The notes under the pieces were generated by a model. That model was not told the origin of the DNA. It saw only the letters and a list, made by a program, of their open reading frames with translations, and did no database searches. Position numbers and translations under genes: made by a program. Of a stretch of 64,000 bases of DNA, positions 1 to 64,000 are shown piece after piece (within the stretch, counting starts at the first letter, position 1; each line of letters begins with the position of its first letter). This DNA is from Neobacillus sp. YX16. GTDB taxonomy: Bacteria; Bacillota; Bacilli; Bacillales; Cytobacillaceae. The DNA lies in contig NZ_CP126115.1 in assembly GCF_030123505.1 (NCBI RefSeq), positions 5,842,001 to 5,906,000 of the forward strand, read 5' to 3'.

Positions 1-44
1 CATATAATCCACATAAGATTACTTGGTTTTGAGGAGTGATGAAT

Positions 45-932
45 TTGAATAAATTAATTATTTTTTCATTAATTGGTTTTATCGCACAGTTAATCGATGG
101 TTCTTTGGGAATGGGATTTGGAGCAACATCCTCCTCATTACTGTTAATGTTCGGAATCGCACCTGCTGCTGCCTCAGCTTCCATTCATATGGCTGAAATC
201 GCCACAACTGCAGCATCTGGTGCTTCACATCTTTGGTTTAAAAATGTAGATAAAAGGATTTTATGGAAACTAACCATCCCTGGTGCGATTAGTGCTTTTA
301 TAGGGGCGGCTTTTCTTAGCAGTTTGCCAGGGGATAAGATCAAACCGTTTATCTCTGTTTTTTTAATACTTTTAGGGTTTTACATTCTAATCCGATTTCT
401 ATTTTTCAACCATTTACCATCTAAGAATCAGGGGTCAACCTTTTCAAGTAAATTCTTAACTCCACTAGGTATTGTTGGCGGCTTCTTTGATGCGGTTGGA
501 GGCGGAGGATGGGGGCCAATCACCGCTCCTGTTTTAATTGCCAAAAATGGAATTTCTCCTAAAAAAGTGATTGGAACGGTAGATACCAGTGAATTTGCCA
601 TTGCTGTATCAGCGACATTAGGATTCATCCTGTTTCTAGGAGTGGAACAGTACCAATGGCAATGGGTCATAGCGTTTATGATTGGCGGAGTGATTGCAGC
701 ACCTATAGCGGCTTGGCTTGTAAGAATCGTTCCTTCCTATATGCTAGGGGTACTTGTAGGAGGATTTATTATCCTTACCAATTCAATGACAATTATTAAA
801 TCAGTCTCATTACCAGTTTCTTTGGCTGCTTTAACGTACGTTTTCATTATTGTAATATGGATGGTTGCTATCATCTATCAAGTGAAGAATCGGAAACGGT
901 CTATAGCTGTTAATCAGCGAGTATCCCCCTAG
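45..932 (+). CDS. TauE/SafE-family anion exporter
   Basis: Predicted polytopic membrane exporter of the TauE/SafE family, whose members move sulfite, sulfonates or similar organic anions across the cytoplasmic membrane. The sequence shows the family's two-fold layout: a glycine-rich segment near residue 20 (LIDGSLGMGFG) and a second near residue 150 (FFDAVGGGGWGP), with about eight hydrophobic stretches. The length of about 295 residues is normal. I chose TTG 45 as start because GAGGAG at 31-36 is too close to GTG 36 or ATG 39 but well spaced from the TTG. The stop codon lies inside the terminator hairpin. The substrate cannot be read from the sequence. Confidence 0.85.
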   Translation: MNKLIIFSLIGFIAQLIDGSLGMGFGATSSSLLLMFGIAPAAASASIHMAEIATTAASGASHLWFKNVDKRILWKLTIPGAISAFIGAAFLSSLPGDKIKPFISVFLILLGFYILIRFLFFNHLPSKNQGSTFSSKFLTPLGIVGGFFDAVGGGGWGPITAPVLIAKNGISPKKVIGTVDTSEFAIAVSATLGFILFLGVEQYQWQWVIAFMIGGVIAAPIAAWLVRIVPSYMLGVLVGGFIILTNSMTIIKSVSLPVSLAALTYVFIIVIWMVAIIYQVKNRKRSIAVNQRVSP

Positions 933-958
933 CGATAGCTAGGGGTTTTATTTTTTTA
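926..958 (+). terminator. Intrinsic terminator of the TauE gene
   Basis: Perfect 8-bp stem CCCCTAGC/GCTAGGGG with a GATA loop, followed by a long T-rich run. The stop codon of the exporter gene is part of the left arm, so translation ends inside the hairpin. Confidence 0.9.
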
Positions 959-964
959 GTACAT

Positions 965-1018
965 GGGGACGGTTCTCCTGGTCTTTTTATTTTAGCGATG
1001 ACCACGAGAACCGTCCCC
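965..1018. repeat. REP-like inverted repeat, GGGGACGGTTCT type
   Basis: Two inverted arms, GGGGACGGTTCTC at the left and GAGAACCGTCCCC at the right, enclose about 28 bases. The same two-arm unit occurs at 14132-14186, and single arms occur at 4243, 27992, 28599 and 61401. Small intergenic palindromes of this kind are typical of REP sequences mobilised by REP-associated tyrosine transposases, and a remnant of such a gene lies at 6838-7104. Confidence 0.7.
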
Positions 1019-1028
1019 CAGGCTCCCT

Positions 1029-1907
1029 TTAATGAAACTTCATTATATATTCAGCTTGGAAGGTTTCTCCTACTCCAAGCTTATTCACACCAAACTTCTC
1101 CTTTAAGTTTCCTGTTGTATCATATGTATCAGCTATGCCATACCAAGGCTCGATGCAAACAAACGGAGCTATCGTCCCATCTGTTTCCATGTATTTTGAC
1201 CAAATCCCAACAAACGGAAAACCTTGAAACATTACTTCTACACCATGACGCGACTGATTAGATACCAATGTGACTTTATCGATATTGCTGTAAATAAGAG
1301 CATCACGAGCAAATAGAGAGTTTGTGAGTGGAATCGTTGAAAGTTCATTAGCTGTCCCTTTCTCATGAATGAAGGAATTCTTTAACTCATATTCCATCAC
1401 ATTCTTATTTACCGCAGGTGTAAAGTGCAAATGGTAATCTTCAATGGGTTCATTTTCTACTAGTGGAACCTTAAATGCAGGATGTGCACCAATGGAAAAA
1501 TACATCTCTTCCTTGTTTTCATTCAGGATTTGCCATTGAACAATCAGCGAGTCCTCATTGAGACTATATCGAATCATCGCTTTAAATTCGTAACGATAAA
1601 CATGAACGAAGGAGCCAAGAGACTCAAACACAAAAGAAACCGTTGTTGATGTCTGCTCTGCCACATCGAATTTAACGTCACGCAGAAAGCCATGCTGCGA
1701 CATCTTGTAGGTCTGACCATCCAGTTGATATTGGTCTTCCTTTAACCTTCCCACAATCGGAAATAAGACAGGTGAGACTCGTCCCCAATATGCCTCATCC
1801 CCTGTCCACATATAATCCAGCGCATTTTTCTTATTCGTCACTTTACGTACTTCTGCTCCGTGTCTGACAATATGAACCTTCAACCAATCATTTTCAATAA
1901 CAATCAT
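1029..1907 (-). CDS. Aldose 1-epimerase family protein (LacX-like)
   Basis: Predicted cytoplasmic sugar mutarotase-fold enzyme of the aldose 1-epimerase superfamily, closest in layout to LacX-type proteins of about 290-300 residues. Visible family features are the N-terminal region GAEVRKVTNK, the segment SPVLFPIVGRL, the HGFLRD motif with the conserved histidine, and IGAHPAF with a second histidine. The start at 1907 follows GAGGG by seven bases; the in-frame ATG ten codons upstream lacks a site. It is convergent with the exporter and has no partner genes, so the substrate sugar is unknown. Confidence 0.8.
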   Translation of the reverse strand: MIVIENDWLKVHIVRHGAEVRKVTNKKNALDYMWTGDEAYWGRVSPVLFPIVGRLKEDQYQLDGQTYKMSQHGFLRDVKFDVAEQTSTTVSFVFESLGSFVHVYRYEFKAMIRYSLNEDSLIVQWQILNENKEEMYFSIGAHPAFKVPLVENEPIEDYHLHFTPAVNKNVMEYELKNSFIHEKGTANELSTIPLTNSLFARDALIYSNIDKVTLVSNQSRHGVEVMFQGFPFVGIWSKYMETDGTIAPFVCIEPWYGIADTYDTTGNLKEKFGVNKLGVGETFQAEYIMKFH

Positions 1908-2151
1908 CATTTTTCCCTCATCTCTTTGTTCTGGCATTTCATATTCATCTTATCCTCATGAGACCGGCATAAATCCTTTTAACAAAATCTTTTATTAAAG
2001 CATGAAACATATGCTATCTAACCATGTTACACAATAAATTCTGCATGTCCAGCTAAGCTATATTCCTGATTCGTTTGGCAGGATGAAATGCTCCTATACT
2101 ATTATCACTGAATTAGTTATCACAAAAGCTATCAATCCTAAATAATAATCT

Positions 2152-2171
2152 GAGGAGTGACAGTGCACAGG
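2152..2171. repeat. REP-like unit, GAGGAGTGACAG type
   Basis: GAGGAGTGACAGTGCACAGG preceded by TATCAATC. This is a diverged member of the second dispersed family seen at 7513-7552 and 11969-12008. The rest of 1908-2296 shows no gene; the last hundred bases before the next gene are AT-rich and probably hold its promoter. Confidence 0.55.
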
Positions 2172-2296
2172 AATTCAAGAGGAGGAGCAGAAAAGTAAAC
2201 TGAAGTACACAATTTTGTAACAACTTTCCACAAATCACCCTGTCCTTTTACCCCCTAATTCCATATATAGAGGGTAGAAAAGGGTGGTGCATTTAT

Positions 2297-3136
2297 ATGA
2301 ATTTAAAATCAGGCAGAATTGAAGAGTTTGAAGGGTATTCTCAGTTTAAAAGTGTAAAAGAGTTCAATACACATGTGGAGATGTGGCTGGCGGTGAAGAA
2401 GCAGGAGTTTTCCAAGGGGGAATTGGTCGGGTTGAAACGGCTGGTTCGTTTTTCTGTAAAAGTTCCCGGAGTTTCGAATGCTAAGATTGGGACTTTGTTA
2501 AAAGCGATTAATGAAGAGTATCAGGGGAATGGAATCTCCCGCTCAACGTTTAAACGGATGATCCTCAAAGCCAAAGAAATGGGTATCCTTACCATCCATG
2601 AAACAGAACGAAAAAATGGGTCACAGTCTAGCAATTTATACAGCTTTAATCGTTTCCCGCAAAGTGAACCACCCAAAGCGAAAAAATTGAACCAGCCTAA
2701 AGAAACTATTAATCTTTTAAAAACTAATATTCAAGAGAATACTAAACGTAACGAAGCGCCGATTGAGATCGATTACACTTTTGTCAGCGATAAAGTTCCA
2801 CAAACCTTTGTCCAACTCGTAAAATACTTCTTCAAGGATGCGAAGACGATTGAAGAATATTGGCATATGGTACAAATCGCTGCTTTTCGCTTTGAATATG
2901 ATCAAAACACAGAGGATTTTCTCAGCATAGCCATCAACTCCTTTAAGCAGCTGATTCGCAAACTAAAATCTACCAAAACAGTGGGTAAACCGATTGCCTT
3001 CTTTTATGGCATTTTAACCAATAAATTAAAAGAGCTCTATCTTGATCAATTACCTGAAATCGAGAGTAAGCCGTTTCGTTATGTGCTCGAAACAGGCGAA
3101 GTGATGTACTATGATTGGCTAAACAGGGAGGAGTAA
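2297..3136 (+). CDS. Helix-turn-helix protein, replication-initiator-like layout
   Basis: 279-residue soluble protein. Residues 45-105 look like a winged-helix DNA-binding domain with a helix-turn-helix (NGISRSTFKRMILKAKEMG), followed by a polar linker with KKLNQPKETINL and a helical C-terminal half ending YYDWLNREE. Proteins of this layout are annotated in Bacillaceae only as HTH-domain proteins, and the organisation recalls plasmid or element replication initiators, but I cannot assign a function. ATG 2297 follows GGGTGG at a good distance. It lies directly upstream of the palindrome array and the sigma/ComK module on the same strand, so it may belong to the same element. Confidence 0.6.
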   Translation: MNLKSGRIEEFEGYSQFKSVKEFNTHVEMWLAVKKQEFSKGELVGLKRLVRFSVKVPGVSNAKIGTLLKAINEEYQGNGISRSTFKRMILKAKEMGILTIHETERKNGSQSSNLYSFNRFPQSEPPKAKKLNQPKETINLLKTNIQENTKRNEAPIEIDYTFVSDKVPQTFVQLVKYFFKDAKTIEEYWHMVQIAAFRFEYDQNTEDFLSIAINSFKQLIRKLKSTKTVGKPIAFFYGILTNKLKELYLDQLPEIESKPFRYVLETGEVMYYDWLNREE

Positions 3137-3175
3137 ACCTACATACCTCCGACAAGGTCCACCAAGGATATTACC

Positions 3176-4081
3176 AATCAATCGTTTGATTAAAACTGCC
3201 TTAAACCCTTTAAATAAACGAACTCTTGGTAGTTTTCTAGAAATTTTCTTGTCGAGGATTAGGGTGGTTTTCATAGACTAGGTTCCATAGACTCTTACCA
3301 AAGGTTAGATGATTACAATTGTTGACTGGATATGACAAAAATGGATTCAATCAAACGTTTGATTAATTTTGGGATGAATCTAGCAGCGACATGGGTTTTC
3401 TTTAATAGTTATTTGAGAAGATTGTCGACAATTACTACTAATTGTTCTTATCAGGCGAAAGATCAAAAATAAATAAACTTATGAGTGAAAATGGATTGGT
3501 TACCAACTGGATAGTGGCACCAGGTTCTCTTAGTTATGGTGACTGCTACCGTAACTAAGAAGCTAATGAAAGCATAACTCGAAGAGGTAGAAGAAAGATG
3601 CCTTCCTACTTTTATGTAACCGTAACTTATCTGTATTTCCAGTTCGAATTCTTCTACATTAGTATTACCTACCTTATAGGTCTGTCGACAAATAACGATT
3701 GAATTCTCCTCAACTAAACGTTTAATTAGAAGCGTCACAAACCCTTTTGAATAAGGAATTTCAGCCTCATTTCAAGAGAATTTCTTGTCGAGGAAAAGTT
3801 TTGCTTTCTTCTAGAATATCCCCATAAAACACAATAAAAATGGCTTTCTACAAATAACTACGGGTTCTTCCAAGATGGTATGGTAATCAACCGTTTGTGT
3901 AAAAGTGGTATAAACTCCGTTATGAGGAGCTTTCTCTCTTGATTTTGGCATAATATCTGTCGGTAAATAGCGGAGAATCTAAGGATTTTCTTAAAGAATC
4001 CTCTAATATGAGGCGATTCTCCTTAAAACGGCATTCTTTGGCAAATACCTTGTTTTTCCCTATTACACAATCGATTGATTA
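3176..4081. repeat. Array of degenerate palindromic repeats
   Basis: Five copies of a 16-base palindrome related to AATCAAACGTTTGATT: 3176-3191, 3349-3364 (perfect), 3712-3727, 3885-3900 and 4066-4081. Neighbouring copies are about 165-185 bases apart, except one double-length gap. The best copies are followed 15-20 bases later by ACCCTT and about 75 bases later by TTGTCGAGGA. No convincing gene lies in 3137-4468. Related copies sit upstream of the second sigma/ComK module at 28215-28434. A central ACGT flanked by A and T tracts resembles LacI-family operators, but the repeat may be structural. Confidence 0.7.
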
Positions 4082-4242
4082 AATGGGGCGTAAATCCTCT
4101 AAAGACAAGCTTTTTGATCAAGATTACAAGAAAAAGAAGTCGAAATTTATTTTCATTCTTAACTAGATAACTCCATCTCTTTCGGGATTATAACGAACTT
4201 TTGAATTGTATTAATTACAGAGGAAATGGAGAAAAGACCATC

Positions 4243-4254
4243 AGAACCGTCCCC
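4243..4254. repeat. REP-like half-site
   Basis: AGAACCGTCCCC, identical to the right arm of the two-arm unit at 965-1018. It sits about 220 bases upstream of the first sigma gene; an equivalent copy sits at the same relative place at 28599-28610. Confidence 0.55.
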
Positions 4255-4414
4255 ATGTACACATGTACAAAAGAAATTATCTCTAATACTTTTTAACAAA
4301 CAAATCATATTTGAGACTTGTGGTTCCAATTTGAATCGAATTTCACCCTTTAAATCTCTTTTTCTATGCTAAATTCAATTTTCCTAGATTCGAAGTTTCT
4401 CATTGGATGGATTA

Positions 4415-4468
4415 TGGTAAAGCTACCTAGGAATATATCGGAAGCGCGCTGCCTGAAGGACTTTACCA
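4415..4468 (+). promoter_or_regulatory. Structured leader masking the sigma start
   Basis: TGGTAAAG at 4415-4422 pairs perfectly with CTTTACCA at 4461-4468, which ends one base before the GTG start codon. The Shine-Dalgarno AAGGA (4456-4460) is inside the loop, touching the stem. The inner sequence holds a CCTAGG and an AGCGCGCT palindrome that can form a smaller hairpin. The same leader is identical base for base before the second sigma gene (28778-28831). It matches no riboswitch class I know. Translational control is inferred. Confidence 0.65.
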
Positions 4469-4954
4469 GTGGAGAGCTTTGACGATTTAGTTATACAGTA
4501 TAAACCGATGATTCAAAAGATTATGCATTCCTTGCACATTTATAAAAATCAACAGGAATTCTATCAGACGGGGTTAATAGCACTTTGGGAAGCATCACAA
4601 ACCTTCGAAGAACGAAAAGGCACCTTTTCGAATTACGCCTACACCTCGATTAAGGGGAAAATGTTAACTGAAATGACACAGAACAACCACTACAAGGAAA
4701 AAAACATCCTTCCACCGAAGGAGGAATTTTGGGAAAGGATTGAAGGTCAGGATTCATCTCTTTTTCTTGAGAGGGAAACCATTCAAACCTATTGTGAAGG
4801 TCTAACGGAAAAGGAAGCAACATGGGTAATGGAATCGTATATAAATCAACTATCCATTAAAGAAATAGCAGAAAGCGAAAATGTAACCGTATCTGCCGTT
4901 AAGCAATGGAAATTAGGAGCACTAAGAAAACTGAAGGTAAAAGTTTTAATTTAA
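4469..4954 (+). CDS. Short sigma-70-family factor, copy 1
   Basis: 161-residue sigma factor with a region 2-like part (about residues 5-85, including QEFYQTGLIALWEA and FSNYAYTSIKGKM) and a region 4 helix-turn-helix (about 112-155, QLSIKEIAESENVTVSAVKQ). It lacks regions 1 and 3, as in small alternative factors of the SigH/ComX type. GTG 4469 is eight bases from AAGGA and lies at the edge of the leader hairpin. The next gene on the strand encodes a ComK-family protein, so I infer a role in a competence-like programme. A paralogue with roughly four of five residues identical is at 28832. Confidence 0.8.
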   Translation: MESFDDLVIQYKPMIQKIMHSLHIYKNQQEFYQTGLIALWEASQTFEERKGTFSNYAYTSIKGKMLTEMTQNNHYKEKNILPPKEEFWERIEGQDSSLFLERETIQTYCEGLTEKEATWVMESYINQLSIKEIAESENVTVSAVKQWKLGALRKLKVKVLI

Positions 4955-4967
4955 ACATTCTTTTCAA

Positions 4968-5002
4968 CCTGGGCAGTGCGTTTATCAACTAAACTGCCCG
5001 GG
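4968..5002 (+). other. Conserved hairpin after sigma gene 1
   Basis: CCTGGGCAGT pairs with AACTGCCCGGG, but no T run follows, so termination is doubtful. An equivalent hairpin follows the second sigma gene. After it, a stretch around 5015-5060 (GACAAAATCGGATAATATT and TATCCACCAAT) is also shared by the two loci. The remaining 5060-5340 contains no gene I can support. Confidence 0.5.
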
Positions 5003-5345
5003 ACTACTACCTTACAATATTCGACAAAATCGGATAATATTCACAAAGTATCCACCAATGGTACGCGTAGACGGTACAACTATTAAAGTAAGATATGGTA
5101 TTTTTTCTTTAACGGTATAAAAGAAAAAACACTTATACCTATCCCTTTCATCAAATGAAACTACTACTCTAGCCTCATTGTTATGCAACTAGACCTATCC
5201 CAAGATAGAGATTTTCATAACCACCTCAACATGTATTCACAAACAATACAGTATTTATTTCAACCATTGACTCCCAGTTTCATCATTTACTCTCTAACTA
5301 CTATCAGCAACAAAAAATTCAATTTGTAAATTCAGGAGTGATGTA

Positions 5346-5876
5346 TTGACTATTGAAAAGTACTACTTAATTAATCAGCATATGATGTACATGTTTGGGT
5401 TCTATGATCGAAATGGAAAAGTATGTACCCTTGTAAGACAGTTCGACCGTGTTTTCATCGTGGATCGATCACCTATGGAAATACTGGACGATAGTTTAAG
5501 ATGTATTGGATTTAACTTAAAAGGTGCCATGGATACTTCCAAGATCATCATGGGGAATAACATGATGTGCCCTGTCATGATCAACCATATACATAATATT
5601 TGTGTCTTTCCCGATAAATCACATAAACACGAAGATACAATTTGGTTTAATCCCAACCAAATCCTAAGAACACAAAGCCTTAAGCGAAAAACACATATAG
5701 AGTTTCGAAACGGACTCATACTCATGAGCGATTCCAAGCTATTTTCTTTTAATCACAAATGGAAATCAGCTGAGCAGTTAAGCAAAATTACCATTGAAAA
5801 TGCAAATAACCCGATATCTTTTATTATAGAACCACCAAGAAAGGTAAGGAAAAGAAGATCCAAAATTAAAAAGTAG
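5346..5876 (+). CDS. ComK-family competence regulator, copy 1
   Basis: 176-residue protein of the ComK family, the transcription activator of DNA-uptake genes in Bacillus and Staphylococcus. Shared family features are the N-terminal tyrosine segment, DRNGKVCTLV, RSPMEILDDS, a glycine-rich SKIIMG turn, PVMIN, ICVFPDKSHKHEDTIWF and the later IEFRNG and KWKSAEQL. It is slightly shorter than B. subtilis ComK and ends in a basic tail. TTG 5346 is used; CAGGAG lies upstream at a good distance. It follows the sigma gene by about 390 bases and precedes an XRE gene. A broken paralogue is at 29735. Confidence 0.82.
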   Translation: MTIEKYYLINQHMMYMFGFYDRNGKVCTLVRQFDRVFIVDRSPMEILDDSLRCIGFNLKGAMDTSKIIMGNNMMCPVMINHIHNICVFPDKSHKHEDTIWFNPNQILRTQSLKRKTHIEFRNGLILMSDSKLFSFNHKWKSAEQLSKITIENANNPISFIIEPPRKVRKRRSKIKK

Positions 5877-6005
5877 AATTCTCAAAAGGAGTTTGTACTT
5901 CTTTTCGAAAAATCCACTAACGGTACGCTTATGCGTACCACATGAGAAAAATACCTATGTTAATTTCTCCTTATACCAATGGATGGATGGGGTGTAAGGA
6001 GCACT

Positions 6006-6227
6006 ATGAGTAGAATCGTTGTCGTAAAATTAAAAGAACTACTTATAGAAAAAGGAATGTCGCTAAGAGAATTATCCCGTGAAAGTGATGTCCGACATGC
6101 GGCTTTAAGTGAATTAGCTAACCAAAAGAGGCTCAACGCACATTTTCAGCATCTGGCCCGTATAGCAGATGCACTAGATATAGACGATATGAATCAAATC
6201 ATTACTTTCAAAAAAGTCGACGACTAA
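6006..6227 (+). CDS. Small XRE-family HTH regulator
   Basis: 73-residue Cro/C1-type DNA-binding protein consisting almost only of the helix-turn-helix domain (GMSLRELSRESDVRHAAL and LARIADALDI). ATG 6006 follows AAGGAG closely; the upstream in-frame ATG 5979 has no site. It lies 3' of the ComK-family gene, before a shared terminator, so it is probably part of that module. The second module has lost this gene: there the ComK relic is followed directly by the related terminator. Confidence 0.75.
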   Translation: MSRIVVVKLKELLIEKGMSLRELSRESDVRHAALSELANQKRLNAHFQHLARIADALDIDDMNQIITFKKVDD

Positions 6228-6266
6228 TCTATTATCCTAGGTATTTATTTAACGAGATTCATATAA

Positions 6267-6317
6267 GATAACGAACACGGATAACAAAACCAAGTTCGTT
6301 ATCTTTTTATTTTTTTA
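6267..6317 (+). terminator. Intrinsic terminator of sigma/ComK module 1
   Basis: GATAACGAAC pairs with GTTCGTTATC and is followed by TTTTTATTTTTTT. A related hairpin (AAAGATAAC / GTTATCTTTTT) closes the second module at 30305-30352. Confidence 0.9.
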
Positions 6318-6419
6318 TAGGTTCAACAAATTACCAAAATGATTAAAAAAACATTTACATCTTGTAATAGCTAATAAATTATTTGCAGAGATTATTCCTA
6401 AGTAAATGAGGGTTTGCAG

Positions 6420-6659
6420 ATGAACAAAAAGAATAGTGAAATTGTCAAAATGGATATATGGAGAAAATTCGAGTTCAAAGGTCAATTGTACTACATAGAG
6501 GTTTTCCATTATATAGATGGTACCATCCAAGCGTTTGCATATAAAAGACCAGGTAAAGTCCAACATATATCAGAAGAGTTTCCAATAGGCATCGGTCGAG
6601 ATGACCATGAACCAACAAAGGCTGCTATTCTAGCCATTAACCACATTCAATTTCAATAA
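6420..6659 (+). CDS. Small hypothetical protein
   Basis: 79-residue soluble protein with aromatic-rich beta-like segments (GQLYYIEVFHYIDGTIQAF) and a C-terminal helix. I do not recognise the family. ATG 6420 follows GAGGG by seven bases, which supports expression. It stands alone between the module terminator and the transposase remnant. Confidence 0.5.
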   Translation: MNKKNSEIVKMDIWRKFEFKGQLYYIEVFHYIDGTIQAFAYKRPGKVQHISEEFPIGIGRDDHEPTKAAILAINHIQFQ

Positions 6660-6837
6660 TTCAAGCGATAAAACAGCTGGTCCCTGTTCTCTTATTAACG
6701 AGATTGCTATGAAACTTTTAAATCACTAGTTATGCTTATAAAGATTGGCAGTACTTTCCTTCCCTTTCTTCTATTATCCCAAGGTAATAATTCAATATAC
6801 TATCAATATACATATAGGAAGGTACCACTGCTTGCTG

Positions 6838-7104
6838 CTAAAAAAAATGATAGCTGCTCCAAGGGGAGTATTCTGGCTTCCTAACCATTTTTGCTTCAAC
6901 CGGATTTAAATGAATATAGCGGCTGACCTCAAGCATTCCTTCTTTATCGGCAATCATCTTGTCATAAAAGCGTTTTTCATACACATGAACTGTTAAGCGA
7001 TACTTGGTATTATAATAGTTTGCATACCTTTTGTTGAACAATGCCATGAGCTTTGAAAAGGAAGTATCTTCTGAACGAATAAGAAGGTGATAGTGGTTAG
7101 TCAA
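6838..7104 (-). pseudogene. REP-associated tyrosine transposase remnant
   Basis: Fragment of a Y1/HUH transposase of the IS200-like RAYT group. The core motif TNHYHLL carries the HUH histidines, and SRYIHLNPVEAK carries the usual catalytic tyrosine region. About the first 80 residues and the C-terminus are missing, and the ATG of the usual LMTNHYH is now TTG. Right at its 5' end the DNA reads GAGGAATTACAGTGCATGG, a diverged REP-like unit, which links this enzyme family with the dispersed repeats of the window. Confidence 0.8.
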
Positions 7105-7187
7105 GTCTGTTAATCCGAGGAATTACAGTGCATGGAGACAAGATTGAATCCCTTCTCTATTGGAATAATTTTGTGTATAATGGACAT

Positions 7188-7285
7188 ATAATAAAAAAGA
7201 GAAGTGCTGGTAACACTTCTCGATGCAGCCCCTACCGTCAGGGTGGTAGTTGTCAATGTGGATTATTTGTGAGAACCACCCTTTT
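7188..7285 (+). ncRNA. Candidate antisense RNA of a type I toxin-like pair
   Basis: A good -10 box (TATAAT, 7176-7181; no clear -35) precedes about 98 bases with a hairpin GAGAAGTG/CACTTCTC (7199-7221). They end in AGGGTGGT (7240-7247) pairing with ACCACCCT (7275-7282) followed by T bases. This transcript would be fully complementary to the 3' end of the opposing small-peptide transcript. The layout, with overlapping 3' ends, is that of txpA/RatA and bsrG/SR4 in B. subtilis. Expression is inferred. Confidence 0.5.
7191..7221 (-). terminator. Terminator of the small-peptide transcript
   Basis: Read on the minus strand, GAGAAGTG pairs with CACTTCTC and is followed by TTTTTTATT. It would end the transcript of the gene at 7263-7415 just where the opposing RNA begins. 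Confidence 0.65.
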
Positions 7286-7415
7286 GCTTGCTACGGCGCG
7301 GGGTGGTTTTCCTGTTTTCTAGTACGTTTTTCCGAAAGAAATATGCACTAACTTCACGCACAATCCCCTTCAGAACTTCTCGTAAAATTTCAAGGAAAGT
7401 TTCCGGTATTATCAC
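7263..7415 (-). pseudogene. Small amphipathic peptide gene, start codon lost
   Basis: Encodes a 40-50 residue basic amphipathic peptide (ETFLEILREVLKGIVREV, then YFFRKNVLEN). It closely matches the peptide at 13543-13668. There the start reads GGAGGTGATAATCATG; here the same place reads GGGGGTGATAATACCG, so the ATG has become CCG. Only a poorly placed GTG (7415) could start it. The family is unknown to me. Given the antisense transcript opposite its 3' end, a decayed type I toxin is a reasonable guess. Confidence 0.5.
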
Positions 7416-7512
7416 CCCCTTCCCCTGAATGAAGGAAAAGAAGATTGACAACCCGGCCACCCAACAATATTCAGCTGCAACTCCATTCTATTACTGATTA
7501 GCTATCTAACAA

Positions 7513-7552
7513 CCTATCAATCTTCGACAAAAACCGAGGAGTGACAGGCACC
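7513..7552. repeat. REP-like unit, GGAGTGACAGGCACC type
   Basis: TATCAATCTTCGACAAAAAC followed by CGAGGAGTGACAGGCACC. Nearly the same 38 bases occur at 11969-12008, with shorter relatives at 2152 and 14200. Nothing else in 7461-7646 looks functional. Confidence 0.7.
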
Positions 7553-7646
7553 GATATTCAAATAGGCCTTTTTCCTCTTTAAAAGGCTTTTATTAATAGT
7601 TATAATTTTCTGTGAATGTTATTATACGCATGTTACTGATTCGATC

Positions 7647-7705
7647 AGGCAGGGCGGCACGTATGAAAAGGATTGGCCTTTTCATCGTGTTCCCCTGCCT
7701 TTTTG
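7647..7705 (+). terminator. Long hairpin with T run before the phosphatase-fold relic
   Basis: AGGCAGGG pairs with CCCTGCCT, and the inner CACG-TATGAAAAGG pairs with CCTTTTCAT-CGTG; TTTTT follows. It has the form of a strong terminator. Because no plus-strand gene lies shortly upstream, it could be an attenuator of the next gene or a leftover from a deleted one. Confidence 0.6.
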
Positions 7706-7870
7706 TTGTTCCTTCTTTTCCTACACTACGCTTGGACAAGCTTTATGCTTTTTCAATATACTCCACCGAGATATCCACCTAGAGAATTTAACCAGAAAGG
7801 AGGCATCGCAGAGCAGGTTCCAATTAACAGTGACAGTGGTTCAAAATACTTAGTAAAGGTGATTACAAAA

Positions 7871-8164
7871 GTGAGGAAAATAATCACAAGTTTTATTGCC
7901 GCCATCGTGCTAGCGTTCCTAACCGTTAGCACCATTCCGGCACAAGCATCTGTATCTGAGTTTCCAAGGGGCAACGAGGTTAACTTGAAGGTAATGTCGT
8001 ACAATATCCATCATGGAGTAGGAGTCGATAATGTCCTTAATCTTCAAAGAATTGCTGACTTGATTACCGAGAAACAGGTTTTAATATCGACCTATTCCGA
8101 TCACCTGCCAATCATTGTGGACCTTGATTTAGAACGGTCCGCACCTTATCTTAACGGCAACTAA
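7871..8164 (+). pseudogene. Endonuclease/exonuclease/phosphatase-fold protein, internal deletion
   Basis: Starts like a secreted EEP-fold hydrolase: GTG 7871 after AAAGG, a signal peptide ending near AQAS, then the first catalytic block VMSYNIHHG. After LQRIADLI it jumps to the last block, YSDHLPIIVDL, with the catalytic histidine. The roughly 170 residues between, including the metal-binding glutamate and the central aspartates, are missing, so an enzyme is not expected. The fusion is in frame. Confidence 0.75.
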
Positions 8165-8182
8165 AAATATAGGAGTGATACT

Positions 8183-9325
8183 ATGAATAAATGGAAAAGC
8201 AAATGGGGATTGGCCCTTACTTTAGCTGGGACCATCACACTAACATCCGCTTTTGCGGCACCTACTTTCAAAGAGGCGGAGGAAACCAACCCGAATCCGG
8301 TTATTACCCCCATTAAAACAGATGAACCTACCTCTTATCGAATAAATCAACTAGAAGATATCGCGATGTACTATTACTGGCATGGCGGTGACCTAAAGCA
8401 AGCGGAGGAAGAAATTTTTAAAGGCATTACCCTAAAAGGCAAATATGATGTAGTCGAAGCGGCGTATAATGAGGCCGTCAAACTGGACCCTCATGATGTG
8501 GATCTCAAAATCTCGCTGGCATCCACACAAATCATCCAGAAGAAACTCCCGGAAGCATTAGCGACCTACCAGCAAATTCTGAATTTGGATCCTGACAACT
8601 TTAATGCACATCTGCTATACGGGGTTTATTCCAAAGTAAATGGGGATGAGAAAGCGTATAAAACGGCCATTGCCAACTTAAAACGGCTCGACGCCCATAA
8701 AACCAATGAATACCTTGAAAAATTTGCCACTACAGAAACGATTATGAAGACCACCTTAAACACAGAGGTGCCGGATAATCTGCCGCAGAGCAAGCATGCC
8801 ATAGTGATTCTGGGATATGCACTTGCGGATGATGGAACGATGAGAGAACCACTAATTGAACGGTTAAAGGTCGGCCTAGCCGCAGCCAACAAGAATCCAA
8901 ATTCCAAAATCATTGTGACCGGCGGCGTGCCGAAGCAAGGCAATACGGAAGCAAAATTGATGAAGGAGTGGCTCATGTCTAACGGTATAGCGGAAGGAAG
9001 GATTTTGACAGAAGATAAATCAACAGACACCGTTGAAAATGCCCTATTCACTACAGCAATCCTTGAAAAAGAAAGTCTGAAGGATGTCACGCTCGTGACA
9101 AGCGCCAGCCATATGAGACGCGCACTCACCATCTTTACGGAAGCAAGCGATTTTTACGATAAAATGAAAGCAAAAAACAGCGACCGGGCATTCACGAATG
9201 TGGTTTACTTGGATTACCCATCGATTGAAGAAGCCCACAACGTAACCAAAGACGAAACAATGGTCATTTACCGCGACTTAATGAGAGCCACCGGCGTTTG
9301 GCAATATCCGGACAAGCAGCGCTAA
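8183..9325 (+). CDS. Secreted YdcF/DUF218 protein with TPR repeats
   Basis: 380 residues: signal peptide (1-25), TPR-like helical repeats (about 55-190, with LDPHDVDLKISLAS and LDPDNFNAHLLYG), then a YdcF/ElyC-type DUF218 domain (about 203-350). Family motifs are HAIVILGYALADDG, IVTGGVPKQGNTEA, STDTVENA and VTSASHMRRA. In enterobacteria the family (SanA, ElyC) affects envelope integrity; the reaction is unknown. AGGAG precedes the ATG. It converges with a second DUF218 gene, suggesting an old duplication that diverged in accessory domains. Confidence 0.85.
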   Translation: MNKWKSKWGLALTLAGTITLTSAFAAPTFKEAEETNPNPVITPIKTDEPTSYRINQLEDIAMYYYWHGGDLKQAEEEIFKGITLKGKYDVVEAAYNEAVKLDPHDVDLKISLASTQIIQKKLPEALATYQQILNLDPDNFNAHLLYGVYSKVNGDEKAYKTAIANLKRLDAHKTNEYLEKFATTETIMKTTLNTEVPDNLPQSKHAIVILGYALADDGTMREPLIERLKVGLAAANKNPNSKIIVTGGVPKQGNTEAKLMKEWLMSNGIAEGRILTEDKSTDTVENALFTTAILEKESLKDVTLVTSASHMRRALTIFTEASDFYDKMKAKNSDRAFTNVVYLDYPSIEEAHNVTKDETMVIYRDLMRATGVWQYPDKQR

Positions 9326-9334
9326 CCTCACAAC

Positions 9335-9368
9335 AAAGGCTAAACCAATTTTTTGGTTTAGCCTTTTA
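9335..9368 (+). terminator. Intrinsic terminator of the TPR-YdcF gene
   Basis: AAAGGCTAAACCA pairs with TGGTTTAGCCTTTT, a 13-bp stem with A and T runs on both sides. It can serve this gene and possibly the convergent one. Confidence 0.9.
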
Positions 9369-9434
9369 TCATGAAAATGTTATTTAAGTAGCTTGTCAAC
9401 TATTTTAAAAAAATAGCCTTTTTCATTACTCCCA

Positions 9435-9590
9435 TTATAACTTTGATGCATCAAGATTCGCTTTTCTTCTATAAATATAGAGCATTGCCCCAAGTGCAAC
9501 CAATAATGAGCCAATTAACAGGTACGTATACATATTTACTGCTGTATTTGGTAGCTTATGCGTTCCCTGTGAGGCTTTGGAACCGTAGCG
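9435..9590 (-). pseudogene. Out-of-frame LPNTA cell-wall anchor
   Basis: Directly downstream of the DUF218 gene at 9536-11047, but in another frame, lies a complete sorting signal: KLPNTA, a hydrophobic stretch (TYLLIGSLLVALGAM), the basic tail RRK and a TAA at 9435-9437. A single-base loss near 9585 (GCTACGGTTCC) separates it from the main frame. LPNTA-type motifs are recognised by class D sortases in Bacillus. Confidence 0.8.
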
Positions 9591-11047
9591 AATACTAACT
9601 TGGAACTTGCAAAATTTAAATCGTTAATAGCTGAATCTACTTCTGCTTGAGATGAAGTTGGATTTGCAAGTACCGCTTTCGCTGATGCTAATGCCTTTTT
9701 AAAGGCCGTCCAGCTGGCAGCAGTATATTTTGCTGCTTGTTTCTTATTAGCATCGGTCACTGCATTTTCCAGCGCGGATTTATCTACTTCTACTACTACT
9801 GGTTTTTTTACAAGGTTTTCCATCGCTTTCATTAAGGAATGGAGTGCTGCATCTACTTCTTCTTGCGTCGCTTCATTATTTCCTAATACTTGCTTAGCAA
9901 GACTTAGTGCAGTTGAGAAATCTTTCCAATTCTGTCCTGTGTAGTCAGACTTTACTTTTTTCTCGGCATCCGCAACTGCTTTTTCTAGTGCGGATTTGTT
10001 TACTTCAACACTAACCACGATGTTTTCCGTTAGTTTTATGCCCTTTTCTTCATAAGTGATTTCAAGTTCTTGGTCTCCGATTTTACTTGAATCGAATCCC
10101 GTAATATCCGCAAGTTCTGTAACGTCACGGACATACTGACTATCATATTGTGCATTAACCGTTAAATTTAATTCTTCACCTGCGTAGTATTCTAAGTCCC
10201 CTTCAATAGCCAAATCTTCCAGTTTTGAGATAGGGAGATTGCTAGCTCTTGGTACACCTGCAATGGAGGACATTCCACTTACTTTTAGGGTCATTGGTTC
10301 TTCTGTTTTATCCGCTCGATACCAGCCTGCATTACCTTGTCCTAAAAACTCAATCGGAGCTTTGCCAAGTTCTTTCGCTTTCAAAAGTGACATGGTGTAA
10401 TAGAATATACTTGCCCTTTTTAAATGATATTGGCTGCTTATAATAGAAGCGGTTTTTATATTATAGTCGTTGTACAAAATATCATAGCTGAACGATGCAT
10501 TTTGAACGGTATTTGCACTTTTGTTTTCTACAATGATTCTTTCTATCGGAAGTCCCTTAGCCAATAGCCAATCACGCATACGATCGCCTTCTGTCCAACC
10601 GTTTTTCATTACTCCGCCAGTTACTAAGACATAAGAGTTAGGGTATTTGTTTGCACTATCTAGGGCAACTTGTAATCTACCAACTAATTCATCTGTCATT
10701 GTACCGTCGTTATTTAAAGCAAACCCTAAAACAATAAAGGCATGCGTATTATCTTTTGGAAGACCGTCGGGAGCCACATCTATATTTTCTTCCATATCAA
10801 TCTCGATCCAATCCCAATAATCAATGACCGAATTCCATAACTTATAATCTTCCAGAGATTGTTCTTCAATCAGTTCAAGAGTTCTTTGGACATCAGTACG
10901 TGCATCTTGTCCATAATAATAGATTAATTCACTTACTAGTGTTTTTAAGTCCTTTGAGGCATCAGGGGTTTCTGCCAAGGCAGTAGAGAAAGGAATCAAA
11001 CTAAATATCAATAGCAAACTGAATAATAAATTATAAATTTTTTTCAT
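9536..11047 (-). CDS. YdcF/DUF218 surface protein with FIVAR-type repeats, anchor frameshifted
   Basis: 503 residues in the open frame. A signal peptide (1-25) is followed by a DUF218 domain (about 100-250: HAFIVLGFALNNDG, LVTGGVMKNGWTEG, SANTVQNA, SSQYHLKRA), a bacterial Ig-like segment (about 285-345) and two FIVAR-type three-helix modules (about 350-415 and 420-485), each starting VDKSALE or VNKSALE. The frame then shifts and ends in an unrelated tail (PKPHRERI), while the true LPNTA anchor continues in another frame. As it stands the protein would be secreted, not wall-bound. GGAGGAG precedes the ATG. Confidence 0.8.
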   Translation of the reverse strand: MKKIYNLLFSLLLIFSLIPFSTALAETPDASKDLKTLVSELIYYYGQDARTDVQRTLELIEEQSLEDYKLWNSVIDYWDWIEIDMEENIDVAPDGLPKDNTHAFIVLGFALNNDGTMTDELVGRLQVALDSANKYPNSYVLVTGGVMKNGWTEGDRMRDWLLAKGLPIERIIVENKSANTVQNASFSYDILYNDYNIKTASIISSQYHLKRASIFYYTMSLLKAKELGKAPIEFLGQGNAGWYRADKTEEPMTLKVSGMSSIAGVPRASNLPISKLEDLAIEGDLEYYAGEELNLTVNAQYDSQYVRDVTELADITGFDSSKIGDQELEITYEEKGIKLTENIVVSVEVNKSALEKAVADAEKKVKSDYTGQNWKDFSTALSLAKQVLGNNEATQEEVDAALHSLMKAMENLVKKPVVVEVDKSALENAVTDANKKQAAKYTAASWTAFKKALASAKAVLANPTSSQAEVDSAINDLNFASSKLVFATVPKPHRERISYQIQQ

Positions 11048-11160
11048 TACTATAATTACTCCTCCATCGTTATGAACTATTTACTATTTATGTCATCCAC
11101 TTCGTTGTTAATAATCTTACTTGAATCAATCCACCTCCTTTAAATATGAATGTTTTACAG

Positions 11161-11253
11161 GTGATCACATAAAAAAGGCATGGTGGAAATTGAGGAATGG
11201 ATATATTCCCTCATTTACCACCATGCCTAATCGCATTAGTAACATGTGATTCA
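11161..11253 (-). promoter_or_regulatory. Nested inverted repeats upstream of the DUF218 surface gene
   Basis: The core 11176-11228 is a 20-bp near-perfect stem (AGGCATGGTGGAAATTGAGG against CCTCATTTACCACCATGCCT). Read on the minus strand it is followed by TTTTTTATG, so it looks like a terminator. An outer pair GTGATCACAT/ATGTGATTCAC surrounds it. As it lies in the leader of the gene at 11047, attenuation is possible. Between it and the gene a strong AAAGGAGGTGG precedes a 13-codon open frame, which may be a leader peptide. Confidence 0.5.
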
Positions 11254-11968
11254 CTATGTAATTTCTAAGTATATAGTAACCATTATTTTCCGTGAAGGCA
11301 ACTCTTTTTAACTGATAATTTTTAATATTCAACAAATTAGTAAAAAATATTGTATGGGATGTCCGTCTGGTTTCTGGCCAAGGACATACAAGTTATAGAC
11401 TTAAAAAGATTTACAGAGAAGATTCATAAAGATGAAGTTCGCTTTCTGTGCTGGGAAGAATTCCAATGATTTCATAGGCGTATTGCACAACTCTCACCGG
11501 AGGTTTTTTACCAACTAAGTGAAACTTTTGATATCAAAATTGAATTCATAATAACCCCTTTGAATGCTTTCCCTTAACCTGCTTACTATGGCTTTTTATT
11601 TGAAGAAATTACCTTTTTATTTACAAAGCCAGGGATTTCAAAAACCCCTACCCTAGCTTCCAGCCAAATCACCCAAAAGAGACGAATAGAAACACAAAAA
11701 GTCTTACCCGTTTGTAAAATGTACACTATAGAGTAGACATGATAAAAAAAGTCTACCTATAGGGTACTTTTTTGTATAATTAGTTGGAAGTCGATAATCA
11801 AAGTTAACATGCACAACTTGGCTTTGATTATTTTTTGGTGTCCATTCGAATCCATACCAGCCATTCCCATATGAATGTTTAGAGACAATCTGCATAAAGA
11901 CCTAATAACTTTTATGGCTAAAGTGGCGAACATCTTCATAATACGGTACCTAGCATCACCAATAAAAC
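11254..11968. other. Region without a supportable gene, decayed coding traces
   Basis: About 700 bases. Around 11400-11560, plus-strand reading gives protein-like text interrupted by a stop (KDEVRFLCWEEF, then HRRIAQLSPEVFYQLSE). Around 11780-11895, minus-strand reading gives SYGNGWYGFEWTPK. I recognise neither and take both for relics. The intrinsic terminator at 11721-11773 lies inside. Confidence 0.4.
11721..11773. terminator. Terminator-like hairpin
   Basis: GTAC-CTATAG-GTAGAC repeats in inverted form with small mismatches and ends in a run of T. No intact gene precedes it on either strand, so it is probably a relic of the decayed genes around it. Confidence 0.6.
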
Positions 11969-12008
11969 TATCAATCTTCGACAAATACCGGGGAGTGACA
12001 GGCACATA
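11969..12008. repeat. REP-like unit, GGAGTGACAGGCAC type
   Basis: TATCAATCTTCGACAAATAC followed by CGGGGAGTGACAGGCAC. It matches 7513-7552 at nearly every position and lies just beyond the stop codon of the LysM/SH3 gene. Confidence 0.7.
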
Positions 12009-12013
12009 GATAT

Positions 12014-13306
12014 TTATTGAATGGATACTAAAGTCAATTTTGTACCCCTTTTTCCTTCCAGTGTTAGTGTTGCTTTCTTTCCTTGATGATTAATTAATTC
12101 ATTAATCATGTTACCCGTTGCTTTTGAAGCATATGTGGTACCTTCAGCCGTGATAAATCGAAACGTTCCGTTATCATCTACCTTGCCTATTTGAGCTGTT
12201 ATTATTATTTGATTGACAGTAGGTGCAGTAGTTGAAGGGATTTTGATGGTTTGTCCAATTTTCATCTTTGTTGGTTCCACTCCTGGATTTAGTTTTTGAA
12301 TCTGTGAAACAGAGAACCCTAATGTTTTACCGATTTTTGTAAAAGTATCACCGCTCTTAATCACATAGGTGCCTGTGTTATTCAACGTATCATTAATGTT
12401 TTTGTTTGGTTCGTTATTCGTTAAATAGGTTTGACTAACAAATGCTATTTTGCCATTGAAATGAATCTTAGCCCAACCATTAGAAGTGGATATCACGGAC
12501 ACACGATCGTTTAATTTCAAAGAGCCAATGATAGCACTACTCGTAGAAGCTACTTCTCTTACTCTCAACGATGTTGCCGTTACATACATGGTTTTAGTAG
12601 TTGGACTTGATTCAACCGCTTGTTTTGATGTAAGATAATCCGCACTCACAAAACAAACTCTTCCTTTAATTAAAATGCCAGCCCATCCGTCTTCTTCGAA
12701 TACAACCTTAACCACATCACCTTTTTTATATTTTCCGATAATACTACTTTCAGTGGTCGGTTGGGATCGAATATTTAGTACAGTGGCGGTAACCATTCGA
12801 TCTTCTACTTTTGGTAAGAGAATTTTCTTTCCGTTAATGGAAGTTAGGCCATTTGCATTTAATATTCCTTCTGCTGTTACCCCATGTTTCGCAGCGATCG
12901 CTTCAATTTTTTCACCACTTCTTACCTGATAGGTATATTCTTCTATCACTGTTGCGGCACTCGAAGTAATCGATGAAATACCAAGAACTACGGTAAAAAT
13001 TCCCGTCACGACCAATCTTTTTACTGGATTTTTTTGAATCCATTGGCTCACCTGTGCTACATATGTATTCCAATTGGCACGAATATCATTTAAGAATCCT
13101 TTAACATCTAAGACATTCCGGATATCAAAATGATTTACGCTCTTGTAATATTCCCGTTTTTCCATCCTTGAAGTGAAAACTGGTAAATTTTTGGGTTGCT
13201 TGCTTTTTCCATGCGCTTCTTTCCTGCTTACCTTTAATTCCCCATTTAAAAATAACTCTGTAGTCAAAATTACCGCTTCTCCTATTCTCTCTAAGATGAA
13301 AGTCAT
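12014..13306 (-). CDS. LysM/SH3-domain cell-wall protein, probable N-terminal frameshift
   Basis: Membrane segment near residues 95-118 (RLVVTGIFTVVLGISS), a LysM domain (about 122-165), two bacterial SH3 domains (172-225, NIRSQPTTESSIIGKYKKG; 240-297), a second LysM (310-357) and a C-terminal domain of about 65 residues. It probably binds peptidoglycan from a membrane anchor. The first 50 residues are doubtful. The neighbouring frame starts at ATG 13310 with AGGA at a good distance, encodes a basic segment ending FHFKDGK, and would join REYYKSVNHF if one A were removed from the A5 run at 13157-13161. No catalytic domain is visible. Confidence 0.75.
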   Translation of the reverse strand: MTFILERIGEAVILTTELFLNGELKVSRKEAHGKSKQPKNLPVFTSRMEKREYYKSVNHFDIRNVLDVKGFLNDIRANWNTYVAQVSQWIQKNPVKRLVVTGIFTVVLGISSITSSAATVIEEYTYQVRSGEKIEAIAAKHGVTAEGILNANGLTSINGKKILLPKVEDRMVTATVLNIRSQPTTESSIIGKYKKGDVVKVVFEEDGWAGILIKGRVCFVSADYLTSKQAVESSPTTKTMYVTATSLRVREVASTSSAIIGSLKLNDRVSVISTSNGWAKIHFNGKIAFVSQTYLTNNEPNKNINDTLNNTGTYVIKSGDTFTKIGKTLGFSVSQIQKLNPGVEPTKMKIGQTIKIPSTTAPTVNQIIITAQIGKVDDNGTFRFITAEGTTYASKATGNMINELINHQGKKATLTLEGKRGTKLTLVSIQ

Positions 13307-13542
13307 CCATAATATTTCCTATATACGATTCGATGGTTTTAAAAATTTTTTGTCCATTTTTGTCAAAAAAAGTAGAAATTAGTTTAATATGGTCCCACTT
13401 CCATATTTATGATGAATATCCCGACTTTTATGCAAAATAGTTTACAAAAAAATTTTTCCGCCCCTGTCCTTTTTTTTCTAAATAAATCCCTCCTGTATGC
13501 AGTATGGTTTTTTTTCATACTGTCTACACAGAAGGGATAATA

Positions 13543-13668
13543 TCATTGCTTTCGTCGGCGCAGGGTGGTTTCCTTGTATTCTAGAACATTCTTCCGAAAA
13601 AAATATGCACCTACTTCACGCACCATTCCCTTCAGAACTTCTCGTAGAATTTCAAGAAATGTTTCCAT
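13543..13668 (-). CDS. Small amphipathic peptide, intact copy
   Basis: 41-residue peptide (METFLEILREVLKG, then AYFFRKNVLEY and a basic tail TLRRRKQ), alternating hydrophobic and charged as in an amphipathic helix. GGAGG lies seven bases before ATG, and a palindrome TTCCGTAATTGCGGAA directly precedes that site and could fold over it. The related copy at 7263-7415 has lost its ATG. About 170 bases of surrounding sequence are shared, but the antisense RNA region is absent here. The family is unknown to me; a membrane-active toxin is one possibility. Confidence 0.55.
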   Translation of the reverse strand: METFLEILREVLKGMVREVGAYFFRKNVLEYKETTLRRRKQ

Positions 13669-13724
13669 GATTATCACCTCCTTCCGCAATTACGGAAAGA
13701 AGATCGACAACCAACCACCCCAAC

Positions 13725-14081
13725 AATTGGGACATAAAGCACAAAGGAAATCGCCAGGCGGAGATCAGTGAAATCAGCCGGTTCTTAAAGAAGCTGGCAA
13801 GGGATTTGAATGTCAGTGTGATTGCCCTCTCGCAGCTGAGCTGGGGCGTCGAGGCCAGACAGGATAAACGACCTATGCTATCTGATCTCCGTGAAAGCGG
13901 CCAAATCGAACAGGACGCGGACACGATCGCCTTCCTCTACCGCGATGACTATTATTGTAAAGACAGCAAACAGCCAAACAAAATCGAAATCATCCTCGCC
14001 AAACAGCGCAACGGTCAAATTGGGACGATTGAGTTGGAGTTTAAGAAGGAGTATGGGAAGTTTGTTGATTATCTTGAGTGA
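13725..14081 (+). pseudogene. dnaB: Replicative helicase DnaB C-terminal fragment
   Basis: About 118 residues matching the last part of the hexameric replicative helicase: [63 protein letters not shown] and the C-terminal FKKEYGKF. The N-terminal domain, Walker A and most of the ATPase core are absent. The usual SQLSRGVE arginine is tryptophan. The fragment begins exactly where the repeat shared with 7263-7470 ends, which suggests joining by recombination. No start codon or ribosome site is in place. Confidence 0.85.
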
Positions 14082-14131
14082 TTAGATATGACAAAGATTC
14101 ACTCAAGAGACATGTTCAACGGGTGTTCAAC

Positions 14132-14186
14132 GGGGACGGTTCTCCTGGCCTCAAATATTTTACCAAAGACCACAAGAACCGTCCCC
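14132..14186. repeat. REP-like inverted repeat, GGGGACGGTTCT type
   Basis: Second two-arm copy: GGGGACGGTTCTCCTGG and CCAC-AGAACCGTCCCC with about 25 bases between. A GGTGACAGGTACC unit of the other dispersed family follows at 14199-14211. Confidence 0.75.
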
Positions 14187-14350
14187 ACGGTCCCCCCCCG
14201 GTGACAGGTACCGATATTTTCCACTGATAATTCTGAATTCTCATGTTAATTACTAAGAGAAGATGTATAATAGAAGAAGAGACTTTTGAATTACTTTATT
14301 TAAATAAACCATTATATTTGTTCATTTTTTTGATTGAGGGTGAAGGGACA

Positions 14351-15673
14351 TTGCTTTATTCGAAAGGAAAATGGTTGCTAATTTCATTTATTATAATTGT
14401 GTTTTTCTTATTCCTTTTCTCACTAATGCAAGCAATTAAATTAACAAAGGAAAATTTTCCTAATGATAGATTAATGGATGTTAATACTACAAATATCCCT
14501 AAAAGTATCAGAGTTTTAGTAGACACAGCGAATAAAGCTTATATAGAAGAAATAGCTAAGGAATATGAAAAGTCTTATGGGATAAATGTTGAAATAACTT
14601 CAACAGACTTAAATAACCTGCCTCAAGAAATAGTACATGATTTTAAATCTAACAATCCAAAAATTGACGTATTTCTAATTGATAATATTTGGATAAAGGA
14701 ATTTGCAAACGCCAACTACCTTGAACCCCTGAATAAATACCTTAATAATAAATTAACGAATCAAGTTCTGCCAATATCATACAGCCAAGTGATAATAAGC
14801 CATGATTTATATACCCTTCCTGAAGTATATGCGTTTCCTCTAAGTATTGATGGGAAGTTTCTGTATTATAATGAAAAACTACTTAGAAATATAGGTGTTT
14901 ATGCTCCTCCAAAAACCTGGGAAGAATTAATAAAAATTGTTACTATTCTTAAGGAAAATAATTTAACAGATTATGGAGTTATTTGGGGTTGGGGTATGGG
15001 CGAAAGTTTAGTCAGTGATTATACCATGTTAATGAATGCATTTGGGGGACAATTTAAAGATAGCCAAGGAAACTGGGTATTTAATAAGGATGCGGGGCTG
15101 CGAGCTTTGGAATTTATGGCCGGTTCTGTAATGGAACAAAAATTAACTTCCCCCGTATCCTTATCTTTAAGTGATATATCTGCTATTAAGGAATTTTCAT
15201 CTGGGAATATTCCTTTTATGATTAATTGGTCCTTCGCAGCTCACAAGTTTAGGAACAATCCAGATATTAAAGTTGCAAGAGTTCCAGGATTTAAAGAATA
15301 TCAGCAAAGTTCCTCCGTTATTGGAGGTAGTTCATTGGGAATAGCACAAAGCTCTACTAACAAGGAATGGGCCTGGAAGTTTATTGAAATGATTAAAACC
15401 ACTAAAGATGAAATTATTGTTAGCGATTACACGGGCAGCTCACCCGTTTGGAATGATATGGTAGGTAATCCGCTGCTCATGCAAAAATACTCTAATTTAT
15501 CTCTTATGACAGAGCAATTTGAATTTGCAATTAACCGTCCAGGGATTGCAGAATATTCTAACTGGTCCCAGGTTATGCAAAAATCTATATCTATTGCTTT
15601 AAGAGGAGAAACTTCTCCTAAGGATGCTCTTGATAATGCAACAAAGATAATCAATGATAAAGGAATTAAATAA
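14351..15673 (+). CDS. Membrane-tethered extracellular solute-binding protein
   Basis: About 440 residues: an N-terminal hydrophobic anchor (WLLISFIIIVFFLFLFSL) without a lipobox, then a family 1 (MalE-like) solute-binding fold, with VDTANKAYIEEIAKEYEK, IDVFLIDNIWI, YNEKLL, PPKTWEELIKI, FMINWSF and PSGNIPF-like SSGNIPF. TTG 14351 follows GAGGG/GAAGGGA; an in-frame ATG 36 codons upstream has no clear site. No permease is beside it, unusual for a transporter subunit. It converges with the YesMN-type two-component genes, so it may be an external sugar sensor for that kinase. Confidence 0.8.
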   Translation: MLYSKGKWLLISFIIIVFFLFLFSLMQAIKLTKENFPNDRLMDVNTTNIPKSIRVLVDTANKAYIEEIAKEYEKSYGINVEITSTDLNNLPQEIVHDFKSNNPKIDVFLIDNIWIKEFANANYLEPLNKYLNNKLTNQVLPISYSQVIISHDLYTLPEVYAFPLSIDGKFLYYNEKLLRNIGVYAPPKTWEELIKIVTILKENNLTDYGVIWGWGMGESLVSDYTMLMNAFGGQFKDSQGNWVFNKDAGLRALEFMAGSVMEQKLTSPVSLSLSDISAIKEFSSGNIPFMINWSFAAHKFRNNPDIKVARVPGFKEYQQSSSVIGGSSLGIAQSSTNKEWAWKFIEMIKTTKDEIIVSDYTGSSPVWNDMVGNPLLMQKYSNLSLMTEQFEFAINRPGIAEYSNWSQVMQKSISIALRGETSPKDALDNATKIINDKGIK

Positions 15674-15710
15674 GAAATTTAGGTAGTTGAGATTTTTAAT
15701 AAGCAAAATG

Positions 15711-15750
15711 GAAAAAGCATCTGTTAGATCTGACAGATGCTTTTTCTTTT
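15711..15750. terminator. Bidirectional terminator
   Basis: GAAAAAGCATCTGT pairs with ACAGATGCTTTTTC around a TAGATCTG loop. It separates the convergent solute-binding and response-regulator genes. Confidence 0.9.
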
Positions 15751-15773
15751 CCACTCTTTCGTTCAAATGCTTA

Positions 15774-17387
15774 CTAGATTACTTTATCCGTCTTGCTTTG
15801 ATTCTTTATTTTTTCTCTGAAATGAGATGGAGTTACCCCATAGTATTTTTTAAATACCTGACCAAAGTATTTTCCATCATAAAACCCTACCTTGGCCGCA
15901 ACCTCAATAACAGATAACTGCATGTCAATTTCTAGAAACTCTTTTGCCTTTTTTACACGCTTTATGGAAAGATATTCACTAAAGTTTATGCCTGTCTCCT
16001 TCTTAAAAAGTCTGCTCAAATGGCTATTGCTAATCTTGAATAGTTCTGACACATGTTGAAGGGTAATACCAGGGTCATAGTAATGTGTATTTAAATAACC
16101 TTTAACTTGATCTAATAGCCCGTTTCTCGACTCGTCTCTTTTTCGTATAACATCATCACAAATCATTTCCACTGTCTCAAACATTGTATGAATGTACTCA
16201 TCGAATGTTCTAAGTCCTGGGAAAGTAGTGATTGTTTGTGTCACTTGTTCTTTCATCTTCCTATCGGGCACATTTCTTAGGATTTCTAATAAAAAATCCA
16301 GACAAGTATTTAATGCCAAACTTTTATCTTTATAGACTTTTATAGTAGAAATTAATTCGCTTAAAAGATTTTTAGACTTTATGCTATCCCCAACATATAC
16401 AGCTTCAAATAATTCTGGATTGAATAAGATAACACCCCTGCTTAAACTTGTTTTATCCTTGATGGAATGGTTTTCTACACGATTAATTCCCCAAAACAAG
16501 TTATTTTCCAAAACTCTGCTTGCAGTTATATATGAATCATGTAAACTCTCAATCCCCCGAAAAGGTTTTCCGATACCCACATTAACTCTTTTCTTTAAAT
16601 ACTTTCTTATGTTTTCTTCACAAATATCAGAAACCTCAATCACCTGTTTCTGTGCTTGAGACATTTCAATGTTGGAATCAAATTTCACAATCACAACAAA
16701 TTTCGTTTCAAAATTTACGATTGTAGTATCGATTTGGTCGTTTCTATATGTTTCTTTTAAGATATTATTTACTGCAAATTGATAAAAAGGAGGAAGGTGA
16801 GAGTCAGAGTTAACTTTTGAGTCATAGAATTCAAAAGCTACAGTTAATCCTGAAGATAAATTAATACCAAGATCCAACAATTTCCTTTTACTGTTTTCAA
16901 TATCTTTATTACCGTTTACAAGTACATTTAGAAAAATAGAAGATTCCACTAGACCAACCTTATCTTCCTTTTTATCCTTATTTCTTTTCATTTCTAAATG
17001 TGCCGATGAGATAGTATCTAATTGATCGGTTGCCTTTCGAATACAGGACTTTAAATCATCTAATTCTATGGGTTTTAGCAGGTAGTCAAAAACGCGGTGA
17101 CGTACTGCCTCCTGTGCATAATTAAATTCACTAAAACCACTTAATAAAATCGTTATGATTTTGGGATACTTCTTATTTATATATTCAGCTAGTTCCAAAC
17201 CGTTCATTCCTGGCATTTTTATATCTGATATAACAATGTCTGGCTGCAATCGATCAATTATCTCTTTTCCTTCAATTCCATTTGACCCTACTGCACATAT
17301 TTCACAATTTAACTCATCCCACTCAACTTTCTCTTTAAGTCCTCTTCTTACAATTGCTTCATCATCAACAATTACTAATCTGTACAT
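15774..17387 (-). CDS. AraC-type response regulator (YesN-like)
   Basis: About 537 residues. The receiver domain (1-120) shows the acidic pair VDDE, the phosphorylation site in VISDIKMPGMNG and the lysine in YLLKPIE. A long middle region follows, and the C-terminal 100 residues are an AraC double helix-turn-helix (QHVSELFKISNSHLSRLFKK; VAAKVGFYDGKYFGQVFKKY). The start at 17387 fits the domain and GGCGGG. It follows the kinase gene by 16 bases, so the two are cotranscribed. The likely target is the adjacent sugar ABC operon. Confidence 0.92.
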   Translation of the reverse strand: MYRLVIVDDEAIVRRGLKEKVEWDELNCEICAVGSNGIEGKEIIDRLQPDIVISDIKMPGMNGLELAEYINKKYPKIITILLSGFSEFNYAQEAVRHRVFDYLLKPIELDDLKSCIRKATDQLDTISSAHLEMKRNKDKKEDKVGLVESSIFLNVLVNGNKDIENSKRKLLDLGINLSSGLTVAFEFYDSKVNSDSHLPPFYQFAVNNILKETYRNDQIDTTIVNFETKFVVIVKFDSNIEMSQAQKQVIEVSDICEENIRKYLKKRVNVGIGKPFRGIESLHDSYITASRVLENNLFWGINRVENHSIKDKTSLSRGVILFNPELFEAVYVGDSIKSKNLLSELISTIKVYKDKSLALNTCLDFLLEILRNVPDRKMKEQVTQTITTFPGLRTFDEYIHTMFETVEMICDDVIRKRDESRNGLLDQVKGYLNTHYYDPGITLQHVSELFKISNSHLSRLFKKETGINFSEYLSIKRVKKAKEFLEIDMQLSVIEVAAKVGFYDGKYFGQVFKKYYGVTPSHFREKIKNQSKTDKVI

Positions 17388-17403
17388 CCAAACACCCGCC
17401 ACT

Positions 17404-19215
17404 TTATTCTGATTTTGAAAGTACTGAAACCTCAGTTTCCTGAAGAATAGGAATTGTAATTTCTACAATGGTCCCAATGTTTAATGAACTCTGAATGGAT
17501 AAACCATATTTATCTCCATATAAAGATTGGATTCTCCTATGGACGTTCTTAAGGCCATTTCCAGTTCCTTTTTTATTGTGAGGGGTTGCATCAGCAGATG
17601 CTTCAAGCAATGTTTTTAATTCTTCTTCATTTATTCCTACTCCATCATCAATCAGTCTTATCTTTAGGTCCTGATTAAAGGCAGTTGCGCTGATGGTCAA
17701 GCTGCCTTTACCGACTTTATTTTCTAATCCATGTACAAAAGAGTTTTCTACTAAAGGTTGTAAAACAAACCGAGGAATAAATAGATCTTCAATAAAATCA
17801 TTTATATGTATCGAAACATCAATATCTTGAAATCTATTTTTTTGAATATATAAGTAAGCATTAATATATTCTAGTTCATTCTTTATTGGAATCATTTCCT
17901 TGCCTTCCATTAAGCTAGCTTTTAAAAGCTGCGCTAATGAAATAGCTACCTTTTCAACTTTTTCAGATTCTTTATAAACCGATAGCCAGCGAATAGTGTC
18001 TAGAGTATTATAAAGAAAATGTGGATTTATTTGAGCCTTTAATGCCTTATACTCTGATTCCTTTTGGGCTAATTCCCTTTGAAAAACTTCGGAAATCAAG
18101 TAGTTTATTTTCTCCATCATTCTGTTAAAACTACGCCCCAGCCGCCCAAACTCATCATTGCTATATATATCAACACTGTATTGGAAATTTTCAGTTTCTA
18201 CTTGGTCCATTACCTCTTTTAAATCGTATAATGGAGCAATGATTCTGTTTGTGCTAATCCAAGTAATAATAATACCTAACAAGATAGCAAACAGACCGAT
18301 TACAATAATCCACCAGCCTATTAGTACCGAACCCTTGGCTATCTCCTTAACAGGAACCAGCGAAACTACCCTCCAATCGCCAAACTCCGAAATATTAGTA
18401 GTAAAGAGCATATCTCCAAAAGGTTCTACCTTTAATAGGATTGGTTGTCCGTCCAGATGTTTTTTCGCCTTACTAAACAATTCTTCACTATTAATACTGG
18501 AATCCATGTTACTACTTACAAGATTATTTCCATTTTCATCAAAAACATAGGTATATCTATATTCCTCTGACTGTAAACGTTGTTTTAAGTAGTCCTTTTT
18601 TAGGGATATTGTAATATAACCTATTAGCTTTAAAGAATCTCGTTGTCGAATTGCTTTATCAATATAAATTTTTCCATCGTTCATTCTCCAGTTAATTCTT
18701 CCAACTGTATCATATCGGTGTTTCTTTAGTCGTAATTCATCCACTCCGACCCCATAAATATTATGTGTATTCTGAAAATTTAACCTGCTAATAACATTAT
18801 CTCCGTCGAATAAATATAACGATTCTAAAACCTCTGAAGAATAAGTTGTTTTTGATAAAAGCACCTTATTTATTTGATCAATAGAATCCTGGTTGTTTTG
18901 AGACTGTCCTAGTATAGATTGAATTTCTGAATCCTGTGAAATACTCTCAACTAAACTATTTATACTAGAGACAGTCTCATCCAAGTTTTCAATAATGAAT
19001 TGAACCTTCATTGCGTCATTCGCTTTAGCGTCATTAATTTGAAGGGAAGTAGATATTTCAAACGTTACAGCATTTATTATCAGAACTACAACGAATAATG
19101 TTCCAACCATTATGAAGATCATCTTTCGCTTAATACTAGAAGTAAGAAAGGTAGATATCTCCTTTAGGATCTGAATAAAAAACTTCCATCCTCTTACATG
19201 TATTTTTTTAATCAT
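17404..19215 (-). CDS. Sensor histidine kinase (YesM/LytS-type)
   Basis: 603 residues: a transmembrane segment near 35-52, an extracellular sensor region of about 240 residues, a second membrane segment near 292-315, a HAMP linker, the His_kinase domain with the phospho-acceptor histidine in QINPHFLYNTLDTIRW, and an ATPase domain (LQPLVENSFVHGL, DDGVGI, GTGNGLKNVHRRI). Partner of the downstream regulator. GAGGAGG lies about 15 bases before the ATG; a four-codon ORF (ATG CAC CAT GAT TAA) overlaps the start and may tune translation. Confidence 0.92.
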   Translation of the reverse strand: MIKKIHVRGWKFFIQILKEISTFLTSSIKRKMIFIMVGTLFVVVLIINAVTFEISTSLQINDAKANDAMKVQFIIENLDETVSSINSLVESISQDSEIQSILGQSQNNQDSIDQINKVLLSKTTYSSEVLESLYLFDGDNVISRLNFQNTHNIYGVGVDELRLKKHRYDTVGRINWRMNDGKIYIDKAIRQRDSLKLIGYITISLKKDYLKQRLQSEEYRYTYVFDENGNNLVSSNMDSSINSEELFSKAKKHLDGQPILLKVEPFGDMLFTTNISEFGDWRVVSLVPVKEIAKGSVLIGWWIIVIGLFAILLGIIITWISTNRIIAPLYDLKEVMDQVETENFQYSVDIYSNDEFGRLGRSFNRMMEKINYLISEVFQRELAQKESEYKALKAQINPHFLYNTLDTIRWLSVYKESEKVEKVAISLAQLLKASLMEGKEMIPIKNELEYINAYLYIQKNRFQDIDVSIHINDFIEDLFIPRFVLQPLVENSFVHGLENKVGKGSLTISATAFNQDLKIRLIDDGVGINEEELKTLLEASADATPHNKKGTGNGLKNVHRRIQSLYGDKYGLSIQSSLNIGTIVEITIPILQETEVSVLSKSE

Positions 19216-19503
19216 GGTGCATAGTCTACCTCCTCACGCCCCCCATAGGGTCAAAATCCTACATTTGGTTCCGGATTAAGCCTGGCACAAACTTGCAAAA
19301 AAGTCATATAGAGTAATATGATATTATATTTTATAAGGATATTTTACTTAAAAATGACTTATTTGTCAGTTAGTTATTTCAGTAAGGGTGAGAAGGAAAC
19401 TTTTTAAAAATTAGTACCTTTATTATATAAATGAAGGTTTGACGAGACTAAAACATCTTTAGCACATAAACTTGGAATTACTTTCCAACCTAAAAGTCAT
19501 TAT

Positions 19504-20439
19504 TTAAGAGGTTTCGTGAACATTCTTTGGTTTGACCATTCTAGAAATCGCCAAAGCTGCTACAATAATAATCAAACCACGTACGATTGGCTGTATATAG
19601 GCTGAAATATCTAATAGACTCATAATATTCATAACAACAGTCAAAATCATTAACCCTATGAAGGTCCCGCCGATACTGCCTCTGCCTCCCATTAGATTGG
19701 TCCCTCCAACAATAACCACTGCAATGGCCATTAATTCAAAACCATAACCAGATCTTGGCTCTCCCATACCTATTTTTGCTGTTATAAGGGCACCAGCAAG
19801 TCCAGCAAGTATCCCACTGATTATATATACAGCAATCTTAACTCGTTCTACTTTTATCCCAAAGAGTCGGGATGTTTCTTCTCCTCCTCCTATTGCAAGA
19901 ACGTGCCTGCCGAACGGTGTATGATTTAGAAGCACAAACCCAATGATAAATGCCAGAAGCACATATATAACGGGTAGTGGAACCCCAAGATACTCGTTTG
20001 CTAACTGTTTAAAGTTGTCTGAAACTCCTTTAAGAATGGGACCGCCATTTGTATACCAGAGTGTTAGTGCCCGAATAATGGCCATCATTGCCAGCGTTGC
20101 CATAAATGGTTCAACTTTTGCCTTAGTGATAACCAGTCCGTTTATTAAACCAATCATAGCACCAATTATGACTACAATAAGGAGGACATTTGCTACTCCT
20201 AAATGCTGAATATTGGCGCTTACCACAGCAGCTAGAGCAACAATTGATCCTACCGAAAGATCAATGCCTCCTGTAAAAATCACAAATGCCATTCCAATGG
20301 ATATTAATGCAATTTCAGCACTAAATTGGATCATATTACTCATGTTTTTTATTGTTAAAAAATGCTCTGAAAGCAGTGTACCTAAAATAATTAATATAAT
20401 AAGAGTTATCAATGGAATTTTATTATTAAATTTATTCAT
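19504..20439 (-). CDS. Ribose-type ABC permease
   Basis: About 311 residues with eight to ten hydrophobic segments and the RbsC/BPD_transp_2 signature: FTGGIDLSVGSI, GLINGLVITKAKVEPFMATL and VVIVGGTNLMGGRGSIGGT. Membrane half of a CUT2 (ribose/xylose/AI-2 type) importer. ATG 20439 follows GAGGTG by six bases. It is the last gene of the transporter operon and abuts the end of the ATPase gene. The 19216-19503 gap before the kinase gene is AT-rich with no gene seen. Confidence 0.9.
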   Translation of the reverse strand: MNKFNNKIPLITLIILIILGTLLSEHFLTIKNMSNMIQFSAEIALISIGMAFVIFTGGIDLSVGSIVALAAVVSANIQHLGVANVLLIVVIIGAMIGLINGLVITKAKVEPFMATLAMMAIIRALTLWYTNGGPILKGVSDNFKQLANEYLGVPLPVIYVLLAFIIGFVLLNHTPFGRHVLAIGGGEETSRLFGIKVERVKIAVYIISGILAGLAGALITAKIGMGEPRSGYGFELMAIAVVIVGGTNLMGGRGSIGGTFIGLMILTVVMNIMSLLDISAYIQPIVRGLIIIVAALAISRMVKPKNVHETS

Positions 20440-20444
20440 AGTCA

Positions 20445-21929
20445 TCACCTCGGGAATGCGTGTTCCATTATTTTTTCTTCTGTTGCTTCACTTCTATTTA
20501 ATTCAGCGGTAATCTTACCTTCTGAAAATACTAATATCCTATCACACATTCCTAATAACTCAGGTAACTCAGAAGAAACCATTATTATGGCCAAATCTTT
20601 TTCTAATAGTTTATTAATTTCCTGGTAGATCTCCATTTTGGCTCCTACGTCCACTCCACGAGTAGGTTCTTCCAATATTAATATTTTGTATTGCTCCATC
20701 AGCCAACGACCAATCAATACTTTTTGCTGATTTCCACCACTTAAATTACGTATTTGCTTTTTCGGATCATTGGGCCGTACTGTTAAATGTTTCATTAACT
20801 CATTGACTTGCGCTTTTTCTACCTTTTCATTTAAAAAGCTAAATTTACTCAACTTAGGAAGTGAAATAATGGACATGTTGTTTCTAACACTTAAATTTAA
20901 AAATAATCCTTGTGTCTTTCTATCTTCTGGTACAAATGAAATACCTTCTGAAATACATTGGCGGGGATTTCTAGGATAGAAAGCTTCGCCATCAAGAATC
21001 ATTTCCCCCGAATAACCTTTTACAAGACCAAAAAGCACCTTGGTTAATACGTCCCCACCAGATCCTGCGAGACCCGCAAGTCCAAGTATCTCTCTTTTTC
21101 TTAGTTGAAAACTTACATTTTTCAATGCCCCAGGAACAGACAAGTCATTAACCTGTAAGACTATGTCACCAGGAGTTTCCTGGTTGACTGGGTAATATTC
21201 ATCTAACTGTCTGCCAATCATTAAATTCACAAGACTTGTTTCATCCGTTTCTTCGATTGCTAATGTTTGTACCAGATTGCCATCCCTAAGGACAGTGACC
21301 CTGTCGGCCATATTAAATACTTCCCTCAAACGGTGGGATATATATATAATTGTTACATTTCTCTTTCTGAGTTGGTCTATCATATTAAAAAGGATTTTTA
21401 ATTCATCCTCATTTAAATTGGCAGAAGGTTCATCCATGATTAATAGCTCTGCATTTATTGAAACCGAACGTGCTATTTCTACCATTTTCCTTTGGGATAC
21501 GGACAATTCCTCCATTTTTTTGTAAGGGTCAATTTGAATATTCAAACCTTTTAGAAGGTCACTAGCTTCCTTATATAGATTTCGCCATTGAATAATAGAA
21601 AGTTTTTTATGCTCCCTGCCCAGAAATATATTCTCAGCTACTGTTAAAGCAGGAATTTCTTGAATCTCTTGGAATAAAGTACTTACCCCTTCTTTTTGTG
21701 CCATATAAGGAGAAATGAATTTAACATTTTTACCGTTAAATTTCATTAGACCCTCAGTAGGTAAGTGTACTCCGGATAACATTTTAATAAGTGTGGATTT
21801 ACCTGCCCCATTTTCACCTACAAGCGCATGAAATTCCCCTTTAACAATTTCCAGGTTAATATCTTTCACAGCATAAGTAGGACCAAACTTTTTTGAAATA
21901 CCCTTTAGTTCAAGTATTACGTTGTCCAT
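20445..21929 (-). CDS. Sugar ABC ATPase, double NBD (RbsA/MglA type)
   Basis: 494 residues with two fused nucleotide-binding domains, as in CUT2 importers. The N-terminal domain has Walker A GENGAGKST, a signature LSVSQRKMVEIARS and Walker B LLIMDEPSANL. The C-terminal domain has the usual degenerate Walker A (GLAGSGGD), signature LSGGNQQKVLIGRW and Walker B ILILEEPTRGVDVGA. Powers the two flanking permeases from the cytoplasmic side. Confidence 0.93.
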   Translation of the reverse strand: MDNVILELKGISKKFGPTYAVKDINLEIVKGEFHALVGENGAGKSTLIKMLSGVHLPTEGLMKFNGKNVKFISPYMAQKEGVSTLFQEIQEIPALTVAENIFLGREHKKLSIIQWRNLYKEASDLLKGLNIQIDPYKKMEELSVSQRKMVEIARSVSINAELLIMDEPSANLNEDELKILFNMIDQLRKRNVTIIYISHRLREVFNMADRVTVLRDGNLVQTLAIEETDETSLVNLMIGRQLDEYYPVNQETPGDIVLQVNDLSVPGALKNVSFQLRKREILGLAGLAGSGGDVLTKVLFGLVKGYSGEMILDGEAFYPRNPRQCISEGISFVPEDRKTQGLFLNLSVRNNMSIISLPKLSKFSFLNEKVEKAQVNELMKHLTVRPNDPKKQIRNLSGGNQQKVLIGRWLMEQYKILILEEPTRGVDVGAKMEIYQEINKLLEKDLAIIMVSSELPELLGMCDRILVFSEGKITAELNRSEATEEKIMEHAFPR

Positions 21930-21965
21930 AGTTTTACCTCTTTTTCGTGGTTTTTAAGAAATTTC

Positions 21966-22937
21966 TCATCGCTTATAGGCAGAGAAAATAACTGCAATCA
22001 TAATGATGATTCCCAAAACAAATTGTTGAATATAACTATTCATATTTAGAAAAACAAGAAGATTAAATAACAATCCAGCTAATAATGCTCCCAAGAAAGT
22101 ACCGCCGATTGATCCTTTTCCTCCAGCTAAGCTCGCACCTCCAACTACGACAGCTGCGATTGCATTTAGCTCCATCCCAGTGGTGCCGCCTGGCTGATAG
22201 GCACCTGTCCGAGAGGCTATCAGTAATCCAGCAAGTGCAGCAAATATTCCCGATAATACGTAGACCCACAACTGAATTTTATTTACACTTATTCCAGAGT
22301 TGAATGCAGATAAACGATTCGATCCAACTGAATAGATTTGACGACCAAATATACTCTTTTTAAGGATAAAATATCCAATAATATATATTATGACCATAAT
22401 AATTACAGGAATGGGGACAGGTCCAACATATCCTGCACCAATAGCGAGAAATCCATCACTAACACCACCACTAAGCCCTTTTCCTTGCGTTGCAACAAGA
22501 CTACACCCTTCGATTATGACCATTGTCCCTAAAGTTACAATAAATGGTTGTAACTTTCCAAATGTAATTAATGCTCCATTTAGTAAGCCTAAAAGTGCAC
22601 CGAAAATTAGTCCTATTAATAATACAGCCCAAACTGGAAGTTGATTCTGCAATAAAAAGATAGAAGTTAAACTGACTGCCTGCATAATCGAACCAACGGA
22701 TAAATCTATTCCCCCGATAAGAATGACTAAAAGCATTCCCACGGATACGATTGCTGTATACGAGACTTGTCTTAATAGATTGAACAGATTATAGGAGGAG
22801 AAAAATTCCGGCGAAAAAATGGGAGAAATAGCTAAAACGACCAGGATTACAAGGAGCAAAAATATCTCTTCCTGAAAAACGAAGTTGTTCTTCATACCAA
22901 CTTTTACTTTATTTTTTAAATTTACCTTAATTTCCAT
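21966..22937 (-). CDS. Ribose-type ABC permease, second
   Basis: About 323 residues, same family as the gene at 19504, with LIGGIDLSVGSIMQ, GLLNGALITFGKLQPF and VVVGGASLAGGKGSIGGT. The two permeases are clearly different sequences, so a heterodimeric channel is likely. ATG 22937 follows AAGGAG by six bases; the TTG five codons upstream overlaps that site and is less likely. Confidence 0.9.
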   Translation of the reverse strand: MEIKVNLKNKVKVGMKNNFVFQEEIFLLLVILVVLAISPIFSPEFFSSYNLFNLLRQVSYTAIVSVGMLLVILIGGIDLSVGSIMQAVSLTSIFLLQNQLPVWAVLLIGLIFGALLGLLNGALITFGKLQPFIVTLGTMVIIEGCSLVATQGKGLSGGVSDGFLAIGAGYVGPVPIPVIIMVIIYIIGYFILKKSIFGRQIYSVGSNRLSAFNSGISVNKIQLWVYVLSGIFAALAGLLIASRTGAYQPGGTTGMELNAIAAVVVGGASLAGGKGSIGGTFLGALLAGLLFNLLVFLNMNSYIQQFVLGIIIMIAVIFSAYKR

Positions 22938-22984
22938 AAGTTTCTCCTTCAATTTCTCAAATTTAAAACGGCCTTTATTATATA

Positions 22985-23064
22985 AAACAAAAGAGCTTTG
23001 TATCTGTGGAAGAATAGAGTCTTATCGATTTTCTAGTTCTTTCACAACACAATACAAAGCTCTC
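22985..23064 (-). terminator. Hairpin between peptidase and permease genes
   Basis: On the minus strand AGAGCTTTGTAT pairs with ATACAAAGCTCT across a loop of about 48 bases and is followed by TTTGTTTTAT. A partial terminator here would make the binding protein and peptidase more abundant than the membrane parts, a common feature of ABC operons. Confidence 0.6.
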
Positions 23065-23119
23065 ACATTTCTTTAGAGTACTAGGAAGATCAAAAGGCTA
23101 TTAACCTATGACTCTATTA

Positions 23120-24292
23120 TTAATCTTGATACCAGAAACAACGATGAGGGAAGTTTGTTAGAGATTCTGCTCCATCCTTACGGATAACAACCGTATCTTC
23201 CACACGTGTTCCGCCAACACCTGGCTGGAGCAGAGTAATTTCAAATGCAATGGTTTGGTTCTCTACAAGCACATCCTCACTACCAGGTCCAATTACAGGA
23301 ATCTCTTCCTCTGGATCCATACCAGTGGAATGGGCACATCCGCGTCCTTCTCCTGAGGCATGGTCATAACCTGCTGCTTTTAATACTTCATTCGCAGCAA
23401 TATCTGCTTCTGCACCAGTCATTCCAGGTCTTAACTTAGACATACCTTCCCTCCATGCCTCAAGGCAGACCTCAAGCATCCTTTCTTTTTCCTTAGAAAC
23501 ATTTCCATATGCAACTCCACGAGCCATATCGGATGAATACCCATTGAAACGGCAACCAATATCGATTAATACAGTGTCACCCTTTTGAATCTTGCGGTCC
23601 CTAGGACGAGCTAAGAAGTAATCTGAGGAGTTCGGACCTGATTGAACCATAATATCAAACGAAACCGTATCTGCCCCATTTGCAAACATTGCTGCATAAG
23701 CCTGGCGAGCTACTTCTCTTTCAGTTAAGTTTTCAGTTTTCAGTAAATCATGAATTGTTTCGATTCCAATATCAGCTAATCTTCCTGCCACTTTCATATT
23801 ACGGATTTCGTTTTCACTCTTAATAGATTTTAGATATTCAATAATATTAGTTTTTTCAAGATGTGTACCAACATTTAGACTGTCTTGAATTTGTTCATAG
23901 AATTCAAGTGCTAAATATTTTGATCCACTCATTCCAATTTTGCTATTAGGGTGTTTTCTCTGAAAATCTTTTAGTACGTTTGGCAATTCTTGACGGATTC
24001 CTCTTACATCAGAGAACCAGGTTTCATCCTTAGCATAAGAAACCAAGCTTCCTTCAGCCATTAGGATTGGCTCTCCCTCAAGCGGCAGGAAAACCATTGC
24101 AGGGTAAGGGAATACTCCATCAAATGCCCTGTAATTTGCCAGCCAGCGAACATTACTCATTCTGGCTGCATCTGACCAAACAAGAAGACCTTCATAGCCT
24201 TGTCTAGCCATCATCTCTCTAGCTTTCTTCACTCGCTCCTGATACTCAATAACTGGAATATCCTGCAATACATCTTCGTAATTGAATTTCAT
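23120..24292 (-). CDS. M24-family metallopeptidase (Xaa-Pro peptidase/creatinase fold)
   Basis: 390 residues. The N-terminal creatinase-like domain (1-160) is followed by a pita-bread catalytic domain. All five metal ligands of M24 enzymes are visible: the aspartates in LIDIGCRFNGYSSDMARG, the histidine in GCAHSTGM, and the glutamates in IAFEITLLQPG and TRVEDTVVI. It lies between the binding-protein and permease genes of a sugar-type transporter, so it may process the imported compound. M24 members include prolidases, creatinase and ectoine hydrolase; the exact substrate is open. Confidence 0.88.
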   Translation of the reverse strand: MKFNYEDVLQDIPVIEYQERVKKAREMMARQGYEGLLVWSDAARMSNVRWLANYRAFDGVFPYPAMVFLPLEGEPILMAEGSLVSYAKDETWFSDVRGIRQELPNVLKDFQRKHPNSKIGMSGSKYLALEFYEQIQDSLNVGTHLEKTNIIEYLKSIKSENEIRNMKVAGRLADIGIETIHDLLKTENLTEREVARQAYAAMFANGADTVSFDIMVQSGPNSSDYFLARPRDRKIQKGDTVLIDIGCRFNGYSSDMARGVAYGNVSKEKERMLEVCLEAWREGMSKLRPGMTGAEADIAANEVLKAAGYDHASGEGRGCAHSTGMDPEEEIPVIGPGSEDVLVENQTIAFEITLLQPGVGGTRVEDTVVIRKDGAESLTNFPHRCFWYQD

Positions 24293-24329
24293 ATTAGTTC
24301 CTCCAATAATTTATTTATATTTTTTAAAA

Positions 24330-25349
24330 TTAAAAAACGGATTCAGGGTCATAGAAATCAGCAATATTGCTATCATCAATTAGAGGTGCTTCCAACTCTA
24401 CACTCTTAGGTACTTCTTTACCGCGTACAGCATCAATAGCAAGTTTTACAGCAGTTTCCATATCCCATTCATTTTTTACGGACATAACATATTGGTCAGT
24501 ATTCTTAATCATTTCTAAAGCTTCTTTTTGAGCATCCATTCCAATGATTTTCACTTCATCTGAACGACCAGCTTTTTTAATAGCCTCTATTGCACCAAAG
24601 GCCATTTCATCATTTTGTGCAAATACCACATCTATTTTATCGTTAGCTTGAAGGATATTGGTCATAACCTCCATCGATGGAAGTCGCAGCCATTCACCAG
24701 ACTGTTGGGCGACAACCTTAATATTTGAATATTTTTCGATTTCTGGCATGAAGCCTTCACTTCGAAGTATAGAGTTGGTAGATTCAGTAACTCCATCAAG
24801 AATGACTAGATTACCTTCTTCCCCCATCAATTTAGCAATATACTCAGCCGCTTTTTTGCCCATTGTTACCTCATCTGTTGCAACATAACTAACATAGGGA
24901 ATTTCCGGATCATCCGGGACCCCAGAAGCACCGATTATTAATGGAATCTCTGCTTGTGCTATTTGTTTATATGCTGGATAAATTGCTTTTCCTGATAAAC
25001 TGCTAACAATAATCGCATCGACATTACGAGCAATTAAACTTTCAATATTTGAAATTTCCTTATTTACATCGCCTTGTCCGTCAGTCACAATCAATTCTAC
25101 ACCCAATTCTTTTGCTGCTTTTTTAGCACTTTCTACGTTTGCAATTCTAAATGGGTGGTCCATTACAGATTGAGAAAAACCAATAACAATGTCACCCTCT
25201 TTTTTAGTTTTGTAGCTATATGAGGATCCGTCTCCAGAATTTTTAGTGGTTTCTTTATTATTTCCATTTGATGATTGTGTTCCGCATCCTACAAGGACCA
25301 ATGAAATACATAAAATGAAAGTAAGTATTGCTGCTGCATGTCTTTTCAT
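24330..25349 (-). CDS. Sugar-binding lipoprotein of the ABC importer
   Basis: 339 residues with a lipoprotein signal peptide and lipobox LVLVGC (cysteine 22), a serine/asparagine-rich linker and a periplasmic-binding fold of the RbsB type (Peripla_BP_4): VIGFSQSVMDHPFRI, RNVDAIIVSSLSG, VTMGKKAAEYIA, DVVFAQNDEMAFGA and KIIGMDAQKEAL. It is the first gene of the importer operon, with AGGGGG before the ATG. The substrate is a sugar or a related polar molecule; the family alone does not tell which. Confidence 0.92.
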   Translation of the reverse strand: MKRHAAAILTFILCISLVLVGCGTQSSNGNNKETTKNSGDGSSYSYKTKKEGDIVIGFSQSVMDHPFRIANVESAKKAAKELGVELIVTDGQGDVNKEISNIESLIARNVDAIIVSSLSGKAIYPAYKQIAQAEIPLIIGASGVPDDPEIPYVSYVATDEVTMGKKAAEYIAKLMGEEGNLVILDGVTESTNSILRSEGFMPEIEKYSNIKVVAQQSGEWLRLPSMEVMTNILQANDKIDVVFAQNDEMAFGAIEAIKKAGRSDEVKIIGMDAQKEALEMIKNTDQYVMSVKNEWDMETAVKLAIDAVRGKEVPKSVELEAPLIDDSNIADFYDPESVF

Positions 25350-25559
25350 TTTATACCCCCTAATTTTTTATTTAACAGCTAAAAATAAAATGTATCCGTT
25401 TGCAAACTGTTATTTAGTCTACGCCTCCTAAGAATTCACAAAAACATTTTTCCTGCCCTATTGCTCCTTTCTGTCGTTTTACCTGCTACAATTAAATTAT
25501 AGTATTAACTAAAATGAGAGAGAGGATGAAAAATTTGATTATGAGGTTAAAAATGATGC

Positions 25560-25850
25560 TCTCCGATTAGATGAAGTGGCAAGAAATCCTTATCTCCGAA
25601 AAAAGGTCTAACCCTAGGAGACAAGACGTTCGTGAACACATCCATAAAGAAATTATAAATCCATGTGCGATTGCGATACAAAAATCCCCCGTTTTCCCAT
25701 TCCTCACAATCCATCAAATGAATCCGATGCCCTTTCCCATGATCAAATTTGAAATCCTCCAGGAAGAGGGAAAGAGCTTCTCCAATACGCTATCCAGTCT
25801 CAAATAGTAGTTGAATCAAGAACATGTCCCTAATATTTCTCATTTCGTTT
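25560..25850 (-). pseudogene. Tyrosine recombinase (integrase) remnant
   Basis: Minus-strand reading of about 25740-25850 gives NIRDMFLIQLLFETG, a stop codon, then RIGEALSLFLEDFKFDHGKG. This is the first catalytic arginine block of phage-type integrases, with a tryptophan or cysteine codon turned into TAG. Below 25700 the frame becomes unreadable. It lies just upstream of the transporter operon and marks the edge of the second accessory region. Nothing else in 25350-25560 but the operon's presumed promoter is visible. Confidence 0.7.
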
Positions 25851-25868
25851 CTTAATGCGAATTCCACT

Positions 25869-25916
25869 TCCTAACACACAAAAAAATGGCCCACCTCCTT
25901 GAACGGAGATGAGCCT
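25869..25916 (-). terminator. Terminator of the DUF4365-like gene
   Basis: On the minus strand GGCTCATCTCC pairs with GGAGGTGGGCC and is followed by ATTTTTTTG. A homologous element lies at 27279-27318, so the gene between is framed by two copies of the same terminator-like sequence. Confidence 0.75.
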
Positions 25917-25987
25917 GATTCATTATCTATCTTCTAATGGGATAGCAGCTAACCACAGCCTATATTTGTTCTCTTTATGCCTTCGAA

Positions 25988-27160
25988 CTATTTTCGCAAT
26001 TCGTCATCGATTAATTTAATTAGATCAGATGGAAAGTAATAATCATCTCCAACAAATATATTTTCATCTAAATCAACAAACGTTTCTTCAACCCATTTTT
26101 TCATAAATCTTAACTTCTTAGGATCCTTACCTTTAAATTCCTCTTCAAAGTTATCTAAGAAGTATTTTAGGTGTTCTTCCTCTTCTTGAAATTGTGTACC
26201 TACTGATCCTTCGTCAAACGACTCTTGTCCTTCTGTATATGTACTATCTAATTGTTCTATTTTCTTTTCTAACTCACTGAAATCTTCTGAGCAAATTCTC
26301 TCTTTTATACCTTCTAATATTGACTTATTAGTGTTGAACTCCTCAATAAGTGTTTCCGGTTCTTCTATATTTAACAAGTCTTTTAAAGTATAAACGTATT
26401 CAGTTACATTCCTAATAAGGGCATAAATTTCCTTTTTAGAATTATAGAATTCATTTGATATATCATCACCGTTATTATATCTATGACTTATCTTCTTGTT
26501 AATAATATCTTTCTGTGGACTTAGACCCAGAAATCTTCTATTACCAATTTCTCTAAAATAATTTGCACTTTCAATGGCAGAATTAATTTTTTCTAGTATT
26601 TCTTCCTTAGGAGTAAAGGACTGAAAATGCGGAAATAATTGTTTTAAGGTTATAACTACTTCAGTTTTATATACTTTTTCTTTTTTATTTATACGCTTAA
26701 TTAACCCAAGATTCCCATCATTAACGAGCTTATCAATTTCTTTAGAAGATAAACATAACATTCTACTTTTCTCTTCATCATCGAAATGAATAAGAACAAA
26801 AAATTCATTTTTAGTCTTCAGTGTTTCATCATCGAGGTAATAAATATATTTTGAATCTATAAACATTTCATTTTCTTCATCAGAGATAAATTTAGATTGG
26901 ACAAAGACTACTGGTGAAGCCTCGATATCTATTAAATCATTTACAAGATCACGTCTCTGAATTATGTAATCTGCACCATTAACATCAACAGATCTTTCTA
27001 ACACCCAGAAGCCACTGTTAATAAAAAATGATCTTGTTCTCGCCTCACCGATCTTTCCATTTTCCACAGAATTTAACCAATCCGTATTCGATGTCTGATT
27101 TAAGATAATGTTCTTAGTTTCATCTTTAAAACTATTAATATCAACTTTCTCCCTTGACAC
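25988..27160 (-). CDS. DUF4365-like nuclease-fold protein
   Basis: 390 residues. The N-terminal 170 residues fit a PD-(D/E)XK-like DUF4365 domain: GKIGEARTRSFF with the helix glutamate, VNGADYIIQ with the aspartate, and VVFVQSKF with the Q-x-K end of the core. The rest is a charged helical region with coiled-coil character and an acidic tail, without a recognisable domain. Family members are often found in defence or mobile regions. Here it stands alone next to an integrase relic, so a defence role is inferred, not shown. Confidence 0.6.
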   Translation of the reverse strand: MSREKVDINSFKDETKNIILNQTSNTDWLNSVENGKIGEARTRSFFINSGFWVLERSVDVNGADYIIQRRDLVNDLIDIEASPVVFVQSKFISDEENEMFIDSKYIYYLDDETLKTKNEFFVLIHFDDEEKSRMLCLSSKEIDKLVNDGNLGLIKRINKKEKVYKTEVVITLKQLFPHFQSFTPKEEILEKINSAIESANYFREIGNRRFLGLSPQKDIINKKISHRYNNGDDISNEFYNSKKEIYALIRNVTEYVYTLKDLLNIEEPETLIEEFNTNKSILEGIKERICSEDFSELEKKIEQLDSTYTEGQESFDEGSVGTQFQEEEEHLKYFLDNFEEEFKGKDPKKLRFMKKWVEETFVDLDENIFVGDDYYFPSDLIKLIDDELRK

Positions 27161-27278
27161 CTAGCTACACCTCTTCTTCACAAATGATTTTTTATATCTT
27201 TATCATACATCTTAATCGTTTTTACTTGAACACGAAACTAACAGACAGTCTTTCGTGTGAATATTCGTTATTAAAACA

Positions 27279-27318
27279 AACAAATGGCCCACCTCCCTGT
27301 AGGGAATAATAAGCCTGA
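27279..27318 (-). terminator. Terminator-like element, second copy
   Basis: AAATGGCCCACCTCCCTG and AATAAGCCTGATT match the element at 25869-25916. On the minus strand it would end transcription of the gene at 27455-27664. Confidence 0.6.
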
Positions 27319-27454
27319 TTGTTAGTTTTACTTCTATATAAAATGCAGTGGGAATCATCTAAACATCCCATATCCCCGAAAAATATCAGCTGTTTGTGTT
27401 GAACAAACAAGCCCACGACAGTTAAGGTGATAAGCATTATTTGTATTAACTTTC

Positions 27455-27664
27455 TTATGCCTTCCTTCTAGCCCAGAAAATACCTACGCCGTCGAAATCC
27501 TCCATTTCTTCTACTACTCGTCCATCGGAATACTTGGAACAGTTACAATCCCTATATTCTTTTTCGCATTTACTACATTTTGACTGATTTACAATATACA
27601 CTGGAGCAATTTGCAGATACCCTTTTTCTATTTCTTCAATAACTTCAGGATGGGGATTAATCAT
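27455..27664 (-). CDS. Small zinc-ribbon-like hypothetical protein
   Basis: 69 residues with a cysteine cluster CSKCEKEYRDCNC that could bind one zinc ion, and an acidic helix at the N-terminus (HPEVIEEIEKGYLQ). I do not recognise the family. The ribosome site is weak. Composition and codon pattern look real, and a terminator follows. Confidence 0.5.
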   Translation of the reverse strand: MINPHPEVIEEIEKGYLQIAPVYIVNQSKCSKCEKEYRDCNCSKYSDGRVVEEMEDFDGVGIFWARRKA

Positions 27665-27756
27665 TTAAAGTTCTATACCCTGTCTATCTTCATCCCAATA
27701 CACCTTATGATTTTCTTATATAAACCGTCTATCAAAATATAAAAAACCTGATTGTC

Positions 27757-27975
27757 TTACATGTCGTTAAGTTTTGGATTATCATTTGCCTTAGGAAAGT
27801 ACTCCGTTAAATTCTTTGCTATTACTTCACACCATGGTCTAATAGCTAATTCATTATTGGGAAATTGCAAACCATCATTAAACAAAATTAGAATATCTGC
27901 AACGTCATTCCAGTTCGGGATTAGCTTGCTACGACACTGCTTACTACATTTAATGGTGACTGCAACCATAAACAT
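27757..27975 (-). CDS. Hypothetical protein, possibly truncated
   Basis: 72 residues reading like a real protein (IPNWNDVADILILFNDG, WCEVIAKNLTEYFPKAN) with two cysteines near the N-terminus. No ribosome-binding site precedes the ATG, and a REP-like half-site lies just upstream at 27992, so the 5' part may have been lost. Function unknown. Confidence 0.4.
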   Translation of the reverse strand: MFMVAVTIKCSKQCRSKLIPNWNDVADILILFNDGLQFPNNELAIRPWCEVIAKNLTEYFPKANDNPKLNDM

Positions 27976-27991
27976 TCAATTAAAAGCCATC

Positions 27992-28003
27992 AGAACCGTC
28001 CCC
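27992..28003. repeat. REP-like half-site
   Basis: AGAACCGTCCCC, same family as 965-1018. It bounds the 5' end of the possible truncated gene. Confidence 0.55.
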
Positions 28004-28013
28004 AATGTCATTT

Positions 28014-28100
28014 GAAGTAGAAGTGGGGTGGTACCAGACCTCATAATGCAAAAGAAGGGGCTTCTAACACCGCAAGGTAGTAAAAGCCCCTTCTTTTGCA
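28014..28100 (+). promoter_or_regulatory. T-box-like 3' end with terminator, no gene behind it
   Basis: GGGGTGGTACC resembles the T-box antiterminator core and is followed by a strong inverted repeat, AAAAGAAGGGGCTT against AAGCCCCTTCTTTT, without a long T run. No specifier stem-loop is seen upstream and no tRNA-related gene follows, so it is at best a relic; chance similarity is possible. Confidence 0.3.
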
Positions 28101-28214
28101 TCTATTTACTAAATTAATACAAATATCACCATTTTCACTAAACCATCTTTTCGACACTTTCCAACGCTTCTTAGAAGGTACAAACCCTGCATTGCCAACA
28201 TATGCAGCGATTCT

Positions 28215-28434
28215 AATCAATCGATTAGTTAATCCCAATGCCACTAATCAAACGTTTGATTAGATAGACAATGAGTTACTTTATTAAGAGAACTTTCTAT
28301 TGTTTTTAAATGAATAATTTGCCGAAGAAAAGTAGAGAGTATTTATGACCTTCCTCAAAATAGACAATAGAAACTAGTAAATGTCATAACCTGACTCACA
28401 TATACTATACGAAATGCCAATCAAACGTTTGATT
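28215..28434. repeat. Palindromic repeats upstream of module 2
   Basis: Three copies of the array seen at 3176-4081: AATCAATCGATTAGTT (28215), and two perfect AATCAAACGTTTGATT (28246 and 28419). The last is followed by ACCCTT, AACGAACCTGG, TTTTCTAG and TTGTCGTGGA, matching the first copy at 3176 along about 85 bases. No gene is seen in 28101-28777. Confidence 0.7.
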
Positions 28435-28598
28435 AAAAGTACTATGAACCCTTATATAAAAACGAACCTGGGCAGTTTTCTAGTGGTTTTTTTGTCGTGG
28501 ATATAGCCTTGTGTTCCTAATCATTCTTTTCTATCCCTCAACCAATGCCATGGTGAACTCTACAAATATATAGTTAAAACTTGAATGAGGAAACCACC

Positions 28599-28610
28599 AG
28601 AACCGTCCCC
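28599..28610. repeat. REP-like half-site
   Basis: AGAACCGTCCCC at the same place relative to sigma gene 2 as the copy at 4243 has to sigma gene 1, so it was carried along in the duplication. Confidence 0.55.
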
Positions 28611-28777
28611 TTGGACATTGATAAACTTCGGGAAAAAAATTATCTCTTATACTTTTTAACAAACAAATCAATTTTAGGGCATGTTGTTCCAATTTGAATC
28701 AAATTTCACCCTTTAAATCTATTTTTCTATGTTAAATTCATTTTTCTGTGATTCGAAGTTTCTCAATGGATGAATTA

Positions 28778-28831
28778 TGGTAAAGCTACCTAGGAATATA
28801 TCGGAAGCGCGCTGCCTGAAGGACTTTACCA
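28778..28831 (+). promoter_or_regulatory. Structured leader of sigma gene 2
   Basis: TGGTAAAG (28778-28785) and CTTTACCA (28824-28831) bracket the Shine-Dalgarno AAGGA and end at the GTG codon. About 75 bases running from just before the stem into the coding region are identical to module 1, although the flanks have diverged, which points to selection on the leader. Confidence 0.65.
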
Positions 28832-29323
28832 GTGGAGAGCTTTGACGAATTAGTTGTACAGTATCAGCCTATGATTCAAAAGATTATACGATCCTTGCAC
28901 ATTTATAAAAATAAACATGAATTCTATCAGACGGGGTTAATTGCACTTTGGGAAGCTGCTCGATCCTTCGACGAACGAAAAGGGAGTTTTTCGAATTACG
29001 CCTACACCTCAATTAAGGGGAAAATGTTATCTGAAATGACACAGATCAACCACTATAAGGAAAAGAACATTCTTCCAAAGGAAGAGGAATTCTGGGAAGA
29101 TGTTGAAGGTCAGGAATCACCACTTTTTCTTGAGAAGGAAACCATTCAAACCTATTGTGAAGGCTTAACGAAAAAAGAAGCACAATGGGTAATTGAAACA
29201 TTTATAAATCAACTATCCATTAAAGAAATAGCGAAAAGTGAGAAGGTGACCGTATCTGCCGTTAAGCAGTGGAAATTAGGGGCAATAAAAAAATTGAAGG
29301 GAATAGCTGCAAATCACCATTAA
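28832..29323 (+). CDS. Short sigma-70-family factor, copy 2
   Basis: 163 residues with the same region 2 and region 4 layout as the protein at 4469 (EFYQTGLIALWEA, FSNYAYTSIKGKM, NQLSIKEIAKSEKVTVSAVKQ). Differences are mostly conservative, and the C-terminal ten residues are unrelated. Its frame is intact although the ComK-family partner downstream is broken, so it may still act on the copy 1 regulon or on shared promoters. Start GTG with AAGGA eight bases upstream. Confidence 0.8.
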   Translation: MESFDELVVQYQPMIQKIIRSLHIYKNKHEFYQTGLIALWEAARSFDERKGSFSNYAYTSIKGKMLSEMTQINHYKEKNILPKEEEFWEDVEGQESPLFLEKETIQTYCEGLTKKEAQWVIETFINQLSIKEIAKSEKVTVSAVKQWKLGAIKKLKGIAANHH

Positions 29324-29338
29324 CTGCATTCATTTCAA

Positions 29339-29377
29339 CCTAGGCAGTGTGTTTACTGCCAGAACTGCCCGGGTTTT
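29339..29377 (+). terminator. Hairpin after sigma gene 2
   Basis: CCTAGGCAGT against AACTGCCCGGG followed by TTTT. It is homologous to 4968-5002 but here has a short T run, so partial termination is possible. The 29378-29734 spacer contains the shared GACAAAATCGGATAATATT block and otherwise no gene. Confidence 0.5.
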
Positions 29378-29734
29378 ATGATATTTTTACAATATCTGAC
29401 AAAATCGGATAATATTAACAAAATATCCACCAATAGTGCTTTGTAAGCGGTACAAATATTATAGTAAAAAATGATATTATTTCTTTAATGGTTTAATATT
29501 GTTTATTAATTAGAAATAGCACTACTAGAATCACTTTACAAATATAATTCTGATTCTCGTCATTCTATTAAATCACTATTATAATCCATTTTACTCAACT
29601 TGACCTCACTATACTAAATACCTAATTTTCTCCATTTATGTTCTTAAACATTAAGTATCAGTATTCATCTCAGCCATTATCTAACTGCTATCAGAAACAA
29701 AAATCAATATGATAACATTTTAGGAGTGATGTAT

Positions 29735-30264
29735 TTGATTATTGAAAGGCACTATGTAATTAATAAACATATGATGTACATGTTTGGGTTAAATGATCGT
29801 AATGCAAAAGTATGTACCCTAGTAAAAGAGCTCAACCGAATTGTCATCGTTGATCGTTCACCTTTAGAAATTCTAGATGATAGTCTAATAAGTATCGGAT
29901 TTAATTTAAAGGGCGCTATGTACTCTTCCAAGATCATCATGGCGAATTATACAATGCGCCCTATCATGATCAACCCTATACATAATATTTGTGTCTTTCC
30001 CGATAAATCACATAAACACGAGGATACGATTTGGTTTAATCCCCGCCAAATCATAAGAACTCATAGCACTAAACGAAAAACACAGATAGAGTTTCAAAAT
30101 AGTTTTATACCATGAACAATTCCAAACTATACTCTTTTAATAACAAATGGAAAGGAGCAGAGCAGTTAAGCAGAATCACCATCGAAAATGCGAAAAACCC
30201 ATAATCTTATATCATTGAAAAACCAAAGAATACCAGAAAAAAAAGTCTAAGAAGCAAAAAGTGA
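29735..30264 (+). pseudogene. ComK-family regulator, copy 2, broken
   Basis: The first 126 residues parallel the intact copy (MYMFGLNDRNAKVCTLV, DRSPLEILDDS, ICVFPDKSHKHEDTIWF). At about 30109 one base is missing compared with copy 1, and the frame ends at 30115. The lost frame continues with SKLYSFNNKWKGAEQLS, then meets a stop (CCATAA) and resumes to TGA 30262-30264. Two independent lesions argue for true decay rather than a read error. A truncated 126-residue protein may still be made from TTG 29735. Confidence 0.8.
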
Positions 30265-30304
30265 TTGATAATCCATAGGACATTCTTTTTCAAGAGAATC
30301 AATT

Positions 30305-30352
30305 AAAGATAACGAAACTGGAGAAGACAGAACCCAGTTGGTTATCTTTTTG
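30305..30352 (+). terminator. Terminator of sigma/ComK module 2
   Basis: AAAGATAAC and AACTGG pair with CCAGTT and GTTATCTTTTT. It is related to the terminator at 6267-6317, but no XRE gene lies between it and the ComK relic. Confidence 0.8.
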
Positions 30353-30431
30353 AAATTTTCTAGTGCATCCAATTTTGAGAACTTACTTATAAAATGAGAA
30401 TTGATAATCCACCAATTAAACATATTAAAAT

Positions 30432-30463
30432 AAAAAACTCTTAAGTCAACAAACTTAAGAGTT
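30432..30463 (-). terminator. Terminator of the DUF697-like gene
   Basis: AACTCTTAAG pairs with CTTAAGAGTT; on the minus strand it is followed by TTTTTTA. Confidence 0.85.
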
Positions 30464-30482
30464 CTAATCATTGAAGGGCTTA

Positions 30483-30965
30483 TTACGCGGATTCGTGTTG
30501 ATTCCTTTGAATAATCCGTTTGCAAACTTCATAGCACTCATCTATATGTGAATTTCCAAGATATTTCATGGCGCCAAAACTAATACCAGCTGAAACTGCT
30601 TGTCCAACAAATGGTATAAATTTTGTAACTGATTTAACGGCTACACGAGTACCAACCTTTTTTAATAAAAGCACAACAGCCTCTTTTGTAATGAATTTCC
30701 CGACTAACTTACTTCCAAGTGATGAAATAATGACTAGTATTTGTCCCTTAACTGCTGCATCTAGTTGATCAATTTGTTCGGGGGACAATCCAAATTTTCT
30801 ATTTATTGCAGGAAGAAGCTCCAGCATAATTGCTACGTCTGCACCTACATCAACCCCAGGAACGGGTACTACCGCTGCAGCTGCCGAGGCTGATGCTCTT
30901 TTAGTGACCATGGATTTACACTCTTCTCTAATACGGTCTAACTCATTTAATGTCATCGGTATCAT
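30483..30965 (-). CDS. DUF697-like membrane-associated protein
   Basis: 160 residues resembling the DUF697 domain found in some GTPase-linked membrane proteins: an alanine-rich stretch with PVPGVDVGADVAIM, LLPAINRKFGL, a hydrophobic middle (AVVLLLKKVG) and a glycine-rich FIPFVGQAVSAGISFGAMK. GAGGAG lies eight bases before ATG 30965. It lies downstream of the riboswitch-controlled gene on the same strand, about 125 bases away, and could be its partner. Function unknown. Confidence 0.6.
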   Translation of the reverse strand: MIPMTLNELDRIREECKSMVTKRASASAAAAVVPVPGVDVGADVAIMLELLPAINRKFGLSPEQIDQLDAAVKGQILVIISSLGSKLVGKFITKEAVVLLLKKVGTRVAVKSVTKFIPFVGQAVSAGISFGAMKYLGNSHIDECYEVCKRIIQRNQHESA

Positions 30966-31091
30966 GTTACATTCTCCTCTGTTGTATATTGTTGTTAATA
31001 CAGTAGTTCGACAAAAACCATTTTCTTATTACGCTAGAATGTACCCAATCTAAATCTTAGAAACTATAGATTCATACAATATCTTAACAAC

Positions 31092-31825
31092 TTATGATTT
31101 CAAATTATTGAAAGGATTGCCATCTGGATTGGTTCGGAGGTATCCTCCACCTTGTTCCTCTGTATGGTTGACAGAGGTATCCCCATCGCCATCTCTCCAG
31201 TAGCCTTCAATCCATTGACCATCCCGCCAATGTCCTTCGACATAATGAGGTTCAACATGGTTCATACCTGGTTCTTCCGTTGTTTCTATCGTGGAAGCCA
31301 CTTCCGATTGTGCCATTTGCTGAGGTACTTGGTTTGGCGTATCACCGCTTTCAGCTATGTTATGATTTCCCGTTGGATCCCCCACATCTACACCGTCTAC
31401 CAAATCCACACCCCCTACGGCAAGTGCTCCTACAGCTACCGTTCTAACAATATTCCGTACCCCGCTTTTGATTTTATCATCATCATTGTATTTAAAGCCC
31501 TCGTAGACTTCTTTTCCGTTGTTGTAGGTGCCTTTTGCTGTTTCAACCACTCCTTTGGCGGTTCGGGAAACAGAATTCCCAATGTCCCCCAACCCTTTAT
31601 CCATTCTTTTCTCATCATCTTGAACAAATCCAGCAGTCGTATTCCAGGCTCCATCTACGACTTGTCCCAAAGTGTCACCTGCAAATTCAGAAGCCTTTTT
31701 CACACCGTCTCCGACTTCTTTGATAAATTTGCTTCCCGTCACTTCACCAACGACATTGACTGCAAGCCAACAACAAACCCAGCAGCTTTTCCACTAAATT
31801 TACCTAATTCTCGTAAAAAACCCAT
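31092..31825 (-). CDS. c-di-GMP-controlled hypothetical protein, frameshifted
   Basis: The natural start is ATG 31825 behind GGGGGGAAG, encoding GFLRELGKFSGKAAGFVVG. At about 31767 one base is missing, after which the frame continues with AVNVVGEVTGSKFIKEVGDG and 210 more residues to 31092. The protein has repeated amphipathic helices (KKASEFAGDTLGQVVDG, AKGVVETAKGTYNNG), a hydrophobic patch (VAVGALAVGGVDLVDG) and a tail with two HWRDGQW-like repeats. I do not know the family. The reading from GTG 31742 alone lacks a ribosome site. Confidence 0.65.
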
Positions 31826-31845
31826 TCTGCTTCCCCCCTGGTAGA

Positions 31846-31876
31846 AAATAAAAAAAGACCCACTATATAGTGGATC
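31846..31876 (-). terminator. Expression-platform terminator of the riboswitch
   Basis: GATCCACTA pairs with TAGTGGGTC on the minus strand, followed by TTTTTTTATTTT, between the aptamer and the ribosome site of the gene at 31825. Confidence 0.85.
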
Positions 31877-31905
31877 GAAATCTATTATCGACATCCAACT
31901 ACTTT

Positions 31906-31986
31906 CTGCGACCGGCTGCAATAGCTATTGCTTTAGGCCCTTAGTTTTGCGTCCCTACCTTTCAATAGGTTTGCCATTATCGTATA
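31906..31986 (-). promoter_or_regulatory. Cyclic di-GMP-I riboswitch (GEMM-I)
   Basis: Minus-strand sequence shows the conserved GEMM-I order: GGCAAACC, a GAAA-capped stem with GGTAGGGACGCAAA, the GGGCCTAAAG junction, a variable stem (GCAATAGCTATTGC) and GCCGGTCGC. These features are specific to the c-di-GMP-I class. A terminator follows directly, so c-di-GMP probably decides between termination and read-through into the gene at 31825. Confidence 0.9.
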
Positions 31987-32036
31987 GTCTTAAAGTTATA
32001 GGTTAATATTACCACTTATCTGCCATATTTAAACAT

Positions 32037-32075
32037 ATAAATTCATTATATTTACAATTTATACAATGAATTTAT
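32037..32075. other. Perfect 11-bp inverted repeat
   Basis: ATAAATTCATT and AATGAATTTAT with 17 AT-rich bases between, about 50 bases upstream of the riboswitch aptamer. It could be an operator near the promoter of the riboswitch transcript. The remaining 32076-32324 shows no gene. Confidence 0.4.
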
Positions 32076-32324
32076 AACGACCTTCTAATATAAAAAACTT
32101 AAAAAGGCAATTGATACTTTCCTGTGTTTGGTTGGATAACTTCTACATTAATTGCAATACATGATTTGCATAAACTTATGTTTGTCTTTCAAAAAATCCT
32201 ACTAGTTTATACCTACAGATAAAGTACAATCAAAATGTGATATTCATGAAGGTATCAATGAATGGCAGAGAGTTGAGTAGTTGCTCTATAATCTCCCACG
32301 CACGATACACTATTACAGGTGGAA

Positions 32325-32930
32325 TTAAAGCTTCCCAGCAGACCAAATAATAAAATCTATCTTTTTGACAATAGGGAGATGGTATCCATCGAATTTTCTA
32401 TCAAACTCCTTGATCATTTCCATAAATCGCTCATCATTTGTCATGACATTATATGTATTTATTAAATACTGGTATTGATTCATATATCTTTTAATCTTCT
32501 GTTCTTTATTTTTAATGTGATATTTTGAGAAACCAAAGACCTTGGCTACTTCTGAGTCATAGATAGGATAAGAGCGATTAATAGTATTTGCCAGCTTAGT
32601 TGCAAAGGAAAACTGTACACTCTTGTCCCCCTTTCTTCTTGGATACTCATAAAGCCTATCTATGATTTGAATAAGGTCAATATCTACCGAACCTCTCAAC
32701 TCCTCCATAATCGCAAAGTAGGCTTGTTTAAACTCAGGCATCAAACCAGAGTGATCTAACCTATAATAGGAACGATACATAAATTGGAAAACTGGATTCT
32801 CAGTAATATTGCCTTTATTGAATTCCTTTGTTATATAGGCATAGACGGCAACGGATTCTTCTTTCAAGTTATTCATGATTGCTGACTTCTGAACATAAAT
32901 ATTGCCTATTATATCGGCTGCTTGGTTCAT
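32325..32930 (-). CDS. Hypothetical protein, DNA-glycosylase-fold-like
   Basis: 201-residue helical protein. The segment FATKLANTINRSYPIYDSEV resembles the loop and helix after the helix-hairpin-helix of OGG/HhH-GPD-like proteins, in which a lysine and an aspartate are common, but the similarity is only by eye. The rest (IVWSAGKL-like C-terminus, basic RKGDK) gives no further clue. It is divergent from an HsdR-N-type gene with a 100-base spacer, so the two may be expressed together. Confidence 0.5.
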   Translation of the reverse strand: MNQAADIIGNIYVQKSAIMNNLKEESVAVYAYITKEFNKGNITENPVFQFMYRSYYRLDHSGLMPEFKQAYFAIMEELRGSVDIDLIQIIDRLYEYPRRKGDKSVQFSFATKLANTINRSYPIYDSEVAKVFGFSKYHIKNKEQKIKRYMNQYQYLINTYNVMTNDERFMEMIKEFDRKFDGYHLPIVKKIDFIIWSAGKL

Positions 32931-33030
32931 ATTCTCACTCCAGGAATCTATTATTTCACCTCTATGTTATACTAATTTTGTAATATTTTGTAACTAGATA
33001 ATAGCTTCTATAAAAGATAGGGAGAATGTA

Positions 33031-34227
33031 ATGTTCCAACTTAATAACTATAAACCAACTAAGATTTATAAAATTAAGAAGAAGAAATACATATTTGATC
33101 CCATTCGAAAGAAATTAATATTACTTACGCCAGAGGAAATAGTCAGACAAGGCTTTATTCAATACCTTATTAATGACATGGGTGTGCCGAAGGATCTTCT
33201 TGAGGTATATGTACCCATGTCTTATTTTAATCCTACCGCTGATGGTAGGGCAGATATTATCGTTTATGCAGATAAAGACAATAAACGAGTCCCCATCCTC
33301 GTGGTAGAATGTAAATCTCAAAAAACGCCATTTATTGATCCGGTTTACGATTATGAAGAAGTCCTTTACTCCAACACTATTGTCGTAACAAATGGAAGTG
33401 ATCTGTTTGTAGAGACATGGGATGAACGAACGAATTCATATCTCCCTTTAGAAAGTTTGCCTGATTATTTGAATTTGTTGTCTGCATATAATTTTATTTA
33501 CAGTAAAAGAGAGCCTTTTAATTATCGTAGATTGAGATTTGAAGATTATACAAAGGAGGAAAATCTTAATTTTTATAAAAGGCACTTTCATGGAATTACT
33601 GACTTGAACCTGCAAACTTTCATTATTAACCTGAATGAATTGTTATGGGATGATACCGTGAAAATTCCATATGATGAGATGTATGGCATTAAACTCGTTG
33701 AAGATATCGGAGTTAGATACACCAAATTCGGTAATGCAGCGGGGTACGATTGGACGGGTGATTATCGGTCTATTATCGTGGAGGATGAAAAAGGAAGCAA
33801 TCAGATTATCAGTATTGCCATATTAGAAGGCTACTTAATTGTTGCAATAGACAATGATAAGTACAGCCATAATTCCTTGCAGCTTTATATTCAGGATTTC
33901 GTGCAAGTCCATGGTGACCTTATGTTGATTAATCATAACGGAAGGCTTACTTTAGGGAAAAGCGGTATGGTGAAGTTTGAAGAAATTATTAGCTTTATAG
34001 AGGAAAAGGATTCAAAACTAATAAACCAGGATAGAAAGGTTAGACTTGGCTTAATAGACAACTCAAAACAGCTAAATTGGGAGCAAGAAGACGTTAAAGA
34101 ATTTTTCGGTCGGTTAATCAAATATGCACTTGTTAGGGATGATTTTAGGGAATATAAGAGAAAGCAATTAAAAAAAGAAGACGAAAACAAACTGTTTAGA
34201 CATGCATTTACTTTATATTTTTTTTGA
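33031..34227 (+). CDS. HsdR N-terminal-type nuclease-domain protein
   Basis: 398 residues. Residues 30-160 match the type I restriction HsdR N-terminal domain: EEIVRQGFIQYLI, GRADIIVY with the active-site aspartate, and PILVVECKSQ with the E-x-K pair, then a QYANALY-like position reading DYEEVLYSN and TNGSDLF. The helicase part of true HsdR is absent; the second half is a domain of unknown type with GYDWTGDYRSIIVEDE. AGGGAG precedes the ATG. A restriction or phage-defence role is plausible but unproven. Confidence 0.7.
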   Translation: MFQLNNYKPTKIYKIKKKKYIFDPIRKKLILLTPEEIVRQGFIQYLINDMGVPKDLLEVYVPMSYFNPTADGRADIIVYADKDNKRVPILVVECKSQKTPFIDPVYDYEEVLYSNTIVVTNGSDLFVETWDERTNSYLPLESLPDYLNLLSAYNFIYSKREPFNYRRLRFEDYTKEENLNFYKRHFHGITDLNLQTFIINLNELLWDDTVKIPYDEMYGIKLVEDIGVRYTKFGNAAGYDWTGDYRSIIVEDEKGSNQIISIAILEGYLIVAIDNDKYSHNSLQLYIQDFVQVHGDLMLINHNGRLTLGKSGMVKFEEIISFIEEKDSKLINQDRKVRLGLIDNSKQLNWEQEDVKEFFGRLIKYALVRDDFREYKRKQLKKEDENKLFRHAFTLYFF

Positions 34228-34296
34228 CCATAAAGGCAACTCAATCTAGTACCTCCTTTCCAAATTAATCATATTGGCTTAGGAAAAAATAATTAA

Positions 34297-34341
34297 CAAA
34301 ATAAGCCTAATAAGTAAAATTTACTATTAGGCTTATTTGTT
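34297..34341. terminator. Bidirectional terminator
   Basis: AACAAAATAAGCCTAATA pairs with TATTAGGCTTATTTGTT between the convergent nuclease-domain gene and the end of the capsule operon. Confidence 0.85.
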
Positions 34342-34350
34342 TTCCTCGTA

Positions 34351-35382
34351 TTAATTTACCTTATAATATTCACAATACCAATCAGCAAATCTCTGAAGTC
34401 CTTCTTCAATCGATGTTTTAGGCTTAAATCCAACAGCTTCCTGCAATAAATCGGTTGATGCATAGGTAGCAGGAACATCTCCAGGCTTAATAGGCTCAAA
34501 TACCTTCTCGAACAATACTTCTCTGCCTAAAGCCTTACTTAAACATTTCTCTAACGTTTCGATAAATGTCATTAACTTTTCTGGATTGTTATTACCAATA
34601 TTAAAAACTTTATGAGGAACATTATTATCATCCATAGATGGGTTACTTAGAAGACGTTCTATACCCTCTACGATATCGTCAATAAAGGTAAAGTCTCGAT
34701 ATAGGTCATTCTCAAAATCACCATTATTAAAGATCTTGATTGATTCATCGGCAAAATATTTCTGAGCAAATCCGAAATATGCCATATCCGGCCTTCCCAT
34801 CGGTCCATAAACTGTAAAGAAACGCAGTCCAGTCGCCGGTATTTTATAAAGGTGACTATATGTGTATGCCATTAATTCATTTGATTTTTTAGTTGCTGCA
34901 TAGAGTGACACAGGATTGTCAACCATATCTGATTCTGCAAAAGGCACTTTTTTGTTTGCACCATATACAGAACTAGATGATGCGTAGACAAGGTGCTCTA
35001 CCGGATAATGTCTGCAGGCTTCAAGAATATTATAAAAACCTATAATATTACTTTGAATATAAACATCTGGGTTCTCTATTGAATAACGTACACCAGCTTG
35101 AGCAGCCAAATTGATAACTATATTTGGCTTGTACTCTTCGAAGAGGTTTTTAATCATCAAATTGTCTGAAATATCGCCTTTGATAAAAGTAAACTTCTCA
35201 AAGGGTTTCAGTTGTTCTAAACGAGTATATTTAAGCTGAACATCATAGTATTTATTAATGTTATCAATACCAATTACTCTACAGCCTTGTTCTAGTAACT
35301 TTTTAGATAGGAAATACCCGATGAAACCAGCTGCCCCGGTGATAAGATAGGTTTTATTAGTATCTAGAGGTTTGTATTTCAA
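34351..35382 (-). CDS. UDP-glucuronate 4-epimerase-like SDR enzyme
   Basis: 343 residues, extended short-chain dehydrogenase fold. TGAAGFIGYFLSKKLLEQG is the NAD-binding site; NLAAQAGVRYSI, SSSSVYGANK, and YAATKKSNE (catalytic tyrosine and lysine) and RFFTVYGPMGRPDMA fit UDP-glucuronate epimerases. It would turn UDP-glucuronate, made by the overlapping upstream gene product, into UDP-galacturonate for the polymer. TTG start ten bases after AAAGGAG; the first 26 bases overlap ugd, implying coupled translation. Last gene of the operon. Confidence 0.88.
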   Translation of the reverse strand: MKYKPLDTNKTYLITGAAGFIGYFLSKKLLEQGCRVIGIDNINKYYDVQLKYTRLEQLKPFEKFTFIKGDISDNLMIKNLFEEYKPNIVINLAAQAGVRYSIENPDVYIQSNIIGFYNILEACRHYPVEHLVYASSSSVYGANKKVPFAESDMVDNPVSLYAATKKSNELMAYTYSHLYKIPATGLRFFTVYGPMGRPDMAYFGFAQKYFADESIKIFNNGDFENDLYRDFTFIDDIVEGIERLLSNPSMDDNNVPHKVFNIGNNNPEKLMTFIETLEKCLSKALGREVLFEKVFEPIKPGDVPATYASTDLLQEAVGFKPKTSIEEGLQRFADWYCEYYKVN

Positions 35383-36733
35383 GATTCTTCGACTCCTTTA
35401 ATCCTTCTCTAGTTGCAGGTTTTCTTCCAACCGAGTGATACTCTACCCCTGCTTCTTGCATTTCTTTAACACTATAAATATTTCTTCCATCGTATACTAA
35501 AGGAGTTCTCATTAATTTCTTATATGCCTCAGGGGTTACTGCTTTTACTTCTCCCCATTCAGTAAAGATAAAGCAAACATTTGCTCCTTCTAAAGCATGC
35601 TCAATATTTGAAACGTATGTGATGCTACCCTTCCCATTTTTACCTTCAGGATGTACCTTAGCAAAGTTCTCCGTTCCAATGGGATCATAGGCATAAATAT
35701 CTGCACCTTGCTCTAATAACAAAGGGATATTCTCAAGAGATGCAGCTTCTCTTAGATCATCAGTACCTGGTTTGAAGGTCAATCCTAGAACCGCAACCTT
35801 AAGACCATTTAAGGTAATAAGTCGCTTACTAGCTTTTTTGTATAACAACGTTTTTTGCTCTTTATTCACATCAATGGCAGCCTTAACAGTTTTTAACTCA
35901 TATCCTTGCTGTCTAGCAATATATTCAAGTGCTTTTGTATCCTTAGGGAAACAAGAACCTCCATAACCAATACCTGCATTTAAAAACTTGCTTCCAATAC
36001 GCTCATCAAAACTCATGCCTCTTGCAACATCCTGGATATCCGCACCAACTAGTTCGCATAGATTTGCAATATCATTCATATAGGAAATCTTAAGAGCAAG
36101 GAAATCATTAGATGCATACTTAATCATTTCTGCAGATCTTCTATTTACTGAGACAATTGGCAAATGAAATGGCTCATAAATATTCATAAGTAATTCTTCA
36201 GCCCATTTGCTTTCAGTACCAATAATAATTCTCTCCGCATGCAGTGTATCACGGACGGCTGAACCTTGTGCCAAAAATTCAGGATTGGAGGCAACTTCAA
36301 CTTTTACATCTTTGACTAAAAAGTCTTGAATAAACTGCTCTACTTTATCATTCGTACCGACCGGAACTGTAGACTTCACAACCACAAGGCAGTCATTTAC
36401 TACTGATTCAGCAATTTGCCTTGCGACAGTTGCAATATATGATAGATTGGCAGAACCATCTGGCTGCTCAGGGGTACCTACACCAATAAAGATTGCATCA
36501 GCATTTTCATAAGCTGATTTGTAATCAGTAGTGTAATTGATTCTACCTGCAGCATAATTCTTCTGCATTAGCTCTTCCAAACCTGCTTCATAGATTGGAG
36601 AAAACCCAGACTTCATTAGGTTCACTTTTTTTTCATCTATATCAACACATGTAACTTGGTGGCCAACTTCGGCAAAACATACGCCAGCCACTAAACCAAC
36701 ATAGCCGGTTCCTGCTACTGCAATTTTGTACAT
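35357..36733 (-). CDS. ugd: UDP-glucose 6-dehydrogenase
   Basis: 458 residues. The Rossmann motif GTGYVGLVAGVCFAEVGH, the substrate-domain segment NPEFLAQGSAVRDT, the catalytic cysteine in GYGGSCFPKDTKAL and the C-terminal LTFKPGTDDLREAAS are all present. It oxidises UDP-glucose, supplied by GalU, to UDP-glucuronate with two NAD. Same family as TuaD/YwqF. Together with the following epimerase it gives the polymer acidic sugars. Confidence 0.95.
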   Translation of the reverse strand: MYKIAVAGTGYVGLVAGVCFAEVGHQVTCVDIDEKKVNLMKSGFSPIYEAGLEELMQKNYAAGRINYTTDYKSAYENADAIFIGVGTPEQPDGSANLSYIATVARQIAESVVNDCLVVVKSTVPVGTNDKVEQFIQDFLVKDVKVEVASNPEFLAQGSAVRDTLHAERIIIGTESKWAEELLMNIYEPFHLPIVSVNRRSAEMIKYASNDFLALKISYMNDIANLCELVGADIQDVARGMSFDERIGSKFLNAGIGYGGSCFPKDTKALEYIARQQGYELKTVKAAIDVNKEQKTLLYKKASKRLITLNGLKVAVLGLTFKPGTDDLREAASLENIPLLLEQGADIYAYDPIGTENFAKVHPEGKNGKGSITYVSNIEHALEGANVCFIFTEWGEVKAVTPEAYKKLMRTPLVYDGRNIYSVKEMQEAGVEYHSVGRKPATREGLKESKNLEIQTSRY

Positions 36734-36877
36734 TTAAATTTTTCCTTTCTATTCTTAAAGATAGTGTGGGGAATACAAACATAGTTATATTGAACAAAAC
36801 AAACCGTAAATAATTTCTTAATGATTCCACCAAATCTTGATTTAAAAACCTTTAAGATTATTATTAAAGAATAGTAA

Positions 36878-38251
36878 CTAACTACTAATTTGAATATTAA
36901 TGCCAGTTTTTGCAGCTAGAGAAAACTGTTTTTTTAATACAGCCCACTGTGAAATACAGTAGGGGAGTAATATAATAATATCTGAAATTACAATTGTTAC
37001 CCAGCTACTATATATTTCAATACCAAAGTAAACAAAAATAATTTTAACAAAAACACCTATTGTGTAGAAATATGCTTGTAATCTTAATTGACCTATACCA
37101 CAAGCAAAGGTTGATAGCACATTTTGAAAAACGAAGACACTACCAAAAACTGCAAATATTAATGCATTTATTATATTTATATTGATACTATTTTCACCCA
37201 ACCAAATGTCTACTATAAATTGAATAAAAGGAATAGAAAGTAAATGTAGTAAAACTACAAGCACTACCAATCGATTTAATACTCTAAAGTACTTATTGAT
37301 CCATTTATTATCGTTTTCTGCCAATGCTTTTGTTATTGCTGACCACATGGGCGTTAATGATAAACTGAATATTATACCTATTATCGAAAACAGTCTATAG
37401 TAAATTTGATAATCAACAACACTACTTGGTCCAATAAATCGGGTTATTAAAATTGCATTGGTGCCAGTGATAGCCGTGTACATGATTTGATTCCAGAAAA
37501 AGATGCCACCTAAATGAAGTATCCCAGTAGCAACATCTTTATTAAAATACCTTAAACTAGGAAAACATCCCTTTAAATTTGTTTTAAAAACAAAAAATGT
37601 AGCACCCACCAGTGGTAAGTTTACACACATCAAATTTACAATTGATAATATTTTCATGTTGGTTTCGGAATCAAATGACGGAGCTATTAATACAAAAATT
37701 AACTGGCTAACACTAGTTAGCAAAGCAATCAAATTATTTAGAAAGGATTTTTGTAAAGCATAAAGTATAAATGAGATAAGACGGAAAAAAAACTGTAACA
37801 TGATTGTTAAAAATGCACAAATTATAGTAAATAACAGAGTCTGGGAAGAAATCAAAGTTTCAGATATATTAAATACAGAGTTCCAATTAATATAGAGAAA
37901 AATAATAACACTGAAAGAACTTACTAAGATTGTTATGGCACCGATAATTATATAAGCCGAGGATATATTTTCTAGAATTTCAGTCTTATTTTTTCGGACT
38001 ATCGCCCCTACTAATTTGTTTCGCAAACCGTTTCCTATACCAAAGTCAAACGTGAGTATCCACGTAAGTACAGAAAGAATCGTAAACCAAACTCCAAGAA
38101 CTTCTTGGTTATTAAAATATCTTATATAAGCAGGTAAACTGGCAAGTGATATTAGTAGGGCACCGCCCTTAATAGCAAAAGAAGCAATAATATTCTTTAT
38201 GACCTCTTTATCTTTTTCATTTGTTAAATATTTCCCAAATAAACCTAACAC
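36878..38251 (-). CDS. Polysaccharide flippase (Wzx-type)
   Basis: 457 residues with 12-14 predicted membrane segments and the typical start (KNIIASFAIKGGALLISL, then GVWFTILSVLTWILTFDFGIGNGLRNKL) of MOP-superfamily O-unit flippases. It would move undecaprenyl-linked repeat units to the outer face of the membrane for the polymerase. Gaps on both sides (about 140 and 295 bases) are larger than elsewhere in the operon. Confidence 0.85.
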   Translation of the reverse strand: MLGLFGKYLTNEKDKEVIKNIIASFAIKGGALLISLASLPAYIRYFNNQEVLGVWFTILSVLTWILTFDFGIGNGLRNKLVGAIVRKNKTEILENISSAYIIIGAITILVSSFSVIIFLYINWNSVFNISETLISSQTLLFTIICAFLTIMLQFFFRLISFILYALQKSFLNNLIALLTSVSQLIFVLIAPSFDSETNMKILSIVNLMCVNLPLVGATFFVFKTNLKGCFPSLRYFNKDVATGILHLGGIFFWNQIMYTAITGTNAILITRFIGPSSVVDYQIYYRLFSIIGIIFSLSLTPMWSAITKALAENDNKWINKYFRVLNRLVVLVVLLHLLSIPFIQFIVDIWLGENSININIINALIFAVFGSVFVFQNVLSTFACGIGQLRLQAYFYTIGVFVKIIFVYFGIEIYSSWVTIVISDIIILLPYCISQWAVLKKQFSLAAKTGINIQISS

Positions 38252-38433
38252 ATATATACTCCAATCTTTTATTTGTTGAATTAAGAATAAGTTAATTCTA
38301 CTTTTTTACAGTCCTATAAATTGTGAATACAATTTGTCTATTATAACATATTGGTAATATATATGTTATTGGAGCCAATTTGGATAAACTTATAGTGTTA
38401 TGTTGGATTAAGTAAATATTAATGAATGCTGCT

Positions 38434-38463
38434 TTTCAACCTTTTATTAATAAAAGGTTGAAA
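38434..38463. other. Perfect inverted repeat inside the capsule operon
   Basis: TTTCAACCTTTTAT and ATAAAAGGTTGAAA, 14 bp each with two bases between, in the spacer between the family 2 glycosyltransferase and the flippase. Without a strong T run it may be a weak terminator, RNA-processing site or stabiliser. Nothing else is seen in the 295-base gap. Confidence 0.5.
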
Positions 38464-38546
38464 TAATAAATAAGATCACACACAACTAAATTAGGTCATT
38501 TTTATCACTCAAAATGAGGATAATATATGTTTGCCGTAATTACATA

Positions 38547-39761
38547 TTAATTCCTAAATTGATTTAATTCATCTAATGAACTAATTACCATATTTGTATT
38601 AATACCATCTTCCAATAACTTCTTTTGTAGTGTTATATCTGCCTTCATTATATTTTTAATACCATTTACATAATAATTCTCAGTTTGTTTTGGCCAAAAT
38701 TTGACTTTAATTTTTTTAAAAAGGCCCTTAATACCATAAGTAAAAAATGTTCCTGTACGTCTTATTGTGTATATTCCTTTTTCTCTTAAATAACTTTTAT
38801 AAAATTTCAGAATAAGACCTTTAAACTGCGGGTATTTAATAATACAATTAATTGCTAAAAATTCAACATTAAATTTTTCCAATAAATCAAAGCGGTTTAA
38901 ATCTTTTATAGCCGCTAATGCAGAATCCGCCCAAATGGTATCTACGCTATAAAATTCAGGCACATTTTCCGACCACACATAAGTACCATGGCCTCTAAAA
39001 TGTGGAGCATCTTCTAAATTTCCGGTATGTCTTCCAGTTGCTGAATCTGACGAACCACTTTTATTACATATTCCTGAAATAGTCAAAGGGAAGTCTAATT
39101 TTATCATTTTTTCAACAGATAATGAGAGTGCAACAGATATATAAATATCTGGTGATAATCCTCCAAAATATTTCCCTGTTATATCTTTTATTTTTTCTAG
39201 GCAGTCTCTTCTTACAACTCCATGGTATAACTTAACCAAGTCTAAACTTAAATACCTTTGTGCTCCTTGATTTAATAACTTTTCAACTTCATAATATGGA
39301 TTACAAATTTTTGCTTTTGTAGTAATCCTACTTATACTTAGGTATCCATCATCTACTTTATTTCTTAGTGCCTCGGAATTGGGCCAAAAGTATATAGCGT
39401 TTAATTCTGGTTTAATAGCATCAACATTATTATTTTTCGCCCACAGAACTACATCAACTATCTGTGGAACAATTCCATCATCATCACCAATTATACACAA
39501 GTACTCACCATCAGCATTACTAATTGCTAGATCAAAATTCTCAACAAATGAGATTGTTCCCTTTTTATAAACATATTTTAACCGGTTATCATCGTTATAT
39601 TTAACTAACAGTCCAGGCAATAAACAAGAATCACTATTATCCTGTACGACTACTTGAATACGATCATCATTTATATTTAATATTTGTTCTATAGTTGCTT
39701 TGGCATATCTTTCTCTGTTTTTAGTAGGGATAACGATCGATAATAAAAATTCCTTTTTCAT
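38547..39761 (-). CDS. Family 2 glycosyltransferase
   Basis: 404 residues. GT-A fold with SIVIPTKNRERYAKATIEQI at the start, a DNS turn, and the metal-binding DDD-like motif in CIIGDDDGIVP. The C-terminal 120 residues are basic and probably contact the membrane. It adds one sugar to the lipid-linked repeat unit; donor and linkage unknown. Confidence 0.85.
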   Translation of the reverse strand: MKKEFLLSIVIPTKNRERYAKATIEQILNINDDRIQVVVQDNSDSCLLPGLLVKYNDDNRLKYVYKKGTISFVENFDLAISNADGEYLCIIGDDDGIVPQIVDVVLWAKNNNVDAIKPELNAIYFWPNSEALRNKVDDGYLSISRITTKAKICNPYYEVEKLLNQGAQRYLSLDLVKLYHGVVRRDCLEKIKDITGKYFGGLSPDIYISVALSLSVEKMIKLDFPLTISGICNKSGSSDSATGRHTGNLEDAPHFRGHGTYVWSENVPEFYSVDTIWADSALAAIKDLNRFDLLEKFNVEFLAINCIIKYPQFKGLILKFYKSYLREKGIYTIRRTGTFFTYGIKGLFKKIKVKFWPKQTENYYVNGIKNIMKADITLQKKLLEDGINTNMVISSLDELNQFRN

Positions 39762-39847
39762 CTAATCCTACCTTCCGGATAAACATTTCTTTGAAAGAAA
39801 TATCTAAATTTATTACTACATGATTATGAAATTTGTAAATTAAAGTT

Positions 39848-40975
39848 TCAAACTTTCCTCCAAACCATCCTATTAACTATCCCAGTATAGCTCTGAATAA
39901 GCTTTACTACCTTTACACTTACATTTTCATCTGTGTAAGTAGGAACGTCAATACCCAAATCATTATTACTATTCATTTCTATTGCCATATCAACTGCTTG
40001 TAGCACCTGTTCAGATGTAATACTTCCAATTATCATGTTTCCTTTGTCAAATACTTCGGGGCGTTCTGTACTCGTCCTTACTGAAACAGCAGGAAATTTA
40101 AAGTAAGACGCCTCTTCAGCAATAGTCCCACTATCCGAAACTACACAGCAGGCATTAAGTTGTAGATTGTTGTAGTCAGAAAAACTAAAAGGTTGTAAAC
40201 TCCTAACGTTAGAATGAAATTTGAATCCACGTTGTTCAATTATATTTTTACTTCTTGGATGAGTACTATAAATAATAGGCATATTATATGTTTCTGCCAT
40301 AGCATTAACAGCATTCATAAGTTCTATAAAATTTTGCTCATTTTCGATATTTTCCTCTCGATGAGCTGAAAGTAGAATGTATTTTCGCTTTTCTAGGTTA
40401 AGTGTTTCTAATACTTTACTACCTTTAATCTTACCTTCATTAGCTATTAATACCTCTGCCATAGGTGAGCCCACAACGTAGGTCCTTTCTTTTGGTACAC
40501 CTTCATAGTTTAAATACCGCCTAGCATGTTCTGTATAGCAGAGGTTAACATCACTTGTATGATCAACGATTCTCCTATTAATTTCTTCCGGCAAGTTTTC
40601 ATCAAAACACCTGTTCCCGGCCTCCATATGAAAAATTGGAATCTTTAATCTTTTCGCAGATATTACACTTAGACATGAGTTTGTGTCTCCCAGAACTAGA
40701 ACAGCATCTGGACTTTGTTGTAACATTATTTCATATGATTTAGCTAGAATATTTCCCATCGTTTGGCCTAAGTTTTCTCCTACCACACCAAGATAGTAAT
40801 CAGGAGCACGTAATCCTAATTCTTCAAAAAATACTTCATTGAGGGTGTAATCATAATTTTGACCAGTATGGACCAATACATGGTCAAAGTATTGGTCACA
40901 TTTTTTAATTATCTCCGACAATTTAATAATCTCCGGGCGCGTACCTACTATTGTCATGACTTTTAATTTTCGCAC
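39848..40975 (-). CDS. Non-hydrolysing UDP-HexNAc 2-epimerase (CapG/FnlC/WecB type)
   Basis: 375 residues of the WecB fold: TIVGTRPEIIKL, HTGQNYD, GDTNSCL, HMEAGNR, PEEINRRIVDHTSD, SAHREEN and SDSGTIAEEA. Together with the two genes upstream it forms the three-step set that makes a 2-acetamido-2,6-dideoxy-L-hexose, where this enzyme performs the last C2 epimerisation. GTG start after GGAGG. Confidence 0.85.
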   Translation of the reverse strand: MRKLKVMTIVGTRPEIIKLSEIIKKCDQYFDHVLVHTGQNYDYTLNEVFFEELGLRAPDYYLGVVGENLGQTMGNILAKSYEIMLQQSPDAVLVLGDTNSCLSVISAKRLKIPIFHMEAGNRCFDENLPEEINRRIVDHTSDVNLCYTEHARRYLNYEGVPKERTYVVGSPMAEVLIANEGKIKGSKVLETLNLEKRKYILLSAHREENIENEQNFIELMNAVNAMAETYNMPIIYSTHPRSKNIIEQRGFKFHSNVRSLQPFSFSDYNNLQLNACCVVSDSGTIAEEASYFKFPAVSVRTSTERPEVFDKGNMIIGSITSEQVLQAVDMAIEMNSNNDLGIDVPTYTDENVSVKVVKLIQSYTGIVNRMVWRKV

Positions 40976-40992
40976 TTGGTGTCCTCCGCATT

Positions 40993-41844
40993 TTAATAGT
41001 AATGTAGATAAAGATCTTTATGATTTTCTATCCACTCTTTCATTTCTATAATCATTTGTTCGTAACTTGGTACTACGAATTCAAAATCCTTCCTATTATT
41101 TATGAGTGATTTATCTACTATCACCGAATCATTCGGTAGTATTTCTATAGCATCATTCTTCATATATCTGTTAAACAGCATTAGTAAATCAAATTTATTT
41201 ATATATTCATTATTCACTAAATTGTATAAACCAGTAAGGTTTTCTTCTAATGCTTTTTCCATAGCCTTAGCTAAAGTTAGCGTTGTAACTCCTGTCCATA
41301 CTGCTTTAGTGTAACCACTAATTTGCCCTTTCTGTTTCATGAACCAATTAAATAGGCCTATACCATATTCATTCATATCAGGTCCGATGATTGAATTCCT
41401 AAAAGTTAAATCTTTATTGTTTTCAAGTTCACCTAGTGCCTTGGATCTATCATAGAATGTCTTACCATCTTTAAACGAGGATTCGATGTAACCTCCTGTC
41501 TTACCAGAAAAAACACAATCCGTACTCATATGAATAACTTTTGTTTTCATTTCTTTTGTTATTCCACTTAAGTAATGTGGTAAATAACTGTTTAATAATA
41601 CTGCCAGTGATTTGTTATTTTCTGCATCACTATTTAATAATCCAATTGCATTAATAACTGCATCATAGTTTCCTTCTACTATAATATTTTTCAAATAAGA
41701 AAAGTCAGTAATGTCACCAATAATATTGTTACAGTAGTCAAACTGCCTTCTGCTAAATGCTGTTACATCATAGCCAGCCTCATTTAAGTAAATAGAAATT
41801 ATATGGCCAGCCATACCTGTTGAACCAAGTACTAGAACTTTCAT
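40993..41844 (-). CDS. RmlD-like reductase for the deoxy-aminosugar
   Basis: 283 residues with GSTGMAGHIISIYLNEAGY, the NAD(P)-site of SDR reductases, MSTDCVFSG and FYDRSKALGE, where tyrosine and lysine form the catalytic pair. Its place between the CapE-type and CapG-type genes suggests that it reduces the 4-keto intermediate. It is about 85 residues shorter than S. aureus CapF and lacks that protein's C-terminal cupin domain. Its start codon directly follows the stop of the CapE-like gene, so translation is coupled. Confidence 0.8.
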   Translation of the reverse strand: MKVLVLGSTGMAGHIISIYLNEAGYDVTAFSRRQFDYCNNIIGDITDFSYLKNIIVEGNYDAVINAIGLLNSDAENNKSLAVLLNSYLPHYLSGITKEMKTKVIHMSTDCVFSGKTGGYIESSFKDGKTFYDRSKALGELENNKDLTFRNSIIGPDMNEYGIGLFNWFMKQKGQISGYTKAVWTGVTTLTLAKAMEKALEENLTGLYNLVNNEYINKFDLLMLFNRYMKNDAIEILPNDSVIVDKSLINNRKDFEFVVPSYEQMIIEMKEWIENHKDLYLHYY

Positions 41845-42867
41845 TTACCTAGCCCTCCATATCTTTAGTTCTTCTTGTATATATTCTAAATTTAGGAGTT
41901 TATCCTTTATTGCTTCAATATTAAGTCTTTCAGTATTATGAGAGTTATAATCTTCAACTTGTTGTAACTGCTCATTACCTTCTACAAAATATTTATCATA
42001 GTTTAGATCCCTTTTATCAGCTGGAACTTTATAAAAACCACCTAAATCTTGTGATACTACATGTTCTTCTGTTGTTAGAAGTGTTTCATATAGTTTTTCT
42101 CCATGACGTGTACCAATAATTTTAATTTCATTATCAACATTGAATAATTCTTTAATTGCTTGCGCTAAATCACCGATAGTAGATGCGGGTGCTTTCTGAA
42201 CCATGATATCCCCAGCTTCTGCGTTTTCGAATGCAAATACCACTAGTTCCACTGCCTCTTCAAGGCTCATTAAAAATCTTGTCATATTAGGATCTGTTAC
42301 AGTTAAAGGTTGTCCATTCTTGATTTGCTCAACAAAGAGTGGAATCACAGAGCCTCTAGAAGCCATAACATTTCCATACCGAGTGCCACAAATTAAAGTT
42401 CTATTAGGATCTACAGTCTTAGATTTCGCAACAAAAACTTTTTCCATCATAGCTTTTGAAATCCCCATTGCATTAATTGGATATGCAGCTTTGTCAGTCG
42501 AAAGACAAATAACCTTTTTGACACCCATTTCAATTGCACCAGTAACGACATTATCTGTACCAAGGACATTAGTTTTAACTGCCTCAAGAGGAAAGAATTC
42601 ACAAGAAGGTACTTGTTTAAGTGCTGCAGCATGGAATATATAATCAACACCATACATTGCATTTTTGACACTTGATAGATCACGAACATCCCCAATATAA
42701 AATTTAAGCTTATCATTCTTATATAGCTTTCTCATATCGTCTTGCTTCTTTTCATCTCTCGAAAAAATTCGTATTTCTTTAACATCAGTATTTAAAAACC
42801 GCCTCATCACAGCATGACCAAAAGAACCCGTACCGCCAGTTATAAGAAGTGTCTTGTTATTAAACAT
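41845..42867 (-). CDS. UDP-GlcNAc 4,6-dehydratase/5-epimerase (CapE/FnlA type)
   Basis: 340 residues. LITGGTGSFGHAVMRRFL is the NADP site; FHAAALKQVPSCEFFP, CLSTDKAAYPINAMGISKAM and the methionine and lysine of the MxxxK active site identify the inverting dehydratase group (CapE, FnlA, WbjB) rather than classic RmlB. It starts the route from UDP-GlcNAc to an L-configured 6-deoxy-HexNAc. First of three consecutive pathway genes. Confidence 0.88.
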   Translation of the reverse strand: MFNNKTLLITGGTGSFGHAVMRRFLNTDVKEIRIFSRDEKKQDDMRKLYKNDKLKFYIGDVRDLSSVKNAMYGVDYIFHAAALKQVPSCEFFPLEAVKTNVLGTDNVVTGAIEMGVKKVICLSTDKAAYPINAMGISKAMMEKVFVAKSKTVDPNRTLICGTRYGNVMASRGSVIPLFVEQIKNGQPLTVTDPNMTRFLMSLEEAVELVVFAFENAEAGDIMVQKAPASTIGDLAQAIKELFNVDNEIKIIGTRHGEKLYETLLTTEEHVVSQDLGGFYKVPADKRDLNYDKYFVEGNEQLQQVEDYNSHNTERLNIEAIKDKLLNLEYIQEELKIWRAR

Positions 42868-42888
42868 ATTATTTTATCCTCCTAAAAT

Positions 42889-44094
42889 TTATATTATTTC
42901 TTCTATTTTATTGATTAGTCTACTCATAGCATACTTTTCTGTATGGTAATTTATCGTATATTCATAATTTAGATTACCTAATTTTTTTAATAAATCATTA
43001 TCGTTTTTAAGTTTTAATATTGCTTCTGCTAATGCTTCAGGATTATTGGGCTCAAAAGTTAATCCATTGACTCCATGCTCGACAAATTCCTTAATATTTG
43101 GAAAATCAGTGATTATTACAGGTTTTTTTTGCACTCCAATTTCAAATGCAGGTCTTGCTTGGTGCGGCTCTTTCATAGGGAAAATAAGTATATCGCAAGC
43201 AGAATAAATGTCAGCCATATCTTTTTGAATGCCTACAAAATTAACTTTTTCTCCAATTGATTTTTGTTTTATAATAGCTTTAATTTGTTTAGAGAATTCA
43301 ACTGAATGTCTATTTTTAAATTTAATTATTGTTCTTCTAATGCCTTTCCCTGTAATTTTTCCAACATCTTTCCCTGCGACTACAAGGTTAATATTTTCAT
43401 TTTTTAGGATAGATATTGCTCTTACTGCCAAATCAATTCCTTTTAATCTATCTGTACCTCCTACAAATAAAACATTAAAACTTCGAGGGTTTATATTTAA
43501 ATTTACACAGGCCAACTCTTTATCATTCTTTACTCTATATTCTTCAATATCCAAATAATCAGGAGCAACCACTGTTTTAGCCTTTTTTAAATTAGTTTGT
43601 AACAGGTCGTATTGGGACAAAAAGGCCACAGCAGAGAATTCATCTAGCATACTCCTCATTATTTTATTCATTAGTTTATTCGGACTTCCAGGTATAGTTT
43701 CTCTTACAAAACACAGTGATTTTGTTTTTCTTAATAATAATCCCATCCAACAAAGTACTTTAGAGTTTACTAATACCAAATCAGGCTTTTCTTTTTTTAA
43801 TATTGAGTACCAATATTTTATTTGTGTTATCGAATGTAGCGCATGGTACCAAAACCTTGGTTGTAACAAATTGTTTCCACCACTATAATATGTCAATTTA
43901 CCTAATCTAAAAGTAAATGTAGAAGGGTTCAAACCCTTCTCTCTTAAAAAAGTCAATAATTCGGGAGGATCATTCGGAATGTAACATGTCACTTCGTAAT
44001 TTTTCACTAATGTTTTCCATGTATTATATAAACTTATACCCGCTCCACCTAATAATCCTGAATGATGAATTAGTAATATTTTCTTTTTTTTCAT
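42889..44094 (-). CDS. Family 4 glycosyltransferase
   Basis: 401 residues, GT-B fold: the N-terminal HHSGLLGGAGISLYN loop, then VLFVGGTDRLKGIDLAVRAI and the family 4 motif PMKEPHQARPAFEIG, in which the usual E-x7-E is present with A in place of the G of GFG. The C-terminal part has NGLTFEPNNPEALAEAIL. Transfers one sugar of the repeat unit on the cytoplasmic face. Five bases separate it from the polymerase gene upstream. Confidence 0.85.
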   Translation of the reverse strand: MKKKKILLIHHSGLLGGAGISLYNTWKTLVKNYEVTCYIPNDPPELLTFLREKGLNPSTFTFRLGKLTYYSGGNNLLQPRFWYHALHSITQIKYWYSILKKEKPDLVLVNSKVLCWMGLLLRKTKSLCFVRETIPGSPNKLMNKIMRSMLDEFSAVAFLSQYDLLQTNLKKAKTVVAPDYLDIEEYRVKNDKELACVNLNINPRSFNVLFVGGTDRLKGIDLAVRAISILKNENINLVVAGKDVGKITGKGIRRTIIKFKNRHSVEFSKQIKAIIKQKSIGEKVNFVGIQKDMADIYSACDILIFPMKEPHQARPAFEIGVQKKPVIITDFPNIKEFVEHGVNGLTFEPNNPEALAEAILKLKNDNDLLKKLGNLNYEYTINYHTEKYAMSRLINKIEEII

Positions 44095-44098
44095 TTAA

Positions 44099-45178
44099 TT
44101 AATCCTCCAACTCCCAAAAGAACTTGTAATCATCAATACCCATACTTCCACCCGGTGTGGATATAAGAAACTGAAGTAATGGTAGAATAATACTAGCTAC
44201 TTTTGCAATTGCGCGAATATTCTTATGCTTGATTTTTTGTATTACATTCGGTATCAAAACCGTGTTATAAATCATAAAGTAAAAAGACATTCTTTCAAAT
44301 AATGAAATCTCCAATGCAAAAAAGTAAATAATGAAATTTAGGCATGAGAGTAAAAATAGCATAGACATTATTCTCGGTTCATCTTCATTATCCAAGTCAC
44401 TTGCTCTTGGCCATAAAAGCAAACAAGCTAATGGAATGGCCATAACTACTATTATTAGTAACGGATTTACATAAGCAACATCTAACATATATCTTGTATA
44501 TTTTTCAGGAATGATTTGCATAATTAGCGATGCAATAAAACCTCTACAAACAAATAACAAACTACAAAAAACGTATATAATAAAACCAGTTCTCTTATTT
44601 ATTCTAATTTTCCTTAAAAAGAAAACTAATAAAAAAACTAATGAAGAATTATGAAAGAAATATGCTACCAGTATAAAAATAAAAAATAGTAAGTTCTTAT
44701 TTCTCATTAAATAAATAAATGCGAATATGGTTAAGGATATTGCCATTGTCTGCCTTAGACCGGTCATTGTCATAGCAAAGATTCCGATTGTTACATGCAA
44801 ATAAAAACTCATTAGTATATTCTTAGAATGGAGGCGGTACAAAGTAGAAACAGAAATTACAACAATAGCTGAAATAATTCCTAGATATGATTGAAAACTT
44901 AAGTCGAGTTTTTTTATTACAAAATTAAAATACGAATATCCGAGTTCTGTTGGTCTTAATAGATATTCTAAATAGTATTTTGCATTTTCATATTCATTAG
45001 AATACGCAAGAGTATCAGTTCCTACTGTCTCCCCTTTTAAAGCCATTACTAAAAACAAGCTAACGCCTGCAGAAATGGTAAATAATTTACTGTTATATTT
45101 TAAACTTAGCCGACTATTTACATTAACAAGAAAAGCAATAAATCCCCAATATGACAAAAGAGTCATATACACAATCAT
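44099..45178 (-). CDS. EpsG/Wzy-type polysaccharide polymerase
   Basis: About 359 residues, ten or more hydrophobic segments and large polar loops with GETVGTDTLAYSNEYENA near residue 50, as in EpsG-family polymerases. It would join repeat units at the outer face of the membrane. ATG 45178 follows GGGTGG; the TTG four codons upstream overlaps that site. Confidence 0.85.
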   Translation of the reverse strand: MIVYMTLLSYWGFIAFLVNVNSRLSLKYNSKLFTISAGVSLFLVMALKGETVGTDTLAYSNEYENAKYYLEYLLRPTELGYSYFNFVIKKLDLSFQSYLGIISAIVVISVSTLYRLHSKNILMSFYLHVTIGIFAMTMTGLRQTMAISLTIFAFIYLMRNKNLLFFIFILVAYFFHNSSLVFLLVFFLRKIRINKRTGFIIYVFCSLLFVCRGFIASLIMQIIPEKYTRYMLDVAYVNPLLIIVVMAIPLACLLLWPRASDLDNEDEPRIMSMLFLLSCLNFIIYFFALEISLFERMSFYFMIYNTVLIPNVIQKIKHKNIRAIAKVASIILPLLQFLISTPGGSMGIDDYKFFWELED

Positions 45179-45194
45179 AGAACCACCCAATTTT

Positions 45195-46391
45195 CTACAG
45201 TATTAACCTAACATCATCAACCCAATTTTCTATATTAAAAGTATCCGAATTAAAACAATACTCTTTCATCCCTTCGATTTGTTCCTGTTTCAAGGATAAA
45301 ATCATAATAAATTTATCTAAATCAATATTTTCCTTATTTATATCTAGGAAATATCCATTCTTTCCTTCAACAAGGTATTTCTGAAGATCACTAGTATTTG
45401 TTGCTATTACAGGCACACCACAAGTTATACTTTCAGTGAACTTTGTTGGAAATCCAGCCTTAGTTGTCCTATTATCATCTCTAATTAGCAAAGAAAAGTC
45501 AGCTTGATTTACCATTTTCTGTACATCAGAATTACTTCTTCTACCATGAAATATTATTTGATTTTCTAGTTCATTTAACATTTGAGAATCGTCTGGTAAT
45601 ACTTCTAAATATTGTTCTTTTGTAATGCCGTAAATATCAAAATGAAAATTAATAATCCCTTTCTTAAAAGATTTATACAATAGTAATATTGCAAGATCTA
45701 ATCTATCCTTTGCCAATTTTCTATTTTTTAAAGGTTTTCCCAATCTAAAAGGAACACCCGCATAAATTAATTTTATAATATGGTTATTTTCATATCCTTT
45801 TACATAATTTGAATGATTCTTCAATTTAGAATTAATTAGTGTAGGTATTACAATTGTGTTTTTACCATTATAATATTGAGCCAAATAATCACTTACTACG
45901 ATTAGTGAATCAACCTTCCTATTTATGACCTTCATTCTAATGGTTGTATCTAAGTATTTTAAAGTTTTGAAAAATATATTCCCTTCATTTCCTCCATACC
46001 ACTCTGAACAATCTGATATTATTTTTATCTTGTTTTTCTTGCAATATCTTCTTATTCTTTCAAAAGCAACAGATTGATAGTTATAGCAGATAACAGCTTC
46101 TATATCATTGTATTTACTAACAACCTTAGAAAAGAGGTCAGTACTAGTTAAATACTTCATCCATTCCTTGTTATTTTTAGGATAAGGTACGCCCCAACAT
46201 GTAAACCCTTCATATTCTTGTTTACTAATTTTTATATCATCATCAAAGGTAATATTTTTATCTATTCCAATTAAAACAATAGAATACCCAGATTTCCTTA
46301 ATATTTTTGCATTTGCCATTACTCTATTTGCAGCTGCATTTTTGTCAGGAAGCTCAAAACCTCCAATGTAAATAATTGTCCCTTTCCTCAT
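45195..46391 (-). CDS. Family 4-like glycosyltransferase
   Basis: 398 residues with GT-B layout: YIGGFELPDKNAAANRVMAN at the start, ISDCSEWYGG in the acceptor domain, and VQKMVNQADFSLLIRDDNRT followed by GFPTKFTESITCGVPVIAT, which holds the donor-binding glutamate. Part of the capsule operon, four bases... from the polymerase start region; acceptor and donor unknown. Confidence 0.85.
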   Translation of the reverse strand: MRKGTIIYIGGFELPDKNAAANRVMANAKILRKSGYSIVLIGIDKNITFDDDIKISKQEYEGFTCWGVPYPKNNKEWMKYLTSTDLFSKVVSKYNDIEAVICYNYQSVAFERIRRYCKKNKIKIISDCSEWYGGNEGNIFFKTLKYLDTTIRMKVINRKVDSLIVVSDYLAQYYNGKNTIVIPTLINSKLKNHSNYVKGYENNHIIKLIYAGVPFRLGKPLKNRKLAKDRLDLAILLLYKSFKKGIINFHFDIYGITKEQYLEVLPDDSQMLNELENQIIFHGRRSNSDVQKMVNQADFSLLIRDDNRTTKAGFPTKFTESITCGVPVIATNTSDLQKYLVEGKNGYFLDINKENIDLDKFIMILSLKQEQIEGMKEYCFNSDTFNIENWVDDVRLIL

Positions 46392-46510
46392 TTAAGTTAA
46401 ATCTCCTTTTATTTAGGAAGTTTATATAAGTTAATTATTTATTTTCTTTTCCTTATATTTTTGATTAATAAAAATCCTATTTAATATTGACTCATTACTA
46501 GTTCTAGCAA

Positions 46511-47614
46511 TTAGCTAATTTGTTTAATTCTACTAATATATGCTTGTACAACTATATTTCTATCAAATTCTTTTTCAATCTTCAATCTGGAATTCAATCC
46601 CATTCGGGCTCTATCTTCATAAGAAAGATTAATAAATTTCTCAATCTTATCAACTAAATGGTTGGTGTCTTTAGGTGCAAAAGTATAGCCATTATATGAT
46701 TCTTCTATTGTCTCTCTGCATCCAGGAATATTGGAGGCAATTAAAACTCTACCTGTTGCAGCTGTTTCAAGTAAAACATTTGATAATCCTTCCCCACCAT
46801 GGGAAGGTTGAATTATACAATGTGCTTCCTCAATAAAAGGTCTCACATTAGATTGATAACCATAATAGTTTATATACCCCTCTTTTTCATAGAGGGTAAT
46901 TTTATCATTATAATGCGGTTGTGATTTTTCGACATAACCTATTAAATTAAATCTAGTATTAGGATATTTATCTTTTATTATTTTCGCAGCTTCTAAATAC
47001 TGGTCGATTCCTTTGTCCTTCATTATTCTACCAATAAAAATAAATGTTAATATATTATCATTTGGAAATTCGCGAAAGGTATATTCTTTTAAATTTACTC
47101 CTGAACCTGGTATTAGCATATAATTGCCTTTTATAATGTTACCTTCTAAAAGAGTACTCATATCTGCTGTATTTTGAAAAAATACAGTATAAGATTTTTT
47201 TAAGCTCAATTTATACATAAATGCTAGAAATGACTTTAATAGTGACTTTTTACTAAAACCACTTCCCAAACCTGTAATTGTATTAATACAAGGGATATTT
47301 AACAATCTACAAGCCACCCCCCCATAAAGGTTGGGTTTAATTGTGTATGCCAATACCACATCTGGTTTAACCATGATAAGGATTCGAATATAGTGCAATA
47401 TTAGCTTAAAATCAGTAATCGGATTTGTGCCTCTTCCATCTACATTTGTTTCTATAAACTTACATCCCCAGTCAACCATTTTTGGCACTTTATCATCATC
47501 TTTAGGCAAAGAGATGAAAACCTCATATCCATTTTTCAATAATTCTTTAACAAATTCTTTGCGAAAGTTATATATAACGAACCCATGATTTCCTAACAAT
47601 AGTACTTTTTTCAT
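46511..47614 (-). CDS. Family 4 glycosyltransferase (PglA-like)
   Basis: About 367 residues: KKVLLLGNHGFVIYNFRKEF, PDVVLAYTIKPNLYGG, TITGLGSGF, FIFIGRIMKDKGIDQYLEAA and the donor motif IIQPSHGGEGLSNVLLETAA with both family glutamates. The overall pattern is that of PglA-type enzymes, which add the second sugar to the priming sugar. Its position right after the priming transferase gene fits. I prefer ATG 47614 for homology, although the ribosome site is weak and an upstream GTG is possible. Confidence 0.85.
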   Translation of the reverse strand: MKKVLLLGNHGFVIYNFRKEFVKELLKNGYEVFISLPKDDDKVPKMVDWGCKFIETNVDGRGTNPITDFKLILHYIRILIMVKPDVVLAYTIKPNLYGGVACRLLNIPCINTITGLGSGFSKKSLLKSFLAFMYKLSLKKSYTVFFQNTADMSTLLEGNIIKGNYMLIPGSGVNLKEYTFREFPNDNILTFIFIGRIMKDKGIDQYLEAAKIIKDKYPNTRFNLIGYVEKSQPHYNDKITLYEKEGYINYYGYQSNVRPFIEEAHCIIQPSHGGEGLSNVLLETAATGRVLIASNIPGCRETIEESYNGYTFAPKDTNHLVDKIEKFINLSYEDRARMGLNSRLKIEKEFDRNIVVQAYISRIKQIS

Positions 47615-47694
47615 CCTAGAGATTTTAATCACCCATCTTTTCACTCAATAATATCTAATAAATTATGAACTCTACTTTACTAATTATCCATTTA

Positions 47695-48330
47695 TTAAGG
47701 TAGTAACCTCTCTTTTGTATCGGAGTTGTTATGTTTAACTTTATGGACCCCTTCCTTAACACCATCTGATTTCAAAACCTTTATTATAGTTAATAAAAAA
47801 ATTTTAAAATCTAATAGAAAAGATATGTTTTTTACATATTCTCCGTCTAGAGATGCCTTTTCTTTAAACGAGACAAGGTCTCTACCACTTATCTGTGCTA
47901 GTCCTGTTAACCCTGGCTTTATGCTATAAACGCCGTTTTTATCTCTTTCCATATATAAGTCATATTCTTTCTTGATTATAGGTCTTGGCCCTATAATACT
48001 CATTTCACCTTTTATAATATTAATGATTTGAGGAAGTTCATCTAAACTTGTTTTTCGCAAAAATTTCCCAACTTTTGTAATGTAGGTATCAGGATTTTCC
48101 AGCATCCATGTAGGACTATTCTTTGGTGCATCAGTTCTCATTGTTCTGAACTTATATATATAAAATTGTACTTTATTTGTCCCAACTCGCAGTTGTTTAA
48201 ACAATATCGGACCTTTTGAATCAAACTTTATAAATATAATAATTAATAAAAAAACCGGTGATAATAACAGTAAACCTGTAATCGAAAGAATTAGATCAAT
48301 TATTCTTTTTATATACCTTTTATAAATCAT
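47695..48330 (-). CDS. Priming sugar-phosphate transferase (short form)
   Basis: About 211 residues: one hydrophobic N-terminal helix (DLILSITGLLLLSPVFLL), then the catalytic domain of polyprenyl-phosphate sugar transferases with KFRTMRTDAPKNSPTW, LRKTSLDELPQIINI and KGEMSIIGPRP. It lacks the N-terminal four-helix and Rossmann part of WbaP, like PglC/EpsL. It loads the first sugar phosphate onto undecaprenyl phosphate. Start ATG 48330 follows GGGGCGG. Confidence 0.9.
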   Translation of the reverse strand: MIYKRYIKRIIDLILSITGLLLLSPVFLLIIIFIKFDSKGPILFKQLRVGTNKVQFYIYKFRTMRTDAPKNSPTWMLENPDTYITKVGKFLRKTSLDELPQIINIIKGEMSIIGPRPIIKKEYDLYMERDKNGVYSIKPGLTGLAQISGRDLVSFKEKASLDGEYVKNISFLLDFKIFLLTIIKVLKSDGVKEGVHKVKHNNSDTKERLLP

Positions 48331-48394
48331 TAAATCGCCGCCCCAAAATAACATAAAAATATTAAGGTGTATCAATTATAATAGTTACTTCAAT

Positions 48395-49306
48395 CTAAAT
48401 TGTGGCTATAGAATTCAAAGTATTCCATTTGACCTTTTCTGTTTCTACTAGTTTATCCATTAATTCTAGAAGGTCATTTCTAAGAGTAGGGTCTTGTAAA
48501 GCAAATTCAATGGTAGTCTTTACAAAGCCAAATTTTTCGCCAACATCATAACGCTTTCCTTCGAAATCATATGCAAATACTTTTTGAATTTCATTTAGCT
48601 TCTGAATAGCGTCTGTTAATTGGACTTCCCCACCAGCTCCTTTTTCCTGACGGTCTAGAAACATAAAAATTTCTGGAGTTAATATATATCTACCCATAAT
48701 TGCTAGGTTAGATGGTGCAGTACCTGGTTTTGGTTTTTCTACAAAGTTGCTAACCTGATAACGTCGTCCTTCTTGTGAAGATGGATCGATAATCCCATAA
48801 CGATGTGTATCAGAATCTACCACTGTCTGAACTCCAATTACCGAAGAGAAAGTATCCTCATATTGATTGATTAACTGTTTTAAGCATGGCGTATCACTTT
48901 GAACAATATCATCACCTAATAAAACAGCAAATGGTTCATTTCCAATAAAGTTACGGGCACACCAAACGGCATGTCCAAGTCCTTTTGGTTCTTTTTGACG
49001 AATATAGTGGATATCTGCTAGATTTGTAGCATATTTCACTTTATCTAAAATATCGAATTTTTCCTTTTCTATTAGATTCTGTTCAAGCTCCATTGCATTG
49101 TCAAAATGATCCTCGATTGCTCTTTTCCCTTTACCAGTAACAATAATGATATCCTCAATACCGGAAGCAACAGCTTCTTCTACTATATACTGGATAGTAG
49201 GCTTATCTACAATTGGCAGCATTTCCTTTGGCATTGCCTTTGTTGCCGGTAAAAATCTTGTTCCCAGTCCAGCAGCGGGAATAATTGCCTTTCTAACTCT
49301 TTGCAC
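48395..49306 (-). CDS. galU: UTP-glucose-1-phosphate uridylyltransferase, copy 1
   Basis: 303 residues with the GalU signature: [60 protein letters not shown] and the C-terminal [12 protein letters not shown]. It makes UDP-glucose, substrate for the Ugd enzyme of this operon. GTG start behind GAGGGGGG. A second copy, similar in most positions, is at 54666. Confidence 0.95.
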
Positions 49307-49353
49307 TATTTGTTCCCCCCTCTTTTATTTTTATCGTTTATATAAACATTTTT

Positions 49354-49414
49354 CAAAAAAATAAATACTTAATGGAAATTCAAGCATTAACGTGAGCTTA
49401 ACCTTTCATTAAGT
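49354..49414 (-). terminator. Terminator between the kinase genes and galU
   Basis: On the minus strand ATACTTAATG pairs with CATTAAGTAT over a loop of about 30 bases and is followed by TTATTTTTTTG. It divides the regulatory genes (51888-49617) from the biosynthetic genes, which then need read-through or their own promoter near 49330. Confidence 0.65.
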
Positions 49415-49440
49415 ATCTATTGTTTTTTATAGTCTAGCAT

Positions 49441-49575
49441 CTAACTCGTCCTCACATCATGCTTTTGACAATATGCTTCAAGGAAGGGAAGAGATTTCTC
49501 CTCCCCCACAGCCAGATCGAGTGCTCCCATGGATATCGGACAGGAAACCTCGCCGTTCAGGTTTTATGCCTGATA
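49441..49575 (-). pseudogene. Unidentified C-terminal gene remnant
   Basis: Minus-strand reading gives NLNGEVSCPISMGALDLAVG and then EEKSLPFLEAYCQKHDVRTS with TAG at 49441-49443; a stop and frame loss lie just upstream. It reads like the end of a former enzyme gene inserted between the phosphatase gene and galU. I cannot name the family. Confidence 0.4.
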
Positions 49576-49616
49576 AATGTACGGTCATTGCTGATCAGCC
49601 CTATCGACTTATTACC

Positions 49617-50381
49617 TTAAAATAGGTTGAATAACTTTTTCCTTTTAATACGTTCTGGGTCTTCTTTGTAAACTTCCTTACCCTCTAAGGCAAGAGCAGC
49701 ATTTTCTTCAAAGTAGTAGACCATATCGATCCCATACTTTTTATTAATAGTGCTCAAGGCTTCTCTCATTTTACAAGTACGGCTTGTGATATTATGAGCA
49801 TCAGATGCAATAAAATGAGTTAAGTTTGCTTCAATCATTTGAAATGAAAAGTTCTTGATTTTCTTGCCAAAGTCTCCACATACACTAGATGCTGTGACTT
49901 GAGTCAATGCACCTTTTTCAACTAACTTGTAGATCACATCTGGTCTTTCAATAATCTCCTGATTCCGTTCAGGATGAACTATTACTGGTACTAGACCTTT
50001 CATTTGCAGGTCATAAAATAACTTTTCAGTATACCTCGGCACATGGTTCGATGGAAATTCTACAAGGACATACGGAGTATGATTCACAGTGAGGATGTCT
50101 CCTAGCTCGTATCCTTCGAGCATTTCGCCATGAATTCGTACTTCTTGCCCCGGTATGATCTCTAAATCTAGCTTCTCTAAGCGAATGGCCTCATTTAATT
50201 CTTTCACTCTATCAATAATAAGCTGCTTTGGATTCTCATAGCGGCTATTCATATGATGTGGCGTCGCCACAATAGTATGAATTCCTTGTTCAACAGCCTT
50301 TTTCGCCATATTTATACTATCAGAAAGAGACTGCGCCCCATCATCAACACCCGGTAATATATGACAATGTATATCAATCAT
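49617..50381 (-). CDS. Tyrosine-protein phosphatase (YwqE/CpsB/CapC type)
   Basis: About 254 residues of the PHP superfamily: MIDIHCHILPGVDDGA at the start binds metal, followed by VATPHHMNSRY, GQEVRIHGEML, VLVEFPS, PVIVHPERNQE and FIASDAHNI, the usual histidine and aspartate ligands. It removes phosphate from the tyrosine cluster of the kinase encoded upstream and so controls polymer assembly. The start at 50381 gives the normal family N-terminus. Confidence 0.92.
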   Translation of the reverse strand: MIDIHCHILPGVDDGAQSLSDSINMAKKAVEQGIHTIVATPHHMNSRYENPKQLIIDRVKELNEAIRLEKLDLEIIPGQEVRIHGEMLEGYELGDILTVNHTPYVLVEFPSNHVPRYTEKLFYDLQMKGLVPVIVHPERNQEIIERPDVIYKLVEKGALTQVTASSVCGDFGKKIKNFSFQMIEANLTHFIASDAHNITSRTCKMREALSTINKKYGIDMVYYFEENAALALEGKEVYKEDPERIKRKKLFNLF

Positions 50382-50438
50382 GGACAACACTCTCTTCTTT
50401 AAAATACTATTGTTAGTTTTCATTATTTGTTATTTCGG

Positions 50439-51149
50439 TTAACTTTTTGTTCCGTAATAATAGTAGTAATCATTACTTTTCATTTCTTTATTATTCAGAA
50501 CTACACCCAACATCTTACTTTGGGCATTTACTAGCAATTCTTTCGCTTTTTTTGCAGGTTCAATTTCAGTTTTGCCACTAGAGACTACAAAAATTGATCC
50601 ATCCACCTTATTCGCAATAATCTGCGGGTCTGCAACCGCTAATAGTGGCGGTGTATCAAAGATGACATAATCAAATAGTTCTTTTGCTTCTTCAATGAAT
50701 TGTTCCATAGATTTTGAGCTCAAAAGCTCCGCTGGGTTTGGTGGAATCGGTCCGCTTGTTAGAATATATAAATCCTTCTCTTCTGTTTCATGGACCGTTT
50801 TTATAAGTGTTGCTTGCTTGGTTAACACGGTTGTAAAACCAAATAAGTTATTAATTCCGAACGTACGATGAGCAGTCGGTTTACGAAGGTCAGCATCTAC
50901 TAGCAATACCTTTTTTCCAAGCTGAGCAAAGACAACAGCTAGGTTTGCTGCCGAAGTTGACTTTCCTTCACCGGGTCCTGAAGAAGTAACCATGATCGTA
51001 TGGATCTCATTATCAATAGAGGAATATTGAATGTTCGTTCGAATCGTTCTGTATTGCTCTGAAATCGGCGACTTCGGATCTAATGAAGCTATTAGCTTCC
51101 TAGCTGGATCTATTATTCTTACCGTTTTATTTTTCTTAAACGCCAACAC
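50439..51149 (-). CDS. Capsular tyrosine kinase (YwqD/CapB type)
   Basis: About 236 residues of the BY-kinase ATPase: MVTSSGPGEGKSTSAANLAV (Walker A), VLLVDADLRKPTAHRTFG (A'), YVIFDTPPLLAVADPQI (Walker B), and a C-terminal tyrosine cluster (NDYYYYYG) that is the autophosphorylation site. It needs the membrane activator encoded just upstream, and the genes overlap. GTG at 51149 or TTG at 51146 both lie well behind AGAGG. Confidence 0.93.
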   Translation of the reverse strand: MLAFKKNKTVRIIDPARKLIASLDPKSPISEQYRTIRTNIQYSSIDNEIHTIMVTSSGPGEGKSTSAANLAVVFAQLGKKVLLVDADLRKPTAHRTFGINNLFGFTTVLTKQATLIKTVHETEEKDLYILTSGPIPPNPAELLSSKSMEQFIEEAKELFDYVIFDTPPLLAVADPQIIANKVDGSIFVVSSGKTEIEPAKKAKELLVNAQSKMLGVVLNNKEMKSNDYYYYYGTKS

Positions 51150-51888
51150 TCTCACCTCTTCCTGTCGCTCTGTTTTTTGCAGTTCTACGTTTTTTTAATT
51201 CTTCCATTTTTTGGTTATCCATTGTTGCGATTACTCCTAGAACTGGAAGACCTAATATCTTTTCAATATCCTGTTCAGTTTTTACAGTGTTATCGAAGTA
51301 TTCAAGTAAAAACGCAAGACCTACGGATGCCATAAAACCTACAACAATTGCAATAGCCACATTTAATAATGGCTGCGGTTTGATTGGTGATTGTTTCTCT
51401 GCTACAGTAGCTTTTGCAAGAACACTAACATTATCTACATTCATAATCTTTGATATTTCAGCTTGGAAAACTTCAGCCGTTTTATTAGCAATATTTGCAG
51501 CCGTTTTAGCACTTTCATCTTGAACGGAAATGTTAACAACCTGGGAATCCTTTTCGCTACCTACAGTGATTTTTTCATTTAATTGTGTAGCAGTAATATC
51601 TAGCTTTAATTCATCCACAACCTTGTCTAGAATAGCTGGACTTTTAATGATTACATTATAGGTATTAATTAATTGAAGGTTAGTTTGAACTTCACTAGGA
51701 CTATAGATTGATTGCTCACTCTTTGCTTGGTTAATAAGAATTTGTGTCGAAGTCTGGTAGATTGGGGTTAGGAAAAAGTAACTAACGACTCCGCTTACTA
51801 AACCAGCTGTCATCGTAATCAGTATAATCATAACGAGTCGTTTCTTTAACGTCTCTAGTAATTCTTTTAAACTAATTGTTTCTTCCAT
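51136..51888 (-). CDS. Kinase activator and chain-length protein (YwqC/CapA type)
   Basis: 250 residues with the Wzz domain: a membrane helix near 18-38 (MIILITMTAGLVSGVVSYFF), an outer region with QTSTQILINQAKSEQSIYS, and a second helix near 175-195 after the proline-rich SPIKPQPLLN. Its cytoplasmic tail would activate the tyrosine kinase. First gene of the transcription unit. A TATAAT box on the minus strand at 51931-51936 is a likely promoter element. Confidence 0.9.
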   Translation of the reverse strand: MEETISLKELLETLKKRLVMIILITMTAGLVSGVVSYFFLTPIYQTSTQILINQAKSEQSIYSPSEVQTNLQLINTYNVIIKSPAILDKVVDELKLDITATQLNEKITVGSEKDSQVVNISVQDESAKTAANIANKTAEVFQAEISKIMNVDNVSVLAKATVAEKQSPIKPQPLLNVAIAIVVGFMASVGLAFLLEYFDNTVKTEQDIEKILGLPVLGVIATMDNQKMEELKKRRTAKNRATGRGESVGV

Positions 51889-52330
51889 TAGAGATCCTCC
51901 TGTTTAATATCTGCAATCAAAGCAAATAGTATTATACCATTTTCACCTGTCGAAATTTGTCACTTTGTGGTGAGTGGTGGATATTTATTTAACCTTTGTC
52001 ATTTTAACATGATTTTTGTAGAATAAAAGTAGTTATAACTTGGAAATAAATTTACAAATGAAAAATTGTAGTAATTTGTAAATCACCTAAACAATAATAT
52101 CATATCTTTTGTAAAAATTTGTAGTTTTTTAGAAGATGGAAGTAATTTCTATATAAGACTTTTTTCACAATTGATAGAAAATATCACGTTTCCAACTAGT
52201 CCTATCGTCACGCGCACTCGAATACATTTCACTAATAATTTGTAAAAATTGTAGTTTTTTTGAAATAGAGTCCATTTCTTTTATATATTTTTGCTATACT
52301 AATAGAAGAATTGCATTTGGGGGTAAATTC
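51889..52330. promoter_or_regulatory. Divergent control region of the capsule locus
   Basis: 442 AT-rich bases between the divergent kinase-activator and SGNH genes. Motifs related to TTTGTAAAAATTTGTAG occur at 52118-52134 and 52238-52253, both followed by a T run and GAA. Looser forms are near 52070-52092 and in front of the LCP gene (53343-53375). They look like sites for one regulator or RNA elements. No gene is seen here. Confidence 0.45.
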
Positions 52331-53095
52331 ATGAAGTATTTTCTTACTGCCCTTTGGGCCTTTATATGTATCGGTGTTCTAGCCTATAGTCATCTCAGTT
52401 GGAATAAGCAAACATCCGTTCAGGCAGTTATATCTGAACCTGAAACGAAAGACAAGCAAGAGTCTATTGAAGGAACCATTGATCATAAATATATCGAACT
52501 GGCTGGGAACTGGCCAAAATCTGCTATTGATAAACTTACACTTTCTTTAAAAGAAGGTAATCCATATAAAATTCTCTTTGTTGGGTCAACCACAAGTGAA
52601 TGGGAGAACGTTGTTTCAACTAGTATTACTGATAGTTTCGGTAGCGAACGAGTCACTAATGAGCTTCTTACCTACGATTTAACTTCAGAAGAGTTTGTTG
52701 CTGAGAATAAGCAGCTAGAGATAGCTGCAAAAGGCGCCCAGCTTATTGTCATTGAACCGTTCCTATTGAACGACAATGGAGTAGTTACCATAGATGTTAC
52801 TTTAGCAAACTTAACAAAGATAATCGAAGATATTAAGGCTGACAATCCAGGTACTACCTTCCTATTGCAACCTTCATACCCAATATATCTTCCTAAGTAT
52901 TATTCCACACAGATAGAAGAATTAAAGGCATATGCAAAGGAAAATAATATAACCTATCTTGATCATTGGACAGCATGGCCATCAACAGACAACCTTGAAA
53001 TAAAGGAATATTTAGATGAACAGCAAAGTGGTCCGAGTGAGAAGGGCTATCAGGTTTGGGCACAGTATCTTGTTGAATATTTTGTAAACAAATAA
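52331..53095 (+). CDS. Membrane-anchored SGNH/GDSL-fold protein
   Basis: 254 residues: an N-terminal signal anchor (FLTALWAFICIGVLAYSHL), a polar linker, then an SGNH-like domain. Block I reads ILFVGSTTSEW, where GDS is expected, and the last block reads SGPSEKGYQVWAQYL, where the catalytic D-x-x-H usually precedes the GY. The histidine is absent and the first aspartate is replaced, so it may bind rather than cleave acyl groups, or use other residues. GGGGG precedes the ATG. It is divergent from the capsule kinase genes, so it probably acts on the exported polymer. Confidence 0.7.
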   Translation: MKYFLTALWAFICIGVLAYSHLSWNKQTSVQAVISEPETKDKQESIEGTIDHKYIELAGNWPKSAIDKLTLSLKEGNPYKILFVGSTTSEWENVVSTSITDSFGSERVTNELLTYDLTSEEFVAENKQLEIAAKGAQLIVIEPFLLNDNGVVTIDVTLANLTKIIEDIKADNPGTTFLLQPSYPIYLPKYYSTQIEELKAYAKENNITYLDHWTAWPSTDNLEIKEYLDEQQSGPSEKGYQVWAQYLVEYFVNK

Positions 53096-53126
53096 GGCAA
53101 ACTAGCGATACGCTAGTTTGCCTTTC
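53096..53126 (+). terminator. Intrinsic terminator of the SGNH gene
   Basis: GGCAAACTAGCG pairs with CGCTAGTTTGCC around a short loop and is followed by TTTCTTCT. It also lies just beyond the end of the small minus-strand gene at 53134. Confidence 0.85.
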
Positions 53127-53133
53127 TTCTATA

Positions 53134-53286
53134 TTATTGAACCTTCATTTTCATTAGGTCGATTTTCAAATCTTCTATTAATTTTGCAACTGTAACACCC
53201 TGATCACTTAAACCTCGATCATAAGCTTTCTTAACAATGTAAAAGAATTCGTCTGGCGAAAACTCTTCTTTACTCTTACTACCCAT
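53134..53286 (-). CDS. Small conserved-looking protein, 50 residues
   Basis: Acidic helical protein with KEEFSPDEFFYIVKKAYDRG and KLIEDLKIDLMKMK. AAAGGAG lies 11 bases before ATG 53286. It ends beside the shared terminator. I do not recognise the family, though similar small proteins are common in Bacillaceae. The 53287-53517 gap holds its promoter and that of the LCP gene. Confidence 0.5.
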   Translation of the reverse strand: MGSKSKEEFSPDEFFYIVKKAYDRGLSDQGVTVAKLIEDLKIDLMKMKVQ

Positions 53287-53517
53287 TCGGCAAATTTCTC
53301 CTTTCTTCTATTAATCTCTTGCCTATTCTACTAAACTTCTCAAATTTTGTAAATCAATTGTAAGCAATTGTAAAGTAGAAATATTTGTGTAATTTTATTA
53401 ATAGAATTAAGAACTTTTTCTGCTGGTAATAACATTCTTCTATCTTTCTACCTAGATTTTTGGTATTCTATTTTTTAGATGTTAAAAAAAATGTCATTTT
53501 TTCGGAGGTAATCTCAA

Positions 53518-54465
53518 TTGAGATCTAATAATAAAAAAGGTAAGAAGTGGTTGAAGGTCACCGGAATTATTCTTCTTGTGTTATTGATTGCTGGTGGCGC
53601 CTATGGATTCACAGTATACAATTCCTTTAAAAATGCTGTAGATACGATGCATGAGCCAATCGAACGCAAACAATCTGAAAAACGTCCCGAGCCTGTAGAA
53701 TTGGTTGAAAAGGATCCATTCTCTGTTTTAATGCTTGGTGTTGATTCACAAAGTGACAAAGGACGCACAGATACGATTATTGTCCTTACCGTTAACCCAA
53801 ATACAAACTCTGCTAAAATGCTTAGTATCCCACGTGATACACGTACTGAAATAATTGGTAAAGGATATGACGATAAAATCAACCATGCCCATGCCTTTGG
53901 CGGTGTTGAAATGGCGATGGATACGGTTGAAAACTTCCTTGATATCCCTATTGATTATTATATGAAGGTGAATATGGAAGGGTTTAAGGATATCGTCAAC
54001 GCTGTTGGTGGTGTTACCGTCACAAACAGTCTCGATTTTACTGAAGCTGGTAACCATTATCCTGTTGGTGAAATTACCTTAACTGGTGATGAAGCCTTAC
54101 CTTACGTTAGAATGCGTAAACAAGACCCAAATGGAGACTTCGGTCGCAACACAAGACAACGTCAGGTCATACAGGCTGTTATTAAAGAAGGCGCTAGTAT
54201 TTCAAGCTTAACGAACTTCTCTGATATCTTCCAAGCAATTGGTAAGAATGTCAAGACCAACTTAACCTTTGATCAAATGGTAGACATTCAAAAGAACTAC
54301 AAAACGGTTGGAAGTAACATTCAACAAATGGAAATCAAAGGTGCAGGCACAAAAATTAATGGAATCTATTACCTACAAATTCCTCAAGATGAACAACTAC
54401 GTGTTCAAAATGAGTTAAAAGCACAATTAGAGTTAAATAATGCAAATACAACTGCTCAAAACTGA
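53518..54465 (+). CDS. LytR-CpsA-Psr (LCP) family wall-polymer ligase
   Basis: 315 residues: an N-terminal membrane helix (VTGIILLVLLIAGGAYGF), then the LCP domain with VLMLGVDSQSDKGRTDTI (metal and phosphate-binding aspartates and arginine), SIPRDTRTEI, INHAHAFGG and YVRMRKQDPNGDFGRNTRQR. Such enzymes transfer undecaprenyl-linked polymers onto peptidoglycan. Next to the capsule operon it is the likely attachment enzyme. TTG start nine bases behind GGAGG. Confidence 0.93.
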   Translation: MRSNNKKGKKWLKVTGIILLVLLIAGGAYGFTVYNSFKNAVDTMHEPIERKQSEKRPEPVELVEKDPFSVLMLGVDSQSDKGRTDTIIVLTVNPNTNSAKMLSIPRDTRTEIIGKGYDDKINHAHAFGGVEMAMDTVENFLDIPIDYYMKVNMEGFKDIVNAVGGVTVTNSLDFTEAGNHYPVGEITLTGDEALPYVRMRKQDPNGDFGRNTRQRQVIQAVIKEGASISSLTNFSDIFQAIGKNVKTNLTFDQMVDIQKNYKTVGSNIQQMEIKGAGTKINGIYYLQIPQDEQLRVQNELKAQLELNNANTTAQN

Positions 54466-54488
54466 TTGGGACTTCCAATCAGTTTTTT
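54461..54488 (+). terminator. Intrinsic terminator of the LCP gene
   Basis: ACTGATTGG pairs with CCAATCAGT and TTTTT follows; the stop codon TGA lies in the left arm. Confidence 0.88.
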
Positions 54489-54665
54489 ATTTATCAGTAA
54501 AAGCTATTCATTTCTTCTGGTAATTTTTATAGTTGAGGATTTTTATCATCAAATTAGCCGATCTCTCGAAATGTCAGAATAGTGTTTATAATGTCTGTTG
54601 TTTGATATTTACATAGCATTTGTTGCAAACTATATACTATAAACTGAAAAGGGCGGGACTAGTAT

Positions 54666-55568
54666 ATGAAAAAGGTACGTAAAGCGATTATTCCGGCAGC
54701 AGGTTTAGGAACACGGTTCTTACCCGCTACTAAGGCAATGCCAAAGGAAATGCTACCCATTGTTGATAAACCAACGATCCAATATATTGTCGAGGAAGCT
54801 GTCGCTTCAGGGATTGAAGATATCATTATTGTTACAGGTAGATCTAAACGTGCAATAGAAGATCACTTCGACTTTGCTTTGGAATTGGAGCAGAATTTAA
54901 TAGAAAAAGGGAAAACCGATTTACTAGATAAAGTTCAATATTCCTCTAACTTGGCGGACATTCACTATATCCGTCAAAAGGAACCAAAGGGGCTTGGACA
55001 TGCTGTCTGGTGTGCTCGAAATTTCATCGGGGATGAGCCGTTTGCTGTGCTCTTAGGTGATGATATTGTCCAAAGTAACACACCTTGCTTGCGCCAATTA
55101 ATTGATGAGTATGAAACGACCCATTCTTCCGTCATTGGTGTTCAACAGGTGCCTGATAACGAAACCCACCGCTATGGGATTATCGATCCACTGATTCAAA
55201 CCGGACGACGCTACCAGGTGAATAACTTTGTCGAGAAACCAGCACCCGGAACCGCCCCATCCAACTTAGCGATTATAGGTCGTTATATCCTAACACCCGA
55301 AATCTTTATGTTTTTAGACAACCAAGAGACCGGGGCTGGCGGCGAAATTCAACTAACCGATGCCATTCAGAAGTTAAACAGCATTCAACGAGTTTTTGCT
55401 TTTGACTTTGAAGGCAAGCGCTATGATGTTGGTGAAAAGATTGGTTTTGTGAAAACCACTGTTGAGTTTGCCTTACAGGATGAAGAGCTGCGTGAAGATG
55501 TGCTAGCATTTTTACAAGAACTAGTTGGGAAGGATGCTGGTCTTAGATTAATGGAAAAGAAAAGCTGA
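54666..55568 (+). CDS. galU: UTP-glucose-1-phosphate uridylyltransferase, copy 2
   Basis: 300 residues with the same GalU motifs as the copy at 48395 ([51 protein letters not shown]). The two sequences agree at most positions and differ mainly at the C-terminus. It stands outside the operon with its own upstream region and terminator, so it may be the housekeeping copy for teichoic acid and glycolipid synthesis. Confidence 0.95.
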
Positions 55569-55608
55569 TACTTTATAGGTTTTCCCCATAGGAGTATCAG
55601 CTTTTTTT
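55564..55608 (+). terminator. Intrinsic terminator of galU copy 2
   Basis: GCTGATACT pairs with AGTATCAGC and is followed by TTTTTTT; the stop codon is inside the left arm. Confidence 0.88.
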
Positions 55609-55619
55609 ATTATTCACAT

Positions 55620-55867
55620 TTGATTACCGTCTTTTTAAGGATAACCCTAGTTGGCAGCCGTATTAGTTTACCTTCTTGGTGGCAAATATACTTCTACGGG
55701 CATTTATAGGCTGATTAATTACCTTCTTTCATGGAAATCAAATACGGCGGGCACTAATAGAGCTTATTAGTTACCGCTAGAACCCGTCATTCACCAAATT
55801 GGTAACTAATCCTCCCCATTAGTTCCCGCTAATTACTGCTATTTCTCTGTGGCAGGCACTACTCCAT
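55620..55867. other. Degenerate short-repeat spacer
   Basis: No gene. The stretch contains scattered variants of ATTAGTTACC (near 55667, 55718, 55769, 55810 on either strand, 55829) and of GCGGGCACTA. It looks like a worn-down short tandem or interspersed repeat, comparable in style to the cleaner 20-bp repeat at 63651. Confidence 0.35.
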
Positions 55868-55900
55868 AGAAAAGAGCCCCACTTTGAAAAAGCGGGGCTC
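55868..55900 (-). terminator. Terminator of the giant surface-protein gene
   Basis: On the minus strand GAGCCCCGC pairs with GTGGGGCTC and TTTTCT follows. Confidence 0.9.
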
Positions 55901-55914
55901 CGTTCTTCATTCTA

Positions 55915-58900
55915 TTACTTTAAAACTTCATTTAGAGACGTTGGGTTAACTCCTCCACCAACTTGATAAACTTGTTTAAAATGCTTTCCAGCCAAAACTT
56001 GTTGTTGTTCTGGAAACAGTCCTACAGTTGTTGATATCAAAAGAACAGGTGAGCCAAGTTTGGCTGCTAATGGTCCTGCTGTTAGGGCATCAACTAGGTT
56101 CTCGGTTTCTGATTTAGTTACCAGAATGGAAGATAATTCTGCATCAGAATAGAACTTGCTGATGACCTTTGCATTCGTTTCATGACGAGTTAAGCCGCTT
56201 AGGCGGTTGTTGCGAATATCCGCAGATGTTACCTCGTCAACTTGATTGAGAATCGAAGGTGCGACAATCTCTTCGCCACCGATAACATAAGCATTCGGTA
56301 ACTTTTCATTTTTCAACCATGTTAAGGTCGCATCAGGTATAGTCGTTTTCTCTACTAGAATAATTGGCTGCTTTGTCATACCCGCCTGTGCGGCAATGGA
56401 TAAAGCATCTGGCTCTCCCCAGCCATAGGCCACATAAATTGTGTTGACATCCACCAATTTATTCAGTTCCTTCGCAATTAACAGCGAGGTATCTTTTCGG
56501 GTCGAGCCACCAATTCGAGTGACTGTATATCCTTTTGTTCTAAGTGTCTTTTCGACCTTAGAAGAAATAACGCCTTCCCCGCCAATTAAAACAATCTCTT
56601 TTGCATTTAGGCGAGTGATTTCATCCAATGTTGATTGTGGAATGGAATCGGTTGCTGTTAATAGAATTGGCGCATTTTTCGCTGTTGCTAACGGAGTGGA
56701 TGTTAATCCGTCGACAATCGCAAAGCCATTTACTAACAGCACGCTCTCCGCAGTATTCCAGCCTGTTTGCGAAACCTTTACGGCTGTTTCATATCTGGTA
56801 TCACCGATTAGTGGTACCAGAGTTGGTTTTTCTGTAGCCGTAGCTTTTACTGTTAAAGTGGTACCTTCACTCACATTTCCAGCTGCATCCGCTGCTGTAA
56901 TCACTAAGTTCACACCACCCTTTTGAACAGGGATGGTCACGGTGAATTTCCCGTCCTCACCTGCTGTACCAATGCCAATTGCTGCTCCATTTACTTTTAC
57001 TTCCACTTTGGAGACTGCTTCTGCCTGGCCTGTTACAGATGTGGCCTTATCGGTTACTTCATTTACTGTCGGCTTGGCTGGCGGGGTGACATCTTTTACC
57101 ACTACTTTCACAGCCGCACTCACATTTCCAGCTTCATCTGTAGCGGTAACCTCTAATTCTGTTCCCGCTTTTTGAACCGGGATTGTGACAGTAAATGCTC
57201 CATCTGCTCCAGCTGTCGCACTGCCAAGCACCGTTCCATTACCTTTTACTTCTACATTAGAACCAGCTTCAGCTTTTCCTGTTACAGAAGTATCCTTGTC
57301 AGTTACTTCATTTACAGCTGGCTGGTCAGATGCCGTAGCGTCTTTTACTACCACTTTCGCTGCCACACTAATATTTCCAGCTTGGTCTGTAGCGGTAACC
57401 TCTAATTCTGTTCCCGCTTTTTGAACTGGGATTGTGACAGTAAACGCTCCATCTGCTCCAGCGGTCGCACTGCCAAGCACGTTTCCATTACCTTTTACTT
57501 CTACTTTAGAACCGGCTTCTGCTTTCCCTGTTACAGAAGTTTCCTTATCAGTTACTTCATTTACAGTTGGTTGTTCAGGTGCGGTTACGTCTTTTACTAT
57601 CACTTTCACGGCCTCACTTACATTTCCGGCCTCGTCAGTAGCGGTAACCTCTATTTCCGTTCCTGCTTTTTGAACTGGGATGGTGACAGTAAATGCCCCA
57701 TCTGCTCCAGCCGTCGCACTGCCAAGCAGTGTTCCATTCCCTTTTACTTCTATTTTAGAACCTGCTTCAGCTTTCCCTGTTACAGAAGTATCCTTGTCAG
57801 TTACTTCATTTACAGTTGGTTGTTCAGGTGCGGTTGCGTCTTTCACTACCACTTTCACCGCTGCACTTACATTCCCGGCATCGTCAGTAGCGGTAACCTC
57901 TATTTCTGTTCCTGCTTTTTGAACTGGGATGGTGACGGTAAATGCCCCATCTGCTCCGGCTGTTGCACCGCCAAGCACCGTTCCATTCCCTTTTACTTCT
58001 ACTTTAGCATTCGCTTGTGTTTGACCAGTTACGGTTGTATCCTTATCAGTTACCTCATTAACCGCCATCGGCAATTCTATCGGTGCTTTTACCACTTGAA
58101 GCTTTTCGGAAATCGTTTTCTGATCCCAATTTCCAGCATTGTCTTCTACGTCATAGGACAATGTCCAGGCACCTATTGGGTCGGCAGCTGTTACGGTATA
58201 CGTTCCAATCCATAGCTTTTCTTGCTCGTTATAAACTAAATCAATAAACCTATAGGCTCTTTCATCATCGGCATTATAAGAATCCGCTGAATCTGGGTTA
58301 AACAGAACTAAGCTAGCATTCTTAACGCCTGAATGATTATCAGCGAAATTAACCTTAAAGGTTACCTCATCTCCCGCCGATGCCTCTTCAGGTGAAAGGG
58401 TGATACTTTCAAATACTGGTGCTTGATGATCCGGATTGTCATTTAAGATGAGCAGGCTTTGAGCTGCATAATAGAACTCGAGGTTTCCAGCATGATCCTC
58501 TATATCTACACTGACGGAATGGAATCCTAATCCGGCATAAGCTGGTATGACATAATCGGCTGTCCATACTTGGTTACCCTCATCAAATGTCATGTTAATC
58601 GGATAAACACTGGCACTCGAATTACCATACAAATAGATACTGGCCGATTTCACACCAGATTTATCATCAGCAAGCTTTGCCTCAAAATGGACCGTATCTC
58701 CCGGCTTTGCAGTCGTTGGAGTCATAACAAAGGAATCAACCGTTGGTGTCGCACCATCTCCGCCATCAGGGTTATCGATGACGAATTGGGATTCTTCCTC
58801 AATACTTCCACTATTGCCTGCATCGTCAAACGCTGTTACATTCACATGCCAGCTGCCTGGCAGATCAAATTCTTTTACTTCATATGTCCCTTCCCACTTT

Positions 58901-61191
58901 TTCGTTTCAGGATTTAATACGAGTGAGATAGATTCATATTTTTCATAATTAGGAGATTCAAAGCTAGCATAAACACCGTATACACTGCTATTGTCGTCAG
59001 AAACATCAGCCACAATTTTGACTGTATCCCCAACTTTAGCATCTGCAGGTGTTATTTCGACTGTTTTGACAACCGGTCCTGTTACATCCGCATTTGGATT
59101 ATCAATGGTCAAGGTTTGCTCAGGATAAGAATCCTGACTGTTTCCATTATTGTCTTCTGTACTTACGATAACAGCGTACTTACCTGGATGATCATTTGCT
59201 TTAACCGTGTAGCTTCCTACCCATAGGCCAGAGTTTTGATCAAAGACTAACTCTACGTCTTTGAAACCCAATCCTCCATTAGTAAGGGATAGCATAACAC
59301 GTTTAACTCCTGTTTTATCATCTGTTACTTTCGCTTTAATTTGTACTTTCTCCCCAACTTTTGCAGTAGAAGATGTCACTTCCAAGCTTTCCACCACTGG
59401 TGCTGTATAATCACCATCTGTGTTATGAACTAGGAAAGAACCTGGATACCAAAATGGATCTGAAATATTCCCTTTTTTGTCAACGGCATCAACATAATTA
59501 ATGTTAATCACTGCGCCATCTGGGATATTCGTTGGAACGGTAATGGTTCCGACATATTTTCCAAGGCTGTTGTCGTATTTTAAAATAATGGATTCATTTA
59601 GGGCATAGTTTGCAAGGACATATGCTACACCTGACTCTACGTCTTCAACTGTAGCTATGATGGTTACTTGCTCACCGGCATTAACCTCTGCCTTATCAAG
59701 TTCAACCGCAGAAATGACAGGTCCTGTAAAATCACCTTCAGTATTGATGACCGTAAAGCCACCTTCTGCATCTTCAGAATGATAATTGGAGGACGTATCG
59801 TATGCGGAAACTGTAACCGTATAGAAACCAGGAGTGGTTGTGCTTTGTACCTCAAATTGGCCAGACCACTGGTCATTACCTGCGTCATTGCTCATTGGCA
59901 CATATTCATATCCATCTTGACCGTATGCCGTTGCATATACCTCGTCTAAGCCTACATTATCACTAACATCCGCTGTAATCGTAACACGATCACCAAGCTG
60001 GACGTCTCCCTGTGGGGTCACTTGAATATTTGAAATGATTGGAGCGTCAAAATCTCCATTATCATTGATTACTTCGAAGGCTCCAAAAATTTCTTTGAAA
60101 CCACTGTTTCCAGCCTGATCAGCCGCGTAAATAACAACATTCCACACGCCAGAATAGAAACTTGGTTCGATTATGAAATCAATGACCCATTCTTTCGTTG
60201 CTTCATCAAGAACTCCTTTGGCACTGTATACATATCCCGGTGAGTCCACATGTGCGAATTCCGCATAGACACTGCTTACACCGGATTTGTCATCAGTTAC
60301 TGGAACTCTGACTTGTACCGTGTCACCTGGTGAAGCAGAAGCTGGTGAAATCGCTGGTTCACCAATCGTAGGGTTCGTATAGTCAGAAAAAGGATTGGTT
60401 AATTGTAGTTCCTCTTGAAGTGTTACCCAATCAAAATTTCCTGCGACATCAAACATCTCAATGTCAATAAACCATTTGCCTGACCTATCACTTTCATTAA
60501 AGGTATGACTTACGGACCATTCCCCTTTCGATGCATCGAAGGTTAGCGGTAAATAATAATTACCTGTACTATCTGCTGTGTAGACATAGGCATACACAGA
60601 ATCCACTGCGGTATTATCATTCACTTTTGCCGTAATGGTAACGGGCTCATTAGCCCCCACAGATAAAGGATTAACGGAAGCCCCCGCTAAAGTTGGAAAT
60701 TCTGTGTCTCCATTCGGATTCGTGACTTGAAGCGTATCCGTTGCTGCACCGAATGAGTAATTCCCTGCAGCGTCATATAAATCAAAATCTATTATCCAGG
60801 TACCTTCTTGGTCGAATTCCTTGATCGTATATGTACCCATCCATTCTCCTTCCTCGAACACTAGAGGGAGGATTTTGTAGCCAATTCCATCTGGTAGATT
60901 CAAATATGCATTTACCTCTGCTACTCCACTAACATCATCGGAAACTTGAGCTGTGATTGTAATGATGTCCCCCACTTCTGCTGAGGTTGGACTGACAGTC
61001 GCACTCTCCAGGACGGGTCCAAAGTAGTCTTCTACGAATGCTGCATTAGCTTCAGATGATACTGTCTTAGAAGTACCTCTCTCCACCTTTACTGATTGTG
61101 GAGTTTGTGCTTGATTACCCTCTGCCAAAGCACCACTTGGAAGAGCTAATAATAAGCACAAAATACTCATAATGATAGACCTTTTTCTCAA
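55915..61191 (-). CDS. Giant surface protein: Ig-like repeats and CWB2 domains
   Basis: 1758 residues. Signal peptide (1-23), about nine Ig-like units of roughly 105-110 residues (50-1035), each with a pattern like ITITAQVSDDVSGV and an aromatic strand before the next DNPxGD-type linker. Then come five nearly identical 83-residue bacterial Ig units (1038-1455, PTVNEVTDKDTSVTGKAEAG) and three CWB2 domains (1460-1758: GDTRYETAVKVS, GSTRKDTSLLIA, GLTRHETNAKVI), which in LytC-type proteins hold the protein to wall teichoic polymers. No enzyme domain is seen, so an adhesin or structural role is inferred. TTG start eight bases behind AAGGAGG. Confidence 0.9.
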   Translation of the reverse strand: MRKRSIIMSILCLLLALPSGALAEGNQAQTPQSVKVERGTSKTVSSEANAAFVEDYFGPVLESATVSPTSAEVGDIITITAQVSDDVSGVAEVNAYLNLPDGIGYKILPLVFEEGEWMGTYTIKEFDQEGTWIIDFDLYDAAGNYSFGAATDTLQVTNPNGDTEFPTLAGASVNPLSVGANEPVTITAKVNDNTAVDSVYAYVYTADSTGNYYLPLTFDASKGEWSVSHTFNESDRSGKWFIDIEMFDVAGNFDWVTLQEELQLTNPFSDYTNPTIGEPAISPASASPGDTVQVRVPVTDDKSGVSSVYAEFAHVDSPGYVYSAKGVLDEATKEWVIDFIIEPSFYSGVWNVVIYAADQAGNSGFKEIFGAFEVINDNGDFDAPIISNIQVTPQGDVQLGDRVTITADVSDNVGLDEVYATAYGQDGYEYVPMSNDAGNDQWSGQFEVQSTTTPGFYTVTVSAYDTSSNYHSEDAEGGFTVINTEGDFTGPVISAVELDKAEVNAGEQVTIIATVEDVESGVAYVLANYALNESIILKYDNSLGKYVGTITVPTNIPDGAVININYVDAVDKKGNISDPFWYPGSFLVHNTDGDYTAPVVESLEVTSSTAKVGEKVQIKAKVTDDKTGVKRVMLSLTNGGLGFKDVELVFDQNSGLWVGSYTVKANDHPGKYAVIVSTEDNNGNSQDSYPEQTLTIDNPNADVTGPVVKTVEITPADAKVGDTVKIVADVSDDNSSVYGVYASFESPNYEKYESISLVLNPETKKWEGTYEVKEFDLPGSWHVNVTAFDDAGNSGSIEEESQFVIDNPDGGDGATPTVDSFVMTPTTAKPGDTVHFEAKLADDKSGVKSASIYLYGNSSASVYPINMTFDEGNQVWTADYVIPAYAGLGFHSVSVDIEDHAGNLEFYYAAQSLLILNDNPDHQAPVFESITLSPEEASAGDEVTFKVNFADNHSGVKNASLVLFNPDSADSYNADDERAYRFIDLVYNEQEKLWIGTYTVTAADPIGAWTLSYDVEDNAGNWDQKTISEKLQVVKAPIELPMAVNEVTDKDTTVTGQTQANAKVEVKGNGTVLGGATAGADGAFTVTIPVQKAGTEIEVTATDDAGNVSAAVKVVVKDATAPEQPTVNEVTDKDTSVTGKAEAGSKIEVKGNGTLLGSATAGADGAFTVTIPVQKAGTEIEVTATDEAGNVSEAVKVIVKDVTAPEQPTVNEVTDKETSVTGKAEAGSKVEVKGNGNVLGSATAGADGAFTVTIPVQKAGTELEVTATDQAGNISVAAKVVVKDATASDQPAVNEVTDKDTSVTGKAEAGSNVEVKGNGTVLGSATAGADGAFTVTIPVQKAGTELEVTATDEAGNVSAAVKVVVKDVTPPAKPTVNEVTDKATSVTGQAEAVSKVEVKVNGAAIGIGTAGEDGKFTVTIPVQKGGVNLVITAADAAGNVSEGTTLTVKATATEKPTLVPLIGDTRYETAVKVSQTGWNTAESVLLVNGFAIVDGLTSTPLATAKNAPILLTATDSIPQSTLDEITRLNAKEIVLIGGEGVISSKVEKTLRTKGYTVTRIGGSTRKDTSLLIAKELNKLVDVNTIYVAYGWGEPDALSIAAQAGMTKQPIILVEKTTIPDATLTWLKNEKLPNAYVIGGEEIVAPSILNQVDEVTSADIRNNRLSGLTRHETNAKVISKFYSDAELSSILVTKSETENLVDALTAGPLAAKLGSPVLLISTTVGLFPEQQQVLAGKHFKQVYQVGGGVNPTSLNEVLK
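57000..58075. repeat. 249-bp tandem repeats inside the surface-protein gene
   Basis: Five units, 83 codons each, with boundary sequence GTTACTTCATTTAC (plus strand) recurring at about 248-249-base steps (57053, 57301, 57550, 57799 and a variant at 58047). Near-identity at the DNA level indicates recent expansion, and copy number may vary between strains. The repeat also keeps long antisense frames open by chance. Confidence 0.8.
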
Positions 61192-61400
61192 TTATAGCCC
61201 TCCTTATTTTGATAGCCTATTCAAAACTGCTCCTCCTTTGCTACTATTTATAGGCATTATATACCACATTAAAGGCCTATACTACACAATTGACTAAATA
61301 TTATTAATATTCCAAAAATATATTGTTTTACGACATATAGGACTCGTTATCGACAGCAAGTATCACTACCAAGTAAGTATTACTAAAGAATTAAACCAAG

Positions 61401-61412
61401 AGAACCGTCCCC
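61401..61412. repeat. REP-like half-site
   Basis: AGAACCGTCCCC immediately 3' of the coiled-coil protein gene. Apart from this, 61192-61424 contains only the presumed promoter of the surface-protein gene. Confidence 0.55.
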
Positions 61413-61424
61413 ATGGCACCAATT

Positions 61425-62018
61425 TCAAGAAAGCTTCTTCAGTTCGCTGACCACTTTTGCAATTCGTTTTTCCTTTTGGAATCGGTAGATTTCGAAGTAT
61501 TCATCGCCAATATTATTATGAATTTCTTTTTCTATTATTTCTTTTTGCATAGTGGAAATGATCCCATCCACCTGTGTCTTTGTACTTTCTTCATAGTCGT
61601 TGTAAATAGTCAGATATTTTCCTTCTAGTCTTGAAACATCCTGATTTCGCTCCTTCTTTGCCTTGTACTCTTTTTGAGCTTGAGCGATTAATTCAGTAAG
61701 TCTTTTCTCAGCTATTTGATTCACCTTATCCCATTCTGGTTTGTACATTTTCTTGATATCTTCTATCATTTCTTCCTGTTTTTCTACCACTGCGCTCGCC
61801 TTTTGATTTAGGGGTGTGCCCTCGATATCGACTTTTGGATTCGCTGTATTGGCTGCCTGATCTGCAACAATCTTTCCTCCGCTGCTTGTCCTTTGCACCG
61901 TTTCTTCTGTTTTTTGACCTCCGCTTGCGGTCTCTTTTTTATCCTTATTCATGACTAGTAAAAGCGTCGTACCCACCACCACCACGACACCTGCTGTAAG
62001 GATCCAGTACTTTTTCAT
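61425..62018 (-). CDS. Membrane-anchored coiled-coil hypothetical protein
   Basis: 197 residues: an N-terminal membrane helix (ILTAGVVVVVGTTLLLVMN), a disordered linker rich in G, T and S, and a highly charged helical domain with heptad character (QEEMIEDIKKMYKPEWDKVN, AQAQKEYKAKKERNQDVSRL). It is probably exposed outside the cell. I do not recognise the family. AGGAGG precedes the ATG. Its location between two cell-surface genes suggests an envelope role. Confidence 0.6.
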   Translation of the reverse strand: MKKYWILTAGVVVVVGTTLLLVMNKDKKETASGGQKTEETVQRTSSGGKIVADQAANTANPKVDIEGTPLNQKASAVVEKQEEMIEDIKKMYKPEWDKVNQIAEKRLTELIAQAQKEYKAKKERNQDVSRLEGKYLTIYNDYEESTKTQVDGIISTMQKEIIEKEIHNNIGDEYFEIYRFQKEKRIAKVVSELKKLS

Positions 62019-62366
62019 CTTTTCCCTCCTATGTTTCTATTTCATTAAATGTATGAAAACAAAGTAGTCTTACATCCTATGGGGATTTATGGTCCCTGAT
62101 TAAAATAGGAGATTTAGATCATTAAAACATACCTTCTGGGTCAATAGTACTTTTATTATATAGTGGTAGTAACCGAAAAATTACCTCCTTTTGTGCTGTC
62201 AAAAGAACACTTTCGTTTTTCAAAAAGTGACAATTTCCTATTAAACTGGGATGATATTACTTTTTTCGCATGAATAAGGCTATGTTTGTAACTTTATATA
62301 CCGTTTTAAAGGAAATTCATGGTAGAATATGTGTAATATACCAGATTGATAGAGGTGAGCTGTAAA

Positions 62367-63599
62367 ATGAAGAAAACAATCGTTCGAGCGGTTTCGACTG
62401 CTGCCTTTCTTTCGACAGTATATGCTGGCTCCGCATACGCCAGTACGCATACAGTTGAAAAGGGAGATTCCCTATGGAAAATTGCAAATAAATATCAAAC
62501 TACTGTTTCAGACTTAAAGAGCTTGAATAACTTAAATTCTGATTTTCTTCAAGTGAATCAAAAGCTGAAGGTTTCTGGTGAAGCTGTTGCAGAACCACTA
62601 AAAACAGTTACTAGTACATCCACTACTTCAACTACTACGTATGTAGTCAAAAACGGCGACTATCTCGGTAAAATCGCCAAGCAATTTAGCACGACCGTAT
62701 CTGCACTGAAATCACTGAATGGGTTGAATTCAGACAGGATTTATGTGGGACAAACACTAAAGGTTTCAGGAAAAGCGAGTGCAGCTCCAACACCACCGCC
62801 AGCCCAGACTCCCGTTACTCCACCTGCTGATTCTTCTGTCTATACCGTTGTAAGTGGTGATACTTTAGGAAAAATCGGCTTACAGTATAAAATGAGTGTG
62901 GCAGATTTAAAGAAGCTTAACGGTTTGAATTCGGATAGGATATATGTGGGACAAAAATTGAAGGTTACAGGGAAGGCAGCAGAGGTCACTCCGACTCCGA
63001 CTCCAACTCCAACGCAGCCCGTAGCACCGCCAGTCCAGCTTGAGAAAACGACGGAATATACGGTAAAAAGCGGAGATACATTAGGTAAGATCGGTTTGCA
63101 ATATAAAATGACCGTGCAGAAGTTAAAAGAAATCAACGGTTTGAATTCGGACAGGATTTATGTTGGTCAAAAGCTGAAGGTTTCTGGTGAGGCAGCGGTC
63201 GTTACTCCTACTCAGCCTGTTGAACCAGTCGGAGAATTTGCAACTAACTTTATCAATGTAGCAAAAAGCGTTATGGGTACACCTTATGTTTGGGGTGGAT
63301 CCACTTTAAATGGCTTTGATTGCAGCGGCTTTATCTATTATGCTGCGAATAAGGCCGGCTACAAAATCGGCCGTTATTCTGCTGCGGGATATTATAGCCG
63401 TACATACTATGTCGATCAGCCAAAACCAGGCGACTTGGTCTTTTTCGAAAATACATATAAACAAGGAATCTCTCACCTCGGCATCTATCTTGGCAACAAC
63501 GAATTTCTCCATGCCGATGAGAAAAGGGGAGTCTCGATCGCTAACCTAAGCAACCCTTACTACACCGCTCACTTCGACGGATTTAAACGATTCTATTAA
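62367..63599 (+). CDS. LysM x4 - NlpC/P60 D,L-endopeptidase
   Basis: About 410 residues: signal peptide ending AYAS, four LysM domains (about 24-68, 84-128, 151-195, 221-265; each like YTVKSGDTLGKIGLQYKMTV) joined by proline/threonine linkers, and a C-terminal NlpC/P60 domain. The catalytic set is visible: cysteine in GFDCSGFIYYA, histidine in ISHLGIYLG and a third polar residue at FLHADE. It would cut the D-Glu-mesoDAP bond of peptidoglycan, as LytE, LytF and CwlS do during growth and cell separation. GAGGTGA precedes ATG 62367. The 62019-62366 spacer is AT-rich, no gene seen. Confidence 0.92.
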   Translation: MKKTIVRAVSTAAFLSTVYAGSAYASTHTVEKGDSLWKIANKYQTTVSDLKSLNNLNSDFLQVNQKLKVSGEAVAEPLKTVTSTSTTSTTTYVVKNGDYLGKIAKQFSTTVSALKSLNGLNSDRIYVGQTLKVSGKASAAPTPPPAQTPVTPPADSSVYTVVSGDTLGKIGLQYKMSVADLKKLNGLNSDRIYVGQKLKVTGKAAEVTPTPTPTPTQPVAPPVQLEKTTEYTVKSGDTLGKIGLQYKMTVQKLKEINGLNSDRIYVGQKLKVSGEAAVVTPTQPVEPVGEFATNFINVAKSVMGTPYVWGGSTLNGFDCSGFIYYAANKAGYKIGRYSAAGYYSRTYYVDQPKPGDLVFFENTYKQGISHLGIYLGNNEFLHADEKRGVSIANLSNPYYTAHFDGFKRFY

Positions 63600-63605
63600 T
63601 ACCTT

Positions 63606-63632
63606 AAGCCAGGCAAATTGCCTGGCTTTTTT
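63606..63632 (+). terminator. Intrinsic terminator of the endopeptidase gene
   Basis: AAGCCAGGCAA pairs with TTGCCTGGCTT and is followed by TTTT. Confidence 0.9.
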
Positions 63633-63650
63633 ACGTGCATGGTGTCCATG

Positions 63651-63790
63651 TTGGCACGTAAATTGGAAATTTGGCACGTAAATCTATAATTCGGCACATA
63701 AACTATTAATTTGGCACGTAAACTACTAATGTGGCACGTAAACTACTAATGTGGCACATAAATCTGAAATTTGGCACGTAAGCTATGGTC
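63651..63790. repeat. 20-bp tandem repeat, seven units
   Basis: Units start TTGGCACGTA (variants TCGGCACATA, GTGGCACGTA) followed by an AT-rich half such as AACTACTAAT, exactly every 20 bases. Just before it, TTTACGTGC forms an inverted pair with the first GCACGTAAA. No spacers, so it is not a CRISPR array. Confidence 0.85.
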
Positions 63791-63851
63791 AAATCTTATA
63801 GGATGCATAAATGCGCTCAAAAATGATGGGAGCTTTTATTCATCCTTGATT

Positions 63852-64000
63852 CTAGAACCACATCTTATGCATTTCCTTTAAGAACTTATCTGTAATCGGA
63901 AAACCAGAGCTCACGCCAATCACCGAATCAATCCAGCAATAAGGGCAGAGCGCTGTGTCATCATCGTCCACCCACTCCGTAATCTCAGCAGGACTAAAAA
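63852..64000 (-). CDS. Small CPYC-containing protein, 5' end beyond window
   Basis: The last 49 residues of a minus-strand gene: ITEWVDDDDTALCPYCWIDS, then SSGFPITDKFLKEMHKMWF and TAG at 63852-63854. The CPYC pair suggests a metal site. The start is outside the window; I know similar short cytoplasmic proteins but no function. Confidence 0.7.
   Translation of the reverse strand, partial: FSPAEITEWVDDDDTALCPYCWIDSVIGVSSGFPITDKFLKEMHKMWF

Follow-up and report, generated by a model that had tools for sequence, protein, structure and literature searches.

The 64,000-nucleotide stretch analysed here (the window) contains two homologous loci in which a short sigma-70 gene is followed by a ComK-family gene, and we consider it likely that they represent a ComK-driven sigma switch, which would be old and widespread and subject to recurrent local duplication and decay. 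The main homologous block (4237-5874 versus 28593-30262) has 79.3% nucleotide identity over 1686 columns, which bears out the original prediction of two loci with sigma and then ComK in each. Copy 1 has an intact ComK gene, whereas that of copy 2 is broken, and the gaps between the sigma and ComK matches are 395 and 439 nt. The following features have been located in the window.

4370..4382, forward strand: ComK AT-box (AAAAN5TTTT with one mismatch; letters checked) before the copy 1 sigma promoter
4389..4418, forward strand: putative copy 1 sigma promoter, -35 TTCGAA at 4389-4394, 18 nt, -10 TATGGT at 4413-4418
4424..4460, forward strand: start-site element of copy 1, TACCTAGGAAT at 4424-4434, GCGCGC at 4444-4449, SD GAAGGA at 4455-4460
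4469..4954, forward strand: sigma-70 family factor, copy 1, 161 aa, GTG start, Pfam Sigma70_r2 and r4
4968..5002, forward strand: hairpin after sigma, copy 1, arms GGGCAGT/ACTGCCC
5060..5073, forward strand: operator-like GGTACGCGTAGACG upstream of comK copy 1, resembling the palindrome before xre; putative XRE-binding site
5346..5876, forward strand: ComK-family gene, copy 1, 176 aa, TTG start, intact, PF06338 96.3 bits
5922..5939, both strands: perfect palindrome GGTACGCTTATGCGTACC in the comK-xre gap
5979..6227, forward strand: small XRE/Cro-type regulator, PF13443 40 bits, start at 6006 behind an SD likely (letters of both checked)
6248..6308, forward strand: terminator-like hairpin, copy 1, homologous to the copy 2 hairpin (76.6% identity over 64 columns)
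28733..28745, forward strand: ComK AT-box, copy 2, one mismatch, register as in copy 1
28776..28823, forward strand: copy 2 -10 TATGGT with start-site element and SD, from leader match and alignment
28832..29323, forward strand: copy 2 sigma-70 family factor, intact frame of 163 aa, dN/dS 0.17 versus L080
29339..29373, forward strand: hairpin after sigma, copy 2, in the same alignment as the copy 1 hairpin
29735..30262, forward strand: pseudogene of the ComK family, copy 2, interrupted by in-frame stops and a change of frame, PF06338 82.0 bits on the open part
30288..30351, forward strand: terminator-like hairpin after comK copy 2, by homology to the copy 1 hairpin

Both sigma frames are open, as had been claimed, and match sigma-70 regions 2 and 4; in Pfam, PF04542 is above its cut-off in both proteins, and region 4 is above it in copy 1 and slightly below it in copy 2. 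NCBIfam PRK06759 (NF005248) scores best for the two window sigmas and the two plasmid sigmas, with 112.1 bits for copy 1 and 116.2 bits for copy 2, neither reaching the curated cut-off of 133. Alignment A1 has 16 members, all of which match this model, and all scores shown (104 to 128 bits) are below 133. Because the scores fall below the curated value, the window sigmas are probably a neighbouring, unnamed subfamily beside NF005248. Profile models place neither sigma in Spo0H/SigH; the SigH model TIGR02859 appeared neither in the 21 families for copy 1 nor in the 25 (of 27) listed for copy 2, and copy 2 has a weak PRK08295-type match of 27.6 bits versus a cut-off of 212.

The profile search, on which the ComK assignment had been made to depend beforehand, gave the two scores listed above against a PF06338 gathering cut-off of 22.3 bits. 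Copy 1 is an intact frame with a dN/dS of 0.13 versus its orthologue in genome G043, while copy 2 has in-frame TGA and TAA codons plus a further piece in another frame, in agreement with the predicted states of the two genes; dN/dS was 0.13 to 0.33 in five of the six sigma/ComK comparisons. The canonical comK (182 bits) lies elsewhere in the genome, so the unit is apart from housekeeping comK as proposed, and the profile search found a third ComK paralogue (111 bits), also elsewhere. A Spo0A-box-like TTCGACA upstream of comK was rejected as a conserved site, the exact heptamer being present in only 6 of 11 aligned loci.

Two homologous pieces lie apart from the main block, at 3174-3259 for one palindrome unit and at 6248-6308 for the terminator, and the expected relation of the two terminators has thus been confirmed. 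Both copies have the predicted hairpin after sigma. Visual inspection of an alignment brings it out in 11 loci (L019 with an imperfect form), where compensation is evident in arm pairs such as GGGCGGT/ACCGCCT. Between the copies the 141-nt leader has 94% identity, and these are its only two matches in the genome. On sequence identity, the duplication that separates the copies is not recent, because copy 2 sigma is nearer to the sigma of another species (85%) than to copy 1 sigma (80%).

Linkage of sigma and ComK in other genomes had also been set as a test, and it was found there. ComK is the commonest neighbour of sigma, within 6 kb in 36 of 81 loci, followed by a generic ABC ATPase cluster in 16 of 81; among the top 25 clusters listed, no non-ComK family occurs in more than 16 of the 81 loci. 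The pairing is found in several orientations and in many families of the order. The 45 loci with no ComK within 6 kb count against the switch, and 15 named loci span less than about 6 kb on a side. For a wider comparison, 44 of 198 sigma-bearing genomes, picked for family spread, and 20 of 21 sigma-lacking genomes were sampled. ComK was within 2 kb of 16 of the 46 sigma copies in these 44 genomes (11 of the 16 divergent), and at least two ComK matches were present in 38 of 44 genomes with sigma versus 3 of 20 without (Fisher 5.6e-8, without phylogenetic correction). The gap comparison used 72 of the 73 listed sigma matches, leaving out one of 38 bits, and 63 ComK rows of at least 83 bits, leaving out weaker rows, canonical comK and fragments; in the scan of relatives the best 80 of 181 were kept. 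The paralogue clade does not include every ComK beside a sigma gene: in the tree, those of Rossellomorea, B. haikouensis, B. litorisediminis and B. methanolicus PB1 cluster, on long branches, with canonical comK, and in genome G067 it is the ComK beside sigma that has the higher score. This clustering of several neighbouring ComKs with the canonical gene makes our confidence in the switch weaker.

Further evidence has been obtained from the sigma promoters. The -10 TA...T is invariant and at a fixed distance from the leader in the 65 aligned loci, consistent with a promoter. An AT-box (up to two mismatches to AAAAN5TTTT allowed) starts -45 to -40 before the -10 in 55 of 81 sigma loci versus a shuffled mean of 11; loci in the box counts are related to each other and shuffles take no account of this kinship. 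Among box pairs at the 81 promoters, there is an excess at spacers 7-8 and 18-19, near the ComK spacings of 8 and 18 bp given in the available part of a published account (PMC3536758). Two points on spacing count against the switch: pairs are also in excess at 25-29 and 36-41, spacers absent from the published ComK ones, and there is no excess at the published spacing of 31. A K-box pair at the ComK-like spacings was found in 53 of 81 sigma promoters; among other upstream windows the count is 133 of 712, and among GC-matched ones 96 of 349. The 28 sigma promoters without a pair count against the switch. Since pairs are almost as common at loci without ComK within 6 kb (27/45) as at those with it (26/36), the activator at such promoters may be another, non-neighbouring ComK.

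The closest known case, likened by gene arrangement, is ComK2 (BC5250) and BC5251 of B. cereus ATCC 14579. In the accessible portion of that report, comK2 overexpression lifts the adjacent sigma gene BC5251 more than 1000-fold, and its response is 1.9-fold to B. subtilis ComK and 2.6-fold to ComK1 (PMC3128618). In both systems a ComK paralogue lies beside a sigma gene, apart from ComK1 or canonical comK. At the window sigma promoters, where the K-box layout is present, activation by ComK would be the counterpart of the B. cereus response. The two genes are convergent there, whereas here they are on the same strand with ComK downstream of sigma, and the window has the unit twice, with an XRE gene in the first copy. 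Order-wide spread, K-boxes at sigma promoters and the start-site element are not among the features reported for BC5250-BC5251 in that portion (PMC3128618).

The XRE gene had been regarded as an addition to copy 1, but its loss from copy 2 is probably the simpler explanation, because, of the 9 sister loci where ComK is linked, 8 have xre after it (L010, L011, L014, L016, L017, L019, L020 and L021; not found in the ninth, L018) and homologous terminators lie after XRE in copy 1 and after ComK in copy 2. The GGTACGC palindrome before xre is present in 3 of 9 clade stretches (copy 1, L011 and, imperfectly, L010), and GGTACGCTTATGCGTACC was not seen in the six other printed sister stretches; this counts against the XRE-site model. 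As a part of a defence system XRE was rejected, PADLOC having given only weak CapH-like and HTH matches.

On the basis of the gene families, linkage, K-box position and spacing, conserved element and decay found here, we propose that a protein of the ComK family, in most cases paralogous to the competence master, would bind K-boxes (paired AAAAN5TTTT) just upstream of a weak -35 and turn on the sigma gene, which is often adjacent; which ComK would act here is inferred. The sigma would then redirect RNA polymerase to its own, presumably separate, regulon. In copy 1 and its closest relatives, the XRE repressor would probably hold comK and itself off through GGTACGC..GCG sites, and the start-site element, which every sigma gene examined carries over its start and ribosome site, would add a further checkpoint. 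The unit would be old and mostly vertical, duplicating locally with decay of the extra copies; in copy 2 this would have left sigma kept, ComK broken and XRE gone. The retention of sigma beside a broken ComK counts against this switch, as does the fact that no target of sigma was found.

The start-site element has the pattern TACCYRGGAA...GCGCGC...SD at all 79 named sigma loci, its first block being found by a loose pattern in 79/79 and the core in 77/77 distinct sequences, and it is recognisable even where sigma protein identity is 39%. That the element is a structured regulatory RNA, such as a riboswitch or thermometer, appears doubtful. The SD and start codon do lie within a very conserved stretch, more pairing than in column shuffles is seen at positions 2, 4 and 5 around the CGCG core, and the likened case, S. 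aureus sigH, has an inverted repeat over the ribosome site according to the available part of the source (PMC3486894). However, positions 3 and 6 have no clear pairing excess, arms swapped between loci fold equally well (z +0.8 and +1.0), and RNAalifold gave zero pairs on the 65 sequences of alignment A2, composed of the two window leaders and 63 of the 79 named leaders. RNAalifold, arm pairing and arm permutation thus gave no consistent support for a shared fold, and the "structured leader" of the original prediction has been reduced to a very conserved sequence. Rfam contained no family for the element, and permissive thresholds gave two weak snoRNA matches.

SigH in staphylococci and ComX in streptococci read uptake genes, and a competence-like role had been suggested; the evidence here does not support it. 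A true competence sigma, reading comG and other uptake genes with ComK as co-activator, is improbable here. A sigma-H-type motif is found upstream of comGA in 26 of 30 Neobacillus loci versus 28 of 1180 random stretches of all comGA loci, but outside the genus the two counts are close, 7 of 15 loci from genomes that have sigma and 5 of 14 from those that lack it. The comG promoter is therefore not tied to sigma presence, ordinary sigma-H is a simpler reader of comGA, and sigma reading comG through a sigma-H-like promoter has been rejected despite the count in Neobacillus. In addition, the window sigmas are far from SigH models, as described above. The precedent is S. aureus, where SigH with ComK1 drives comG (PMC12491500, part available); against it, the portion seen of PMC3128618 has B. 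cereus ComK2 lowering comG during overexpression of B. subtilis ComK. As in the S. aureus SigH/ComK1/ComK2 system, as far as the available parts describe it, a small alternative sigma would work with ComK proteins, and sigH likewise shows duplication, along with post-transcriptional control acting at its ribosome site (PMC3486894, PMC12491500). The window sigma differs in matching other models, in having no conserved inverted repeat or fold found, and in giving no sign, by comGA motif comparison, of reading comG.

Second ComK genes are common in these Bacillales, as counted above, and their purpose has been a puzzle, since B. cereus ComK2 lowers comG yet raises its neighbouring sigma gene in the same partial account. 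Linkage, K-boxes and co-loss point to control of this sigma as a task common to second ComKs. We tentatively put forward the broader possibility that, across the order, second ComKs chiefly trigger a second, sigma-driven cell state rather than competence, with the start-site element, which known RNA families and folds leave unexplained, as a new cis-element (a transcription-start operator or RNA) gating entry.

Inheritance of the sigma looks vertical in the genus because it is present in 58 of 61 genomes; in the order it is present in 198 of 219, nearly always with one listed match. The suggestion that the module "spreads or duplicates" stands for local duplication, extra or decayed copies lying 4 to about 160 kb apart in five other genus members (G008, G022, G020, G019 and G027), and is weak for spreading, sigma having no phage match and two plasmid matches, one with a sigma-ComK pair. 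A mobile or selfish regulatory cassette copying itself round the chromosome is improbable: these extra copies, the REP-like half-sites adjoining both window copies, RAYT-type transposase genes no more than 6 kb away at 7 of 81 loci and the convergent pair on a Priestia megaterium plasmid (L235) would favour it, but the near-universal single sigma, the lack of transposase at most loci, and for ComK one weak phage match (24%, a Listeria phage record) stand against it. The palindromes at 3176, 3349, 3712 and 3885 (copy 1) and 28246 and 28419 (copy 2), which had been counted as part of the duplicated unit, belong to a repeat whose 14-mer has 20 exact matches in the genome, with the middle 4.6 Mb free of them; they are a dispersed origin-proximal repeat rather than module parts, and sigma or ComK sites have been ruled out for them on the same ground.

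Neobacillus forms the majority of the nearest named relatives in protein and genome searches with the window, which covers positions 5842001-5906000 of the 6.23-Mb chromosome. As the original prediction stated, two loci 24 kb apart have a common order, both sigma frames are open, and ComK is intact in copy 1 and broken in copy 2. The shared unit runs from a ComK box and promoter through the start-site element, a short sigma-70 gene (sigma), a hairpin and a ComK-family gene to a terminator. Nucleotide comparison gave a single homologous block of 79% identity (4237-5874 versus 28593-30262). The features are as follows.

Features of the window
4469-4954, 5346-5876 and 5979-6227, + strand: sigma, ComK gene and xre of copy 1
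28832-29323 and 29735-30262, + strand: sigma and ComK pseudogene of copy 2
3176, 3349, 3712, 3885, 28246 and 28419: palindrome AATCAAACGTTTGATT
4242-4254 and 28598-28610: REP-like half-site CAGAACCGTCCCC, beside both copies
5922-5939: palindrome GGTACGCTTATGCGTACC, between comK and xre
6838-7104: fragment of an IS200-like (RAYT-type) transposase
31904-31985 and 49434-49555, - strand: c-di-GMP-I riboswitch and epsC RNA (known RNAs)

Linkage of sigma and ComK in other genomes was confirmed: of 81 loci (the two window copies and 79 named loci, from the best 80 of 181 relatives), 36 carry ComK no more than 6 kb from sigma; the second-ranked neighbour family, a generic ABC ATPase cluster, is found in 16/81. 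By reading of the neighbour listing, ComK lies within 2 kb of sigma in 30/79 named loci, and the same holds for 16 of 46 sigma copies in 44 genomes chosen for family spread; given about two ComK genes per 4-Mb genome, we estimate the chance expectation at well under 1%. In the genus, sigma is present in 58 and a ComK match in all of 61 genomes; for 18 of 72 sigma matches the next 1.5 kb downstream contain a ComK gene, always on the same strand. Pairs outside Neobacillus are mostly divergent (Mesobacillus, Rossellomorea, Cytobacillus, Siminovitchia), and sometimes have ComK upstream of sigma on the same strand (Lederbergia). The sigma family was detected in 198/219 sampled genomes of the order (E 1e-15), and two or more ComK matches were found in 38/44 genomes with sigma versus 3/20 without it (Fisher 5.6e-8, phylogeny not corrected for). 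A Priestia megaterium plasmid, pPmC-129-3 (locus L235, 3989-5051), carries sigma and a ComK gene in convergent orientation.

The canonical comK, for which the original prediction had proposed a search, is present elsewhere in the genome (182 bits), together with a third ComK paralogue (111 bits). In a midpoint-rooted ComK tree, in which long branches were flagged by the tool, the window genes fall within a 54-row paralogue clade separate from canonical comK (100/99). Two results count against a clean paralogue picture: canonical comK groups with sigma-neighbouring ComKs of Rossellomorea, B. haikouensis, B. litorisediminis and B. methanolicus PB1, and in one genome (G067) the ComK beside sigma outscores the other ComK.

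At the sigma promoter, the -10 TA...T is invariant in 65 aligned loci, preceded by a weak -35 and, farther upstream, by AAAAN5TTTT boxes. Counts of these boxes are not independent because the loci are related: a box with up to two mismatches starts 40-45 nt ahead of the -10 in 55/81 promoters versus a shuffled mean of 11, and a box pair at steps 20-22 or 30-32 occurs in 53/81 promoters versus 133/712 other upstream windows of the same loci and 96/349 GC-matched upstream windows. Boxes peak again near -62, -74 and -94. Among box pairs, spacers of 7-8, 18-19 and 25-29 are over-represented, and the strongest excess falls near 38-40, which equals the two shorter steps added together. According to PMC3536758, ComK of B. 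subtilis works through box pairs 8, 18 or 31 bp apart; the 31 spacer showed no excess among box pairs of the 81 sigma promoters. The architecture agrees with B. cereus, where, according to PMC3128618, ComK2 raised the adjoining sigma gene BC5251 over 1000-fold and ComK1 or B. subtilis ComK hardly did so. That paper was the sole match in a literature search for BC5251, and among the titles and abstracts listed by wider searches of open-licence PMC articles none described another such pairing of sigma and ComK in Bacillaceae.

Block 1 of the start-site element, TACCYRGGAA, was found as a loose pattern in 79/79 named loci, and a GCGCGC-type core, followed by the ribosome site, in 77/77 distinct sequences; the Priestia plasmid sigma (39% identical) has TACCGGCGGAATACA...ACGCGT...AAGGA in the equivalent position. 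Block 1 begins five bases past the -10 hexamer in copy 1, and the 65-row alignment is gap-free up to it, which probably places it at or near the transcript 5' end. When the genus genomes were searched for its CCTAGG form as a pattern, 26/61 yielded a total of 33 matches (reversed control, 8), which by coordinate reading comprise 27 ahead of a sigma gene or piece, two remnants and four chance-like matches. Around the core, pairs 2, 4 and 5 are in excess over column shuffles; the element matched no Rfam family and showed no common fold across sequences.

The XRE gene had been regarded as an addition to copy 1. Since xre follows ComK in 8/9 sister loci and the terminators after XRE in copy 1 and after ComK in copy 2 are homologous, it is simpler to suppose that copy 2 lost the gene. 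The palindrome GGTACGCTTATGCGTACC precedes xre in three of nine clade stretches (the window, L011 and, imperfectly, L010), and a related GGTACGC site lies ahead of comK in copy 1 as well as in loci L079, L080, L084, L086 and L094. We infer XRE autoregulation and comK repression for the closest relatives only.

The duplication is not recent. Sigma of copy 2 is 85% identical to that of strain EB106 versus 80% to copy 1, which is nearest to strain 7884-1 (94%). Sigma dN/dS is 0.17 to 0.33 across species and across copies; the very close pair of copy 1 and L079 has one synonymous and nine non-synonymous differences, too few for a verdict. Additional or decayed copies were seen repeatedly, spaced 4 to about 160 kb: two remnants each in genomes G008 and G022, a second sigma at 4 kb in G020, a ComK piece with intact XRE in G019, and three sigma genes on one contig in G027. 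Remnants in L245 (1046), L246 (4214) and L248 (8808) retain the start-site element and the initial 31-53 sigma codons. Lederbergia panacisoli (L141, 166-7403) has one sigma gene amid three ComK genes, two of them near-identical in the tree.

The palindromes AATCAAACGTTTGATT, formerly counted as module parts, flank both loci, yet 20 exact 14-mer sites exist genome-wide, often paired 33 or 173 bp apart. In this genome all lie around the origin, between 0.39 and 0.75 or between 5.39 and 5.87 Mb on the 6.23-Mb chromosome and within about 0.85 Mb of dnaA, whose start is base 1; this could be a RacA-type origin-region anchoring site. Relatives of the RAYT-type transposase occur within 6 kb of sigma in 7/81 loci, and a 279-aa protein at 2297-3136, with no Pfam match, is near the module in 4/81.

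A sigma-H-type motif (AGGA...GTCGAA) is frequent ahead of comG in this order: among loci L174-L232 it precedes comGA in 26/30 from Neobacillus and 12/29 from elsewhere, versus 28/1180 random stretches. Sigma as a driver of comG was tested and dropped, the motif preceding comGA in 7/15 non-Neobacillus loci with sigma and 5/14 without.
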